DNA from: Fragilariopsis cylindrus CCMP1102
Lineage: Eukaryota > Bacillariophyta > Bacillariophyceae > Bacillariales > Bacillariaceae
NCBI GenBank assembly: GCA_900095095.1
Contig: FMBT01000448.1
Span: 35,908-99,907 of the forward strand
DNA length: 64,000 bases
Direction: 5' to 3'
Within the stretch, counting starts at the first letter, position 1. Every line of letters begins with the position of its first letter. Under the pieces are notes generated by a model that did not search any database, was not told where the DNA came from, and was given only the letters and a program-made list of their open reading frames with translations. The translations under genes were made by a program, and so were the position numbers. Positions 1 through 64,000 of this stretch are shown here, in pieces.

Positions 1-754
1 TACGCTTACAGCCTCCCATCGGTGTCTATACCTACGGTCAACCTCGCGTGGGTAATCGTGCCTTCTCCCGAATCTACAAACAGCGTGTTCCTCATTCTTT
101 CCGAGTAGTCAACGAAGGCGATGCGTGAGTTGTGTTGTGTTGTGTTGACTTGAGTTGCATTCTAGTTTTTTTGCTATGACCTTGTTTTGTTTATCTATGA
201 TTCTCGTTGTTGTTATGTCTTGTTCATTATACTGTACTCTTTGCGTAACCTTGCAGTATTGATTTTTGTCTTACAGTAATTGTTTTTTTGTTTTCAATTA
301 TTACGTTTCCAACCGAATGAATTGCAATAGATTTACGACCATTCCTAATTATTTTTGTTGTGGTGGTCTATACAAACACGCAGGCTTAGAAGTTATCTTA
401 GATGGTGGTATGACGGGAAATGTTCTCGTTGGGCCCACTGTTGTCGAGACTCTATTCCGTTTTCATAAGGTTCGAACGAACGTTGCGGCTCATCAAATGG
501 AACGCTATCGAGAATGCTTAGAATGCATCTTCGATCCTAGCCAGCTATTGGAATACTACATAGATCATAATGTTGCCTATCAAGAGTTGATGGCTGATCC
601 TCACGGTTTTGGTGGTGGCGTTAATAGCTCTGACGACAATAAGACACCGGGTCGATGTCGGGATGGTGGTGGTCTCTCTACAATAGGGCGCAACCACTCC
701 TACGGAGATTTCCCCGAATGGATGGTGACAAATAGACGGGGGTATGGGGTATAG
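1..754 (+). CDS. Class 3 lipase, C-terminal part (two exons, 5' end outside window)
   Basis: Exons 1..124 and 331..754 are joined across a 206-bp GT-AG intron; reading starts in frame at base 3. The first exon encodes the GVYTYGQPRVGN block typical of Lipase_3 proteins (the family has TFGxPRVGN), then RVVNEGDA. The second continues with TIPNYF and YKHAGLEVILD, which match the family's Asp (xxND.V..P) and His (Y.H.G.E) catalytic surroundings. The nucleophile Ser (GHSLGG) would lie upstream of the window. Expected role is hydrolysis of acylglycerols. The C-terminal extension of about 100 residues after the His is Gly/Asn-rich and unrecognised. The splice joins GC and A into one Ala codon and restores the family pattern, so I trust the junction. 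Confidence 0.85.
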
Positions 755-1128
755 TTTTAGTGAAGAAGAACACGAATATGTATGAGAGTGTTTTAAATAA
801 GACATGAAACTAAGTTTATCGATCATGACCATTATTACAATCGCTAGTGTAGGTAATATATAACTTGTTGTTAAGGCCACCAATCAAAAAAGACAGTATT
901 TTAGGTAGTAAGACACGCATATCTAAAGTAATATTCTACATTGGTTTACTATTTTTATACTTGATGTGTAATTCCGTATCATATCCGTGGTCTTGCTTTG
1001 TTTCGTTTCGCCAATATTTATTATATATAGCTCGTATTTTTTCCCGTTTTATTTTACAATTCCATTTATATTCAATTTTTTTGTTCGTGCGTTATTTCTT
1101 TGTAAATTTAGTATTATTAGTATTATTA
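755..1128. other. Intergenic, convergent gene ends
   Basis: AT-rich spacer between the lipase stop and the RAE1 stop. It holds the 3' untranslated regions of both convergent genes; no other signal seen. Confidence 0.5.
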
Positions 1129-2332
1129 TTATTTCTTTTTCGCCGCCTTGGGTTTGATTTCATCTTCGGGAGTATAATGGACATAAATTTCATTAGGAGT
1201 TGATCCTGGTGAATAAAACTGTGAACCTTTACTCCAATTGTAACTACTCGCATAGGCAAACATATTACCTTGTGCATTGAAGGCTGCACATGGGATAGTT
1301 TGTCCAATTGCTGGGAATGCTTTAAGACGTTGTTTATTATCTTTATCCCAAAAGGTAACAACACCATCTGAACCAACAGTTGCGAATGTTCCATATACGT
1401 TTTGAAAGGCAAGACAATTGACACTGTATACATTGGAATCTTGTCGATGACATTTGAAGGCAAAATGGTCTTTATTTGGAATTTTTTGTATGTATTGGAC
1501 ACCCACTCGGCCCTCGATACTACCAATCGCAAACCCGGTCTGATCTGGAAAGCAACTCACACATCGTGATTGGTATTTCAATGGTGATTCCTTCCGACTA
1601 TGTTCACGGGGTTGTGGTCCACTCACGTCATAAATAATCACCTGTCGATTCGCTGTTGCGACGACCATCAGACCACCCTGTACATCTAGGTCGTACACAC
1701 GTTCCGGAAGTTGAAATTCTCCCACCGGAGTTGGACTTCGTGTATCCCAAAACTGTCAAAATAATAAGATAAATCCGAAAGCCATTAATAATAAGTGAAA
1801 TGAATGAATGCCAATTAAGAAAAAATCAATACAACTTCCAATCAATTTAAAAAAAAAAAACGAAACGTACCTTTAATTTAGCATCCCATCCCCCACTCAC
1901 AACAAGATTACTTTTTGATAAGAATCCAACACTTTGTATGGGTTTATCGTGGGCACCAATTTGTTGTGGAATATTATTCGGAGGAGTTTCACCGAGTCGC
2001 CACATCCGTACGGCTTTATCTGCACCACAGGAAAATACTGTCGATCCGTCCGCAGAAAAACAGGTATCTAAGACCGGCATGGAATTTTCATGATTGACTT
2101 GTGCCTTTGGTTGTACTTGCACTGGTTGATTGGTATTTTGTGGATTACAGGCAGCTTCCCACACTCGTACACCGGAATCCCAATTCGAGGAAATTAAAAA
2201 ATTTGCGGTGGGTGACCAATTCAAGGATGATATACCATCCGTACCAGCTTGTGGTACATTACAATCATTGGGTCCAATTGATTTTTTTTGACCAGCGGCT
2301 GCCACTGGTTGTTGTGTACCAAATGATGCCAT
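1129..2332 (-). CDS. RAE1: mRNA export factor RAE1/Gle2, WD40 protein
   Basis: Two exons on the minus strand, 2332..1871 and 1752..1129, with a 118-bp GT-AG intron, give 361 residues, the usual RAE1 length. Exon 1 has the family-typical start (GTDGISSLNWSP, then SSNWDSGVRVWE) and a following WD repeat (FSCGADKAVRMWRL). Exon 2 has WDTRSPTPVGEFQLPERVYD, then VATANRQVIIYD, VNCLAFQ..GTFATVGSDGV and a C-terminus near NEIYVHYTPEDEIKPKAAKKK. RAE1 is a seven-bladed propeller that binds Nup98 GLEBS motifs at the nuclear pore and supports mRNA export and spindle assembly. The start is the ATG before MASFGTQQP. No defect is visible. Confidence 0.95.
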
Positions 2333-2986
2333 GATGATTAATATTTAATATTTAGTATGTATATATATATAAACGTTGTTGTCTTCGTTCGCAATCTTCC
2401 GTGCCGTACAAGTATCAATTCAAAGCAATTCAATTCAAAGCAATTCAATTATTATTTAAAAAAAAATTTGCTTCAGTCTCAGGTCTCTTATTCTTAATTA
2501 TGAATCAATCGAAGTACGACTATTATGCAGGTTAAATCTGTATTTTCCGAAATAGTTATCCTAGCGTGAGCTTTCTAGAGGTACACGGTGTAGGATGGTA
2601 AGATTTGATTTCGTTTGTAGGTTAGGGTGTGTTGATAATAATATATTGGATGCAATGAAAATAAATGATCGTGGGTACTATTGGGAGTTGTTGCCCGGCG
2701 GTGAAAAAATAATGATTTTTCAATTCGGGGAGGAGTTTATGCTAGTTAGGATAGTTTGCGCCCCACTTTGTCATACTGTCTCTCCCCCAAATACCAATAA
2801 ATTCTTCACTTCCACGTATCACTCACGATAACACGATAAATCAAGGCAAGAAAACAAATCTTCGCATGAATGATCACATGACATTTCAACAACAACATAA
2901 CTTAAACTTCTTTCGAACCCATCTAACAACACGAGAACAATCATTAAATTGATTCGATCTATTAATACATTCCCATTTTGAGGACG
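2333..2986. other. Intergenic, divergent promoters
   Basis: Region between the RAE1 start (minus) and the SET-protein start (plus). It contains a short direct repeat (CAATTCAAAG, about 2417-2445) and AT-rich stretches that could serve as promoters for both genes. No convincing gene or RNA. Confidence 0.4.
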
Positions 2987-4735
2987 ATGATGAAAATGGT
3001 GACTACTACAAGAAGGCATAGGCATACTGCGGTAGCGGCCTCATGGCTATTCCTCGTTCATGTTGTTATTGTTGTTGTTCTACCAATATTAAGAATACCA
3101 ACGACGGTCGATTCCTTCGTCATTTCAAGGTCGTCGTCTCTCGACTATCCGACCTGTACCAGCCACAGCAATATCGCCAATAGCAATGATCATAATAATA
3201 TGATGATTTTACGAGCCACATCAGAGACTAGCAGCAGCACATCGATAGAGGAGACACAACAACAACATTTGGAAGAAATCAGTCGAAATTTTAATAACGC
3301 ATTCGAAAATTGTAGAAAAGAAATTACCAGGACGTGTAATGTTAAAATGGGACTATCACCAAATGGTGGATCAATGCGATTAGGTTGGATTGCCACCAAA
3401 GATATTAAAAAAGGAGAAATCATTGCCAATATGCCATACGATGAATTATGGGAAATATCATCGAAAACAGCACGGAAAACTATCTTCAAAGATGTCTTAG
3501 ATGACAAATACGAAGGATGGACGGGTGATACCGGTCTTGTTGCGTTATCATTGTTGAATGAAATTGCCAGGTCGAGTAAAGGTACTGCTGGTATCGAAAA
3601 GCCGGAACGTCCACCCCAAATTCAATCGTTTATTGAAGAATGGATTCGTTCTTTGCCGACACCGACTGAAATGAAAATAGATCATCCACTTTTTTGGCCG
3701 GAAGAAGATCAAGAGGTATTACAATTATCAAGTAATACGAAGATCTATCGCGTATTAGATGACATAGAAGAAGATGCAAAATGGTTGGTGGAAAATATTT
3801 TTGAGAAAGATCGAGACACGTTTCCCGAAAAAGTGCAATTGTCCTCTGGAATCGACGTTCCCTGTTTTAGTGTAGAGGGATATAAATGGGTAATGGCACT
3901 GACACAATCACGATCATTCTTTGTGGATGGAAAATCAAGAATAATGCCCTTTATGGATGGTGGAAATCATGACGATGATGCGATGGAAATACGCCCTGGC
4001 TACATGGGTACATTCGGAACGACGAAGGGTGCTGAGGTGATTGCAAATACAAAATACAAAGAAGGCGAGGAAGTTTTCTTAAGTTATGGTCCAAAAAGTG
4101 CAGCCGATTACCTGTTGGAACATGGATTTTGCCCACGCAGTTCATTTAAAACTGCTGTTAGTGAAGTTACAATAGAAATTGATTCGGAGGATCGATTTTA
4201 TGATGACAAGTTAGATATATTAGAATTTGAAACGTACGATCAAGCACCCATGGATCCCACTCAATCGTTTGATGTTGTTAGTGCAATTGGAAGAGATGGT
4301 GAACCCGATCCAGCATTTCTGCAATTTGTTCGATTGAAGAAATTAAACAGTATGGATGCATTCATGTTGGAAAGTATTTTCAGGAAGGAAGTTTGGGGAT
4401 TTATGGCACTTCCTGTTAGTGAAAGTAACGAATTGGCTGTCGTAGAAACAATCAGTGACATATGCGAATCATCGTTAGAAGATTTAAATCAATGTCCTGA
4501 GGGTGGACCAGAAATTTGTACACAATTACGAGAATCAGAAACGAAGGCAATAAAAAGAACACTTGAATTTATGCTTCGAGAAAAGCAAGCACTTGATCTA
4601 AAGGAATACTATCAAGAACGTCGATTGAAGGATTTAGGACTAGATTCCGAATGGTCACGTGAGGAGGATATTGGCGATCCCGAGCTAAGTTTTGGACAAA
4701 CCCGAGCTCCCGGTGGATCAGATTTCGACTGGTAA
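2987..4735 (+). CDS. SET-domain protein lysine methyltransferase, Rubisco-LSMT/SETD3-like, probably plastid
   Basis: Intronless, 582 residues from the first in-frame ATG. A hydrophobic segment (residues about 17-34) is followed by VDSFVIS, which resembles the signal-peptide/F motif of diatom bipartite plastid targeting. The split SET domain follows: an early block (GSMRLGWIATKDIKKGEII, about residue 125) and the core with SRSFFVDGKSRIMPFMDGGNH and EGEEVFLSYGPKSAADYLLEHGF, where NH and the SYG tyrosine form the cofactor and catalytic core. The C-terminal part resembles the Rubisco LSMT substrate-binding domain. Family members methylate lysines of Rubisco large subunit, aldolase or (SETD3) actin histidine. 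The substrate here cannot be read from sequence. Confidence 0.85.
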   Translation: MMKMVTTTRRHRHTAVAASWLFLVHVVIVVVLPILRIPTTVDSFVISRSSSLDYPTCTSHSNIANSNDHNNMMILRATSETSSSTSIEETQQQHLEEISRNFNNAFENCRKEITRTCNVKMGLSPNGGSMRLGWIATKDIKKGEIIANMPYDELWEISSKTARKTIFKDVLDDKYEGWTGDTGLVALSLLNEIARSSKGTAGIEKPERPPQIQSFIEEWIRSLPTPTEMKIDHPLFWPEEDQEVLQLSSNTKIYRVLDDIEEDAKWLVENIFEKDRDTFPEKVQLSSGIDVPCFSVEGYKWVMALTQSRSFFVDGKSRIMPFMDGGNHDDDAMEIRPGYMGTFGTTKGAEVIANTKYKEGEEVFLSYGPKSAADYLLEHGFCPRSSFKTAVSEVTIEIDSEDRFYDDKLDILEFETYDQAPMDPTQSFDVVSAIGRDGEPDPAFLQFVRLKKLNSMDAFMLESIFRKEVWGFMALPVSESNELAVVETISDICESSLEDLNQCPEGGPEICTQLRESETKAIKRTLEFMLREKQALDLKEYYQERRLKDLGLDSEWSREEDIGDPELSFGQTRAPGGSDFDW

Positions 4736-4820
4736 ATACTTATAAATATAATAACAATATAGACCTATAATATTAGTAGATGAAATTATCCAATTTAGAC
4801 AACGAAGATATTATTACATA

Positions 4821-6119
4821 TTAGTGTAGTTGTTCATCGTTATGATTCAAAAATGAACCAATTTCATCCCAATCTGATGCAGTCCAAACAACGTCCAAAC
4901 AATTTTCATCTTCTGTTTTTTTATCATTGTTGTTGTAATAATTATTATAATCATTCAAGGATCGAAAAGTAACACCAAACTTTATACCTAACCCAATTGT
5001 TGATTTTGATCCCATTAATAAAATTCCTACGTCTGCTTGTATCAATGCCAATAAGTCTGTAGAAGAATCTCCAACGTATACAACTAAATTATTATTACTA
5101 TTTTGTTGTTGTTGTTGTTGCAATTTAAGTATTCGTTCCTTTTTCGCGATCGCGCCGGGAACAGTGAGCGATACTGTACCATTTTCGTCAACGGTATTAG
5201 ACCATATGGGGATATCCTCGAAATTTAAAGAAGTAGTAGTAGTAGATTTCTTTGATTCTGATGATGATCTTTCATTACATAAAGGATTCAATACGACGGC
5301 TTCAATCAAGGTAGGACACCAATTAATACTTAATACTCCAATTCTCCAATTATTATTACTGCTCATACAAGTAGCGTGCCGTTGTAAGATAGAAATACAT
5401 CCTGGCTGCAATTGAAGACTATCACGAAGATTTCCTTCGAATATAGGAACTTCGTCATGTTGTTGTTCTTCTTGTTTCTGTTGATAATGTTGTATCAATT
5501 CTAAAAGTTTATTATAACGAACACTTCCAAGTCCTTTCAAGATATTGGATTTGGTCACCTTTTCAGTGATTTCGGATGAAATACAATCTAATCGGTCGAG
5601 AGAATATTCTAGTTGCGAATGCAGATGATTATTATTGTTGTTGTTACCGACGTCTTCAACAGTAGATTCAGATTCGATCGATCCCTTTACCTCAACATAT
5701 CGTTGAAAATATTCATTTTCAAGGTTCGTAAATATTGACAATCTTTCCATTAAATCTGGATCTTTTCTTTTCACGTGCTGTTCGTGTTCGTCGTCGTTAT
5801 TGTCGTTATTTTGACTTTCAATGAGATACGCCAATCGAGGTAATAATGGAGTAGTATCTCGGATGGTACAAGTCCCATCGAAATCAACCACCAACCATCG
5901 TTCTTGCTGTTGACTCCTCCCCACCTTCGACGTTGTCAATGTCGTACTCGAAAGTGCAGCGACTGTTGCTGACGTTGCAGAGTAAGCATCGCTCATGCTG
6001 ACGATAACGATCCAACACAATGCAGCTGCCACTACTTGTATTAGCTTTACTGTTGTTGTTCTGATTGGAATTCTACTTGTAGTGGTCCTATTAGCCAGGA
6101 TACAACTGCAACGTTGCAT
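4821..6119 (-). CDS. HAD-family phosphatase similar to the plant thiamine-monophosphate phosphatase domain
   Basis: Single-exon, 432 residues, starting with an N-terminal hydrophobic segment (LIQVVAAALCWIVIVSMSDA) that suggests a signal peptide or anchor. HAD motif I is WLVVDFDGTCTIRDTTPLL (Asp nucleophile DFDGT), motif II is GVLSINWCPTLIEAVVL, and motif IV is VYVGDSSTDLLALIQADVGI. The wording of motifs I, II and IV closely follows the HAD half of plant TH2 (TenA-HAD) proteins, which dephosphorylate thiamine monophosphate. No TenA domain is present, so this is a stand-alone HAD protein. Function in thiamine salvage or synthesis is inferred. Several Asn/Gln low-complexity inserts are typical of host genes here. 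It converges with the SET protein, 85 bp from its stop. Confidence 0.75.
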   Translation of the reverse strand: MQRCSCILANRTTTSRIPIRTTTVKLIQVVAAALCWIVIVSMSDAYSATSATVAALSSTTLTTSKVGRSQQQERWLVVDFDGTCTIRDTTPLLPRLAYLIESQNNDNNDDEHEQHVKRKDPDLMERLSIFTNLENEYFQRYVEVKGSIESESTVEDVGNNNNNNHLHSQLEYSLDRLDCISSEITEKVTKSNILKGLGSVRYNKLLELIQHYQQKQEEQQHDEVPIFEGNLRDSLQLQPGCISILQRHATCMSSNNNWRIGVLSINWCPTLIEAVVLNPLCNERSSSESKKSTTTTSLNFEDIPIWSNTVDENGTVSLTVPGAIAKKERILKLQQQQQQNSNNNLVVYVGDSSTDLLALIQADVGILLMGSKSTIGLGIKFGVTFRSLNDYNNYYNNNDKKTEDENCLDVVWTASDWDEIGSFLNHNDEQLH

Positions 6120-6327
6120 ACTTGTCTAATGACAATCGTTAGCTGCTCTTCCTTGATCGACGACACTACTCTACAAGTTTTTACTGACGATGAGTGTCAT
6201 ACTATTCCAGATACAGTAAACAGTTGAATAGTAGACTCGAAGATACAAAGCAATAGCCATCGGTTTAAAAAAAACAATAGAATTACAATTTACTACTATA
6301 TAAACTTAAAAAGTCGCGAAAATAGAT

Positions 6328-6443
6328 AGAACGACTATACCAACATGACAGCACCGCTTAACGTCTGCTCAGCGAAGTTAAGCATGTTCGGGCCCAGTTA
6401 GTACTACGGTGGGGGACCACGTTGGAATCCTGGGTGTTGTTCT
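6328..6443 (+). rRNA. 5S ribosomal RNA
   Basis: A 116-nt match to eukaryotic 5S rRNA. The 5' end AGAACGAC pairs over 8 bp with the 3' end GTTGTTCT (helix I, one G-U). The internal promoter segment AGTTAAGCATGTTCGGGC and the downstream GTTAGTACTACGGTGGGGGA are the recognisable 5S A-box/IE/C-box region. Two T5 runs follow. It sits singly between protein genes rather than in a visible tandem array. Confidence 0.9.
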
Positions 6444-6445
6444 CC

Positions 6446-6458
6446 TTTTTGTCTTTTT
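6446..6458 (+). terminator. RNA polymerase III terminator of the 5S gene
   Basis: Two T5 runs (6446-6450 and 6454-6458) directly after the 5S 3' end, as expected for Pol III termination. Confidence 0.7.
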
Positions 6459-6589
6459 AATAATTTATTTTATTTTTTGTTCTATTAAAAACAAGAAGTC
6501 TCCCTTCCCACATTGAACATAGTCTAAATATTGGTCTACAGGAAGATAGACAAAGAAAAGTCCTGTGCATCACAATAGAAGTGAAACAG

Positions 6590-6648
6590 CCTGGTTAGTA
6601 CTACAATGGGACAATGGGGGACCACGTTGGAATCCCAGGTGTTGTTCT
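6590..6648 (+). pseudogene. Truncated 5S rRNA copy (3' portion only)
   Basis: Repeats the 3' half of the 5S gene 250 bp upstream: GTTAGTACTAC, then GGGGGACCACGTTGGAATCC and GTGTTGTTCT, with a short insertion (ATGGGACA) in the middle. It lacks the 5' half and thus helix I and the A-box. A T5 run also follows it. Likely a degenerate second unit. Confidence 0.8.
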
Positions 6649-7513
6649 CATTTTTGTCTTTATTTTTTTTTGAATCTTCTTATTCCTCCTCCTCTCTCTT
6701 ACAATGTACAATATACATACAGTGTAACCACCCCTCACGTTCTATTATTCTTCATCTGGCAACCATTGGTTTGGATCTTTAACCGGAACAACTACAACAA
6801 CAATTTTTAGTGCTTCTCTTCTTCTAAAGTGAAGCAAGTCAGTGTGAATGTGAAAGTCACTTATTAATACAGTGAATGAATGCAGGATACACAAGAGATA
6901 TCTGCTATGCTGCACTGTTGATGGATGAAATTTGGTTGGATGGATGGATGGATGTGGATAACATGTTGCAGTATCTAAATTTTCATTACAAATAGTAGTA
7001 GAGATATTTCAGGACATTCTTGTTATGTGATGATGGTATGCATCCTTTGTTGTTGATGAGTTTGATCTTCTTCTTCCTATGCCATTACTTATAGTGATTT
7101 GTTGCTAACCAATACTACTAATAGATAGGCTTGCATCATCAATCAAACTCAATCTTACACACTAACAGATTCCTTCCCACACAAAGAAGATTCATTCGAC
7201 GATTGGGATGGGGGTTACATTTTGAACATTACAGTAACTTAGAGAAAACTTGTTTGTTCTCCTGCTCAATTTTTCCGAGCGCGGAATATCAGGGAGGATG
7301 GCCCTGTACATTCAATAAGAGATACGATCAAAATCAAAATCAATCACGGCAATGCGAATGGCAAAATACAACTCAATACTCAATGTATCAATACTGTAAC
7401 CTCTATCTTACAACTTCTGTAACATACTGCTGTTGAGGTAAAACTAAGGTTACTTTCTCTCTCTATCTCAACGCGTTTATGAAAATTGGCCGAGGCTTGT
7501 TAGAATAATTATT
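6649..7513. other. Non-coding spacer
   Basis: Contains a (GGAT)n microsatellite near 6935-6955. No reading frame resembling a known protein. The last part is presumably the promoter of the FSH1-like gene. Confidence 0.4.
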
Positions 7514-9176
7514 ATGACTGTTACAGCCGAGGACTACGATCACAGCCGTAATAATAATAATAATAATAATGATACTAATGAAAACGACAATAATATGACA
7601 AACAGTATCAACACGACCAGCGGAACAGGCGGCACTTCATCATCATCGTCTACACCATCTTCATCTTCATCTTTGTTACGAGTTTTATGTCTTCACGATG
7701 AACGATCAAATTCATATGAATTAAGTCGAAAATTGGATTCATTAGGTGAACGTTTATATCAAAAACATGGTATTGATCTTGTCTTTGTCGATGGTCCATT
7801 AGTTGTTAATACAAATACGGCCGATGATAACACTATTGATGATACTACCAGTTGGAATCATAAAACGAGCACATCATCTGCCGGAGGAGAAAATGGCAAC
7901 CGTTGGCGCCACCGTCATCCATTGCGAGCGTGGTGGGAGGAGGAAGATAAAAAGAATGTTCGAGTGAATCAGGAAGGAACGGAGGTAGGCAACGACGACG
8001 ATGACAACGCCAACAAGAAGGATAAGCCTCAGTATGTTGGTTTGGATGCATCGTTGTTGCTGTTAAAACAGGTATATGCTGCCTCACCATTTTGGGGGAT
8101 ATTAGCGGTAGGACAAGCTGCTGGTGTTGCTGCATTATTACCTCTCTTACCATCCACAACCACGACGACAACAAATGATGATGGTACAACAACTACAAAA
8201 CAAAAACATCAGCAACAACCTACATTTATGATATTTATAAATGGCAGTACGCTCATGGAAGAAGACGAATCTTTAACGGAACACTTAGATTTACCCTGCC
8301 TTCACCTATTTGGTACGTATGATATATCTTGATGGATATTATAATATGTGTAATAGAAAGATATCAACGATGTTGGTGAATGCGGTATTGAATATTATTA
8401 TGATAGAGTGAACCAACGAATCAATGATAGAAGTATCGCAATATATTTAATATTCCTTACGTCTCCTAACTTTTGTTCCATCTATCTCCCCCCTCCCCCC
8501 AACTGCTACGACGCTCTCACCAAAATAATCGGCAGGAACGGATCCAACCGAGGAAACTGAAAGACTTGTTCGACAATTTGGTGGAGAGGTTATTCCAGAT
8601 TTAGAAGGACTATATGGATCATCTGACGACGTCGATGTTAATGATGATGAAGAAGAACGATTTTTGTTTGATGGATCATCTGCATCGGCATCGGCATCGA
8701 CAGTCGCTTTAAATAATCACATTGGACGATTCCTGGTAGCAAGAAAACGTGATCTACGAAAGAATTCTCGGGAGGTTGCCGTTTTAGCTTTAAGACATGA
8801 ATTACATCGAACCGAAATAGAAGCTGCACAGCTCGTTGCACAACATATTGCTGAAAATCCTCCGGATGCATTAATGGCTGTTATTACTCCAAAGGATATG
8901 GGTGGTTTTCGTGATCGACGACGGGGACCAGATGAAGATGGTGGAGGTGCACCCTGCCCATCCGAATTTTTACTACATCGTGCCAAAAGAACCACAACAG
9001 TAAAAGCAACCGACGAGACGAAGACGACGACGACGACTGATGAAAACTCGTCAAGCAAAACATCATCGAATACAAACGATTCAGAAAAGAAGGGTGACGA
9101 AAGACAGGAAACAACATCACAACAACAACAACAACAACAACAACCGTCACGACACCATCCAAATCAACAACGATAA
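7514..9176 (+). CDS. FSH1-like serine-hydrolase-fold protein lacking the nucleophile serine
   Basis: Exons 7514..8312 and 8536..9176 (223-bp GT-AG intron) give 479 residues. The FSH1 pattern is visible: LRVLCLHDERSNSYELSRKL (family L.lHG......), LVFVDGP, then WW, GILAVGQAAGVAALL and, across the splice, PCLHLFGTDPTEETERLVRQFGGE. In FSH1 hydrolases the third block reads GxSxGA with Ser as nucleophile; here the aligned residue is Gly (AVGQAA). The usual catalytic His near the end is also not evident. The protein may be a non-catalytic relative. The C-terminus is an unrecognised basic region followed by Thr/Gln/Asn low complexity. The assignment is by eye; the missing Ser is directly visible. Confidence 0.65.
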
Positions 9177-9866
9177 ATGTAACACCATACGAACGATGCG
9201 ATACAATAATAAGGGAAGGACTATCCAAGGAAAGAAAGAGAAAAATATACTACCGAATTAGAAAGACAAACATCTAGTAGTATATCAGTGATTATTACAC
9301 TACCATCATGTTGAATTCTCTATTCAACCTGAAATGCCAATATACGAAAAAAGAGAAGGACACTTGATTGATTCAATAGAACAAAAACAAATAATGTCTA
9401 CGACTACTTATGTAATTGCAGCGATGTCATCCTGCGAATGGCTATTTGAATACTCAACAATACACAAAGGAATATTGTACCCCCCCCCCCCCTTCTGACT
9501 GAAATCCTGGTTTTGGAATAAATGATTGAGCTATTGCAACCACTCCAACAACAAAAATTACGACCTGTTAACACGACCAATGTGATGTACTTCTCGATTC
9601 CTACAATTCCTATCTATTTTCTACTCTGGAAGAAAGCAATATCATACTTTTGAAAAAGTTAACAAATAATGCTGAATTGAAAACACGCCCTAATTTACAG
9701 GTAGACTCATTAAAATTCTATACAAGCGATAGTACTTCTATATCGTTATTTACTTTCAAGTAGTTGATGGAATACTGAATTAAAAACACTCCCTTGCTCA
9801 TTGATATATTGAAGTCTATATAATCGATAGTACTTGTAGATCGCAATTTACGTTGTTTCTACTTAT
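9177..9866. other. Spacer with a C12 run and a diverged direct repeat
   Basis: A run of 12 C at 9481-9492. A roughly 100-bp diverged direct repeat lies at about 9669-9765 and 9771-9865: both copies share CTGAATT.AAAACAC, then TCTATA.AA.CGATAGTACTT and a following TTTAC. No gene seen. Confidence 0.5.
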
Positions 9867-10454
9867 TCAACCTCCACCACCTCCACCACCATCACCTCCA
9901 CCGCAACCTCCTCCGCCTCCACCACCATCGCCTCCACCACCTCCTCCGTAGTTTCCTCCACCAAAGCCACCATGACCACCACCAGCATTATCTCCTCCTC
10001 CATTGTACCCACCACCATGACTGTGCGTACCTCCTCCCCCGAAAAATCCACCGATACCCCACCTTCCGCCACCGACTTCTGTCCTTCCACCACCGACTTC
10101 TGTCCTTCCACCACCGACTTCTGTCCTTCCACCACCGACTTCTATATCGTTATTTCCGCCAACGGCAGCATCGCTTTGGCTGACATTGCGATTCGTATTA
10201 ATATTCTGACGTCGAATGCAAAGGAAGACGCGACAAATTGTGCCTAATATGGTAAGAACTGCCACCACAAGGAAGATCCAGTTGACAAATGTATACGACC
10301 CGAAATCGAGATAATCCGTGGTGTAATTCATAGCATCGTCATTGAAATCTTCGGCGATTTGTTTGTTACTAGGAGTATCGTCGTTCATGTTGGTAAGACG
10401 GTCGTTGAAATCTTCGTAGATCTGTTTGTTATCGTCGTTCATTGTCGCATTCAT
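9867..10454 (-). CDS. Glycine-rich single-pass membrane protein, unknown function
   Basis: 195 residues: an acidic N-terminus with a repeated Q-I-x-E-D-F-N-D element, one strong membrane segment (VNWIFLVVAVLTILGTICRV, about residues 57-77), then four repeats of (T/I)EVGGGR and a tail almost entirely Gly with His, Asn and Asp. The Gly tail could form a flexible or wall-associated domain. No family recognised. The opposite strand here also has open frames, which I take as shadows of the repeat. Confidence 0.55.
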   Translation of the reverse strand: MNATMNDDNKQIYEDFNDRLTNMNDDTPSNKQIAEDFNDDAMNYTTDYLDFGSYTFVNWIFLVVAVLTILGTICRVFLCIRRQNINTNRNVSQSDAAVGGNNDIEVGGGRTEVGGGRTEVGGGRTEVGGGRWGIGGFFGGGGTHSHGGGYNGGGDNAGGGHGGFGGGNYGGGGGGDGGGGGGGCGGGDGGGGGGG

Positions 10455-11064
10455 GTTCCGTTTTTGTATTCGATAGATTAATTATGAGAATTATTATTTG
10501 TGTGCCCGTTGGTTATTTGCGATTGTAAAAAAATGAGACTTTGAAAGTTTTTGACTCACTCTCCACGCTCTTATATGTTAATTTTTCACCCGTTAGTCCC
10601 CTGCGCGTTTGCAGTTGCATGGACGGAGGAACTAGCGATCATTTTGGTTAATGTTTTGTAGGTTGCGTTCGAGGTTTTAATTTGAGACCCCCAGTCCAAA
10701 ACCCCTTTGAGGATGTCCGTTGCGGGAATCGAAGCAAGAAATCGTGTCAATCCGTGAATGAAGTGAAAATGAAGATTTATACATCGACATAAAAAACAAT
10801 GAAAGTAACTTACCGATTATGCGAAGAGATAAATAGCAATTAAAGGTTGTCCTCGTTGGTCATATATGTGGAAAAGGCCTATAATAAACGTATTGCACTA
10901 CATTATATTTCAATCTACAATCTTCGTGTGTGATTTGAGTTGAGTTGAGTTGAGTTGAGTGTCGTGCCTAAGTTAAGTGTTATATTATAATATGATCTAT
11001 TTTTGTTGGCATTTGTTTTTTTTCTGCCGAATAAGTTCAGATTCAATATCAAACAAACGAACAA
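10455..11064. other. Intergenic with TTGAG repeats
   Basis: Upstream region of the Gly-rich gene and downstream region of the RETICULATA-like gene. A short (TTGAG)n pentanucleotide repeat lies at about 10937-10960. Nothing else seen. Confidence 0.4.
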
Positions 11065-12540
11065 TTAATTCTTCATACGTTGTAACCCCAAAAGTCTCAT
11101 ACCCGTTATTGCCAACACGCTTCCCAACAAACCATTCATCCATCGCACCGCGAATATAGTAAACGACCGGAGGACGATTTGAAACCGATAACTATTAGTA
11201 CGTGTGGTGTTGTCGATGCCGTCATTCTTGTTCTTTTTCTTATGTTTGTTGATAACGATGATGTTTGAAAATAACCACCTATCGATGAAAATCGGTTCTA
11301 TAATCCCCTGAAGTAGCTGATACCGTATATTACTAACAACTGCCATGAAACATCCTGTATAGATTGAAGCGTAGAATACATTCACGGGAATCGTTTCGGT
11401 TCGATACGAAGGAATTAATATGGATCGTAATGCTATTATAACAGCAACTATTCCATATCCGACACCACTTGCTATAGTTCCTGCTCGAAAAAGTGCCGGG
11501 ACCGGTGCCAAGAAGGATCCAAAACGTTGTTTCGTTGTTGGTACGGTCATCCCATCAGCCATGTATGGTTGAAAAAAATTAGTCGGTACCGGTAGACCAA
11601 AAACGATTGAATCTCCAGTAGTAGACGAAGTCGAAGACTTTGATGATTTTAATATCTTCCTGTCGTAGGATGCATCATCGTTGCTGTCAAGGGTTTTAGC
11701 AGTCCTCCACATGCTGAGTTGTTAAGAAATAGCAGAAAAAAAAAAATGGACACATCAGTCTTGGCTCGATGAAAAATGGAATAGTTTTTCTTCAAGACAG
11801 ATATAATAGATCGATGCACGCACGAAAACAATCAGATTCCGTGAACGGTCCACAATGAAGTGACTCCCTTGCACGTACTACCAATAAACTCGTACAACAC
11901 TTAATGTTCCAGAAGGCTTCGGCTTCGAATTGTCCATGGTATAATAGGTTATTCAAAAATTTGACATAGCTCTGGATATGGAATACTACACTTTCAGTAT
12001 TTTCTCACTGCAAGTACACTAACATAAAACGTACCTATAATATTTACCAAAAATAGCTGCAAATATAGCCGGCAACACAAAATCTAATTCGGGTATTATC
12101 CTTGACACACCTCTACGATTCAATTCTGCCATTAATTGTGTCCCAGCTGCAACTATTATTTCTGTGATTGATTTACTAAAAAATGATGGATCAGCATTCA
12201 CACGCCGATCATAGGCATTTTTCAATTGTAACTTCCACGGCGACGACGACGACGACGACGGCGACTCTTTTCGGTGGTCTTTTTCTTCTTTTTCATCATC
12301 ATTTTTGTGGAAGACGTTGCTTTTGTTGTGAACGTTCCTGTACATTCCTCTATACCGATGATTCTGGTTCCTGGCACGACCGTTAGTAGCAGCAGTGCTG
12401 CTGCTGCTACTCGTAGAAGTAGTAAATGCGGCTACATGTTGATAGTAGCATCCTCCCGGAACGTAAAGTACAAGAGCGAGGATGATGACGCAGCAGTAAC
12501 AAAAAGTCGAAAAACTACGACGACACCCCATCGTCGTCAT
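11065..12540 (-). CDS. RETICULATA-related (DUF3411) plastid membrane protein
   Basis: Exons 12540..12035 and 11713..11065 (321-bp GT-AG intron, donor GTACGT) give 384 residues. The start has a signal peptide (ILALVLYVPGG...) followed by VAAFTTS, a plastid-targeting type F motif. The domain begins at RRVNADPSFFSKSITEIIVAAGT and RIIPELDFVLPAIFAAI in exon 1. Exon 2 continues with PAPVPALFRAG-like FLAPVPALFRAGTIASGVGY, PVNVFYASIYTGCFMAVVSN, IRYQLLQGIIEP and RWMNGLLGSVLAITGMRLLG. These blocks match plant RETICULATA-related proteins of the chloroplast envelope, which affect leaf development and plastid metabolism. The splice joins AG+C (Ser) directly before the Met of exon 2. Confidence 0.85.
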
Positions 12541-12817
12541 CTCTTTTTATGCGGTTCTACCGTACGTACGTACGCGGTATTTCTTCTGTTTTATCTCGAT
12601 GCCACTGCATCCTCTTTCCCGCTTCACCTCTTCTACAGTAATACATATACGACATATGAGAGAGTGTCGTCCTTGGTATCTATGCTACTGTACTCAGTTG
12701 GCATGGGTCAAATAGACAAGCTCGTCTGTGGTTAGGATCAAAAATTTGCTTCAGTTTTGGTTTGCAATCAATCGTACACGCTCCAGACCATATCTTCCGT
12801 GCCTTCTAGGATTTGAA

Positions 12818-12970
12818 AAAAAAATCGTAAATTAGCGAAAATTCGTATCCCCCAGCGCACGTCATCGATTCAAAGCTCATTTCGATTCTCGGCGTTATGA
12901 TGAAAGCCGTTTGAAAATGAATCGCGCGCGCACTGGGGGATGCGAATTTTCGCTGATTTACGATTTTTTT
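12818..12970. mobile_element. MITE-like inverted-repeat element
   Basis: Two 43-bp arms (12818-12860 and 12928-12970) are near-perfect inverted copies. The outer ends read AAAAAAATCGTAAAT and the inner part GCGAAAATTCG, then TCCCCCAG, with a few transitions. The loop is 67 bp and non-coding. No target duplication is clear. It lies in the divergent promoter region between the RETICULATA-like and ELO genes. Confidence 0.65.
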
Positions 12971-13520
12971 GATGTTCCAGTCGTGTACATGACAAAGTAA
13001 AATTGAAATAGTTACGTCATCGGGCGCTGATACAGTACTAAAAACATAACAAATACTGTACCTCATTCCGCGATTGGCTCACACCACTAACTACCTGGTA
13101 CTTCTTTAACAACACATCGGTCAGACTTTTGAGCACCAACCACAACACGAAGTTGAAAGTGTGGTTCTCAAATTTTCAGCCACATCCTCTCTCTCAGCTA
13201 ACAATTTTTTTTTTGGAATACGGTATCGTCCCTTTCTACTGTAGCTGGATACCGCCTCATCGTCGTCAATTCGTGTTCTCTTTTCTAATCTCGATTATTG
13301 ACGAAGAGCATAACAGCACAGTTATATACTGAGTACTATAGGCAAATACATTGTTTCTAGTCGGCTTATTAACATTCATATTGTCATACTCATTTACGAA
13401 CAAACATAAATAGAAAGGAAAACAGAAACAAGAAATAGAATAAGAATAAGAAGCATTTAGCTGTGTAATCGACAACGACGACAACAACAACTACAGCATC
13501 AATATATAAAATAAAATAAA

Positions 13521-14804
13521 ATGTGTGGTCCAACGATTGTTTCTACAGCTATAAATCCGGAAGAATCAGAATCGACATCATCATCATCATCCTCTGTCGA
13601 TAATGCTGTTGGAAGCAAAGCTCCTCTCGATGTGGTATTGGAACAACCGAGTTTATTAAGTCGATACATGTGTGCATCGATTATGGTTACGATATTTGGT
13701 GTGTGGGGGAAAATTGCGTTCTTTGGTCATGGAAATGATGAATCAAATGCACCGGGGATCGGTTCTAAAATTCATAGTTGGAAAATTCCATTATCATTAA
13801 CTGTTTCCTACCTATTTGCTTTGCCAATATTAAGGTTATTATCAAAAAAATATCTTTCACAAACAGTGGATGTTAAAACGCTACTCAAGGAAACTATGGT
13901 CATCTATAATTTTGGACAAGTTGTAGTGAATGGTTGGATGATCTACAGATTTATTGATGCGTTAGTTCATAAAGGCCATCCCTTCATTGGTGATTTGTAC
14001 ACAGTAAATAGTGGTGCAACTTTCGCTGTTTATATTCATTACATGGATAAATATCTTGAATTTTTTGATACCTTCTTTATGGTATTAAGAGGAAGAATGG
14101 ATCAGGTAAGATATAGAGGGAGAAAGTGAGAAAAAAAATTGGAAAAAGGAAGAACCGAATATGCTTACGACAATACTGTCGATGACGTTCATCACTAGAA
14201 GATAGTAGGTCGATTTTCCTTTGTCTTTCCTCCTCTAACGTAATTCCTACATTATTTTCCCCTCCTTTTTTAAATTCATCAGGTGTCCTTCCTTCACATT
14301 TACCATCATGTTTCTATTGCATGGGCCTGGTGGTTTGCAATGGTATGCTATCCCGGTGGTGATGCGTACTTTGGTGCATTATTAAATTCATGTATACATG
14401 TTATGATGTATTCGTATTATACATTAAGCTTGTTGAAATTTAGTTGTCCGTGGAAACGATATTTGACACAAGCCCAATTACTTCAATTTACATCAGTTGT
14501 CGTGTACACAGCAATATCATTTGTTATTGTATACCGTGCAGGTAATGCGCAACCCAAACATTATGCATGCTTTGTTGTACAAACCTTTGAAATGGTTAGT
14601 TTATTTTTCTTGTTTATGCGATTCTATTCGAATGCATACGCCAAGAAGAGAAAAGAACAACAACAAAAGTTGTCATCGTCATCAAATGCAAGCGCATCAT
14701 CGGAGGATGGATCAATTCCCGAACAGACATCGATATCTTCAGAATCCAGCGAAGAGGCAGCATCAACCAAAAAATCCTCTGGAAAAGTCAAAAAGGATTT
14801 ATAA
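13521..14804 (+). CDS. ELO-family fatty acid elongase, PUFA type
   Basis: Exons 13521..14105 and 14283..14804 (177-bp GT-AG intron) give 368 residues. ELO signatures: KYLEFFDTFFMVLRGR, then across the splice QVSFLHIYHHVSIAWAWW with the HxxHH box. The Gln preceding SFLHIYHH is the PUFA-type Q rather than the K/H of saturated/monounsaturated elongases. Next come LNSCIHVMMYSYYTLS and further membrane helices. The tail is Ser-rich with a basic end (KSSGKVKKDL), possibly ER retention. The reaction is condensation of acyl-CoA with malonyl-CoA in ER PUFA synthesis. Substrate length (C18 or C20) cannot be fixed. Confidence 0.92.
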
Positions 14805-15434
14805 TTCCTTTTCGTTTTTTCTGAAGAGTGTATTATTTCTTCTGAAGAAGAAACGCTCCATTTCGTTCAACAACTCAGATCAATATATATATATATATAT
14901 ACAAATCGCTACTGCATGGAGTCACTTTATACAAATATAGAGAATCAGATACGGAATTTGCTGAAATTCCATCAATGACGGGTTTAGTCTGACGTCAAAA
15001 ACGCACACATACACATACACTCGCATGCTCTCTATCAACTACTGAAATGAGGATCATTATGATATTGTCTAAAATATAGATTAAGGAAAAAATTACTGCT
15101 AAGCATTTAAAATTTAAACCAGTATTATTAAGAAGAGCCTTTCGAAGCGAAAGATTTCCATTCGACCTTTGTCGTATATATGCAATTTATTTAATGGCAA
15201 AAGTTTTATGTACGACTACTTCTTTATGCAACTTTTGCACCACATTCCCCGCGAAAAACAAACCTACACGATCAATGATGATAGCTTTTTGATAGATGCT
15301 GCTGTGTCAACTTCTTCTGCTCGTCAAAGTTGTTGTTCTTTTTATTCGCTACAAATAAATTTCTTATTGAGAGAGAATGATTGTGTTATTATATGATGCC
15401 TGCCAATTTGTTCATTTTAGACATCTTTGGAGAT
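14805..15434. other. Spacer downstream of the elongase
   Basis: Contains a short (AT)n tract near 14882-14900. No gene recognised. Confidence 0.4.
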
Positions 15435-15765
15435 ATTTATGTGCAATGACAATACATGAAATGATAATGTATGTGACATACATAACACCCATCTTATTTA
15501 AAAATACATGTTATTGTACAGTGTGTCATGTATGGAAGAATATCAATTGTGTGCGACAACGGTGCAGGCAATGATAATGTATATGTGACACATAACAACT
15601 GCCTAATAGAAATACATGTTATTGTACAGCAGTGTAGAAGCAAGAGTAGGTTCATCTACACGGAATAATTCAAATTGTGTGCAACAACATTGCATGCGAT
15701 GATGATGATGTATGCGACATATAACAATCATTGAATATAAATACATGTTGTTATAAAGTACAACT
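15435..15765. repeat. Three diverged tandem units of about 110-140 bp
   Basis: Each unit carries GATAATGTAT(R)TGAC-like sequence, then CATA..AACA and AAATACATGTT.TT. Two units also share GTGTGC.ACAAC..TGCA. Units begin near 15460, 15571 and 15698. They lie just outside the giant transposon, on the elongase side. Confidence 0.65.
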
Positions 15766-16101
15766 ATAGAATAGATGCATGTGTTGCATGAGTATAGAAT
15801 GACACATAGTATAATGTAACACATGGATCGGATTTTATTAGATATTGAAGTATGCAACTTCTTGCAGTATTAAAAGAGACATTCTTCTACCATTGTTACT
15901 CTTGTTTCATATAATAAATCAAAATATAATTTGCTGCCGAACCCAACGCTAAAAACACAGCTGTGTTCAAACCTACTACAAAGTAGATTATGCCATCCCC
16001 AAAGGATGTGAATGGCGGAAATGTGTCTGTCTTTCAAAAAGGAGCATACTAATGAGTGAATACCCCAACAACAAACAATATTTGCTGTACTCTTACTTTA
16101 T

Positions 16102-16111
16102 CAGAAAATAC
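16102..16111. repeat. Left target-site duplication
   Basis: CAGAAAATAC directly abuts the left terminal inverted repeat and is identical to 45473-45482. Confidence 0.95.
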
Positions 16112-16183
16112 GGTCCTCAATCTGGCTACGGACCATTGAACATAAACCCAATCTGGCGACGGATTTTTTAATCTGTTTTCCTT
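16112..16183 (+). repeat. Left terminal inverted repeat (72 bp)
   Basis: Begins GGTCCTCAATCTGGCTACGG and matches the reverse complement of 45401-45472 with 2 mismatches in 72 bp. It contains a 15-bp direct repeat, CAATCTGGC(T/G)ACGGA-like, at 16118 and 16149 (spacing 31 bp), which is a plausible pair of transposase binding sites. Confidence 0.95.
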
Positions 16184-16526
16184 ATCACCTAAACGTTGAT
16201 CGCGCACGTTATAAAAATGTTAATTATAGTTATTTCATCGTATGTGATCATCGCAAACTCTGTATTCCACGTGCCTATTGTCATTTGTTTCACTTCTGTA
16301 ATTTTCGCGCCAAGTACTTGTTATTTCATCCTTCGTATGCGATTATCGCCAACTTCATGATTTTATGTGCCTACTGTACCGTGGCCTACCGTATCTGTCA
16401 TTTGTCATTGCCACCCTTTTCCGTTTTCGCGTCAGTATTAGGAGCATTTTTATTGCCTGCAACATTTGTGTATCATTGACATAAAGTTTTTCTATCCAAG
16501 AGACATCGTCTCTCATTCAATCAAAG
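16184..16526 (+). promoter_or_regulatory. Subterminal region and likely transposase promoter
   Basis: Non-coding, with two diverged direct copies of about 90 bp (from about 16229 and 16319) sharing GTTATTTCATC, then ATGYGAT.ATCGC and GTGCCTA. Placed between the left TIR and the transposase ATG, so likely the promoter. No clear TATA position can be fixed. Confidence 0.45.
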
Positions 16527-19500
16527 ATGGTTGTTGACAACAATGCCCCACAGGGTGACACTTCTGCTGCTAGCAGCATCTTCCGGAAAAAGTTTCAGGA
16601 TAGGAATAATCAGTTTCATGAACAACAAAGGCTTCAGCTCGAGGAGTTCAACGCCCAGCAACAGAAGCTGCTGCTCCAAGAGCTTCAGGACAAGCACCAT
16701 CAGGTGGACAAACAAGATTTACACCTGCAATCACAGGAGGACCCACCATCTAATACTGTCGAGGACAGCAATATTTGCAGTTTTCGTGGAAGTGATAGTA
16801 ACGGTGACAAACATCAGGTTGCAATTCTCGGAACTACAAAGATGAATGTCGCAGTATCATCGGACGTGACAAAGGTCGCCTCAACGACAATGAATTCAAA
16901 ACATGCTATGACGGAACTTACTCAACCCACCTCTGTTGCATTGGAAATAGAACCGAGTGAGGGCATCGTATCATCGTCGTCTCCATGTGTAGATGAGTTA
17001 GATCATAGCAAAGATGACTGGATTGACAAGACTCTTGCAGACGACGAACACAAACGACAATGCGAGTTGTCCGATTCGGATGACGACGTCACTTCAGTGA
17101 ATAAACCAGATCCAGTCGATGGCGACATTTCCTTTGGGCAACTCCAAACGCCTCAGTCCTTCCAGAAAGTACAACAACTTACTCCTGGATCTGGCATTGC
17201 CACGGATAATTTACAAATGATCATGGATCCTCCTCACGACATCGCTGATTATGATGAGGATCACGGCAACAATAACATTGAGGAAGAACCTCAAGGAGAT
17301 AAAGACGAGGAAGTTCAAGAGCCACTACAAGCACAACAACCTGAAGCTGGCAACAATAACCTCAAGAACCATGAGGAAGAACCTCAAGGAGATAAAGACG
17401 AGGAAGTTCAAGAGCCACTACAAGCACAACAACCTGAAGCTGGCAACAATAACCTCAAGAACCATGAGGAAGAACCTCAAGAAGCTAAAGACGACGAAGT
17501 TCAAAATCGACCACAAGAAGAATATGAAGTTTCGACGGTGTGTGAAGACGATGACAGAGAAGATCAAGAGCAACAACAAGAAGAACAACCTGTTGACTCG
17601 TCAACGAGAGAAACTATTACAGAAGGGGCAGAGAAAGTACGCAAATTAGCTGGTGCGCGTTTTAATGATTTCGATTCAGGTGGATTAAACAAGCCTGCGA
17701 ACGATGACATCTTCTACGATATCTTCCCCAATCCAATGCATACCATGTGCGAGTTAAAAGTTAGACAGATCGAAGCAGACCATTTGCTACAAATAGCTAA
17801 AATCTATGCATACCGCAATTACGGAATAACCAAACTGGTATGGAAAGGTGGTCGTAGCGGTGCAACTAGGATCTACGGGTGCAAAAAGTGTGATTTCGAA
17901 ATGCATTTCGTTAAGGTCGAAAACACCAATAAATTTATATTAACCCAGAATGAAACTCACGAGAAGTGGAAAAATGCCTCTTTCCATCGAACAACGTGCC
18001 AAAAGCATGAAATATCAACCTGTACTACAAATGCCATCAAAGATACGCATATTGTTTTGAACCATCCGGATTTCTTAAAATCCTTCAAGCTATTTTTAGG
18101 TGACGATCCGATTCAAGCGGTTCATATAAAGACTGATGCCATATGTACTTTGATAGAAAATGAATTCAAAACCAAATACAAGCATAATGTCGGTTTTGGT
18201 GTACCGACCTGGAGCAAAATCGTTAACACCATGATCGATATTCTACATCGGAAAGCGGCGCTTCAGTATGCATTCTTGCCCGAGTTTTTGCTCGAACTCA
18301 TCGACAAAAACGACGAAGTGTCCGTAATGCTTCAAACAGACGAAGATGGCCGATTCCTCCGGTTGTTTGTTGGTTTACCAGCTGCACTACGTGTTGGAGA
18401 ACTCACCGTTCCTTACTACGTTGCAGACTGTTTTCACTACAAGTGCTCCTCCTACGACGGCGCTATGTTTGCCATTGTTTCAAAGAATGGTTACGGTGAG
18501 ACAGTGCTATTGGCCATAGCTATTATACCGATAGAAAAAACAAGACATCTTGGTTGGTGTATTGAGTGTTGTGTCCGACACGGTATGACGTTTACTTTCC
18601 CGTTGTTTACCAATCAAGGTCCCCTTCTTGCGACTGCATCTGCCTTATTTCTTCATGCGGATAGTTATTATCTGCTCATCCATCTTAATATTAGGATATG
18701 TGTAATTCATTTTATTCGTGGTGCAAACCACCAAAACAACATAAAAGAAATCGAAGGTACCATATCTAATTATGTGAACCAGGCAAGCCGAGCATTCAAT
18801 CAAGCAGAGTTCTTCAGCATTATATTACAAATGGTGAGGTCCATTGTTGCCAGTATCAACGAAACTGCTTTGGTTAATGCCATCGACATTGCCTTGTACC
18901 TGTTGAAGGTTGACCCAGTTCATTGGTGTGTTTTTCCCAACATTCCTATGTTTGATCAATCTGCTTTCGATGAACAACTATCGACTGTGATTTCAGACCT
19001 ATATTTTGTCCGAAACGTTTCAATCCATTCGAAAACACATTTGCAATCTGCAGATGATGATGAATTACACTTGCTAAATGTCTGTTGGGAAATGACAGAA
19101 AGCCAAATCGCTGCTTTGAAAAACAATGGAGAAAAAAAAAATCTAAAGCCGAAAGATCCAATTCGGGGTTTTTGGAATTGGACCACCAACATTGTTGAGG
19201 GTGCATCTCTGGCTACAAAGAGTATTGGTGCTCGTTATCAGCCGCCACACACCTCGATAAGGAACGTCCTGAAATACGCTGCCACTCAAACAAGACGGCT
19301 GACCGAAAATATTACCAAATCCCAAGACGTAGGAAACTATCTAACCAAAGTTGGTATGCGGATTAAAAGTGACATCGGTAACCAGGAACCAGTTACAAGT
19401 ATTATTTCCATTCAAAATGACCTACCAGAGGATACCGCTTGTGCCGATCATGGCGATAATTCCCGTATTAAGTCTACCAGATGTCGATTGCAGGGTGAAA

Positions 19501-22500
19501 GTTCCTCTTGGACAACCATTGTTTCATATGGGCATGCATTTCCACCATCTATTCGTTCTGTCTGCGAGATCCATATGATGATGTATGATGTAAACTGCCC
19601 GTGTAAATGTGTAATCCATATTTTTGAAAAGTCTAAATCATTTGTATCGGTGGGCGGTGTAACAGTCCCTGATTTTGCACCCGAATACCCTGAGTTCGGG
19701 CGTGGTTTATTTAAACACGTATTCCCCAGATGCTTTCAGGTAGATGATGCAATGCACGATGAATCCGTCCGAGCTCAGATAATCGTTCCAACTACACAGG
19801 ATGGTGGTCATAAATTCTTTCCCGTTACACCTATTGACATTTATGGCAACCGTGTGCATTCAGCACCAAATTTGTTGGTTCCACCTAAATTTACTGCCAA
19901 GTATTATCTTAACAATCCACGCATAATGTCTACAGGAGAAAGAGGTTATTTTAATTTTCGTGGAACTTACAGGAGAATGAAAGGACGATCTGGCCATCGT
20001 GAAAGTAGCGGTAGATTCTTTTGTCAGTATACGAGTGCCATGTCAGCTAGGAATGCAGTCCACCTCACCAACCCTACCGAAATCATCAGTAGTCATGCAT
20101 CTCCGGATGTAGTTGTGGACGATACGAATATAAGGAAAAGTCACTGTTGTAGACATTGCGGAAAAGAAGGACATACCGTAAATGATTGTGAAGCGTTTCA
20201 TACGTTTGATCAGGGCATCGTTTGCGATGATGATCCATCGATGGCTCAAGGTCACTACTTAGTATATCATACACCAAATAAGGTGTCCACTGAATACTTA
20301 CCATATGCAAGTGAATTAGCTAAGCCTCCTACTGTGGAATTGGTAGCACCTTCCACTTCTTCTGTTGCCGGCGATGGTTACGACTATCTATTTTTGTCGA
20401 GGAGCCTTCCCGGGGATGTAATTGATCAGGCGCTTGATCAAGGCCGTAGGCCAAAAGAAAAATCAGTTAGAAAAAAAAGAAATAAAGATCCCCTGGAAAG
20501 TCGATTGAGAGCTTTTGAGATTAGAACTAACCACCGTCCTACCAGTTCTTTATACCCAGGTGTCAACATGATTGAATTGAAGGGGGAATTCAGGAGAAGA
20601 AAGCAATTTAAAACCAGATTTGTTCGGGTGGGCGACCTTATTTCAAAAAGCAAGAGAGTTACATTGGCCGAAGAATTATTTATACTACGAGCTAACGAAA
20701 TTGAAAATCATAACTTCAACGAAGCTGTCGACGTTGTTGAAATTACCACTGCCGTTTGTCCACCAGAACCACCACCACCGCTTACTGAACCTGATTCTTA
20801 TACTAGCTCCGACGACAATTACATTGGCAATGTAACCACTTGTGTTTTATCTCGTTCAACCACATTTGCATCCTCCCCGTCGATGTATTTTGTACGTGAT
20901 ATGATTAGGTTGATTCCTCATCTAACGGATTGTTCCTTCAACACAAGTCCGAACCACAATAATACGGGCAATAATACGGGCAGTCGTCCGTTTAACCAAC
21001 TCACTCGAGATTCCGAAGAAGGTGACGACGGCAATAATAATATGGGCAGTCGTCCGTTCAACCAACTCTCTCAAGATTCCCAAGAAGGTCACGACGCCAT
21101 TATTTGTACGCCGATGACGCAATTGGAGAATCCTCTGTCGACTCAAGAGGTTCGGCACAATTCCGATGACGAAGTAATTGACGTCGACGGTCTGAGTGAT
21201 TGTTCCGACTCGGACGAACATGATGATGTTGAAATAAGTATGGAAACCATCCCTCTGTTGCACTGCATTGAAGGACTGAAATCTTATGATGTCCGGGAAC
21301 ATCAGTGTTTGATTCTGTGTAATTTAAGTGATAAGCCTCCTTCGTTTACATTCCGAAGGGACTTCGCAAATTCCAAGTCTAAGAACAAGTCTACGATCAG
21401 GATCCCTTTAAAAGACACCTTCATATTGTTTTCAGCCGATACGAACCCTCCTTTCTTTCGCTTTCAATACGCTAAGGGGACAAGTAAGATTTGCACTCTG
21501 TTCTTTTCCAAAGTACATCTTGACTCAGCGCTCCAAATGGTTTTCAATATCGGAGGTGATAAATTTGCAGGGCCGTTGCCAACGGTAACGGAAAAGATCC
21601 TCCAGCTGCTACCATCTACCTGTGTGACGGAATCTAAATTTAGCTACGAGGAGTCCTCTGAACAAGATGTTTTTATTCCTGCAAATGGAAAACATAAATT
21701 GCTGTTTATTTATCCATTAATTGTGTCCAAGCTGTCATTGAATGATGTTACTACGGGTTTAAGTATATATTTTACAGACTTCCCATTTGATAAGCCATTG
21801 GTCGAACCTTTAGATGCTTACAAAAAATCTGGAAGAAGAGGCCACCTTACCTCATCTAGTTCTAGTTTTAATGAGGTGGTCAGTAGGGTTACTCCCCACA
21901 TGGATCACTATCATGCTTTGGATGATACAGAGTGGTTGATGGATACCAACGTAGATTTTTACATGCTGTGGCTCACACGGAATTGCACCAAAACACTTGA
22001 CGCTTATTTCATGCCCAGATCGATATATGATCAGATTGATTTGAAAGGACCGAAAGCTGTGGTTAATATATTGAAAGCGAACAAGATCAATCTGGATGCA
22101 AAGTTAATATTTGTGCCTGTATGCCTGTCTGGACACTGGACGCTGATCGTTATCGTTCATCACACGGACATTGATGACTACCTTACTCGGAAACAATCAA
22201 GGGCAAAGCTGGATACATCTCGTTCCTTTCCATGTTTCTTATATTTTGATTCGCTTGGTTTTAATAGCTCAAATGCAAAATCTATACGAACGAAACTGTT
22301 AAGTTTACTCGCGGCCTGGAGAGAGGATCAAAATCTGGAGAGAGGAATGGTCGACATCGCCGATAATAATAATAATAATAATAACCCTTTCGTCGGATCA
22401 CCCCGAAAAATCATGCCCCTGTGCGTAATTAAAGGTGTGTACTCATAGCTGACAAATATCAGCCATTTTCCCCGTTGCATCTACAATTTCATTCAGATAA

Positions 22501-24529
22501 TGTCTAATCGGACTTGTCAACTCATTCATTTTTTTCCTGTTCGCACTCCTGTTATTATTAAATATTTATTACAGTACCACATCAGCCTAATGGTAATGAT
22601 TGTGGAGTATTTGTATGTTTCTTTGCATATGCTTTGTACAAATTCGTCATTGATACCAGTTATAAATTTCCAATGGATGATGCTGTTTCGGACACAGCCA
22701 AACTTGGTAACCAAATATTAAGGAATTGCTTTCCGGTAATGTCGTCATCCTCTGCATTCGCTGCCATCGAAGAGGACCCCGCTTACGCACAATTATTTCG
22801 GAAAGAAATGCAACGTTTATATACTAAGTTGCATCGATTATATCTTTCAGTTGTACAGGTGCAGAAAAAAAAGAAAGCCGCACTCAAAACTAATTCTGAC
22901 GCCCATGCTGCTTCAACGACACAAGAACCTAATCATTCGAGTACAGCTAATGTCGCAGTAAATGATGTCGCAGTGGAAGCACAAGAAGAAGAAGATAAAG
23001 ATCAAGACGAAGATCAAGAAGAAGAACCAACAGATGAAGTATTACGATCACATATTAAACGATTAATTCCATTAGTGAATTTACAATATACTGGTGTGAA
23101 AGCATTTACTAAATTATTATCAAAAGAATGTGGTGGTGCTAATCTGAAACCACGTTCAAAATTTATTGAACAAGCATTATCGGATGCGATTAATGCAATG
23201 GATGAATCGGAATCGGAAGATGAATCGGAAGATCAAGAAGAAGAACCAACAGATGAAGTATTACGATCACATATTAAACGATTAATTCCATTAGTGAATT
23301 TACAACATACTAATTGGAAAGCATTTAAAAAATTATTATCAAAAGAATGTGGTGGTGCAAATCTGAAACCACGTTCAAAATTTATTAAACAAGCATTATC
23401 GGATGCGATTAATGCAATGGATGAATCGGAATCGGAAGATGAAAAACCAGAAAAGAAAAAAAGAGCCACAGGATTATTAATGAAAAAAGAAATTTCATCA
23501 GAACTTGCCTCATTCATGGGAATATCATCCCCAGTCGTTGCTCTATCTGAAGATCAAGATATCGTAGCTCCCATCGTCCTCAACGAAGATGCTAGCGGTT
23601 TCTGCGACAGTGACAGTGACAATGAAATTCCTACTTCACCTCACAATACTAGGTTTGCTATGAAAAAACGAAAATTAGCTGAGGAAAGAAACGCTGTTTG
23701 TCCTGATGGTCTTGCGGTGGACATTAATCCGCCAGTCGTTGCTCTAGCTGAAGATCAAGACATCGTAGCTCCCATCGTCCTCAACGAAGATGCTGGCGGT
23801 TACTGCGACAGTGACAGTGACGATGAAATTTCTACTTCACCTCACAATACTAGGTTTGCTATGAAAAAACGAAAATTAGCTGAGGAAAGAAACGCTGTTT
23901 GTCCTGATGCCAAAAGGAAGAAGGCTCAGGAACTAGTGGAATCCTTGCTCCAAGGTTCGAAAGAAGCAGTGAAACGTCAAGATCGGATGGATAAAATTGA
24001 TGAGCGCAATAGCTTATTGGGTGTTGTAAACATTCAAGAATCCACTAATGATCCAAAACTATTCACTAGAAGAAATCCAGAAAATGTTCAACGCAGTCTC
24101 CTAAATTATGTTAACGAGGAACAACCAGAACGACTTTGCAATTTGACTACTTATGCTGAGTCTCTTGCGTCCATTAAATCACAACCTCGAGACGAGTTGA
24201 TAGAGGGTAATCGACAAAGAATGATCGCCCTTATAAAGAAATGGGGTGACGGTAGAACAAACCCTTACCGTAAATCAGAAAGAGATAGTATTTGCGATGT
24301 ACTATATAATATTAAAAGGTATCAAATATCACCCTCAAAAGAATTAGAGATTCCAGATCTATTTAAGTATTTTACGGAACGTATAAATCGAAGTCGAAGC
24401 GGTGCAGAAATATCGCCAGACCAACTGGACGATCTTATGGACAAGTATGGGCCTTTCAGTGAGATCGCAAAAACACCAAGAAGGAGTCCACGAGGCCAAC
24501 GTAAATCATCACCAAAAGTTGTAACTTAA
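16527..24529 (+). CDS. MULE transposase fused to Ulp1-like protease with DEK-C-like repeats (2,620 residues)
   Basis: Exons 16527..22434 and 22575..24529 (140-bp GT-AG intron). Residues 1-370 are acidic and Gln-rich. A WRKY/GCM1-type zinc element lies at about 440-495 (GCKKC...HRTTC). The DDE-like core has D634 (VADCFHYK), N696 where the second Asp is expected (FTNQGP), C725-H728 (CVIH) and E761 (NQAEF), followed by NIVEGASLATKSIGARYQPP. A CCHC zinc knuckle is at 1208-1221. The C48 protease has H1870 (GHW), D1908 (YFDSLG), Q1973 and C1979 (QPNGNDCGVF); the intron separates His/Asp from Gln/Cys. Two DEK-C-like repeats lie at about 2119-2185 and 2189-2250, and a second duplication at about 2288-2414. 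It should cut and join element ends. The role of the protease is not known. Confidence 0.88.
17280..17490 (+). repeat. 93-bp coding tandem repeat in the transposase N-terminus
   Basis: Units start at 17280, 17373 and 17466 (2.3 copies). They encode EEEPQ(G)DKDEEVQEP-type acidic repeats. The first two are nearly identical, so the duplication is recent. Confidence 0.85.
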
Positions 24530-25030
24530 CTCAGCAAACTAACGTTAATAGTTAATTATTTTTAAAGTAAAACAGTCCGTCAGTCACTCGTGCATGTTTC
24601 GTACGCTACCACAAATGCATGCAAAGTAACTACAGATAATAATGCCATTCGTGCATGTTTGTACTCAGATTCACAATCATAATTTTTATTATTTACATTT
24701 ATTAAAAAAATATCTCTTTATGCGCACAGTTTACTAGCAAAACATTACTCCAGTCGTGCATGTTTGTACTCAGATTAACATAACAATATTATTGTTTTCA
24801 CCAAAAAAAAAATCCACAACTGTGAATGAAAACAGTGCCTGGCTAGCGTAGGTACTAGTGCGTAGTGGGTATTCTCACGCATATGCTTTTGTGTTTGGCG
24901 TAGTATTTATTATATAGTAATAGTTTGTCTATTGTCATAAAATTACTTTCCACCAATTGTTTTTGCACCCAACCTATAATTTCCTATTATTTGATTTGAT
25001 TTGATTGGTATTCCGTTCCATTTTGTTATA
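24530..25030. repeat. Spacer with three copies of a 15-23-bp repeat
   Basis: CGTGCATGTTTGTACTCAGA occurs complete at about 24649 and 24754, and as a shortened variant (CGTGCATGTTTCGTAC) at about 24588. The rest is AT-rich and includes the promoter of the next gene. Confidence 0.6.
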
Positions 25031-25693
25031 ATGTCCGAAGATAGTTCTAATCCTAACTGTGATTCCCCCGTCCTAAATGAAACGACTAATTCATTGATTA
25101 CATCCTCTACGGATACTGTCTACGTAAAATCATATTTCCGAAGACGATCTAAATCGGTCCATTCGAATCCTAAGCATTCTGTACGTCCCCACCTAATGGA
25201 CCCGGCAACTTTCAAACAGGTTTTGAATACTCAGAAAGAAAATTTGGCGGAAGTCAAAGAACGTCAGAGATGTAACACAAGCATCCTGCATCACAAACAC
25301 GAGTGGAAGACTTTTTTTTCTAACAAAAAAAAAAGAAGAAGAGCAAAACCTCGGTTTGTCTGGCAAACAAAACAAATTAATCAGAACAAGGCTGAAATGG
25401 AGTTCATCAAATCAATCAACAACCTAAAAATACCAATGGAAACTGATTTTATCTGTGATAAAATTCAGAAGAATGCTACGAAATCTGATCATGAAGTTGT
25501 AGTTAATCGTGATTTGGTCCCAATGACCGAGACAAGGATGGACGTTGACAACTTTGACGATGGTCCTGATTTTGAGTCAGAACCAGAAGGTGACGACTCA
25601 ATGACGATTTCTTCTTTGAGAGAGAGTCCAACTCAGCTATTCGGAGATTCCGACCATGTGGATGACGACGAAGGTGAATTTCTGTTTGAATAG
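25031..25693 (+). CDS. Small basic/acidic nuclear-type protein, unknown function
   Basis: 220 residues from the first ATG (MSEDSSNPNCDSPV). The centre is basic, with a nuclear-localisation-like run (NKKKRRRAKPRF, residues about 97-109), and the C-terminus is strongly acidic (FDDGPDFESEPEGDDS and DDDEGEF). No domain recognised. It is transcribed in the same direction as the transposase, 500 bp downstream of it. It could be a chromatin- or DNA-associated accessory factor, but only composition supports that. Confidence 0.55.
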   Translation: MSEDSSNPNCDSPVLNETTNSLITSSTDTVYVKSYFRRRSKSVHSNPKHSVRPHLMDPATFKQVLNTQKENLAEVKERQRCNTSILHHKHEWKTFFSNKKKRRRAKPRFVWQTKQINQNKAEMEFIKSINNLKIPMETDFICDKIQKNATKSDHEVVVNRDLVPMTETRMDVDNFDDGPDFESEPEGDDSMTISSLRESPTQLFGDSDHVDDDEGEFLFE

Positions 25694-26255
25694 AAAAATC
25701 CATCAGCAATTGCAGATTGGATAATATTGGATAATATTTGATGGTTTATAGATAATATTGGATAATATTGGATGGTTTATAGACTCGTAGTTTTAAACAT
25801 GATATTGCTGTTCCTTGTTAATATATAATAATAATAAAATATTCTTAAAAATCGTATTTCTATCCATTTTAGGTCTTGGTATTAACTGGTTTAATGAGGT
25901 ACGGACCATCCTCATGAAAGCTGAGGGTTCCGTGAATTCCATTATCCTCAATTTGTTGTACGATCCTTATGTTCGTTGAGGGTATCCATGCATCTCGTTA
26001 ACAGTGTTAATGAGGAAAGTTATATGTCTCCAATTTTTGTTGTACCATCCTCATCATAGCTGAGGGTTCCGGGCCTTCCTTTATCAATGTATCGGACGTT
26101 TCGCCAAGGTGATTCGTATTTAGTCCGTCTGAGTTTACGATGCATTATTTCAAATTTGTTGTACTGTACGATCCTCATGAAAGTTGAGAGTTCCATGCAT
26201 CTGATTGTCATTGTTAATGTGGATGATAGGTTTATCATATCACGCGTAAAAAGTA
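25694..26255. repeat. Short-repeat region downstream of the small nuclear-type gene
   Basis: A (GGATAATATT)n-like array lies at 25718-25790. Four diverged units follow, spaced about 65-125 bp, each with GTAC(G/C)(A/G).CCT-(C/T)-AT...(C/G)TTGAGGGT-like sequence; the best form is CCTCATGAAAGCTGAGG, an imperfect hairpin, at about 25910, 25962, 26047 and 26172. A related copy lies at about 39277. Confidence 0.55.
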
Positions 26256-26744
26256 CCAGTTGCTCGGATGGAAGATATTCCCATTTACCCATTGCTTAGC
26301 GTTGCGTGTTATGGCAGTTACAGTTTTACGGTTCGCCGAGAACACTGTTTCCGTCAACACTGACGGAAACAGTGTTCTCGGCGAACCCCGAAGCAGTTAA
26401 TTTTAACCAATTAGAACATTCTGCCGTTTGAATAATATTTGCCGTTACACTCTGCTTTGTCGCGCGTAAAAAGTAACAGTTGCTCGGATGGAAGATATTC
26501 CCATTTACCTATTGGGTAGTTTTGCGTGGTATTATCAATCAACTCGGCGAACCACAAAGCAACTTATTTTAACCTGTTTCCGTCAACACTGACGGAAACA
26601 GTGTTCTCGGCGAACCCCGAAGCAGTTAATTTTAACCAATTAGAACATTCTGCCGTTTGAATAATATTTGCCGTTACACTCTGCTTTGTCGCGCGTAAAA
26701 AGTAACAGTTGCTCGGATGGAAGATATTCCCATTTACCTATTGG
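26256..26744. promoter_or_regulatory. Left array of the 40-bp palindromic motif (three copies)
   Basis: Copies at 26256-26295, 26476-26515 and 26705-26744 follow YCAGTWG-N7-GGAA-N4-TTCC-N7-C(C/T)A(T/C)TG(N), a diverged, inverted form of the array at 36.4-37.0 kb. They lie upstream of the H1-like gene. The two-fold symmetry suggests a dimeric binding protein. Confidence 0.6.
26330..26387. repeat. Perfect 27-bp hairpin, left copy
   Basis: Arms 26330-26356 and 26361-26387 are perfectly complementary with loop ACAC. The arm begins GGTTCGCCGAGAACACTG. A half-copy recurs at 26575-26616 and a 32-bp version at 36826-36893. Confidence 0.95.
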
Positions 26745-26803
26745 GTAGTTTTGCGTGGTATTATCAATCAACTCGGCGAACCACAAAGCAACTTATTTTA
26801 ACC
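26346..26803. repeat. 229-bp tandem duplication
   Basis: Units 26346-26574 and 26575-26803 are almost identical. Each includes half of the hairpin and one copy of the palindromic motif. A partial third unit begins at 26804 (AATTAGAACATTTTGCCG). Confidence 0.9.
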
Positions 26804-27364
26804 AATTAGAACATTTTGCCGTTACCGTTTGTTATCATTCATACATTGGTGTCAATGTGGAGTTGGTATCAGTAGCCAAGAAGGTAGATATACCGTTTTA
26901 CCTTGTGCCTAGTTTTGCGTGTTATTTTTTATTAGCTAATCGGATGGTTGGTCGACTTCGGTCAAGTATGGATGTCGATGTCGAAACCATGGTGGTACAT
27001 GACTATGAAAATGGAGCAGCAATACCGATAAAAGGGGAACTGTTCCATGTTAGCTACTTATGTATTTTGCTCGTTGTTTGCATGTTGTCCGTTAGTCGTA
27101 TATCACACATACCGTGGAAATTCATACCTCATACCGTGGAAATTCATACCTCATACCGAGGAAACTCAAACCTCAACAAAACATGTAACATTACGTCTTC
27201 CGTTGTAATGTGCGATAGTTCCACGATGAAATCAAATTTCTAGTGTCGATTCTTCCGATAATAACGTTACCAAGCACACATTTGGTACCGGTAGCTCATA
27301 AAATCTGAATGGAACACAAAACAACACAAAACTAAATAAACTATAATTGCTATTCATACACACA

Positions 27365-29340
27365 ATGGCATTACCAGATTTTCCTGAATACCCTCACGGA
27401 AAATTCGTAGTAGCAGCCGCCGCAAAAGGAGCAATTATGAATTCAGTTCAAGCCCGTTGTGCAAAGGCGGCAAAGGCGGCAAAGAATCAAACCGAAAACA
27501 AGAAGAAAAAGAAGACAAAGAAAAAGCAATTAGCATCGGCAAGGGAGGCCGAGGGCAAGGGAGAGGAAGAGGTGGAGGAAAAGGAAGGAGACCCTCCTTT
27601 CGGTATGAATGCTGATCATGGCTATAATACTTTGTACACACTAGGTACGACAATCGCTTCATGTACTTGGTCAATTTTGTCTACTGATGTTTCTGTTGCT
27701 GTTGCGGTCTTTGTTGTTCTTGGTACTGTTTGTTGTGATCAATTTTGCTGAGGTGGTTTTATTTTTCTTCTTCTTGCTTTCGGGATGTGCTTTTCTTCTT
27801 CTACGACTTGCTCACACCAATTTTTACGTATTGATTTTATAGCGGAACCACATTTGACTTGCGATCGTTGTCTAAAAACACACCCTACACGTCAGAAAAT
27901 GTTAAAGTGCAGATGTTCGATGATGATGCCGTTAGCATCTTTACCAGTATTGCATTACGTCTCACCACCACCAATCTTAAGGGAAAAAAAAAAAAATGGA
28001 TTGAAACCCGATGCGAATGTGGGTGTGACGCCTCACGTTCAATTTTTCTCCCATGATGTTATCAATAAGGATGAGGCTAAAGACGACGATTCGGATAACG
28101 ATGAGTTTTTGGTTCCTTCTGAGGAGGAGGAGGAGGAGGAGGATGGTCCTCCAAAAACATGCAAGCATAGGTCACCACCCAAATCTGATGAGAATTCTCA
28201 TACCTTAGCTACTTCTATGAGTACCGGCCGCCGTACGCGTTCTTTTACGAGTGCACACAGACGAACGACGCGTTCTGGTAAGAGTGCCACCACTTCCAAT
28301 CAAGGCACGGGAACAAAGCAGAACCGCAAGAAGCGTACACCACCACAAATTGATGACACGCAAGGCAGTGCAAAAAAGAAGAAAGAGAGTAGTGGGGGTA
28401 GTGCACACAGACGAATGACGCGTTCTGGTAAGAGTGCCACCACTTCCAATCAAGGCACGGGAACAAAGCAGAACCGCAAGAATCGTCCACCACCACAAAT
28501 TGATGACACGCAAGGCAGTGCAAAAAAGAAGAAAAAGAGTAGTGGGGGTAGTGGACCTAGGAGATTAGTCAGTTCTCATCCAGCTACACAGGCACAAGTA
28601 AAGTGCGAAACATCAGAAAGGGTATTGTATTCAGCTTTGAATAGGTTTGTAAAGGCTCAATCCATTTTAACGCCCAGTTCAGAAAAATACCGGAAAAAAT
28701 TTGAAAAAGTTCAAGCAATCGCGATTGTTATCGACGAAATGGTACAGGAACCAAATCTGGTTCAGGATGATATATATAGTAGGGAAATTCCACAGGTGAA
28801 TTTCATCGCGCCAAATAATATGACACAGGATAATTTGGGCCGTTTGCTAGTTAGATATGGGAATGCATTGCAAGGGCTTAATGCTGATGTAGGATTCGAA
28901 GTTTTCTTTACCAATTCGGGCAAAAAACAATCCGCAACTGAAGTTTTGGATAATTTGTATGGTGCAGACGCAAACTTGGAACAAAAGTATGGTCCTAAGT
29001 CCAAAAAAAACCCAAAGCAGGAACACCAGCAGCAAAGAAAGTTTCTAAGATCCAGAACTTAAAGAAGAGACCTTCTCCTAAAGCCAAAGCCAAATCACCT
29101 GCGAAGAAGAAAGTAGCAGTAGCAAAGAAAAAGACCTTGGAAGTTGAATCGGAAGAATTGACGGACTGGGATGAGGATTCTTGGTCAGAGCTGGATTCGT
29201 CCGATGCGGAAATGGCTCACCCTCCAGCTCCAGCTCCAGTTGCAAAACGCGCAACCCGTGTTAGAGCGAAAAAGGCGACCACATATAACTACGAAGAAGA
29301 TGACGATGATTCTTTCATCGACGATTCTTCTATCGACTAA
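27365..29340 (+). CDS. Histone-H1-like basic protein with internal repeats; apparent -1 frame change near the C-terminus
   Basis: Exons 27365..27602 and 27843 onward (240-bp GT-AG intron, joined in frame). Exon 1 is Lys/Ala-rich. Exon 2 opens with a Cys cluster (TCDRC...LKCRC), has an acidic run, then two 50-residue basic repeats (150-bp DNA repeat at about 28250 and 28400; RRxTRSGKSATTSNQGTGTK). A globular part follows (SERVLYSALNRFVKAQ to ATEVLDNLYGADANLEQKYG). The frame entered at 27843 stops at 29062, but the -1 frame continues with KPKAGTPAAKKVSKIQN and KAKAKSPAKKKVAVAKKK, an H1-like tail, to 29340. The change falls at A AAA AAC (29005-29011), a classic -1 slippery heptamer, within an A8 run. 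Programmed slippage and a one-base indel are both possible. Confidence 0.65.
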
Positions 29341-29518
29341 TTTGATTCGGACGATGAAGATAATTGAATACAAGACTTTAGAAACATGTCTAATCGTATT
29401 CTATAGAGACAAATAAATTACATTTACATAATCATCCGTGTCTACATCAGTAAAATAAATTAACGTTTGTGTATACAACAATACTGGCTTAACATTTTCC
29501 TACATACAATCAGTGAAA

Positions 29519-32500
29519 TTATCTATTAAGAATCTTCATGTATCTTAAAAGGGTTTTTTGACGTGCTAGACCCACCTTACAGCTTGCCTTCCAGTTCTCA
29601 TCTTCGTCCCAAACTTCTGTACTTACGTACCGAAAATGAGAACTGACAGGTAGCAGACCGAAATCCCTCCTATTCGAAAATAACCCGTACAACGCCTCTT
29701 CTGCGATATGGTAGAACGGTTCAAATTGCTCTGGGGCGTTACTTAGAGGGAATTCATACTTACGATTATTCAAACAAAGCTTGCTCGATCCGCAAAAAGC
29801 ACCTCCTGTTTTCTGGCTCGTAATAACTAGCTTGCAAAGCCAGCTCTCTACATCGGCTTCCCAAACCGGGGCATCGTTGATTTTTGATACTACGATTCCA
29901 TTTTTAAGATACAACCCCAACGTATCCAACAGATATTGATTTTTTTTTTGGGTCAGTGCCGTCAAAATTTTCTTAGTTAATGTCACTAATTTATCGCTTG
30001 CATTTTTCACTGTCGTTGAACCTACAATCATATCTAATCCTTTCTGTCCGTAACTACCAAAGTGGATTTTGTTTTTTTTCTTGTCGTAATGTATTGCGTC
30101 GTGAAACAATTCGTTCATATCACATGCAATCTGATGGCCGACAAATTTGCAATGCTTTTTCTCCGTTGCACCAATTTTTCTCTGATTGTAGCCATTACTT
30201 TCTAGTAAATTAGATAAAAGTAGAACCAGGTCGGTGTAATTAAAACCATTCTGTTTGCCTATGTTTCTACATTCCATCAGATAGGAACGCAAGTCACGCT
30301 TCACTGCTTCTAGAAACGATACATATTCTTGCACTGTACCGTACGCTGCATCACACAGACTACGATCATATAGCACAGTTACGAATCGCTCCATACCGTG
30401 TGCTCCCCTCTTAATCTTTTCAAGCATAAACCTCATGAAAGCATCCCATTTACAACTTGTTGAAGGAAGATCGAATTCGTCACATATAATATCTTCGCCT
30501 TTATAATATTGATGGAACAATTGAAACAATAAGGTACCTCCTGTTGTACGAACAACCATAATTGCCATCATTATGAACAGCATCTCGTCGGGTTGTTTTA
30601 TCGATGAAATAGAACGCCTAACATACCGGCCGGTAGATTGATCTTTCACACCAAGTTCTGTAATTATCATCATAGTAGGAATGTGGTAACAGCGAGAAAC
30701 ATTGGGGATTGGATAAGTCCCATTCACCATTCCGACCTCAAGCAATGGTAAGTATGATACTCCATTCGGATTTACTGAATATTGTTTCATTCGCGCAAAC
30801 GAAGCCAACGAAATGCGAGCTATTTGTGCAATAAGTTCCTCGATAGTAACTAAATCCTTTTTCCCGCTATTATTTTTGTGAATGCTCGAAGAAACTTTAT
30901 CCCTTTCTTTCAGTTCATTCGTTATCCACTTATTAGCAACAATTGCAGGATGGCGATCCGCAAAATCTGTGGGTGTAGAAGGAAGTCTGTCGCTCCGATT
31001 AACACCTACACCAATTCGTTCACCTTCAAACACAAAGTCCGACCAACCTTTTACTTCATATCCCGAGTAAAAACTTGGAACCAGGTTGTCTTTGTGATAA
31101 ACTTGTTCCAACTCGTACACCATGTTCCCTACTGTAGTCCACGATCCATTTACACCGTGCTTTACAAGGTGGGTGGGTTGGTCGTCGCAATGACTGTGTC
31201 CACTACATGAATACCCGCGTGCAGGTCCAACGTTAATCATCTTCTTACCTCTGCTTTTTTTATGCCCATTTGAAGTTGCCCATTTGAGGGGCACCCACAC
31301 GTCCCCAATGACAATACGATTCAGGCAAGCTGCGATCATCGATTGAGATATTTGTCCGGTATGGGCTGTTTCGCAAACCGTATTATCTACCTTTGATGTT
31401 TGTGTCATAAATGTGTTACCGTTAGCATAGTTGCCACCACTAGGGCCAACGGTGTACCTCATATCTTCAGGTTTTTGTTTATTTATTTTTTTGTACAGTT
31501 CGGTTTTGTTACTTCTGAATTTATAGACCAATTCAAAGTAAGGAAGAGCATTCATCATCATGTTCTTGTACTGGTGCTCTAAGACGATACCGTGCATATG
31601 ATTCAAGTCGTTGTGATATGTCCCAACAACGCTACTCTGGCCTCCCTTGCGTAGTTCCAACATTCCTCGAACCTTGTCTGCTTCCATTATCGTTCCTATT
31701 GGTTCCAATCTTGTGTAATAGCGAATCATTGTCTCCTTCCCTCGTTTTTTCTGAACAACATTTAGATTTTTTTTCGCTTTCATCAATGTATTGAAAACCA
31801 ATCGTGAACGTAGACTATTCACGGAACTATTCCTAGGAACTCCGAGTGCCACTGGATTTCTAATTAGTTGCGTCATTCCGACGGTATCAAGCTTCAGCGA
31901 GTCACTGGCAAAAGCCGCCTCTATGTCCTTGTCTTTTGTGTTTGTTGTCAAATTTTCCACTTCCATCGTATTAGTTGGTATTACTGTTGGATCGTCAACA
32001 AGTATTGCATCTTCCAACGGCCCATTAATATGATCCAAAGATCGAATGTAATAATTATATTTTTTTCCAACATATTTCTGCTTCAGTGTGTACCTGGAAC
32101 TTAAAGCTATTCTAGTGAATCCTTCTTCTTGCGGTCCCACCTTGTCAATCGCATGCAGACACGCATGCTGGACATTCGCGAATTGAATATGAAATCCGAT
32201 CGACTCCGTTATAATTTCTCCAACAACCTCCTTCGTTTTTCTTGAACGAAATATTAATCTGCTTTTACACTTATTATTATTCACCAACTGTTGGTTCTTA
32301 TCAAGGCATATAAAGAATGTTATAACCACCATCTCGCTTTCGTAAGGAAAATATTCGTCGGTCTGATTCGTGATCTCGGTCCCAATCATACATGTCGTGC
32401 TATTGCTGTCTGTATGCTCACCGAATCCACCTCCTCCCTTGCTGAGATTAATTTGTAACGAGTTTTGTTTCACTTTGAATATATCTGTTCCAAGCAAAGT

Positions 32501-32830
32501 CGGTATCAATTTTTTCTGGTCACCCATGTGATCGTATAGAATTTTTAATACATGATTTTGAACAATGTCAAGTAAAGGTGTCATAGCTCCCTTGATTGGC
32601 ATTGCCTGTATCGCTATTGTACCATCTCTATAACCATACTGGGTTGGATTTCGCTGACTAAAGTAACCCAAATACGTGTCCTTCTTGCTTCCACCCAACA
32701 CATCGGTTGATTTGCACATTGGTGACCTATTGATCGCATCTATCAGCTCGATCACCATTTTGGAATCGAGTATTGGTCCATTCACTACCAACACGTTGCC
32801 GGCGTGTTCCGGCTCAAGGCTGCATTTCAT
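29519..32830 (-). CDS. Large protein with N-terminal AlkB/TET-like 2-oxoglutarate/Fe(II) dioxygenase domain
   Basis: 1,103 residues from the first ATG, no intron needed. The N-terminal 260 residues carry the 2OG-Fe(II) pattern: GGGGFGEHTDSNS (H139-x-D141), a second metal His in ANVQHACLH (H222, or H226) and R240 in FTRIALSSRYTLKQ for 2OG. A second Arg (R246) lies six residues on, the same spacing as the two arginines of AlkB. AlkB and TET/JBP proteins oxidise methylated bases, so a DNA or RNA demethylase role is possible. Protein or other substrates cannot be excluded. The remaining 840 residues are not recognised; they contain a His/Cys cluster (GYSCSGHSHCDDQPTH). It ends about 180 bp from, and converges with, the H1-like gene. 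Confidence 0.72.
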   Translation of the reverse strand: MKCSLEPEHAGNVLVVNGPILDSKMVIELIDAINRSPMCKSTDVLGGSKKDTYLGYFSQRNPTQYGYRDGTIAIQAMPIKGAMTPLLDIVQNHVLKILYDHMGDQKKLIPTLLGTDIFKVKQNSLQINLSKGGGGFGEHTDSNSTTCMIGTEITNQTDEYFPYESEMVVITFFICLDKNQQLVNNNKCKSRLIFRSRKTKEVVGEIITESIGFHIQFANVQHACLHAIDKVGPQEEGFTRIALSSRYTLKQKYVGKKYNYYIRSLDHINGPLEDAILVDDPTVIPTNTMEVENLTTNTKDKDIEAAFASDSLKLDTVGMTQLIRNPVALGVPRNSSVNSLRSRLVFNTLMKAKKNLNVVQKKRGKETMIRYYTRLEPIGTIMEADKVRGMLELRKGGQSSVVGTYHNDLNHMHGIVLEHQYKNMMMNALPYFELVYKFRSNKTELYKKINKQKPEDMRYTVGPSGGNYANGNTFMTQTSKVDNTVCETAHTGQISQSMIAACLNRIVIGDVWVPLKWATSNGHKKSRGKKMINVGPARGYSCSGHSHCDDQPTHLVKHGVNGSWTTVGNMVYELEQVYHKDNLVPSFYSGYEVKGWSDFVFEGERIGVGVNRSDRLPSTPTDFADRHPAIVANKWITNELKERDKVSSSIHKNNSGKKDLVTIEELIAQIARISLASFARMKQYSVNPNGVSYLPLLEVGMVNGTYPIPNVSRCYHIPTMMIITELGVKDQSTGRYVRRSISSIKQPDEMLFIMMAIMVVRTTGGTLLFQLFHQYYKGEDIICDEFDLPSTSCKWDAFMRFMLEKIKRGAHGMERFVTVLYDRSLCDAAYGTVQEYVSFLEAVKRDLRSYLMECRNIGKQNGFNYTDLVLLLSNLLESNGYNQRKIGATEKKHCKFVGHQIACDMNELFHDAIHYDKKKNKIHFGSYGQKGLDMIVGSTTVKNASDKLVTLTKKILTALTQKKNQYLLDTLGLYLKNGIVVSKINDAPVWEADVESWLCKLVITSQKTGGAFCGSSKLCLNNRKYEFPLSNAPEQFEPFYHIAEEALYGLFSNRRDFGLLPVSSHFRYVSTEVWDEDENWKASCKVGLARQKTLLRYMKILNR

Positions 32831-33718
32831 GGGACACTCGTGACTCAATTTTTTTGATTCAAATAATATGCGCGATAGCTCGCGACGAAGGAAAATTCTT
32901 TTTAAAATTATTAAGTATTGGATGGAAAATTATCCCATCATCATGACAATGGGAATGTATTGAATCGAACCTCCATGGATATTTCTTTATATAGCATACG
33001 CTTATAAGACGAAATATAGATATCTGTACTCTTAACAAGGATAAAAAAATTCGGTTGAATTTGGTCATTTGGGGAAAATTCTATGAGGATTTATATGGGT
33101 GGAAGGCATATTTCGGATCGCCAGGAAGAGGTGCATAAGAGAGGAGAATTAAAAATCAAATAATAGAGTATGACCTAAACGAATACTACAGATGTCTCTA
33201 TTAGTGTTATATTAGTCAATGCGATAATTTTTATTCTTATTGTTATGTTAAGAGAGGACCCATTATCAACGGGCCTGTTGGACGTATATTTTCGAAAAAT
33301 CCGATCATGTGTGTCTTTTACTAAGAGAGAGTTTAAGTAGTTAAAAATACATCAGATTAAATCGAAATTTTTTGTCCTTGTTAAGAGTACAGACATCTAT
33401 ATTCCGTCTCATAAGCTTTTATTAAATAGATCGATATCCATGGAGGTTCGATTGAGTACATTCCCATTGTCATGTGTTAATAATGAATTTTCCTCTTATT
33501 CACTGCATAGGTGCGCGATGAATTAATCCCGCGATGCGATAAATAATATCACGATGTACCGCCATATGGGGGAAATTCTCCTTAGTTAACTAGCAGGGCT
33601 TCGCCGACACCACGTACACCTGTCGATGCGTCTTGATTCAATGCATGGATTATGATTGGTCAGTTATAGGAAAGAAGAGCTTCTGTAGAAGCTAAAAATT
33701 CGCCCAATTGATAGTACT
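32831..33718. repeat. Foldback-type inverted repeat upstream of the dioxygenase gene
   Basis: Imperfect arms of about 140 bp at 32922-33062 and 33357-33493. Shared blocks (right arm as reverse complement) are GACAATGGGAATGTA, TCGAACCTCCATGGATAT and CTGTACTCTTAACAAGGA. The loop is about 295 bp. No coding capacity seen. It includes the dioxygenase promoter and the 3' end of the upstream gene. Confidence 0.75.
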
Positions 33719-36178
33719 TTACTGCATTCCTCGCGTTGTAGAAAATCGTCTGTCCGCAGATTGTCCTTTTTTGTCGAAATATGCGCAGCCTTGAGCCGGA
33801 ACACGCCTGCCAAGCTTCCTTTTCGAGGCAACCTTTTCCTCCAAAGTTATCAACCGTATTTTATGTTTATTTCCTGAATCTTGACAATCAACCAACACAG
33901 CTGTACTATCATCCTTGTTGCACGTAGTCCACTGCTTACCTTTGAGATATTTCTCAAGTCGTACGTCGAATCCGGCAATAAGACCGAGATGACTCGTCAA
34001 AGTCGTATTAGTCAGGGTATTTTGTCTGCTCAGTGTTTCAAAGTTTTTTTTTAGTTCCTGCGTCAAACACCGCAATTTTTGGGTCGCCAAATCGGCAAAC
34101 CCAACCACACATGTTCCCATACTTCGAATTTTTTTTATATCTTCCATGATATCGAATTCAACCGCATCTTTTTCTTTCTCCGCTTCTATGTCTGCACAAT
34201 GTGTCTCATTATCATCTTTTCGTTTAATCTTTAGACTCGAACTGTGCCCTGGTTTTTTTATATTACCGCACAAATCCTCATTCGGTTTGTTACTCTGTAA
34301 CCTCGAACTATGCCGGGTTTTTTTCGTTTTACCGTATGAATCATGAGCCTCATCCTCATCCTCATCCTGTATGTTACTCTGCTGCCCTAAACCGTCTTTC
34401 ACAGCATCTGCTGCTTGACTCGTCAGCCGCGAACTCTGCCTCCGGGGTCTCTTTTCACCAAATGAATTACTGGCATCATTGTCCAACGCAACCTTTGACG
34501 TGATATTACTCTCATCGTCACTGTTGATGTTACGGCTGTCACTACTTTGCCGCCTTTTTTTGGTTTTACCGCATGAATCATGAGCCTCATCCTCATCCTG
34601 TATTTTATTCTGCTGTCCTGAATCGTCTTCCTCATCCTGTATGTTACTCTGCTGCCCTAAACCGTCTTTCACAGCATCTGCCGCTTGTCTCGTCAGCCGC
34701 GAACTCTGCCTCCGGGGTCTCTTTTCACCAAATGAATTACTGGCATCATTGTCCAACGCAACCTTTGTCGTGATATTACTCTCATCGTCACTGTTGATGT
34801 TACGGCTGTCACTGCTTTGCCGCCTTTTTTTGGTTTTACCGCATGAATCATGAGCCTCATCCTCATCCTGTATTTTATTCTGCTGTCCTGAATCGTCTTC
34901 CTCATCCTGTATGTTACTCTGCTGCCCTAAACCGTCTTTCACAGCATCTGCCGCTTGTCTCGTCAGCCGCGAACTCTGCCTCCGGGGTCTCTTTTCACCA
35001 AATGAATTACTGGCATCATTGTCCAACGCAACCTTTGTCGTGATATTACTCTCATCGTCACTGTTGATGTTACGGCTGTCACTGCTTTGCCGCCTTTTTT
35101 TGGTTTTACCGCATGAATCATGAGCCTCATCCTCATCCTGTATTTTATTCTGCTGTCCTGAATCGTCTTCCTCATCCTGTATGTTACTCTGCTGCCCTAA
35201 ACCGTCTTTCACAGCATCTGCCGCTTGTCTCGTCAGCCGCGAACTCTGCCTCCGGGGTCTCTTTTCACCAAATGAATTACTGGCATCATTGTCCAACGCA
35301 ACCTTTGTCGTGATATTACTCTCATCTTCAGCAAATGAATTACTGTCATCATCGTCCACCGCAACCTTTGTCGTGATATTACTCTCATCGTCACTGTTGA
35401 TGTTACGGCCGACGCTACTCTCGTGTCCATCTTGCATAACTTGTGATGCACCAGGTTGTACTACTGACACCAGCCTGGAATCGGCTTCTGCTAGTAGAAA
35501 TTTGATCACTTTCGACATGTCGTGGGAGTACTCACGGTGCCATTGAGTCACAATATAATCAATATTATAAATATTAATGAACAATTCCGCCGCCCATGTT
35601 TTCATTGCTTCCTCCCACGACCGCATATATTCGACTATCTCTTTAAATTCACCTACTACTATAATGGTATCATTACGTATTTGTAAAATATGGGATGTAT
35701 TTTGGTTTTGGTATATATTGATAATATACCAACGCGACAATGCGATATAGAATTGCAGACGCTTTAAAGCCTTCCTATACGTTGATAGTGAGATAGTTAA
35801 TTTCTCTGAATCTTCAATACTGTGTTTTAGTTTGGTGTACGCAGTTTCAAGACCAGAAAAGGAGGTACGTATTTGACGAAATACGTAAGTGCATACCATC
35901 TTTTCTTGGAAAGAATGAACATTCTCTTGTAGCAATAAGATGTTATAAGGTCTTACTAGCAGAGGATGTTGATCTAAATCAGAAACCCAGTAAATACACG
36001 ACATCATCAATACCGCGTTGGACAACACGCCGATGGATGATTGATTGCTATAAGCTATAGCCATCGCAAATTGCTCGAGCAATATATCACGATCGCAATA
36101 TAAGCCACCCAAATGAAGTATCAGGTGCTTCATATCACAGTGCAAATTTTTCCAATATTCGGAATTTGTCGCAGTCAT
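33719..36178 (-). CDS. 819-residue protein with 90-residue tandem repeats, unknown function
   Basis: Single exon from ATG. Residues 1-230 form a helical, mostly non-repetitive domain with several Trp and Tyr. Residues about 260-610 are 90-residue repeats, each with RNINSDDESNITTKVALDND, then GEKRPRRQSSRLTRQAADAV and EDEAHDSCGKTKKRRQSSDS. They alternate acidic and basic (RRQSSRL) elements suited to a nuclear, phosphorylated, disordered region. The C-terminal 190 residues include a short coiled coil (LATQKLRCLTQELKKNFETL). No known family recognised. The gene shares a divergent promoter region with the zinc-finger gene. Confidence 0.7.
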   Translation of the reverse strand: MTATNSEYWKNLHCDMKHLILHLGGLYCDRDILLEQFAMAIAYSNQSSIGVLSNAVLMMSCIYWVSDLDQHPLLVRPYNILLLQENVHSFQEKMVCTYVFRQIRTSFSGLETAYTKLKHSIEDSEKLTISLSTYRKALKRLQFYIALSRWYIINIYQNQNTSHILQIRNDTIIVVGEFKEIVEYMRSWEEAMKTWAAELFINIYNIDYIVTQWHREYSHDMSKVIKFLLAEADSRLVSVVQPGASQVMQDGHESSVGRNINSDDESNITTKVAVDDDDSNSFAEDESNITTKVALDNDASNSFGEKRPRRQSSRLTRQAADAVKDGLGQQSNIQDEEDDSGQQNKIQDEDEAHDSCGKTKKRRQSSDSRNINSDDESNITTKVALDNDASNSFGEKRPRRQSSRLTRQAADAVKDGLGQQSNIQDEEDDSGQQNKIQDEDEAHDSCGKTKKRRQSSDSRNINSDDESNITTKVALDNDASNSFGEKRPRRQSSRLTRQAADAVKDGLGQQSNIQDEEDDSGQQNKIQDEDEAHDSCGKTKKRRQSSDSRNINSDDESNITSKVALDNDASNSFGEKRPRRQSSRLTSQAADAVKDGLGQQSNIQDEDEDEAHDSYGKTKKTRHSSRLQSNKPNEDLCGNIKKPGHSSSLKIKRKDDNETHCADIEAEKEKDAVEFDIMEDIKKIRSMGTCVVGFADLATQKLRCLTQELKKNFETLSRQNTLTNTTLTSHLGLIAGFDVRLEKYLKGKQWTTCNKDDSTAVLVDCQDSGNKHKIRLITLEEKVASKRKLGRRVPAQGCAYFDKKGQSADRRFSTTRGMQ
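34371..35330 (-). repeat. 270-bp coding tandem repeat (about 3.5 copies)
   Basis: The same sequence recurs at 34371, 34641, 34911 and 35181, exactly 270 bp (90 codons) apart. The inner copies are nearly identical, so expansion is recent and in frame. Confidence 0.92.
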
Positions 36179-36378
36179 TGTTAGTGTCTGATTCTCACGA
36201 AGCTTGTTATCTATTTGTTATTATTGTTCTGTATTTATACTGAAATCATTGAAGTCATGAGCGTACACGAATTTCAGTTGTAATATGGAACGGCGCATGA
36301 AATATGAGGATAACAATCCTCAAAAAGTCAATATTATCGAGCAAGGATTGATACATACCGTAGGTGTGGTGGTGGCAT

Positions 36379-37023
36379 TCAATAGGTAAACAGGAAAATC
36401 TTCCGTGATAGCTACTGAGGACGATTGGGCAATCCAAAACAAATGACACCATTCAGACCACATGATCGCGCAAGCAGCGCTGAGTAACGGATAAAAATCG
36501 TACAACGTCACTTGGCGAACTGCATGGTAGCAATCAATAGGTAAATAGGAAAATCTTCCGTTATAGCTACTGACCGGCAAGTTAGCCAATACATCAGTAG
36601 GTAAATAGGAAAATCTTCCGTGATAGCTACTGAGGGGCGGTTAGGCGGTAATTTCAACGAAACAAATGACACCCTTAAAAACGAACCACATGAAATATGA
36701 GGGCAATACTCAGGAAGTCAATAATAATATTATGATCGCGCAAGCAGCGCTGAGTAACGGATAAATCGTACAACGATGGCACGTATGGCATAGAAGATTG
36801 CTCTGATTGGTTCAGATTGATATATGGGTTGGTTCGCCGAGAACACTATTTCCGTCAACACTGACGGAAACAGTGTTCTCGGCGAACCAACCCTCTAACA
36901 TAAATACGTACGCGTGGTAACAATCAGTAGGTAAATAGGAACATCTTCCGTTATAGCTACTGACCGGCAAGTTAGCCAATACATCAGTAGGTAAATAGGA
37001 AAATCTTCCGTGATAGCTACTCA
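36379..37023. promoter_or_regulatory. Right array of the 40-bp palindromic motif (five copies) in a divergent promoter
   Basis: Copies at 36379-36418, 36534-36573, 36594-36633, 36924-36963 and 36984-37023 follow TCARTAG-N7-GGAA-N4-TTCC-N7-CTACT(G/C)A. Copies 2-3 and 4-5 repeat as pairs at the same 60-bp spacing. The region lies between the start of the 819-residue gene (minus) and the zinc-finger gene (plus), consistent with a shared regulatory site. Confidence 0.7.
36826..36893. repeat. 32-bp hairpin, right copy
   Basis: Arms 36826-36857 and 36862-36893, loop ACAC, one mismatch. The inner 27 bp is the same hairpin as at 26330-26387, extended outward by GGGTT/AACCC. Confidence 0.95.
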
Positions 37024-37238
37024 GGGGCGGTTAGGCGGACGGTTTGAGGAAACAGATGAAACCATTAAAAAAGGAGCACATGAAATATGAGGACAACACG
37101 CATCAAGTCAATATTCGCAACAACAATATAAATGGACACAGTAACGCTGACTGTTGGACTTGGCTTGATTAACATATCCTCACAAATCTGTGAAAATAAT
37201 TGATCAAATAGGAGCAGGCTGGGGGGAATTATCATCCA

Positions 37239-39124
37239 ATGTTTTCAGGTAACGAACACGATGACAACCAAACCATGGAAAGCCACGTGGACATTACGGA
37301 TCCCAACGTTGAAGTCAATAAAGGAAAAGAAAAAAGGATCTCGCCTTACAAGGTTGCACCAATTACAGATCAAGATAAAATCGATCAACTGTTCAGTAAA
37401 AATGGTGATACTGGTGCTTTTTTTGTAACCGTTGCATGCAAGGAAAAAGAAACCCAAATTAGCATGATAGCGCCGTATTGCACACCAACAATGTACTATG
37501 TATGTTACAAATGTGGAATGGCTAGCCAAGAAGGTCGCTCAGTAGAAACCCATATCAAAACTTGTGTTACCACAAATAACAAGAAATCAAACACGAATCG
37601 TAAAGACACGGAAAAAAAAATTAAGGTTGACAGGATCTTTTCGAAAAAAGTACCAAGATTTGGTTGGTACAACGGCGAACGGTACTTGGTGATTGAAGAA
37701 TGTCCTTACGCATTCTCTTGTGTTTGCGGAGCAGCATTTAACAGTGTCCGTAGTTTACAAGTTCACTTCAAGAAATGTCCATACACAGAAAACATATTTC
37801 CAATGGTTGGTTCAGGTTGTGAGAATTTGGATGAATCGAACCAAAAAGATCAGTAAATGATACGGAATATCACATTAAGTCTAACAGTAACCGGTGCGGT
37901 TTCGATGGAAGGGGCGTATCTAATTTGAAGTTTTGCTGCAATATTCCTAGCAAAGACATGTTGACAGGACAATGCAGAAATACTAATGAAGAAAAGAAAC
38001 GCTACCAGATGATCAATAGATGTAGGGACATAGACAGGATTATAAACAAATATTGGGATGAGATAGTTCATTTAGTGGATCTAAAATCAAACACAAATGT
38101 GTATAGCGAAGAAGAGATAAATCAATGGGGAGCACGTTCCATTCAGTGTGATCGGAAAGAGATTGGTGTAACAAGTGAAGTTGTCACCGATAACCGCGGT
38201 GTCGTGATAAGAACGAGAGGCAACGAATGCTGGAGGAGAATAGAAAAACAATACAACATCAAAGAAGTTTGGATGAGTGAAATTCTAAAATTTGCTAGAG
38301 GGATTGCGCAAGCGGACACCACGAAAGGTGATTTTATGAGTTTTGATTCTTTCTCGTTAATACTGACAACAAGTAAAGAGACGCAGCAGGAACACATTGA
38401 TCTTCTGCCTCCACTTTCCCAGTTCGCGCTTACCATTTCAAATAACGTTGATACGACAATTGCATACAGATTAAGAAAAAGTGTAAATGAGGTTAATTCC
38501 ATGGTTTCTCTTTGCGCACTGTTGCAATCTCAAATGAATGAACGCGAAAAAACGGATAAGTTCAAAGAATTGATTATAAAAATCAAAAACATAAGCAAAC
38601 ATTCATTAGCCGGAAAGATGATTGAGGATGAAGGTTATGGTCAATTATTCCAGATGAAAATCAAAAACAAAAATACCACGACAAGTAAGAATTCGATCTT
38701 CGAACGTGCCTACATTAAACATGCTCCTACGGGAACCTACACACGAATCAGTGGCGGTGTTGTTCATAGTGGGTCAGGTGTCGCGGGACGACGTGTGCGT
38801 TGTATATTGTTTTGGAGTGGTAAACCTGTTGGCGATAAGGAAATGTACGACCCAGAGGTGCAACAGACAATGTTTTCAGTTATGATCGAAGTCATCCGAG
38901 AAGTGTGGATTAATAACATTGACGACGGTTCTTTAAGAAGGGAAATGGTGCAGTTATTGTATCATGTGTACCAATTGTGTGGTAAACAATATAAAAAATA
39001 TGGACAAGCCTATCCCCACTTGCCAAAAATTGAGGAAATGATTACAAAATTTGATATTAAAAAATCAGATAATACATGGGAAACCATGATAGAGGATGTA
39101 GCGATAACAACTTTATTTGAATGA
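37239..39124 (+). CDS. Zinc-finger protein with a frame change or short intron at about 37850
   Basis: The first frame (37239-37856) encodes two fingers, YVCYKCGMASQEGRSVETHI-KTC and FSCVCGAAFNSVRSLQVHFK-KC. The second frame, open from 37835 to 39124, begins with RCGFDGRGVSNLKFCCN, which looks like a third finger of the same type, then a domain of about 380 residues with no known family (it includes ISGGVVHSGSGVAGRRVRCI). The frames can be joined by a GT-AG intron 37853..37950 (98 bp, loses the third finger), by a 35-bp GT-AG intron 37853..37887 (keeps it), or by a one-base change in the A5 run at 37843-37847. All three restore one protein of about 600 residues. A DNA-binding accessory role is inferred. 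Confidence 0.65.
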
Positions 39125-39528
39125 GAATGAGAAAATATATGGAGTACAATCAAAAAAACGAATCAATCCTAATATTGGTTAATATACCACATTCCAACAG
39201 CTTCATTCACAATAATTGATAATTACATAATATCAATGCTTTAGGAGGACTCAGCGCAGTTTTCGTGTTCTTAATCCTCATGAAAAGTGAGGTGCATTGT
39301 ATCGATTTTGTGTGATTTTGAATGATTTTGAGATATCCTCAAGATTCACGAGGTTGATCAGTATCACTCGATAGGCACCCGTGAGCAATTAAAATATCAA
39401 AAATACAAAGTAAAACGAAGGATGTAATGCTAGAAGTACTGCTAATCTAAGATGATGAAATTGTATAACTTTATATTTAATGATTGCTTGGTACAATATT
39501 GAAACCGTCGTTCACAAGGCAACAACAA
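39125..39528. other. Convergent spacer within the element
   Basis: Between the zinc-finger stop and the RPA-like stop. It contains one CCTCATGAAAAGTGAGG hairpin-like copy at about 39277 related to those at 25.9-26.2 kb. Confidence 0.45.
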
Positions 39529-40848
39529 CTAGAACCTTATATGATGAATTTCTCTACTCCTTTTTTTCCTTTCAAAATTTACTTCTGAAAACAATCGTCT
39601 TTTAATGGAAGGACCATTATCAGAACTTGTTTTTTGTTTATCCAAAATCCATGGTTTCAAATCTGTATTAAGTGATCTGAGAGAATTGAATAATACACGA
39701 TCAATTTGGCAATCATAGTTAGTTTGGCGTTTAACCGGCAGGCCATCAAAGCACACAGTATAATCACAATCGTCGCTTAAATAGATTCTACCAAATGCCA
39801 GCACAGCTACGTCATCTCCTGGTTTAGTTGGTCTGATCGATGATACAGTGTGTGGAAACAGCCCAAATTGTAATGTCCGTGCGTAGGTATATTCCAATAA
39901 GTCAAGCCGATAGTCGAATGTAACCTTGTCGGACGAATATTTTGATTTATCTTTACTATTTGTATCGTATAGATACGAATCATCCGTAACCAGCCTCACA
40001 ACGAAAAAAGTACCCGTCTCAATTTCAACTTTATGGAGGAAATGTCCGTAAAAAACCTTAGCAACTTCGTCACCAGCGCGAAACGAAAAAGATGGATTTT
40101 CTGTGGGACGATTTTGAATGTGATGCTGGATACACGAATTCCACTTGGTTGTGTCCCTCTTATTTAGTAACCGGTAGCTAGAACCAGAACAGGTGTCCAG
40201 AATAGAGTGAGATTTCAATGAATTAAAATTGGCGGTGCATTTCAAACACATCAAATCCTGATCAAAAAAAAGTTTCGATGGTGATGTACAAATTGAAGAA
40301 CCGTCTAAAATAGACCTATGGTTATAAACTGCACCGCATATACCGCCATTTGGCAAAACAATCCAATCTTGTATTGATGGGAGCGAGGGGATGATTTCCT
40401 GGAGTGAATACTCCGTTAAATTGTTACGGTGCCAGTTGTATAAAGATGATGGTATGATCTGATCAACAACGACGGGTGTACCCAATCTGCGTGGTTGATC
40501 TGGGTTTTTAATGTAGAAATCGTCTACAATGATACGCAATAATGTGTTGATGGGTAGTATACGGTAGTTAGTTATTTGAACTATATCGTTTACGGTCAGT
40601 TTAGGTATGATCCGATTACATGACGGTGACAATAACCCTTGAACGAAGTGTGTACCGTCACTTAGAACAACTAGATAACGTTTCACTTCGGTGTCTTCTT
40701 GTTTGACCAGGTGTATCCTCATATGAATTACTTGGACTATGATAGTATATCCTCGTGCATCTGTACCTTTTGAGTGGAGCATCGTTTGGATTGAATTTTG
40801 CGTCAGGGTTGCTTGTATGCTGTTTACGCTGTGGTCATCGAAAGTCAT
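39529..40848 (-). CDS. RPA70-type OB-fold (single-stranded DNA-binding) protein
   Basis: 439 residues from the first ATG (MTFDDHSVNS). Residues about 13-114 fit the N-terminal OB fold of replication protein A large subunit: TIIVQVIHMRIH, then RYLVVLSDGTHFVQGLLS, ...IVQITNYRILPI and LRIIVDDFYI. The family has RyrlvLSDG.h.iqamL. A Cys pair region follows (CLKCTANFNSLKSH...DTC). The C-terminus (PGDDVAVLAFGRIYLSDDCD) is unrecognised. In RPA this OB fold recruits partner proteins; here it could protect or mark ssDNA during transposition or repair. RPA-like genes are unusual as transposon cargo outside Helitrons. Confidence 0.78.
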   Translation of the reverse strand: MTFDDHSVNSIQATLTQNSIQTMLHSKGTDARGYTIIVQVIHMRIHLVKQEDTEVKRYLVVLSDGTHFVQGLLSPSCNRIIPKLTVNDIVQITNYRILPINTLLRIIVDDFYIKNPDQPRRLGTPVVVDQIIPSSLYNWHRNNLTEYSLQEIIPSLPSIQDWIVLPNGGICGAVYNHRSILDGSSICTSPSKLFFDQDLMCLKCTANFNSLKSHSILDTCSGSSYRLLNKRDTTKWNSCIQHHIQNRPTENPSFSFRAGDEVAKVFYGHFLHKVEIETGTFFVVRLVTDDSYLYDTNSKDKSKYSSDKVTFDYRLDLLEYTYARTLQFGLFPHTVSSIRPTKPGDDVAVLAFGRIYLSDDCDYTVCFDGLPVKRQTNYDCQIDRVLFNSLRSLNTDLKPWILDKQKTSSDNGPSIKRRLFSEVNFERKKRSREIHHIRF

Positions 40849-41726
40849 ACTAGTAGTAAGGAGCGAGGTACGGCACACCGTTTAAACTTGTGAGTAAATT
40901 CTCGTCTGTTTTTTATGCGACAAAGACAAAACTATGATTTGGTGTTAGTAGTCGTAGTAGTCTGGAGTAGACTGTACAGTAGTCTGTTGCGAGTGAGTGG
41001 GTGTCACTAGGAAGCAAGCAACATACGTAGTGCCAAAACAATTATTGTAAATGAGAATATGAGGACAAAAAATTATATAACTAATCTGACCACGGAACGT
41101 TCGGGACTAAGACCTTTTAATCCCAGAGGACTAATTCGATTGAACAATATATCATGGGAAATAGGTACTAACAGAAATAAGGAACTGTAGGAGTACCGTA
41201 CCGTGTATCGTAGTGATAATGTTGCCATGCAGGTACAGTAGTCCATACGTTAAACGAGGTTGATCATCAATAGAAAGACAACGAAATACAACGGTAGAAG
41301 GTAGAATTAAATCGGACAAAGATATATCAATCGACTATAAACGAGTAACACTCCGAAACGCTCCTCTCTACCCACCCAGCTTCAACAGACACACGAACCA
41401 GCGCAGCAATATTCATTGGCATAACAAAATAATTAACAAAAAAGAAACTTCCTTTAGAAACGTCTCCAAATCCGTTTCGTAAAAATGGAGTCTATTCAAA
41501 AACCACCATCTCAAACCAACTTGTATAAAACCAATGAATCTCAAAAACAGCCGCATATGGCGTTAACAAACCACAAAATATTAAAGTTGCAACTGTCACT
41601 TGGCATAACAACATTCTAACCATTCCACCCACAAATAACAAACAGTCGCCATCATCGCACAAAACAAATTATAAAAAAAACACAAAACTATCAGACACTA
41701 CCGCATCCTATTTCCAAATCACCACA
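40849..41726. other. Divergent spacer within the element
   Basis: Lies between the starts of the RPA-like (minus) and PHD (plus) genes and so holds both promoters. AT-rich, no repeat motif of the 36-kb array found, no gene recognised. Confidence 0.4.
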
Positions 41727-43901
41727 ATGGCGCAACGACCGAATGCACTTTGGAACGAGGAAACACTGGAACTACCACAACTCATTGCAGTAACTGAACA
41801 GATGAAGACGACGCTACAATCAGTAACTACTACAACCCAACGCTTGCGCCAAGAACAGAACCAACTAGAAAGAGACGCGGCAGACAAAGTAAAAATTGCA
41901 AAAGAAAAGAAGTCAAGATATGATAAAGAAAGGAAAGAAATCCAGGGCCTACAAAGATTGGCAGTCATTAAACAGAATAATCTGGACCAACTGAAGCAAC
42001 AGGTAGATGTAATTGAGGCTGCTGTAGTGACAATCTCAACGGAACTGAATGCGAAGGAATTAGCGATCCCCGATGAAAAGAAAGCAAAAGAAAAAGCAGA
42101 AAAGGCAGCAACGTTGGCAGAAACGGAGCTGGATGCAAATGAATTAGCGATCCGCGATGCAGAGAAAGAAAAAGAAAAAGCAGAAAGGGAAGCAACGTTG
42201 GCAGCCACTAAATCCTCCATCTTAGTTGAAGCACACAGAGCAATAGGACTAAAGTTCTCAGAGGCTATGAAGGATTATTTTGAATACGACAAGTGGAGTT
42301 TCCCCGACTCCGTAATCTTAAAGATCACCGCAATCCTCTATGTATTCTTTGACCTTCCATTGTATCTCTCAAGAGCTAAAGTTGAACTAATCATGGGATA
42401 CGAACCTCACAACCGAGGTTTGAGGTACGCATTATCCATTATGATTGATAAAAAAATGTTGATCGGTCGAAAACACCGCGATGGTAACACCCGGTATTAC
42501 CTCGGATATGTAGCCGACGAAATCCTACAACGTTATGCAATGCCACAAGCTGACATATATACCAACTATATCGCCATCCGTATAAACAAGGGGCAGGATC
42601 ACATCCGTAAACGTAAGAGAGTATATGAAAATCGTAAAGAAGGAAAAAACTCATCAGACAACGACGCATCGGACGACTCAACTGACAGCCATACCATCGA
42701 CACCGTCAACGAGTACAATTGCGAAAGTTGCGGAGATGGGGGTTCATTAATAATGTGCAGTATTTGTGATAAGACATATCACAAACATTGTCTTGATCCT
42801 CCTTTGGACCAAGTTCCCGAAGGTGAATGGTATTGCCAAGAATGTTGTACGGACCCAACTGGTAGTGGGGGAGCAACAAACGCATCAACAGTCACCCCGG
42901 GAACAGACCAAAAATGTTGCGGTAAAGTGCGAGACTCGTCGGATTCCTCTGCATCTACCAGAGATTCAGCCTTCAGCGTGATGGAACCAAAAAAACTTCT
43001 AGATAATATCGAGTACGCCTACACAGGCCTATCTTGGAAAGTGGAAGTGTTCAAACTTTTCATGGGATGCTACCCTGAAAAGAATTTGGAAAAGAAGTTC
43101 TCTCATCCTTGCGGCTTCCTGAAGCTGGTCGACGAGATGGACATGGACAAAAAGAACTTGTGCATCCTGTTGGAGGAAGATTTCCTGTTGGAGGAAGATG
43201 GGATCCCCAAGGCCGATCATTCGGAGAACCGTCTAGTAGCGTTGCACCACTTGTTCTGCGATGATCAAAAGCAGCTGATTGGATTCAGAGGCCCAAACTT
43301 CAATGATGCTGTTATTATCAGTTTAGACAACCTAAATGCACCCCACGGTTGCTTGGAAAGAGGAGGTAAAGCACTGGACTTGTACGATGAAGCCAAAAGG
43401 GTCAACTCCATCCCTGGATACGATAACCTAATGGCGGCGAAAAGCGTTCGGGAATTCATGACGGATAATCCGGCACATTCCCTCAGCCATAGGAAACTGG
43501 CCAAAGCATGGGGTTCGATCGATACGAGTATCATTATTGACCTAAACTTGTTTGGGCAACTACTAGAAGTATTTGGGAATGACACCGGCACAACCAATCC
43601 GGAAGCTCTACTTTGCTTCTTGAAAGACTCTAAGCTGTCCGAGCACAAGCTGGACAAGTTGATTTCTTTCGTTTGGGCATCAGCTAGTGGCTACAACGAC
43701 AGCAACGCTCTTACCAAGCTCACGAAAGCGCCGATGAATAATGAGTGTGCAGATTTCAGGCAAGGGTATCACACGTTTAAGGAACAACACAGAGATCGTT
43801 TGCTAGCAATGCCAGGGGCGCCGGAATCCCTGGAAGCTCTACATCTTCCAGAAGACAATGACAATGACGACAGATCCGTTCCTGGTGACCTCGTCATTTA
43901 A
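41727..43901 (+). CDS. Coiled-coil, winged-helix-like and PHD-finger protein
   Basis: 724 residues, single exon. Residues about 20-155 are a charged coiled coil (Lys/Glu/Ala heptads, with an internal duplication around KEKAEKAATLAETELDANEL). About 165-275 looks like a winged helix (SRAKVELIMGYEPHNRGLRY to DGNTRYYLGY). A canonical PHD finger spans C332-C373: CESCGDGGSLIMCSICDKTY, HKHC, EGEWYCQEC. The C-terminal 300 residues have no known match. PHD fingers read histone H3 tail methylation, so the protein could guide the element to particular chromatin or modulate its own. That role is inference. Confidence 0.75.
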   Translation: MAQRPNALWNEETLELPQLIAVTEQMKTTLQSVTTTTQRLRQEQNQLERDAADKVKIAKEKKSRYDKERKEIQGLQRLAVIKQNNLDQLKQQVDVIEAAVVTISTELNAKELAIPDEKKAKEKAEKAATLAETELDANELAIRDAEKEKEKAEREATLAATKSSILVEAHRAIGLKFSEAMKDYFEYDKWSFPDSVILKITAILYVFFDLPLYLSRAKVELIMGYEPHNRGLRYALSIMIDKKMLIGRKHRDGNTRYYLGYVADEILQRYAMPQADIYTNYIAIRINKGQDHIRKRKRVYENRKEGKNSSDNDASDDSTDSHTIDTVNEYNCESCGDGGSLIMCSICDKTYHKHCLDPPLDQVPEGEWYCQECCTDPTGSGGATNASTVTPGTDQKCCGKVRDSSDSSASTRDSAFSVMEPKKLLDNIEYAYTGLSWKVEVFKLFMGCYPEKNLEKKFSHPCGFLKLVDEMDMDKKNLCILLEEDFLLEEDGIPKADHSENRLVALHHLFCDDQKQLIGFRGPNFNDAVIISLDNLNAPHGCLERGGKALDLYDEAKRVNSIPGYDNLMAAKSVREFMTDNPAHSLSHRKLAKAWGSIDTSIIIDLNLFGQLLEVFGNDTGTTNPEALLCFLKDSKLSEHKLDKLISFVWASASGYNDSNALTKLTKAPMNNECADFRQGYHTFKEQHRDRLLAMPGAPESLEALHLPEDNDNDDRSVPGDLVI

Positions 43902-44187
43902 GATGTCCGACCAAAATAACCAATATATAAAAAAGGTGAAAAGTAGTACATATAGTAATAAATAAATATAATGAGTGAAATTAAATCCAACAAAAGTACT
44001 CATAGTGAATATCAAATTGTTTGTTTTTATAGTGATAAAGTTATAGTATATGTACATTGGAAATTTGTATCTAGTAATATCAGGATTTTTGTATTATATA
44101 GGTACGTTGATGTTTGCATGTAGTAATATCTGAAGTAGCAACTAAGATGTTGTTAATTAATTAGTGTATATGTTGGCGAGGATTAAT

Positions 44188-45132
44188 TCATATTTGGCGA
44201 GTTTCCTGTTTAATTGTTTTGTCAGGCGACCGACGAGTTTCAGGTTTAATTTTTTTGTCAGGCGACATAGGAATCACATGCGGTGGAGTAGAGGAGAAGT
44301 TATTTGCCTCGGGAATTGGATCATGTTGTGGTTGGTGGGCATTTTGAATATAAGGCGGCTGCAGGATTGGGAGGGGATGGGGTAGTTGCTGTTGCTGATG
44401 ATTAGCTATCGTCCTGCGGCGTCTCTGAGATTGGTAATGTTTTGGGGTAGGTATATCTGCCACCGGATGACGACAACGACGTAGAATATGGTGGAAGTTT
44501 CTGTGCCTACCCTCAAATTGAATGGGTATCCCTTGCCACGGTTGCAGGCACTGGGGACATGAAAATGAAATGTCAGGGACGCAAGTGCTGTGAACTATTA
44601 ATGCACAATTGTAACATGTCGAGGAGGTTCCATTGAGGAAAGAGGGGCAAAGCCCACATTTACCGGAAGTGTACGAAAGACACAACATGGTAGTCTTTGG
44701 ATCCAACATGTGTCGATGGAGCGGAACTGTTTGGGTTAAGTGCATAATGTGAACTGGATTGATGATATTCAAACCAGAAATAACTGTGACACCAAGTCGC
44801 TGAACAATGAAAAGGACGTGTTTACATGGGTTAGGTGTGTCGTCGCACGAACATGATATAGACTTTAAGGCGAACGTAACCTTGTACTCATTTCCGTAAG
44901 ACCCAGTTATATGAAAACACGGTTCCGAAAAAGAACGTGAGGGGGTGTCCAGGATATAAAATGATTCAATGTTGGACTTGCGCAACTTTTTTGCGGGTAC
45001 GATCCATCTTAAATGCAGATCATCATCGTTGGTGGTTCCAGAAGAACGATGACGGGAGATCCGTTGCCGGTTCATGATAACCGCATCGGCAAACTGGGCG
45101 TAGGTTCGGTTGCGGAAATTGTTGTCGGTCAT
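44188..45132 (-). CDS. SWIM and C4HC3 zinc-finger protein
   Basis: 314 residues. A SWIM finger lies at C94-x-C96-x6-C103-x-H105 (SISCSCDDTPNPCKHVLF). A compact C4HC3 PHD/RING-like finger follows at C159, C162, C173, C176, H181, C184, C192, C195. The tail is Pro/His/Gln-rich and ends in a repeated PxSPDKxIKxETR. SWIM domains are normally fused to the C-terminus of MULE and Zisupton transposases; here it is a separate gene at the opposite end of the element, 270 bp from the right TIR. A role in end binding with the transposase, or as a ubiquitin/SUMO ligase, is possible but unproven. Confidence 0.8.
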   Translation of the reverse strand: MTDNNFRNRTYAQFADAVIMNRQRISRHRSSGTTNDDDLHLRWIVPAKKLRKSNIESFYILDTPSRSFSEPCFHITGSYGNEYKVTFALKSISCSCDDTPNPCKHVLFIVQRLGVTVISGLNIINPVHIMHLTQTVPLHRHMLDPKTTMLCLSYTSGKCGLCPSFLNGTSSTCYNCALIVHSTCVPDISFSCPQCLQPWQGIPIQFEGRHRNFHHILRRCRHPVADIPTPKHYQSQRRRRTIANHQQQQLPHPLPILQPPYIQNAHQPQHDPIPEANNFSSTPPHVIPMSPDKKIKPETRRSPDKTIKQETRQI

Positions 45133-45400
45133 GGTGGTGAGTTGTGAGGGAATTGATTGTTCAGAATGCTTTATTATGATTTATGGTTTTCATACGCAGA
45201 ATGAAACAAATAATTTGTGACAGTGACATCTGATGGACCTGCCGAGGTACAAACCTCCTTTCTGCAAACTAATAACTAATATTTAAGAACCGTTATATTT
45301 GAGGAGGGAACACATGAATGAAGCAAATGCGAACAACATTCAAAATTATGTATCGATTTTCAACGGTAGTAATAACGGTTTTGTGCGATATGGAAATAAG

Positions 45401-45472
45401 AAGGAAAACAGATTAAAAAATCCGTCGCCAGATTGGGTTTATATTCAACGGTCCGTAGCCAGATTGAGGACC
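45401..45472 (-). repeat. Right terminal inverted repeat (72 bp)
   Basis: Reverse complement of 16112-16183 with 2 mismatches; the outer end reads ...TTGAGGACC. Same internal direct repeat. Confidence 0.95.
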
Positions 45473-45482
45473 CAGAAAATAC
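45473..45482. repeat. Right target-site duplication
   Basis: CAGAAAATAC, identical to 16102-16111. Confidence 0.95.
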
Positions 45483-45889
45483 ACTTTCTGATGGGCGTCC
45501 ATCAATGGTCAATAATGAGGCTGCTGGAAATGGGCTCGCGCTCGTATTTTCCGGTTGATCAACCATTGAAAGTCTCGCTAGCATCGCTGTGTTTTTTTTT
45601 CGTTTGTGAACCGTGTCATTTTTTTTTCGTTTGAAAAGGCGGATATTTTGTTTTTAAGTGAGAGATGTTATTTTTTCACTCTCTCTGTCAACTGAAAAAA
45701 AAAACAAAGCGCGAGCGTACTTTGAAGTATTTCAGCAGAATTTAGAATATTGCAGGGAAATTTCAGTAATTTACATTCTTATTTATTTTATTTTAGTACA
45801 GTAAGTTACCCTAAAAATTTGTCTCATCTACCATAGTGATACCATAAGGAAGAGAAAATCAAAAGAGTGAATGCATCTATCTACCCACA
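45483..45889. other. Host spacer right of the insertion
   Basis: T-rich runs (45592-45630) and CT-rich sequence; presumably the promoter of the next host gene. Nothing else seen. Confidence 0.4.
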
Positions 45890-47446
45890 ATGGCGAATGG
45901 AACAAATAAGAATAAGCGTGCAAATAATAAGAAAAATAAAAAGAGTCGCGCTGCTGCTGCTGTTGCTACCACAGATGAATCACTAGTAGCAGCGAGAGGA
46001 GGAGGAGGAAGAGGCGGAGGCGGAGGACGTACTCAGCGACAACCACGTAAAAAAATCGATCCTGGTCCTGGTGGTTTAGATTGTGATAGAGATACAGATG
46101 CTCAGGTTGAGCATATGTTACGATTCTTTCCTGCACAATTAAAGAATGATGGGTCACGTGGTGGTGGTGGCATTAGAACTCCTGGTAGCGAGACGCCAAC
46201 AATTTATCATCAATTATATAAAGGAGATGCGGAGACATTGAATTTAAAAGCTATACCATTTATTCCTGTTATGGTTGCATTAGCATTCGAATTACAAGAA
46301 GCTGGATTTCCACCAGAGGAGCGTGGGGGGCTGCTGACCACATTACCGCACAATCCATGGAATATGCTGCAATTGTTAGTAATTTGTTTTGATAAATCTG
46401 AAACTAATAAACGTGATAAGGACTATCATGAGGCAGCTGATACAAAATTATGTGGTGTATTACAAAAGTTGGTTGAAAAGGATATGTTAAAAAAAGAAGA
46501 TGTGTTAGATCATAATTTAGTTATGGCATTATGTGCAAATTCATATGCAATGCCATATTTTCCTAAAAAGAGATTTCAATTTTTAATTGAAATGGATCCA
46601 ACAGCATTAACTAAACCATGCTTTGATCCAGTAATTGGATCACATCCATACTTTTTACCGATCCATTATTGTTCTCATCGGAATAAAATTGAAGCATTTT
46701 CAGTCTGTTTTCTGGAGGGGATGAAATATTATCCTAATAAACTTGGTTTCGTTTTTCATAAAAGTCATAACAACGACTTTACGGATACGAATCGTTTAGA
46801 ACAAGCCAAGCGCGTTGGGATTGATAAAACACCATTCGAAATGGCATGTGATCAATTCGGGAAAAAACGACTATCGAAGATTATTTATAATCGTTTAACA
46901 AAATCAATATCGACAGATAATGATGATGATGATGGCGACAATAACAACAACAACAACAACAATAAGGATAATGATCTTAACTCTAGTATTGAATCATTAT
47001 TTGTTTCATTAGCGACAGGTGATTCGGATGCAGCAGCTAAAATTGACTTTCAAGCGATTGATTTATTTTTAGGAAATTATCCTGATGCGAAACGTCGACT
47101 AAAAGAAATTGGTACCAATCCAGATGAAGTTGCAGCCATCAGTGCAAGAGCTTTAATAACAAACAAACCATATGCTACTTCCAACGATGATGATGATGAT
47201 GGTGTTGATGACGATATCGCAAATCTTAAAATTAGTGAAACAGCCATAGTTGCTGCTACTGAAGAAATGGATCCAATTGAAATTTGTGATGATAATGATA
47301 ATGATGACATCGAATCAGCAAAACTTGCTGCTGCAGCAAATACTACAACGAATTACATCCATGATTATCTTCTTAGTGGTCATATCATGATGGCATACGA
47401 TGATTGCAATCTGGACGATGACGATGACGATGACGAAGTTGCATGA
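45890..47446 (+). CDS. Diatom ankyrin-repeat-like protein, unknown function
   Basis: 518 residues, single exon. It has a basic Lys/Asn-rich start, a Gly-rich stretch, then a helical domain with ankyrin-like features (HPYFLPIHYCSHRNKIEAFS and DKTPFEMACDQFGKKRLSKI). Poly-Asp/Asn tracts lie near residues 343-365 and in the acidic tail. I know many diatom hypothetical proteins of this layout, with degenerate ankyrin repeats in a long acidic protein. No enzymatic motif. Confidence 0.65.
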   Translation: MANGTNKNKRANNKKNKKSRAAAAVATTDESLVAARGGGGRGGGGGRTQRQPRKKIDPGPGGLDCDRDTDAQVEHMLRFFPAQLKNDGSRGGGGIRTPGSETPTIYHQLYKGDAETLNLKAIPFIPVMVALAFELQEAGFPPEERGGLLTTLPHNPWNMLQLLVICFDKSETNKRDKDYHEAADTKLCGVLQKLVEKDMLKKEDVLDHNLVMALCANSYAMPYFPKKRFQFLIEMDPTALTKPCFDPVIGSHPYFLPIHYCSHRNKIEAFSVCFLEGMKYYPNKLGFVFHKSHNNDFTDTNRLEQAKRVGIDKTPFEMACDQFGKKRLSKIIYNRLTKSISTDNDDDDGDNNNNNNNNKDNDLNSSIESLFVSLATGDSDAAAKIDFQAIDLFLGNYPDAKRRLKEIGTNPDEVAAISARALITNKPYATSNDDDDDGVDDDIANLKISETAIVAATEEMDPIEICDDNDNDDIESAKLAAAANTTTNYIHDYLLSGHIMMAYDDCNLDDDDDDDEVA

Positions 47447-47644
47447 AGTGAAGTGAAGTAAAAACGTCGAATCAGTAATGAAAGAAGTACAAGTACTACG
47501 CCGGCAACAGACACTTCATGTCGTCAAAGTAAAGCTGAATAATATACATTTACTATTGCCAAAATAAATCAAATAAATTATATATAATTAATTAATGAAA
47601 ATAAATTATACTAAATTGAATATGAACACAGCAAATCCCGTTAG

Positions 47645-49379
47645 TTATACTGCTGTTACGGTCGTCGCCGTTGGTGGTGGCGATGGCAAAGCCGTCGAAG
47701 CTGTAGAAGTATTCGGCATTGTAGTCATTGTAGACGAGGATGAAGTTGTTGGAGTAATAGATGCAGCACTAGTAGCAGCACTAGTAGTATTTCCGTTAGC
47801 GCACGTAGTAGAAGTCATTATCAATCCAGCTGCTGCTGCTGCTGCCGCTGCCACTGAGGATGATGATAATGGGGGATACGTAACACTACTAACACTACTA
47901 ATATTCTTACTTGCACCACCACCACCACCAAACACTACTTCAGATGTTAATACACGTTCTGTTTCCTTTTGAATCATAGCTCGGAGTAATGCTTGTTGAT
48001 CACCTATAAGACGACGAACGATTTCATCATGATCAGCTCCTAGACTATGTTCTTGCTGCTGATGCTGTTGCTGCTGTTGTTGTAGTTTATATTGCGTTAT
48101 ATGGTGCATAGTGATATCATGATGATGCTTATTCTTTGCCGTACTGGCACCACGACGAACAGTCGTCTTACTGTTGTTGTTGTTATTACTATTCTTCTTC
48201 TTCTTCTTTTTCTTATGATTTATCACTGTTGTTGATGATGATAATGTTGATGCTGCTGCTGTCTTGGGTTTGACGTTTCTAATATTGCTAGTAGTGTTCA
48301 CAGTATTCGTACTTCTATTTACAATATTGACAGGAATATCAGCGGTTGTGATGGTTGTGTTGGTAGCGACAGAGGACGAAGTATTGTCACTGATTCGATG
48401 TTTATTGACATTGGTTTCATTATCGTCGTTATCACTATTGTTGTTACTATTGATAATATTATTATTATTATTATTATTATTATTGTTGTTGTTGTTGGTT
48501 ATGCTGTTATTACGTTCGCTCGAAGAACGACTTCGAAGAGAATGGGATACTTTTTCCTTTGCATACTCTTCTGAGACTTCGTGCCATAATTTCGTGTTGG
48601 GATCAAACAATACGAATCTAATATATATAGTATTGAATATATACAAAACAAAGCAAAAAAAGTCGTTTAGTAAGTTTGCAATTTACCAAGGAACAAAATT
48701 CGCAAACAAACAAACAAACAAACAAATCAGCCAACCAGCGCCAGTATAACTCATATATTGACTTATTATTAACCTCAATCAAAACTCAAAAACAAACTTA
48801 CCGTCCTTCACTACGTAATTTATCCACCAGGTCACAAGTAATTCTTGTTTTTTCATCCCGTCGTTTTGAATTTTGATAGGCACATTTATGAAAATCCACT
48901 AATTCTCGAAATCGACGATTGGCAGGATGGGAGGAGGTCATTTTCCCTCGTCCACAAATCACATCCGTAGGTAATGGTTCGATCACACCACCACTCTCCA
49001 TCATCTCATCAAGACCATTCTTGAAATGATGAAGAATAGTAATAGCAGTATTGGTATTGGTATTGGTGTTATTATTAATAGTGGTGATGTCATCATCAGT
49101 AGGACTGCTACTACTACTAGTAGTAGTAGCAGGATTGATAGGATCGACAGGAGTGGTATTGATATTGATATTATGATGCTGCTGCTGATGAGGATTGAGA
49201 TGGTGGTTGGAGTTTTCCACTTCACTATTAACAGTAGTAGCAGCAGCAGCAGCAGCAGCAGCATTAGTACTTGCATTATTAGTCTGTGCCATAATACCAG
49301 TAGTAGTACTTGTAATCGGATCGAATGGTCGATGATGAGACATCACCGGAGGAAATTGTTCACTGTTGTTATTTAGCAT
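47645..49379 (-). CDS. DUF6824-domain protein (diatom regulatory family)
   Basis: Exons 49379..48802 and 48617..47645 (184-bp GT-AG intron) give 516 residues. The domain spans the splice: TDVICGRGKMTSSHPANRRF, RELVDFHKCAYQNSKRRDEK, then DKLRSEGR|FVLFDPNTKLWHEV and EKVSHSLRSRS. DUF6824 proteins have (N/T)DV(L/I)xGRGx...HxGNxxFR and end in KxxHxxR; they are plentiful in diatoms and thought to be nuclear regulators, with function unproven. The flanks are extended Asn, Gln, Thr and Ser tracts. The codon repeats give long open frames on the other strand, which I disregard. Confidence 0.85.
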
Positions 49380-50076
49380 GGTCTCGTTTTAATTTTTGTT
49401 ATTTTTGTTGTGATTGCGTTCAGTTGTTCGTGATGATGGTCTTGGTTTTGTACCGGGGGCAGCAATTTGACAACAAGGAGTTATTTGGGATTCAGCAGGA
49501 CTTCTTCTTTTATTGTGTTGATTTGGTTGATTGTTGTTCTAGCTACTGAATTCACTACAGTACGGTAGCTCAAGGTACTGTACAAGGTGAAGAACGACGA
49601 GATGATTGTTTTGATGGCTCTCAATACAGTGTATAAAAGTTAAAAGTGGAACGTACTGTAGTTGCGTTTTGCTAAAAATCTGTCAATCGTGACGCATCGT
49701 CAGACGTTCGAACGACGTACTTTTAAGAAAAAGGGGGCAAACATTACACTTTCTTTCTTGACCCATTTTCACACATTCAAACATTATGCAACATACTGTA
49801 AACCTACTAGGTCCTACGTAGAAAACAGTAGGAATAATAAAATGACACTATGACAACAGCGAAAACTTTCGAACTTGTAAAAGGAAACGATGGTGTTGGA
49901 CATGGACCATCGCGAGGAACAGAGCAGATATTGTATCAGCATACTCCAACCGATTAGAGGAAAGTCAGTAGCATACCCTTCAATAGCTGCAATGAGCATA
50001 CAGGGGAATAGATAAATCTATATTTGCTGATTTGCGACAAAAAAAAGTAGACGACGGAACGAACAAATAAATAACT
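49380..50076. other. Divergent spacer
   Basis: Between the starts of the DUF6824 gene (minus) and the sulfotransferase gene (plus). Holds both promoters; no further feature seen. Confidence 0.4.
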
Positions 50077-52053
50077 ATGCCATCATCATCATCCGCTACG
50101 AATGTTACTCGAGGATCATCCTCCCCACAACCACAAGCAAGACAATCGAAAAAGAAGATGATTAGGATCTGGCATATAACATATCGATTACTATTGATTA
50201 CTATTTCGTTTTTATTTATACATCGGATAGTGCGATATGGAATAATGCAACAGTTTGATTCAAAGGATTATACCTCACTTATTTTACAGTCCAGTAATAA
50301 TGTATCTTCAGTGGCGGTGATTCGCAAGCAATATGACGGCAAAAATACGACCCATAGTAACGAGTCGAAGAAGAGTGCTGTTGATGTTGTGAAAGAAAAA
50401 ATCGAACAATCGGCAATGCCAGCACTACCACATTTTTCGACGACTGATGCCATTAATACTATTAATATAACTGACTCAAATATCTTTCTGTTAGGATCGC
50501 AACATCATAATATTCTTCCTGGAGGTCACACTATCTTCCTTGAATCTTTTGGTGTATACTTGACACAAAACGACGTGCACGATTGTAATCTGATACTCTA
50601 TGAAGGAATACCACCCTGGAGAAGAAACAGCCCTGAAACAATCGATACTAGTACTAGTAAGGTTTTATGGCAAAGTGCATGTACATCCACAAGTAACACT
50701 GTAATAGGAAAGAACGACTATTATACTTCTTTGCAGGGTGATGGACATCTTATAACAAGGATTGGTACACCTTCTAAAAAGGGAAAGATAGTTTGGAAAA
50801 ATAAAACACCAGGTAATTCCAAAGAAGAACATTATCTAGCATTCGATTCTAACAACAGTAGACTAGTTGTGTATCGAGGAACCCCCAAAAAAAGTCACCC
50901 ACAAGTTGGAGAATTATTATGGTCCTCATCATCACAAACGCCAATTATAACGACAGAACAACAAGAACAAGAACAACAACAAGAACTTTCGACCTACACG
51001 ATATCTCTGGCCAAACTTGCTGTGAAACCTATCTGGAACTGTCGGACTAAGAAGAAGAAGGAACAGCAGCAACAGGAAAAACTGATATTTATTCATATCT
51101 TTAAGACAGCTGGGTCGACATTACGACACTTTTTTGCAACGTATGCTGGCAAGTGCAAAGGTGCGGGATGGGCATGTATCATTGGATGTAGTAATGCCAA
51201 AGTAGAAACAATCATGAATTCCAATCGACAATCGAAAAATCCAAATTGGGATCCATGTTTTCTCAAAAACACAGTGACGCGGAATGGTAAACACGTACTG
51301 ATTGGGAGGGGAAAAGTTAATAGTACATTCCTAGAGAAAGAAACTGATATTTATGGTGGACATATGCGATTAGGGAGTGGAGATTGGCTCCAAACTCGTG
51401 GTGACGGTAGTAGTGAATTGGTGAAGAATCGATACGTGACGTTCTTTCGTGATGCTACCACCAAGTATATCAGTGCTCGAATATATTCCGCAAGGACGAA
51501 GATTACAACAAAAAAAGAAATAATTAAACACATCAAATTAGTTGTGACAACAGCAAGGTCCAATGGAGAGTATTCCGATGGGTACTTTAAGTATCTGATC
51601 ACACCCACTCAACAGAAAGAGAATTCCAAAATGTCGACGGAAAAAATGATGCAGTTCGTCCAACAAAATTTAGTTAAATACAATGTGGTCGCTGGCATGT
51701 TAGAACGAATGCCTGAATCAATGCAGATTCTTCAGCATATACTGGACCACGAAAAGATCATGACACCGGTGTTCAATTATTTTGGTATGGACGAAACACC
51801 AAAGAAGAAGAAGAAGGAAAGAAGGGAACGTCGCCAACGCCGACTCCAGGAACAGCACGGTAGTAGTAGTAGTAGTAGTAGAAAGTTGGTAGCATGGAAT
51901 CAAGGTAAGATATCTACAGCAGAAGTTCTCGCCGAGTTGAAAGAGGACACTGAATTCTTCAAGATTTTCACTGAATATATAAAGTATGAGCATATGGTGT
52001 ACGAGTTCGCTCTTGACATACACAATCTGCAGTATTCAGAAATCAAGAAATAG
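50077..52053 (+). CDS. Type II membrane sulfotransferase with B-lectin domain
   Basis: 658 residues, single exon. One membrane anchor (residues about 29-51, HITYRLLLITISFLFIHRIV) follows a short basic cytoplasmic tail, as in Golgi enzymes. Residues about 145-295 have the three-fold bulb-type mannose-lectin pattern (NLILYEG...VLWQS, GHLITRIG...IVWKN, SRLVVYRG...LLWSS). The sulfotransferase part starts at IFIHIFKTAGSTLRHFF (5'-phosphosulfate loop for PAPS) and has YVTFFRDATTKYISARIYSA as the 3'-phosphate site. It probably transfers sulfate from PAPS to a glycan in the Golgi, with the lectin part binding sugar. Diatoms make sulfated polysaccharides. Acceptor unknown. Confidence 0.75.
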   Translation: MPSSSSATNVTRGSSSPQPQARQSKKKMIRIWHITYRLLLITISFLFIHRIVRYGIMQQFDSKDYTSLILQSSNNVSSVAVIRKQYDGKNTTHSNESKKSAVDVVKEKIEQSAMPALPHFSTTDAINTINITDSNIFLLGSQHHNILPGGHTIFLESFGVYLTQNDVHDCNLILYEGIPPWRRNSPETIDTSTSKVLWQSACTSTSNTVIGKNDYYTSLQGDGHLITRIGTPSKKGKIVWKNKTPGNSKEEHYLAFDSNNSRLVVYRGTPKKSHPQVGELLWSSSSQTPIITTEQQEQEQQQELSTYTISLAKLAVKPIWNCRTKKKKEQQQQEKLIFIHIFKTAGSTLRHFFATYAGKCKGAGWACIIGCSNAKVETIMNSNRQSKNPNWDPCFLKNTVTRNGKHVLIGRGKVNSTFLEKETDIYGGHMRLGSGDWLQTRGDGSSELVKNRYVTFFRDATTKYISARIYSARTKITTKKEIIKHIKLVVTTARSNGEYSDGYFKYLITPTQQKENSKMSTEKMMQFVQQNLVKYNVVAGMLERMPESMQILQHILDHEKIMTPVFNYFGMDETPKKKKKERRERRQRRLQEQHGSSSSSSRKLVAWNQGKISTAEVLAELKEDTEFFKIFTEYIKYEHMVYEFALDIHNLQYSEIKK

Positions 52054-52822
52054 ATGACGCATATAATAGAATAAGAAATAGTTCTTATCTTCCCAAGTTA
52101 TATATTATTATCATGATGATAGCTACTGTAGTTGGATCGAACAAATCTACACTATTACTTGGTTTGATGCTAAAGGAGTGGAACTATTAACTCATATACT
52201 ACTGCCTTTAACTGAAATTATGTGTAGGTTTCTTCAGCAGTAATCTCTATTAATACAAGTTGTAAAATAAATTGAAGCAGACTAGAATGCGTAGCCCGCT
52301 TACCCCACCGAGTAACGAATTGTAAAATCCACGTTACTAGTAGTAGTATTGATGTTCAACAATGCTCAGTCGTGTACTGTAGTAGGTTGTTGCTCGCGCG
52401 TTATAGTTTTTACTAATGCTGCCTTTTGAATTTTTTGTGTTCTTGGACTCATTTTTGTCACGGCCACGATACTTTGCTTAGCACATTTAAATTATTATTG
52501 TCGCCTGACCACCGAAACAACTCAAAACACACATCATTTGTACAGCAAAGTTATATCTTTCTATTGTACCGTAAGCATATACTCACAGTCGACACTGTTA
52601 CTAATCATAGGGAAATTTAGTAATATTGGGTCTAATCGACAAAACAGAATTGCTTCAAAACTTTGCCAGGGATCTTACCATTAGACTATAACTTTCCCCA
52701 AGTTGGAAAAGTATCTCAAACAACCATAGTTTTTGAAGTAGGAAAAAATTCGAAAAAAAACTTTAGTTGATTTACTATTATTGACGGTCTTCTTCCTTTC
52801 AACGTTACTTTTTATATTTTGA
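52054..52822. other. Spacer
   Basis: Between the sulfotransferase stop and the SUMO-ligase start. No repeat or gene recognised. Confidence 0.4.
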
Positions 52823-55720
52823 ATGATGGTACCAGAACAGCAGCAACAGAAGCAGCAACAGACTGGAAAACGAAAGCGGACCAACGGCAACAGTGGTAGT
52901 GGTAGTGGTAGTGGAAATATCAGCAACGGTAATAATGCATCCAACGACGACGATGATGAAAACAACATCGACGTCATTTTTGGTCGCGTAGCGGATCGAC
53001 GACGGAAAGAAGTTACCACGCTCGAACCGGCGGTGGTTCGTGCTCTATTGCTGGAGATCCGATCTTTGACTGGAATACAATCTGAGATATTATCAGCAGC
53101 AAGAGCAGCTACTGTCGGTACTCCCATTGATACTGAAAAAGCTGGAGATGAAATACTAGAATTGATTATGAAAGAATATCGAACTATAATTAATAAAGAT
53201 ATACCACCAAAAGTACAGCGACGATCACATGACGTCGTTCGTGAAATTTTTCGTCTAATTGGTGACCATGGAGGAACAGCAAATGAAAATGGTGATCATC
53301 ACCAGAGGAAGAAGGTTAAATATATAGGAAGAAATAATATTATTTCCGCTTCTACTATCACCGCTAATAATTCGACGACCAACCAAAGCACTGCTACTAC
53401 AGCTGCTCCCAATCGTTCAGGTCAACATTCTGCTAGAGTTTCTGCTTTTACTAATACTGAGACTTCTCGTCCACAGGTTTCAACATCAAATAGAGAAGAT
53501 AACAACGGCACTAACAGTGATAGGGGTAGTACAAAAAGCACCACACAAACCCATCCATCAATGACAAAGAACAGAACAACCAATTCTGGAAATAAAGAGA
53601 TCAACAGCAGCAGTAACAGTAACAGTAGCGGTAGAAGTAGAAGCAATAGTCTTAAAAATAATATCAGGACTATTGCTTCGTTATCTGCGGCATCCGCCTC
53701 GACGACTGCAGTTGCTATTGACAGCAGTAACAACAGCACTCCTCCGGCTGTACATCCTTCGATGGTTCGCAAAAGTTCTTCTACTACTACTTCATCTACT
53801 ACTACTATTACTGCTGTACCACCTCCCTATCAAAAACGATCCGCTACGGTACCCGACCATCGAGACTATAGCCAAGACCGTAGCACAAATGCCGGCAACG
53901 CTGCTAAAAATAAGAAACACCCGCCGAGGAATGGAGAGAACAATAATGTACCAGTTCATCCTTCTATGAATAGAACTTCAACAACAGCAAAAACAACAAG
54001 ATCGTTGACTAATAATAGTGTGAGGTCTGCAACAGCATCAACAACTGTAGCCTCGGCGTCCACGGCGTTTAATGCTGTATCAGCTTCGTCGTCATCATCT
54101 TCATCCTCTCCAACATCGTCACCACGTCAAGGAACGGTTACAAATAATACGACAGATATACCAGAAACGGTGCTGTCTAATAGAAGCAACATCAGTACAA
54201 TTTTTGCCCCTCCTGTACCTCGTCCTAAGGAAACATTGAAGGCCGATACAGCTGTAACTACTGTGCAATTGCCAGCGGATAATATCAAAGGAAATTCGTT
54301 TGCAGGTTTTGTTGATGCTCGACCATCTGTTACATTAGACTTTCACCGGTATTTACCTACTGCGAACATGTGTAACGAAGTTGGGACAAGATTATTAAAA
54401 TGGGATCCATATTGGAAAGTAGAAAAGGTGCTATATACTGGGTTGACTGCTCCTGTGACAAAGTTGAGATATCGAAGAAATGAAGATCCTCCTTCTAACA
54501 ATCACATAGTGACTTCAAATACGGCAGCTACCTTCAAAATCGACCAATTGTTAAAGATGGTAGGGCCTAAACTCCGTCAAGTACCCCAGGGACGACCTCC
54601 TAGAGATGGCGAGTTTCGAGTTTTGATGCGTATGATTCCCCTAGATCTGTCAGCGAAGCAATCGGAAAAGCGTGCTGACGTTCATATTTGGCCGAAGGGA
54701 ACGTATCTTCAAGTTCATGCTGCTCCTTCAAATAGCACGAATCCCATGCCACAAAAGTTACTACAAAGAAAGCAACAAGGACATGATGAAAATTATTGGA
54801 CCGGTGTCTGTCATCCCTTAGACTTGACATCACTTCTCCACAGTTCATGGTCGTCGACATCAACGTCATTATCCTCATTTCCGTATTCCGTGATCGAGTG
54901 CGGATGTCACGATTCAGAGGCATATTGGTTCAGTCTAGCTCTTGTCAAGTACCAGTCTCCACAATCTATAACCGCAACTCTTTTGAATAAGAATAATAGG
55001 ACATTGAAACGTTTATCGTTACCAGAATCATATGATCGGGCCATAAAAATGATGAAAAATAATGAAGTGACGTTGGATGATAGCGACGACGAAGATAATA
55101 ACAATAATGGTCATCAGAAAAAGAATCCAAGTACCGAAGAATTAAAGCGTATTCAATTTTCTTTGAAGGATCCTCTAGCTATGACAGTAATCAAGACTCC
55201 TGTACGAGGCAGTGAATGCAAACACTTTTCGGTAAGATTTTGTATTCGTTTTCCCAACCGCATTTTACTGTAGACGAAATACTACACATTTTGGATCTTA
55301 TCTTATTTATCTCACATTTCGCATTATGAATATGAATTTCAACACGATTATTGGAATCAATCGTTTCTTTTGAAATATTCACATCAGTGTTTCGATCTCG
55401 GTACCTATTTGGCTATGAACAAGACCGCCAGTGGTCAACGTTGGAAATGTGGATGTTGTGAACTTTTTCTTTCTTATCAAGATTTAGAAGTGTGTGCTTT
55501 GACTGAGCAAGGACTGAAACGATTTGGGGATAAGATGACTTCTGGTCAACATATGGTTGAATTCCGGGAAGACAAGTCCATGGAATTAATGAAGCCTCCA
55601 CGGAGTCGTCAAGAGAGAACCCGAGCGAAAAAGGCAGTGAGCAATAATAACAGTAGTACTAATAATCAGGCATCCTCTGGGGTAATAGAAATTTTCGAAA
55701 TCCTATCGGATTCGGATTAG
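52823..55720 (+). CDS. PIAS/Siz-type SUMO E3 ligase (SP-RING)
   Basis: Exons 52823..55231 and 55388..55720 (156-bp GT-AG intron) give 913 residues. The N-terminal 120 residues include a helical block (VVRALLLEIRSLTGIQ), followed by about 350 residues of Ser/Thr/Asn low complexity. A PINIT-like region lies at about 490-700 (SFAGFVDARPSVTLDF to ADVHIWPKGTYLQVHA). The SP-RING spans the splice: FSLKDPLAMTVIKTPVRGSE, CKHFS|CFDLGTYL and RWKCGCCELF. Splicing restores C-x-H-x2-C-F-D exactly as in PIAS proteins. These ligases transfer SUMO from Ubc9 in the nucleus. The short acidic end (VIEIFEILSDSD) fits a SUMO-interacting motif (V/I-x-I/V-I plus acidic residues). Confidence 0.88.
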
Positions 55721-55933
55721 ACCAGGGATAAAATGACAAGGAAAACAGCGTTAAGAAAAATAGAAACACTACAAATCGGGAACGAAATTAGGGGGGACAA
55801 TACTGTAGCTCTGATAGATTTTTATTCTAGATTTATTTTATGGTAGTGCTATAAACTATAAATTATTTACATCTACTAGTAGCTAGTAGAGAGTGAGATG
55901 TAAAGGCTTATACTTTATCCCAGCTTATTAGTG

Positions 55934-58698
55934 CTAAGAAGAACTATTTCTCGATTCGAGTTCCTGTTTCTGAATATCTAATAGCGACTGCTTTTTAGCA
56001 GACACGTTAATCTTAGCCTTAGCAGCGCTGGCCCACGTAAACTTCATGGGTGTGGCTGGTGGTAGTGCGGCTGCCGGGACAACGGCAGGAGAAACACGAA
56101 TATTTGTTAATGATTGTGCGCATGCGACGACGGATCCTTCAGTAATAGTTGTCGATGAATCACCACTGTTGGTGTAACTGTCGACCGCTGATGAAGAATT
56201 CGACTCCTTTATGGAAGCCACAAATCGATCCAAACGATCACAGTTTGGAATTTGTAATGCCTTGATCGCGGCTGGAACACCCTGTAACAAGGCAGTGGGA
56301 AACAACTTTACCAATACCTCACCCACAGCTGCTTTATTACTTTCGTAAGTAACGGCGGCGGCGGCGGCGGTAGCAGATTCGTACGTTTCCAAATGAGTAA
56401 TGAGATCGTTGTACATAGATCGTCCATCTTCAGTCAAAGTAGAGATTTTTTTCGAATACATTTCGATCACTTTTTCTTTTTGTACTATGGATTGTTCAAT
56501 CTGACCAGTGGTCGTATTCATCCCTAACCCGGCGCATTGAAGTAGTTCCAATTTGAGTGCGGCTATTTCGTTCCTATTCGATAAGATCCGACTACGAAGC
56601 TGAGGTTCAAATTTGGCTTCCGATAAAAAGTAGTCACGGACCTTTTGGAGATACTGTTCCATTGCAGTAGATGCCTTCAGGTCGTCGTTGGTTTTGTTTG
56701 TGTTGTCCGAATTGGAACCATTGTCTCCCACAACTGATGATGTCGTCGTCGTCGCTAAATTTTGTTGTTGTTGCTGTTGTGTCGACGATTTTTTTGGCGC
56801 GGTAGCCTTCTCCAAGGACTTTCCATATGTTACCATCATTGATGCTAGACTACCAACAACGTTTCCATACTTCACAGTTTCCTTTGCTACACGGACTTGT
56901 TTCTCTAATTGTTTTGCTTGTACGTTGTCATTGCATCGTTCCTTCTCGATATCACCCTCTAATGTTTCGATTTGAAATAGCATATTCTCATTTTGTGCTG
57001 CAAGTTTTTTCAATGTCAATTTGAGGTCTGTCATTTTTTCCTGTACGTTCAAACGTTCCATTTCGATTGTTTCAACCGATGAACGTAATTCTTGTACATT
57101 TTCACTTTCACCCTGTAGGATACGTGATTTCAATTCTTTCAGATGAGTCCTTTCTTTCTCAAATCGATCTTTCGTTTCTTGGTCAACGATGACCAGTAAC
57201 ATATCTTGATTTTCTAACGACGAAGACGATGAGCCCCATCGTTTCCATTCATCATAGTAGTAGTAATCGAATCAGAGGAATCGCTCTTATCATTAGTTAA
57301 TTGTTCCATCGTGGTTCGTACCGTAATACAAGCCTGTTTTGCGCTGAGTACCAACTTATCTCGTTGAGAAGTTAAAGTCATCAAGACATCGTCACTTTCA
57401 ATATGACCACAACGCAGCACATCATCATCACCCATGTCTTTCTTATTATTTTAGATTCTTGGATTTCATTCATGGCCGTTGCGATACGAGAAACGATGAA
57501 TTTTGATACCCTATCGGCAACATCATCATCCTCATCGTCATCTTCTTGATCATCATCATCGTCGGTATCAGTTTCAGTTCCCATATTAGATACCTTATAT
57601 GCTTGTGTTAACAGTTGTTCAATCCTTCGTAATCATCAAAGTCAATACCACAACGATTGAAGATGGCTACTAATAAACCAATCAAACCCGGTTGTACTGC
57701 CGTTTCAAATTTTATTGGATCCGAAATTTCTGTTGCTGATATACCACGACGGACCACTGTGGGTAATGCCGATGTTTTTTCGGCACGACATAACTCTTCA
57801 ATCTCTGCAAATGTTGCTGCCTTCTTTATCCATTGTGTTAAGGCAAAAATTGCATCCGTCAGATTCTCAAATCTTGCCACCATATCCAGTTTGGAGGCCA
57901 TGGATGTTGGTGATTTTTCCGTTCGTGTTGTTTGTGACTGTTGAGAAGCTACTTCCTCTTCTTCTTCCTCCTCCTCCTCGTCATCAGCAGCATCATCATC
58001 TTCCCCGATTTGTGATGATGTGTCATTACTATTGTTGCTACTACTGATAATGATGACGTTGTCATCGTGATTGTTGTTCCTGTTATTGGTATCCCTTGTA
58101 TCGCTACTACTCACTGTAACACTGCCGTTTTCCAATTGTTGAGACGGCATCGTCGATGATGATGATGACCCGCCGTGGTGTTCTTCTGTAGTCATTGTGT
58201 CTACCTCCTCCTCTTCGTGTGTAGTGATAATATGATCGATACCACTACTACTGCCACTACCACTACCACTACCTTGTTGTAAGTAATGAAGTACGGCCTT
58301 GTAGTCATCATAGGGTAATCCTTTATCCCACATTTCACCCATCGCGACATCGATACGAATTGGTTCATACCCATCACAATCAATTAATTGATTACGTATA
58401 ATTTCTTGTGGTGTCAAAATTTTAGCAGCACGGCCAGCACCATTGCTAACATTGTTTTTACTTTCACTTTGCTATTATTATTATATTTTTTTTCTAACTC
58501 CGAACCCTCCATCGGATGAAGTGTCGTCGTCGTCACCAATGGTACTAACACTGTCACTGGCAGTATAGTCGAAGCAAGTGTTGTTGCGCCTGCTTTCTTG
58601 TTCCTTTTTTTAATTCTCTTTTTACGATTCTTGGCCGTAGTGGTCGCCGCTGGATCTTTTTCCCACATGGCTGCTGCTGCTGCTGCTGTTTCGGTCAT
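55934..58698 (-). pseudogene. Coiled-coil protein gene split over several frames (broken or mis-assembled)
   Basis: Read on the minus strand, coherent coding blocks follow each other in changing frames: a basic start (ATG at 58698), an acidic block (DYTASDSVSTIGDDDD), a block starting GRAAKILTPQEIIRNQLIDC with YDDYKAVLHYL, an acidic block (MGTETDTDDDDDQEDDDEDD), a block MGDDDVLRCGHIESDDVL, and YDEWKRWGSSSSSLENQDML leading into a long coiled coil (ETKDRFEKERTHLKELKSR, down to 55934). At least five junctions (near 58610, 58460, 57625, 57455 and 57270) each need a shift equal to one missing base, and the stops TAA TAA TAA TAG lie near 58475. Introns of 24-53 bp could formally join some, but other introns here are 118-321 bp. 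No family recognised. Confidence 0.5.
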
Positions 58699-59576
58699 GA
58701 TGAGAGGAGATGGATTGCTAATTGTTCAAAGCAACTCTATAAAATGCTCCGATTGCTGTCTACTATGAGCTATTACTGATTTTGTGCTATAGGCTGTAAG
58801 TAAGTTACACCGCCGTTTAGCTTAGACTTTGATACTTTTACCTGTTCAAACTGGATTTATTTCAAGATGACCTTTTTTGCCTTTTTTCGTTTTACCTAGG
58901 TACTAACTACTACTACTGCAGATACTTCGGAAGTACCGTACATAGTATAATAATATGCGTAGGTAGCGGTAACACAGTACGGTCCGCTAAACAAAACGGT
59001 GTTGCCGTTATATTTCAAGCATGTCTGTCTCATTATTGTACGGTACGAATACTAATACTAAAAAGAGGTTACTTAGCTAGCTTCCAATCGTGCTTACTTA
59101 TTGTTGGTCGATCCAAACGAAAAATAAATTAAAGCCCCTAATACCATAGGACCCTAAGTAAAAGTAATGCATTACAGTACAGTACATCAAAAACTAAAAA
59201 TCTACAGTACAGTACAGTACTATCAATAACTTTGGGGTCCCTTGGTATTAGTATCATCATCTCATAATATTATTTCGCATTTCGCTCTTTATTACGACTG
59301 GTACATTATCTACAATATTCAGTATAAATATATGTATATGTATATATATATATAGTCTAGGTCCTATATAATATAGGTCCTATATATAGGTCCTACATAT
59401 TATCATATTTAATATGCGATATATAGTATTATATTCAATATGAGATGTAAATTATTATTATATATTATAACTTGTTATTTAATTGCTGCCGCTTCGGTCC
59501 TCACCGCCTTAGAAAGGCTAGTGAGTCAGCGGTCGACCTGCCGTATATATTATATTTATATACTATACTATACTAT

Positions 59577-59607
<31 letters not shown>

Positions 59608-60837
59608 CATATACATATACTAGGAGCGATGATAACGATGAGGGGGTGAGTCGGTATGGCAAAAACAACAGTTTAACGAGGTATTAGGAACTACAGAAAA
59701 GATCGAGAACAATGATTTTGGGCTTTCGTTGGTGAAAGGTGGAGACGATGCTATTGTCTGTGCAGTCATAGGGTTGATGTTGTCAATGGAATGGCGGTGG
59801 TAGCATTTTATAATCTGCTGTACTACTAGACGACTAATTAATGATTATGTAAGTGCTATTATTGGTTGCATTTTATATCTGATAGTAACATTGTTACGAG
59901 TAGGGAAAATAATAGAATGCAATATAGTATAGTATAGTATAACGAGATAAATAGCCATAGGCGAGAGTTAAAGGACTATATCCGGCCGGCTGCATTCATT
60001 TATCCATCTAACTCAAAATTGAATCAAAAATTACCGTTTCTTTTCTTATATAAACGATCCCACACTCATCAATGAACAATTCATCGCATAAACTAGCGAG
60101 GATTCCATCGCATACAACATCGAAGATTAAATCGCTTCATAACATCAATTCAAGCAGTTCCTAAACAGATCATCCACTGTTTGTTCAGAATCTTCACAGT
60201 CGTCTGTTATATTACTACCTGTTGTAATTAATTTACATATCCAGCTTGACCGCGTACAAATAAATCTATGCCATCGAGAGTTGATGGAGTTTATGCGTTC
60301 GGAGATTTTACCATTAAATTTACCGGTAACCAATGTTTCTGGAAGCTATCACGTCTCAACAAACAGGATCACATATTGCAGGCTTGACTTATGGGTTTGA
60401 TCCTAACTCAAAAATCCAATGCGTTGATGAGTTGATTCGACTTTCTCGGTTTCCGTGTTATCCATTTGCGCCCGTGCATTCTAAACTTATCTCCTTTTTT
60501 TGATTCCAATCCATCCTCCCCATTGAATGTAACAAGTGCTGCTGGTCAATCGAATGCCCGTGACGAACGAAACTTTTGAAGTAGCCATGCAGCAAATACA
60601 ACAGAGAATGCAACAGCAAATGCAACAGATGCTTGACCGTACGCCTATGCCACCCATTCCTGAAGAAGAATCTGTAATAATACAATACATAGTTTTTTCT
60701 AACTTCTACAATGAAAGTTGATTATTACTACACTATGAATGAAAGGATCGTTCCGAAAATTATTTATTTTTATTTTTAAATATTTAACGAAGTTTCCGAT
60801 TTTCATCATCATCATCTGGTGTATTTATTTATATATT
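58699..60837. other. Long AT-rich gene-poor region with microsatellites
   Basis: Contains (TACAG)-type repeats (59170-59222), repeated (A)TAGGTCCTATA elements (59355-59396), a (TA)n tract (59572-59595) and (CATATA)n (59595-59620). A short Gln-rich frame at 60536-60721 has no recognisable similarity. No tRNA or conserved gene found. Confidence 0.45.
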
Positions 60838-62027
60838 TTAAATAACTCCGTCGGCGCGTAAGTTACCTGTTCGTAGTCTACTAGGACTAGCTAATTCCAA
60901 TTCAGTTTCTTCCTTCATAGGTGGAAGATCAACAGTTTGTAAATATCCCATGTCATTTTTCGCATAATGAAGATATTCCAAAAACTTCTTACTACTTGAG
61001 AAGACTTTGTTTCCCCAAATGTATTGGTACCAATCGTCAACTATAGTACATTGTTGGTCGGAACGTCTTTCAGCAAATCCAAAAAGTCGTTCTTCAAAAC
61101 CATACGTCAATGTAACGGCTTTCCATGCACGTAGATGTCCCGAAATTTCCCAAAGCATATCACTGGCTTCTTCTTCGTAGTAGTTAGCGACGTCAGAAAG
61201 TGTAGTCGGATCGGCCCGAACCGAACCGATCAAATTAAAAACGGCATCCATGCAGGATCGTTCCCACATCTTTCTTCTCCAATCTCTGTAGAATTCGGTC
61301 TTACAAGTTACCGAGGAACGTTCTAATCGTTTTGCGATTGCACCATTCCACTTTCCACAAGCAGAACATTCACCAGCCAACTTATCTTCGCCAACAGAAT
61401 CTGGTCCCAAACTAACGCTAACGTCCTTGATGCCTTCCTCGCCAATTTCCATACCAGAAATTAATATTTGTGTCATAGTATCTCGACAGTATCCTCGTTC
61501 CTTTAATGTATCTTCAATATTTCCGAATTGAAAACCACCAGAAAAGAAACAGAAATCTTCATTGCGTTCTTTGTAGGCATCGTCGACATTATCGAGGAAA
61601 GGAAGGATTTCCTGTGGTGGAAGTGTAATATATATAGGGTACTCAGATGTTGCGTATTCTCCTTCTCCTAGAACGTCTGGGAGGGTCTGGTAGGGTGACA
61701 AAATGATATCATCTCCACGTCCCATGTGCATAAGTGCTTGCGCTAATGGGTTAAGTTGGTTATATTCTAATTCTGCCTCGTTTGGTGAAACCATAATCAC
61801 GGATGGACCATCTTCCTTGAGAGTGATCTCTTGTTCTCCAGAAGCCAAAAAATCTTGATATTCTCTAACGGCCTTAGAATCGGACCAGACGGCCTGCAAA
61901 GACGACGACGACGACGACGACGAGTCGACTGTGTTAATATTCGTTCGAAGAGCTGCTGGGGAGGGGAAAAGGCTACGGCGGGATAAGCCAAAAGGAAGCA
62001 AAGAAGTGCACCGAAATTGAAAATCAT
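60838..62027 (-). CDS. Conserved plastid-targeted protein, unknown function, with N-terminal frameshift
   Basis: The body (60838-61960) encodes about 375 residues with SGGFQFGNIEDTLKERGYCR, a Cys pair (GECSACGKWNG), RDWRRKMWERSCMDAVFNLI and VDDWYQYIWGNKVF. That frame has no ATG for its first 70 codons. The missing start is in the next frame: ATG at 62027, signal peptide (FNFGALLCFLLAYPAV) and AFSPP, a textbook diatom plastid bipartite presequence. One extra base in the C4 run (complement of 61963-61966 or 61958-61961) would give AFSPPPAALRTNINTVDSSS and connect the two. A 56-bp GT-AG intron could also join them but removes the signal peptide. Function unknown. Confidence 0.7.
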
Positions 62028-62047
62028 CTTTAAAATATTCTCCTTTA

Positions 62048-62666
62048 ATATTATAGTAGTGTTAGGTATATTATGTATCAACTTGTAGCTGCTAAATACT
62101 ATTTTATGAATACAAAAGATCTGTCAATTGAAATGAAGCAAAGAATAAAGAATGGTTGCAAAGACGCGGTTTTTCCTCCTGTCGACAGAAGGCGCCTATT
62201 AAACATCAACATAATAATATTGAGAGAATATGTTATCTGAAAAAAAGTGAAAAAACGACCCATCATCATACGTACTCGTCGTAAAAAAAATGTATTCCAC
62301 GTGGAAGCAAAGGAAAATGAAAAATTCACTTTGCATCCGTACGCCGCCTCACCCTTCGCACGACTGACTGAATGACCTTCACGAGGTCGTTAAAAGCACG
62401 TTCTGAAAATACAAAATAAAAAGATATCGTCAAACAAATAATCAATTCTAATTGGCTCTCTCCAACCACGATAGATCTTGTCATCGAACGTGAGCACCGC
62501 ACAGATTTTAGATTTATTTTGTGAATCATCATCACGCAATGGCGAAGGAGAAAATAATTTTTCTTACAGTGGACTTATTCCAGCCGTTGTCCAGTTATTA
62601 TTACAATAGTTCATAATAAATTATTTTATCTCGAATAAACAACTAACAACAACAAACTAATCAATC
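62048..62666. other. Divergent spacer
   Basis: Lies upstream of both the plastid-protein gene and cyclophilin. It includes presumed promoters and the cyclophilin 5' leader; no further gene seen. Confidence 0.4.
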
Positions 62667-63363
62667 ATGTAAGTGCGAATACTCTATATTATCGTAGATC
62701 CAGGGCAGCTATCTACATCATGGAAGAAAAGCATGATTCTTCCTTGTGTGGTACTATCGGTTGATTTTGTTCTTCTTTCTGTCGTGTCGTCGTAGCTTAA
62801 TAAATCAATTGTGTATCAATTACTTACTCATGCATTATCTACTTTTTTATTATTATTTATTACTCATAGGTCTAATCCTAAAGTTTACTTTGATATCACT
62901 ATTGGTGGAGCTGCCGCCGGACGTATTGTCATGGAATTACGTGCCGATGTCGTTCCTAAGACAGCCGAGAACTTCCGTCAATTATGTACCGGAGAAAAGG
63001 GATTCGGATTTGCTGGATCTAGTTTCCATCGTGTCATTCCTGGTTTCATGTGCCAAGGTGGAGATTTTACTAACCATAATGGTACCGGTGGAAAGTCCAT
63101 CTACGGGTAACAAGTTCGAAGATGAGAACTTTAAACTGAAGCACACTGGAGCAGGTACCCTATCGATGGCGAATGCTGGCCCAAACACAAATGGTTCTCA
63201 ATTCTTTCTTTGTACCGCAGACACTTCATGGTTAGATGGCAAGCACGTTGTCTTCGGAAAAGTTACCGACGGTATGGATGTCATCAAGGCTGTTGAAGCT
63301 GTTGGATCACAATCTGGAACAACCAGCCGAAAAGTCATGGTTGATGCCAGTGGACAACTTTAG
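62667..63363 (+). CDS. Cyclophilin A (peptidyl-prolyl isomerase), with one-base frameshift
   Basis: The start codon is split by a 201-bp GT-AG intron: AT (62667-62668) joins G (62870), giving [14 protein letters not shown]. The protein then follows CypA throughout: [48 protein letters not shown] and, after the break, [50 protein letters not shown]. The catalytic Arg (FHRVIPGF) and the Phe, Trp and His of the proline pocket are present. At 63105-63107 GGG stands where GG is expected (TAC GGT AAC), causing a stop (TAA) next. One base too many in such a conserved gene suggests an assembly error or very recent inactivation. About 165 residues when read through. Confidence 0.88.
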
Positions 63364-63661
63364 ATAAAATTCCAAAAAATTGGTGTAAGCTTGGTTTGTT
63401 GAAAAAGGTTAATGATGCTGTTCTTTTTTATTTTCTATTCTTCTTGAAAGGATTGATCAATTAAAATCGTAATTTAAAAAATTGCCGTGGTTGGGACTAC
63501 TAGTAGGACATAACTATTAACTTTTTCTAAAATTTTTTAAACTTTTTTACTCGTTATCAGTAGGATAATTATGAAGACCTAGACTGTGTGTGTGTGGTGT
63601 GTGACTGCAATAGCACAGTAGTCCATTATGCTCGATACATCAAGCTATATTCCTACTCAAA
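63364..63661. other. Convergent spacer
   Basis: 3' regions of cyclophilin and the aldo-keto reductase, with a short (TG)n tract at 63583-63602. Confidence 0.4.
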
Positions 63662-64000
63662 CTAAAGCTCTGGCATGCCCAAAATTTTGGCAAAGTGACG
63701 TTGCTCTTTCTCTGCGAAAAAATTCTCTCCACCTTGCATTCTTTCCATTATGGCTACATCATGTGCCATATGAATCGGATTTGTTGTTCCCGAAAGTGGT
63801 GTTACGTTAACCCAACGACATCAAGAAGGCGTACATATATGTTTGAGGTGTTAATCCCTTTGCATCAGCCAATTCTGCTACCTCGCTTGTCCCTAATGCT
63901 TTCCGGCTTGCTGTCAAGGTCCAAAAGGATTGATAATGAATATTCCTATCTTTACAAAATCGTCTAAGTTTCGTATCGAAATTGGATTCGGCGTAGAAAC
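63662..64000 (-). CDS. Aldo-keto reductase, C-terminal part, with one-base frameshift (N-terminus outside window)
   Basis: Read on the minus strand from the window edge: FYAESNFDTKLRRFCKDRNI, HYQSFWTLTASRKALGTSEV, AELADAKGLTPQTYMYAFLM, SLG, then a stop. The next frame continues VTPLSGTTNPIHMAHDVAIM, ERMQGGENFFAEKEQRHFAK and ends ILGMPEL at 63662. These blocks match aldo-keto reductases (IxYQSFWTLTAN, PQxxMYAFLMSLG, TPLxGTT). The break is at TTAAC (63806-63810 on the plus strand gives GTTAA), where one A too many is present; with one fewer the protein reads SLGYVTPLSGTT. The catalytic Tyr/Lys lie upstream, outside the window. Confidence 0.85.

Follow-up and report, generated by a model that had tools for sequence, protein, structure and literature searches.

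We identify in the window, the whole 64,000-nucleotide stretch of Fragilariopsis cylindrus CCMP1102 DNA analyzed here, what is very probably a single insertion from a lineage of giant Mutator-like (MULE) transposons that carry several genes each. The evidence for this comprises inverted repeats (TIRs), 10-bp target-site duplications (TSDs), empty sites, a gene for a DDE transposase-Ulp1 fusion and a conserved gene order. Since related elements lie at sites of their own and one of them shares six collinear genes at 21-43% identity, the lineage appears to be an old and mobile one. As judged from sequence, it has kept a set of accessory genes for predicted RPA-like, SWIM-RING and 2OG-dioxygenase-like proteins and two orphans.

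Ends of the element

The element is delimited by the following features:
16102..16111, no strand: left target-site duplication, CAGAAAATAC; single copy at the empty site on contig C375
16112..16183, + strand: left TIR, 72 bp, by inverted-repeat comparison
45401..45472, - strand: right TIR, 72 bp, by inverted-repeat comparison
45473..45482, no strand: right target-site duplication, CAGAAAATAC

The two TIRs match at 70 of 72 positions and enclose 29,361 bp, with the perfect 10-bp duplication adjoining both, which confirms the ends, the two mismatches and the coordinates originally proposed. CAGAAAATAC has no further occurrence in the window on either strand. Assuming a 26% per-base match, the chance of 70/72 at one pair of places is ~10^-38, to be set against ~2x10^9 pairs. 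We also collected exact 9-, 10- and 11-bp repeats lying >1 kb apart (18,265, 5,794 and 2,069 pairs, respectively, omitting words with >=60 copies): three pairs had at least 20 of 30 matching inverted end bases, namely that of the element with 28 and two others with 23/30 each, which are part of an internal palindrome. The best inverted-end score in five base-shuffled windows was 16-18 (10-bp words only). The left TIR also contains two direct repeats, AATCTGGCTACGGACC (16119) and AATCTGGCGACGGATT (16150), which are candidate transposase-binding sites.

Gene content and the transposase-Ulp1 protein

The original prediction counted nine genes; eight of these (A-H) are supported, and support as a gene was not found for the ORF at 26749-27243. 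The internal features are:
16527..24529, + strand: gene A, MULE transposase, CCHC knuckle, Ulp1/C48 protease and DEK_C (motifs, profiles and relatives)
18612..18614, + strand: Asn codon AAT where the DDE triad has its second catalytic Asp (Asp in 5/5 relatives)
25031..25693, + strand: gene B, orphan protein (stretches 35-36% identical in the C83, C306 and C86 elements)
26330..26803, no strand: two 229-bp repeats with a 58-bp palindrome (27-bp arms)
27365..29062, + strand: gene C, orphan, open stretches 27365-27751 and 27752-29062
29519..36178, - strand: gene D, large protein with a candidate 2OG-Fe(II) dioxygenase signature, HxD...H...R
32801..33807, no strand: 1007-bp insertion in gene D, with a perfect 23-bp TIR, GGCGTGTTCCGGCTCAAGGCTGC, and a 4-bp duplication, TGCC
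36370..37113, no strand: divergent D-E intergenic region with iterated repeats and a 58-bp palindrome (36831-36888, one mismatch)
37242..39124, + strand: gene E, best-conserved accessory protein, zinc-finger-like N-terminus (intact ORF in relatives)
39529..40881, - strand: gene F, RPA1-N-domain protein (Rep-A_N, E=5.7e-9)
41538..43901, + strand: gene G, PHD-finger protein
44188..45180, - strand: gene H, SWIM finger (E=3.2e-5) and RING/C1-type Cys/His cluster

The gene A protein, predicted to be encoded with an intron at 22435-22574, displays the motif order D..D..C2H..E, which we take to be that of Mutator (MULE) transposases, with catalytic residues D648, N710 (in place of D), C739-x2-H742 and E905 (numbering starts at 16485). 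This order is retained in five relatives (P0005-P0007 and the proteins of C83 and C86), all of which keep DCFH (D1), TDQGP (D2), C-x2-H and TN-x2-E. The sole transposase family matched by Pfam, PF10551, scores under its curated cut-off both against the gene A core alone (E=0.0056) and in three relatives (E 0.017-0.12), and gave no match at 0.01 against the whole ORF; the latter matches DEK_C over the cut-off and Peptidase_C48 just under it. The protease region further matches SENP2 by profile (E=6e-4). The DDE motifs (with Asn at D2 in the window), the TIRs, the TSD length and a zinc finger, here on gene H, bear out the Mutator-like identity first suggested for the element; the available part of PMC6446971 gives a MULE TSD range of 8-11 bp and lists SWIM as the zinc finger of many single-ORF MULE groups.

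Among the accessory genes, the two open stretches of gene C lie in one frame with a single stop between them, which is perhaps an intron. In protein D, H125, D127, H212 and R226 are invariant across four aligned rows, one of them a relative of 29% identity. Their spacing, presumably that of the metal and cofactor signature of 2OG-Fe(II) dioxygenases, suggests a dioxygenase-like protein; sequence searches of Pfam and PDB returned no oxygenase match for it. Pfam found nothing in the second part of gene D or in P0001-P0004, and a weak match to a RuvC-like domain in the gene D repeat region was set aside as falling under the cut-off. Gene H points inward, its ORF starting 292 bp inside the TIR end; its Cys/His pattern is retained in all three elements compared, while the Pfam SWIM match is weak in C86 and unlisted for C83.

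Related elements and the age of the lineage

Three further elements with inverted repeats are present in the genome, on contigs C83 (29,614 bp), C306 (49,501 bp) and C86 (20,499 bp). That of C306 holds a nested retrotransposon and was read on either side of its interior at 119,001-133,727. All four elements, read at both ends, are flanked by an exact 10-bp TSD, each relative having its own; for C83, lengthening the TIR by one base and taking an 8-bp repeat gives an equally good fit, and we chose the 10-bp reading because the ends then equal those of C306. Across the elements the TIRs measure 72 bp at 97% identity (window), 63 bp at 95% and ~90 bp at 87%. The window element and C83 have six genes in common (A, B, D, E, F and H), which are collinear, identically oriented and 21-43% identical; C86 has five of them. 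The gene D comparison with C83, C306 and C86 covers its second part, for which the C86 stretch read gave no match. Gene E, compared between the window and C86, shows dN 0.24 and dS 1.18, indicating purifying selection between elements.

These observations bear directly on the foremost alternative, that of a non-autonomous, Pack-MULE-like element in which a smaller MULE recently captured unrelated host genes. Genes C and G gave no significant match in the stretches of C83, C306 and C86 read and were seen nowhere but in the window element; of the 36 genome matches to G, one is G itself and many cover the PHD finger alone; and the RPA-N part of gene F is 20-22% identical to two RPA-like genes at other loci (on C85 and at C83:244863, assumed here to be host RPA1), to which the gene F proteins of C83 and C86 show 32-33% identity over ~90 residues. 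An old host origin of gene F is accordingly possible. However, recent capture of the core genes is contradicted by their collinearity across diverged elements and the selection on E, and the element carries its own transposase gene inside, so that we consider this alternative unlikely.

A multigene MULE lineage is also to be preferred over another kind of giant element, whether Polinton- or virus-like or of the KDZ, EnSpm or Sola type, which the size, the TIRs and the numerous genes might suggest and which we judge more improbable still. Polintons/Mavericks possess a protein-primed polymerase, an integrase and capsid genes, with short TSDs of ~6 bp. In contrast, Pfam searches with the 14 ORFs that lie within the element or overlap it gave no polymerase, capsid or retroviral-type integrase, and the TSD is 10 bp in all four elements, alongside the MULE motif order and the sub-threshold PF10551 match. 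Viral contigs scanned with a few short patterns likewise yielded no confirmed relative, and a viral origin was rejected on these grounds. Giant KDZ, EnSpm and Sola-1 elements are reported from Ectocarpus, generally >10 kb and some >30 kb; as far as the available part of PMC12477816 describes them, they resemble the window element in size, accessory genes, nested insertions and broken transposase genes but belong to other transposase superfamilies, MULEs not being named there as giants.

Empty sites and mobility

Contig C375, 92-97% identical to the flanks of the element and aligning with both, carries one CAGAAAATAC and lacks the element, an empty site of the kind that the original prediction had named as proof of mobility. 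This segment could be a close paralog rather than the other haplotype, and the empty site could in principle stem from precise excision. The element is present once in the assembly, as might be expected if repeats and enclosed genes had been wrongly joined, yet such an artefact is highly improbable given the agreement of the empty site with both flanks, the same gene order on other contigs and the existence of public proteins 97-100% identical to A, D and E. A search of the genome (67.9 Mb, 818 contigs) with the window TIR returned two places only, both belonging to this element, making its own subfamily single-copy in the assembly, with no second copy found.

The other proposed proof of mobility, namely copies that share their ends but differ in their 10-bp duplications, thus comes from a sister family instead: C83 and C306 share four blocks of 1.6-7.4 kb at 99.4-99.9% identity, their insertion sites differ and their right flanks do not match. 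The empty site of C306 is represented by 300 bp on C261 at 100%; an empty allele of C83 was looked for and none was found. The C86 element interrupts an abundant repeat that in many of its other copies continues across the junction. Empty sites and differing TSDs are traces of transposition, in line with the mobility that had been proposed from the near-identical ends and perfect duplication. Those ends are, however, no guide to recency: C83 and C306 have identical left-right TIR differences at different sites, so the ends differed before the move, and TIR mismatches were discarded as an age estimate.

Relationship to known systems

Plant MULEs of the Kaonashi type carry Ulp1. The window element is likewise a MULE with an Ulp1/C48 protease, but combines protease and transposase in one gene and has many more genes. 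MULE groups are described with one or two ORFs in the accessible portion of Dupeyron et al. 2019 (PMC6446971), where group 37, MULE-Diatoms, has one ORF, TIRs of 123-124 bp and the TSD entry 'no TSD and not indicated'. Compared by description only, that group shares the MULE transposase, SWIM finger and TIRs with the window element, which differs in its approximately eight genes, 72-bp TIR, 10-bp TSD and SWIM finger on a protein of its own. The part of PMC6431247 at hand describes Chondrus EnSpm families of 16-20 kb with 4-5 ORFs, which are enlarged TIR transposons with extra genes but not MULEs, and Pack-MULEs of 7 kb at most, far smaller and bearing gene fragments. Fungal DNA transposons bearing TET/JBP, and Vandal and SET-bearing MULEs (PMC12730594, as far as available), offer a parallel in transposon-borne chromatin-modifying genes and for the dioxygenase idea; against TET/JBP, window protein D has the HxD...H...R signature alone. 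No giant multigene MULE was found in literature titles and abstract openings, among which subscription journals are thinly covered.

In the transposition cycle that we envisage, the transposase would bind the TIR, perhaps via two AATCTGGC-type repeats, cut the element out and reinsert it with a 10-bp stagger. The stand-alone SWIM-RING protein probably assists DNA binding, while the Ulp1 domain, protein D, the RPA-like F and, in the window, the PHD protein probably aid passage through host chromatin and repair. The accessory proteins may strip SUMO or methyl marks, and may coat single strands while gaps in so long an element are repaired. A more far-reaching reading, which we put forward tentatively, would have these elements as a new class of giant eukaryotic transposons, combining a MULE transposase, a long-conserved accessory module (SUMO protease-transposase fusion, 2OG dioxygenase, RPA1-like, SWIM-RING and zinc-finger E proteins) and palindrome-bearing arrays, that erase silencing marks and assist the replication or gap repair of their 20-50-kb DNA.

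The MULE lineage described here has retained at least 5-6 collinear genes over deep divergence and moved as 20-50-kb units, and so offers a eukaryotic, non-viral example of a conserved multigene toolkit borne by a transposon. It also allows the upper size of cut-and-paste transposition to be tested in nature, and suggests that anti-silencing or repair functions are carried by the element.

Apparent damage and repeats in the window copy

The description of the transposon as intact holds for its ends; genes D and E and the second catalytic Asp appear damaged. The 1007-bp insertion in gene D is missing from the public proteins P0001 and P0002, in which the gene is uninterrupted. These proteins, together with the TIR and TSD of the insert, speak against the gap being an intron, and splicing across the insert is possible. 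An automatic TSD scan on it was unproductive. P0001 and P0002 appear to be intron-blind calls, judging by P0005 and P0006, which stop at the in-intron stop. Gene E is frameshifted at ~37835-37856 in the window and a single uninterrupted ORF in C83, C86 and P0011, which indicate a frameshift rather than an intron at the E1/E2 break; a sequencing error is possible. With Asn at the second Asp, E frameshifted and D split, the window copy, though presumably mobile formerly, is probably disabled, and would move only with proteins supplied by a relative. Palindromes of the type seen in the other elements are absent from C306. The tRNA search was unproductive for the element, and the one Rfam match, a 5S rRNA, is located outside it.

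Termini and related elements

Judged from sequence, units of 20-50 kb with a common gene module have inserted several times in the genome of Fragilariopsis cylindrus CCMP1102, with a 10-bp duplication. The Mutator-like (MULE) transposon of the window has, as the original prediction claimed, terminal inverted repeats (TIRs) and an exact 10-bp target-site duplication (TSD), CAGAAAATAC, on both sides. Among exact 9-11-bp repeats spaced by more than 1 kb, excluding words with at least 60 copies, this pair showed 28 of 30 end bases inverted; just two other pairs reached 20 of 30 or more (both 23, within a palindrome), and in five base-shuffled windows the figure was 16-18. Within the TIR lie the direct repeats AATCTGGCTACGGACC and AATCTGGCGACGGATT, their starts 31 bp apart. 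Genome searches with single genes reached three further elements, on contigs C83, C306 and C86.

Principal features of the window element and its relatives
Window 16112-16183 and 45401-45472: TIRs, 70/72 bases matching
Window 16485-22448 and 22562-24529, plus strand: ORFs of gene A, reading as a single gene
Window 32801-33807: 1,007-bp insert in gene D, perfect 23-bp TIR, 4-bp TSD TGCC
C83:295232-324845: element of 29,614 bp, TIRs matching at 57/60 of the first bases, TSD GATGTTAAAC
C306:85790-135290: element of 49,501 bp, TIRs as in C83, TSD TATCTCGCAT
C86:17816-38314: element of 20,499 bp, TIRs of ~90 bp at 87%, TSD ATTAAAACCT

Of the further copies that the original prediction had looked to, related elements with TIRs and other 10-bp TSDs exist, but the subfamily of the window element is single-copy, its TIR occurring in the 67.9-Mb, 818-contig genome at these two places only. 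The C83 ends can alternatively be fitted with an 8-bp TSD and TIRs longer by one base. C306 matches C83 at 99.85, 99.80, 99.52 and 99.43% over 7,356, 6,347, 4,805 and 1,572 bp, with additional shorter repeat-type matches at 77-100%; read outside 119,001-133,727, it is rearranged and contains one or more nested LTR retrotransposons. The nested LTR-retrotransposon-like ORFs (C306:104642-118998; type judged by eye) are accompanied by identical 236-bp repeats 5.5 kb apart. An end of the C306 type recurs on contig C154, bordered by the same flank and accompanied by part of gene A, and C587 has a C86-type TIR (92%) adjoining a SWIM gene that shares 95% identity with the C86 one.

Empty sites

A same-genome search with the right flank of the window element recovered that flank itself, 14 short matches and contig C375, the last at 92% over the full 1,528 bases. 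There, a single CAGAAAATAC is preceded by the adjoining 14 bases of the left side (16088-16111, 24 bases with CAGAAAATAC included) and, beyond a separate 894-bp difference (15194-16087), by the left flank at 97% across 1,493 bases. With one CAGAAAATAC, both flanks and no element, this locus gives an empty site such as the original prediction had asked for as proof of mobility; be it the second haplotype or a closely related paralogous segment, it looks like the pre-insertion site. The 894 bp missing from C375 lie close to the left end of the element and are without clear TIRs. C261:2612-2911 is an empty site for C306: all 300 bases of that element's joined flanks align there at 100%. The C86 flanks belong to an abundant repeat that continues across the junction in many of its other copies (at least 51 matches, two being its own flanks and some not spanning the junction; 40 of 136 candidates scored). 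A genome search for an empty C83 site found none. Outside the window element lies a 5S rRNA gene (6327-6445; 89 bits).

A conserved gene module

The gene order is A+, B+, C+, D-, E+, F-, G+, H- in the window and A+, B+, D-, E+, F-, H- in C83, with identities of 28% (A; 21% in its Ulp1 part), 35% (B), 26-27% (D), 39-43% (E), 29% (F) and 31% (H). C86 shows the mirrored order H, F, E, B, A, without a match to D's second part, and C306 the mirrored H, F, E, piece of D, B, A. Measured from stop to stop, the SWIM gene's ORF starts 292 (window), 312 (C83) and 279 bp (C86) inside the TIR end. The core set thus comprises A, B, E, F and H (three of three independent elements) together with D (two of three); C and G were seen in the window element only. 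In C83, a single stop divides gene A (295599-304046) into two open stretches that share a frame, and gene D (309597-313591) lies in two overlapping frames; therefore that copy may be damaged too.

Palindrome-bearing tandem repeats occupy two intergenic places in the window and C83 elements, one left of D and the other in the D-E interval, and a single place, near E, in C86. Palindromes with arms of at least 11 number two, two and one respectively; the 18.9 kb of C306 that were scanned gave none, and the flanks only two, of triplet-repeat type. As a guess, these arrays might be binding sites or origins.

The transposase and accessory proteins

A 140-bp intron is inferred in gene A from GT...AG and frame. 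Three public relatives passed among 3,073 candidates: P0005 (98% identical overall) and, within the region used as query, P0006 (64%) and P0007 (59%). Alignments show DCFH, TDQGP, C-x2-H and TN-x2-E common to these, C83 and C86. MULE transposases have the motif order D-D-C2H-E, which the shared motifs thus reproduce. The PF10551 profile matched below cut-off (E 0.0056 for the window core, 0.017-0.12 in relatives) and was missed with the whole window ORF as query. The C-terminal region of the protein has a match to SENP2 (E 6e-4), and by eye the protease His, Asp and Cys are correctly positioned; the whole-ORF Pfam search placed DEK_C above cut-off and Peptidase_C48 just below. Gene A also contains in-frame repeats of 93, 66, 219 and 201 bp. 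Its genome search gave eight matches: the window, C83, C306, C154, C86 and three partial ones (C59:78347, C477:27259, C669:10751; N-terminal or Ulp1 parts), which may be relics or further elements.

Gene E has a dN/dS of ~0.20 (0.24/1.18) between window and C86, dS being saturated against C83. Its 24 relatives among 5,702 public candidates form three or more groups, each element having one near it; its zinc-finger hits are all weak. F matches Rep-A_N in each of the three independent elements (E 5.7e-9, the window value, 4.6e-9 and 2.4e-9). Two RPA-like genes elsewhere in the genome are 20-22% identical to window F and 32-33% to C83 and C86 F across ~90 residues; since the latter likeness equals that between the elements, F may have come from a host gene long ago. 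H combines SWIM with RING/C1-type ligands invariant in all three elements (Pfam SWIM: 3.2e-5 in the window, significant; 0.0013 in C86, weak; C83 not listed). D has the 2OG-Fe(II) oxygenase signature, H125, D127, H212 and R226 being invariant in four rows; as it matched no profile, it is by motif that we regard it as a putative oxygenase. G carries a PHD finger (3.4e-9). Parts of G (41538-43901) match many genome loci (36 matches including itself), with a match of 55% on C771 for a C-terminal piece and of 27-33% on eleven contigs for a middle one; it is perhaps part of another mobile or expanded gene family.

We propose that A would bind the TIRs and cut, H would assist it, and the remaining proteins would give chromatin or repair help. 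In the accessible portions of Dupeyron et al. 2019 (PMC6446971), MULE groups have one or two ORFs, and MULE-Diatoms one, whereas the window element has eight genes, A-H. The giant elements of Ectocarpus named in the corresponding portions of PMC12477816 are KDZ, EnSpm and Sola-1. The literature searched, so far as accessible, yielded no giant multigene MULE, and we count the window element as a MULE variant not previously described there.

Condition of the window copy

The second catalytic Asp of gene A is Asn in the window (AAT, 18612-18614) and Asp in five of five relatives. Gene E is frameshifted; its public relative P0011 is unbroken and 100 and 99% identical to the two parts. The gene D insert is absent from the public relatives P0001 and P0002. 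Proteins free of the window copy's lesions exist in public data. These three lesions (Asn710, E frameshift, D insert) amid otherwise long, open frames suggest that the element lately lost its own function or depends on others. Within the D insert is a second inverted repeat of 122 bp, and gene D further contains a 270-bp in-frame tandem repeat (34352-35330; 3.6 copies, 99%), with fewer copies in P0001.
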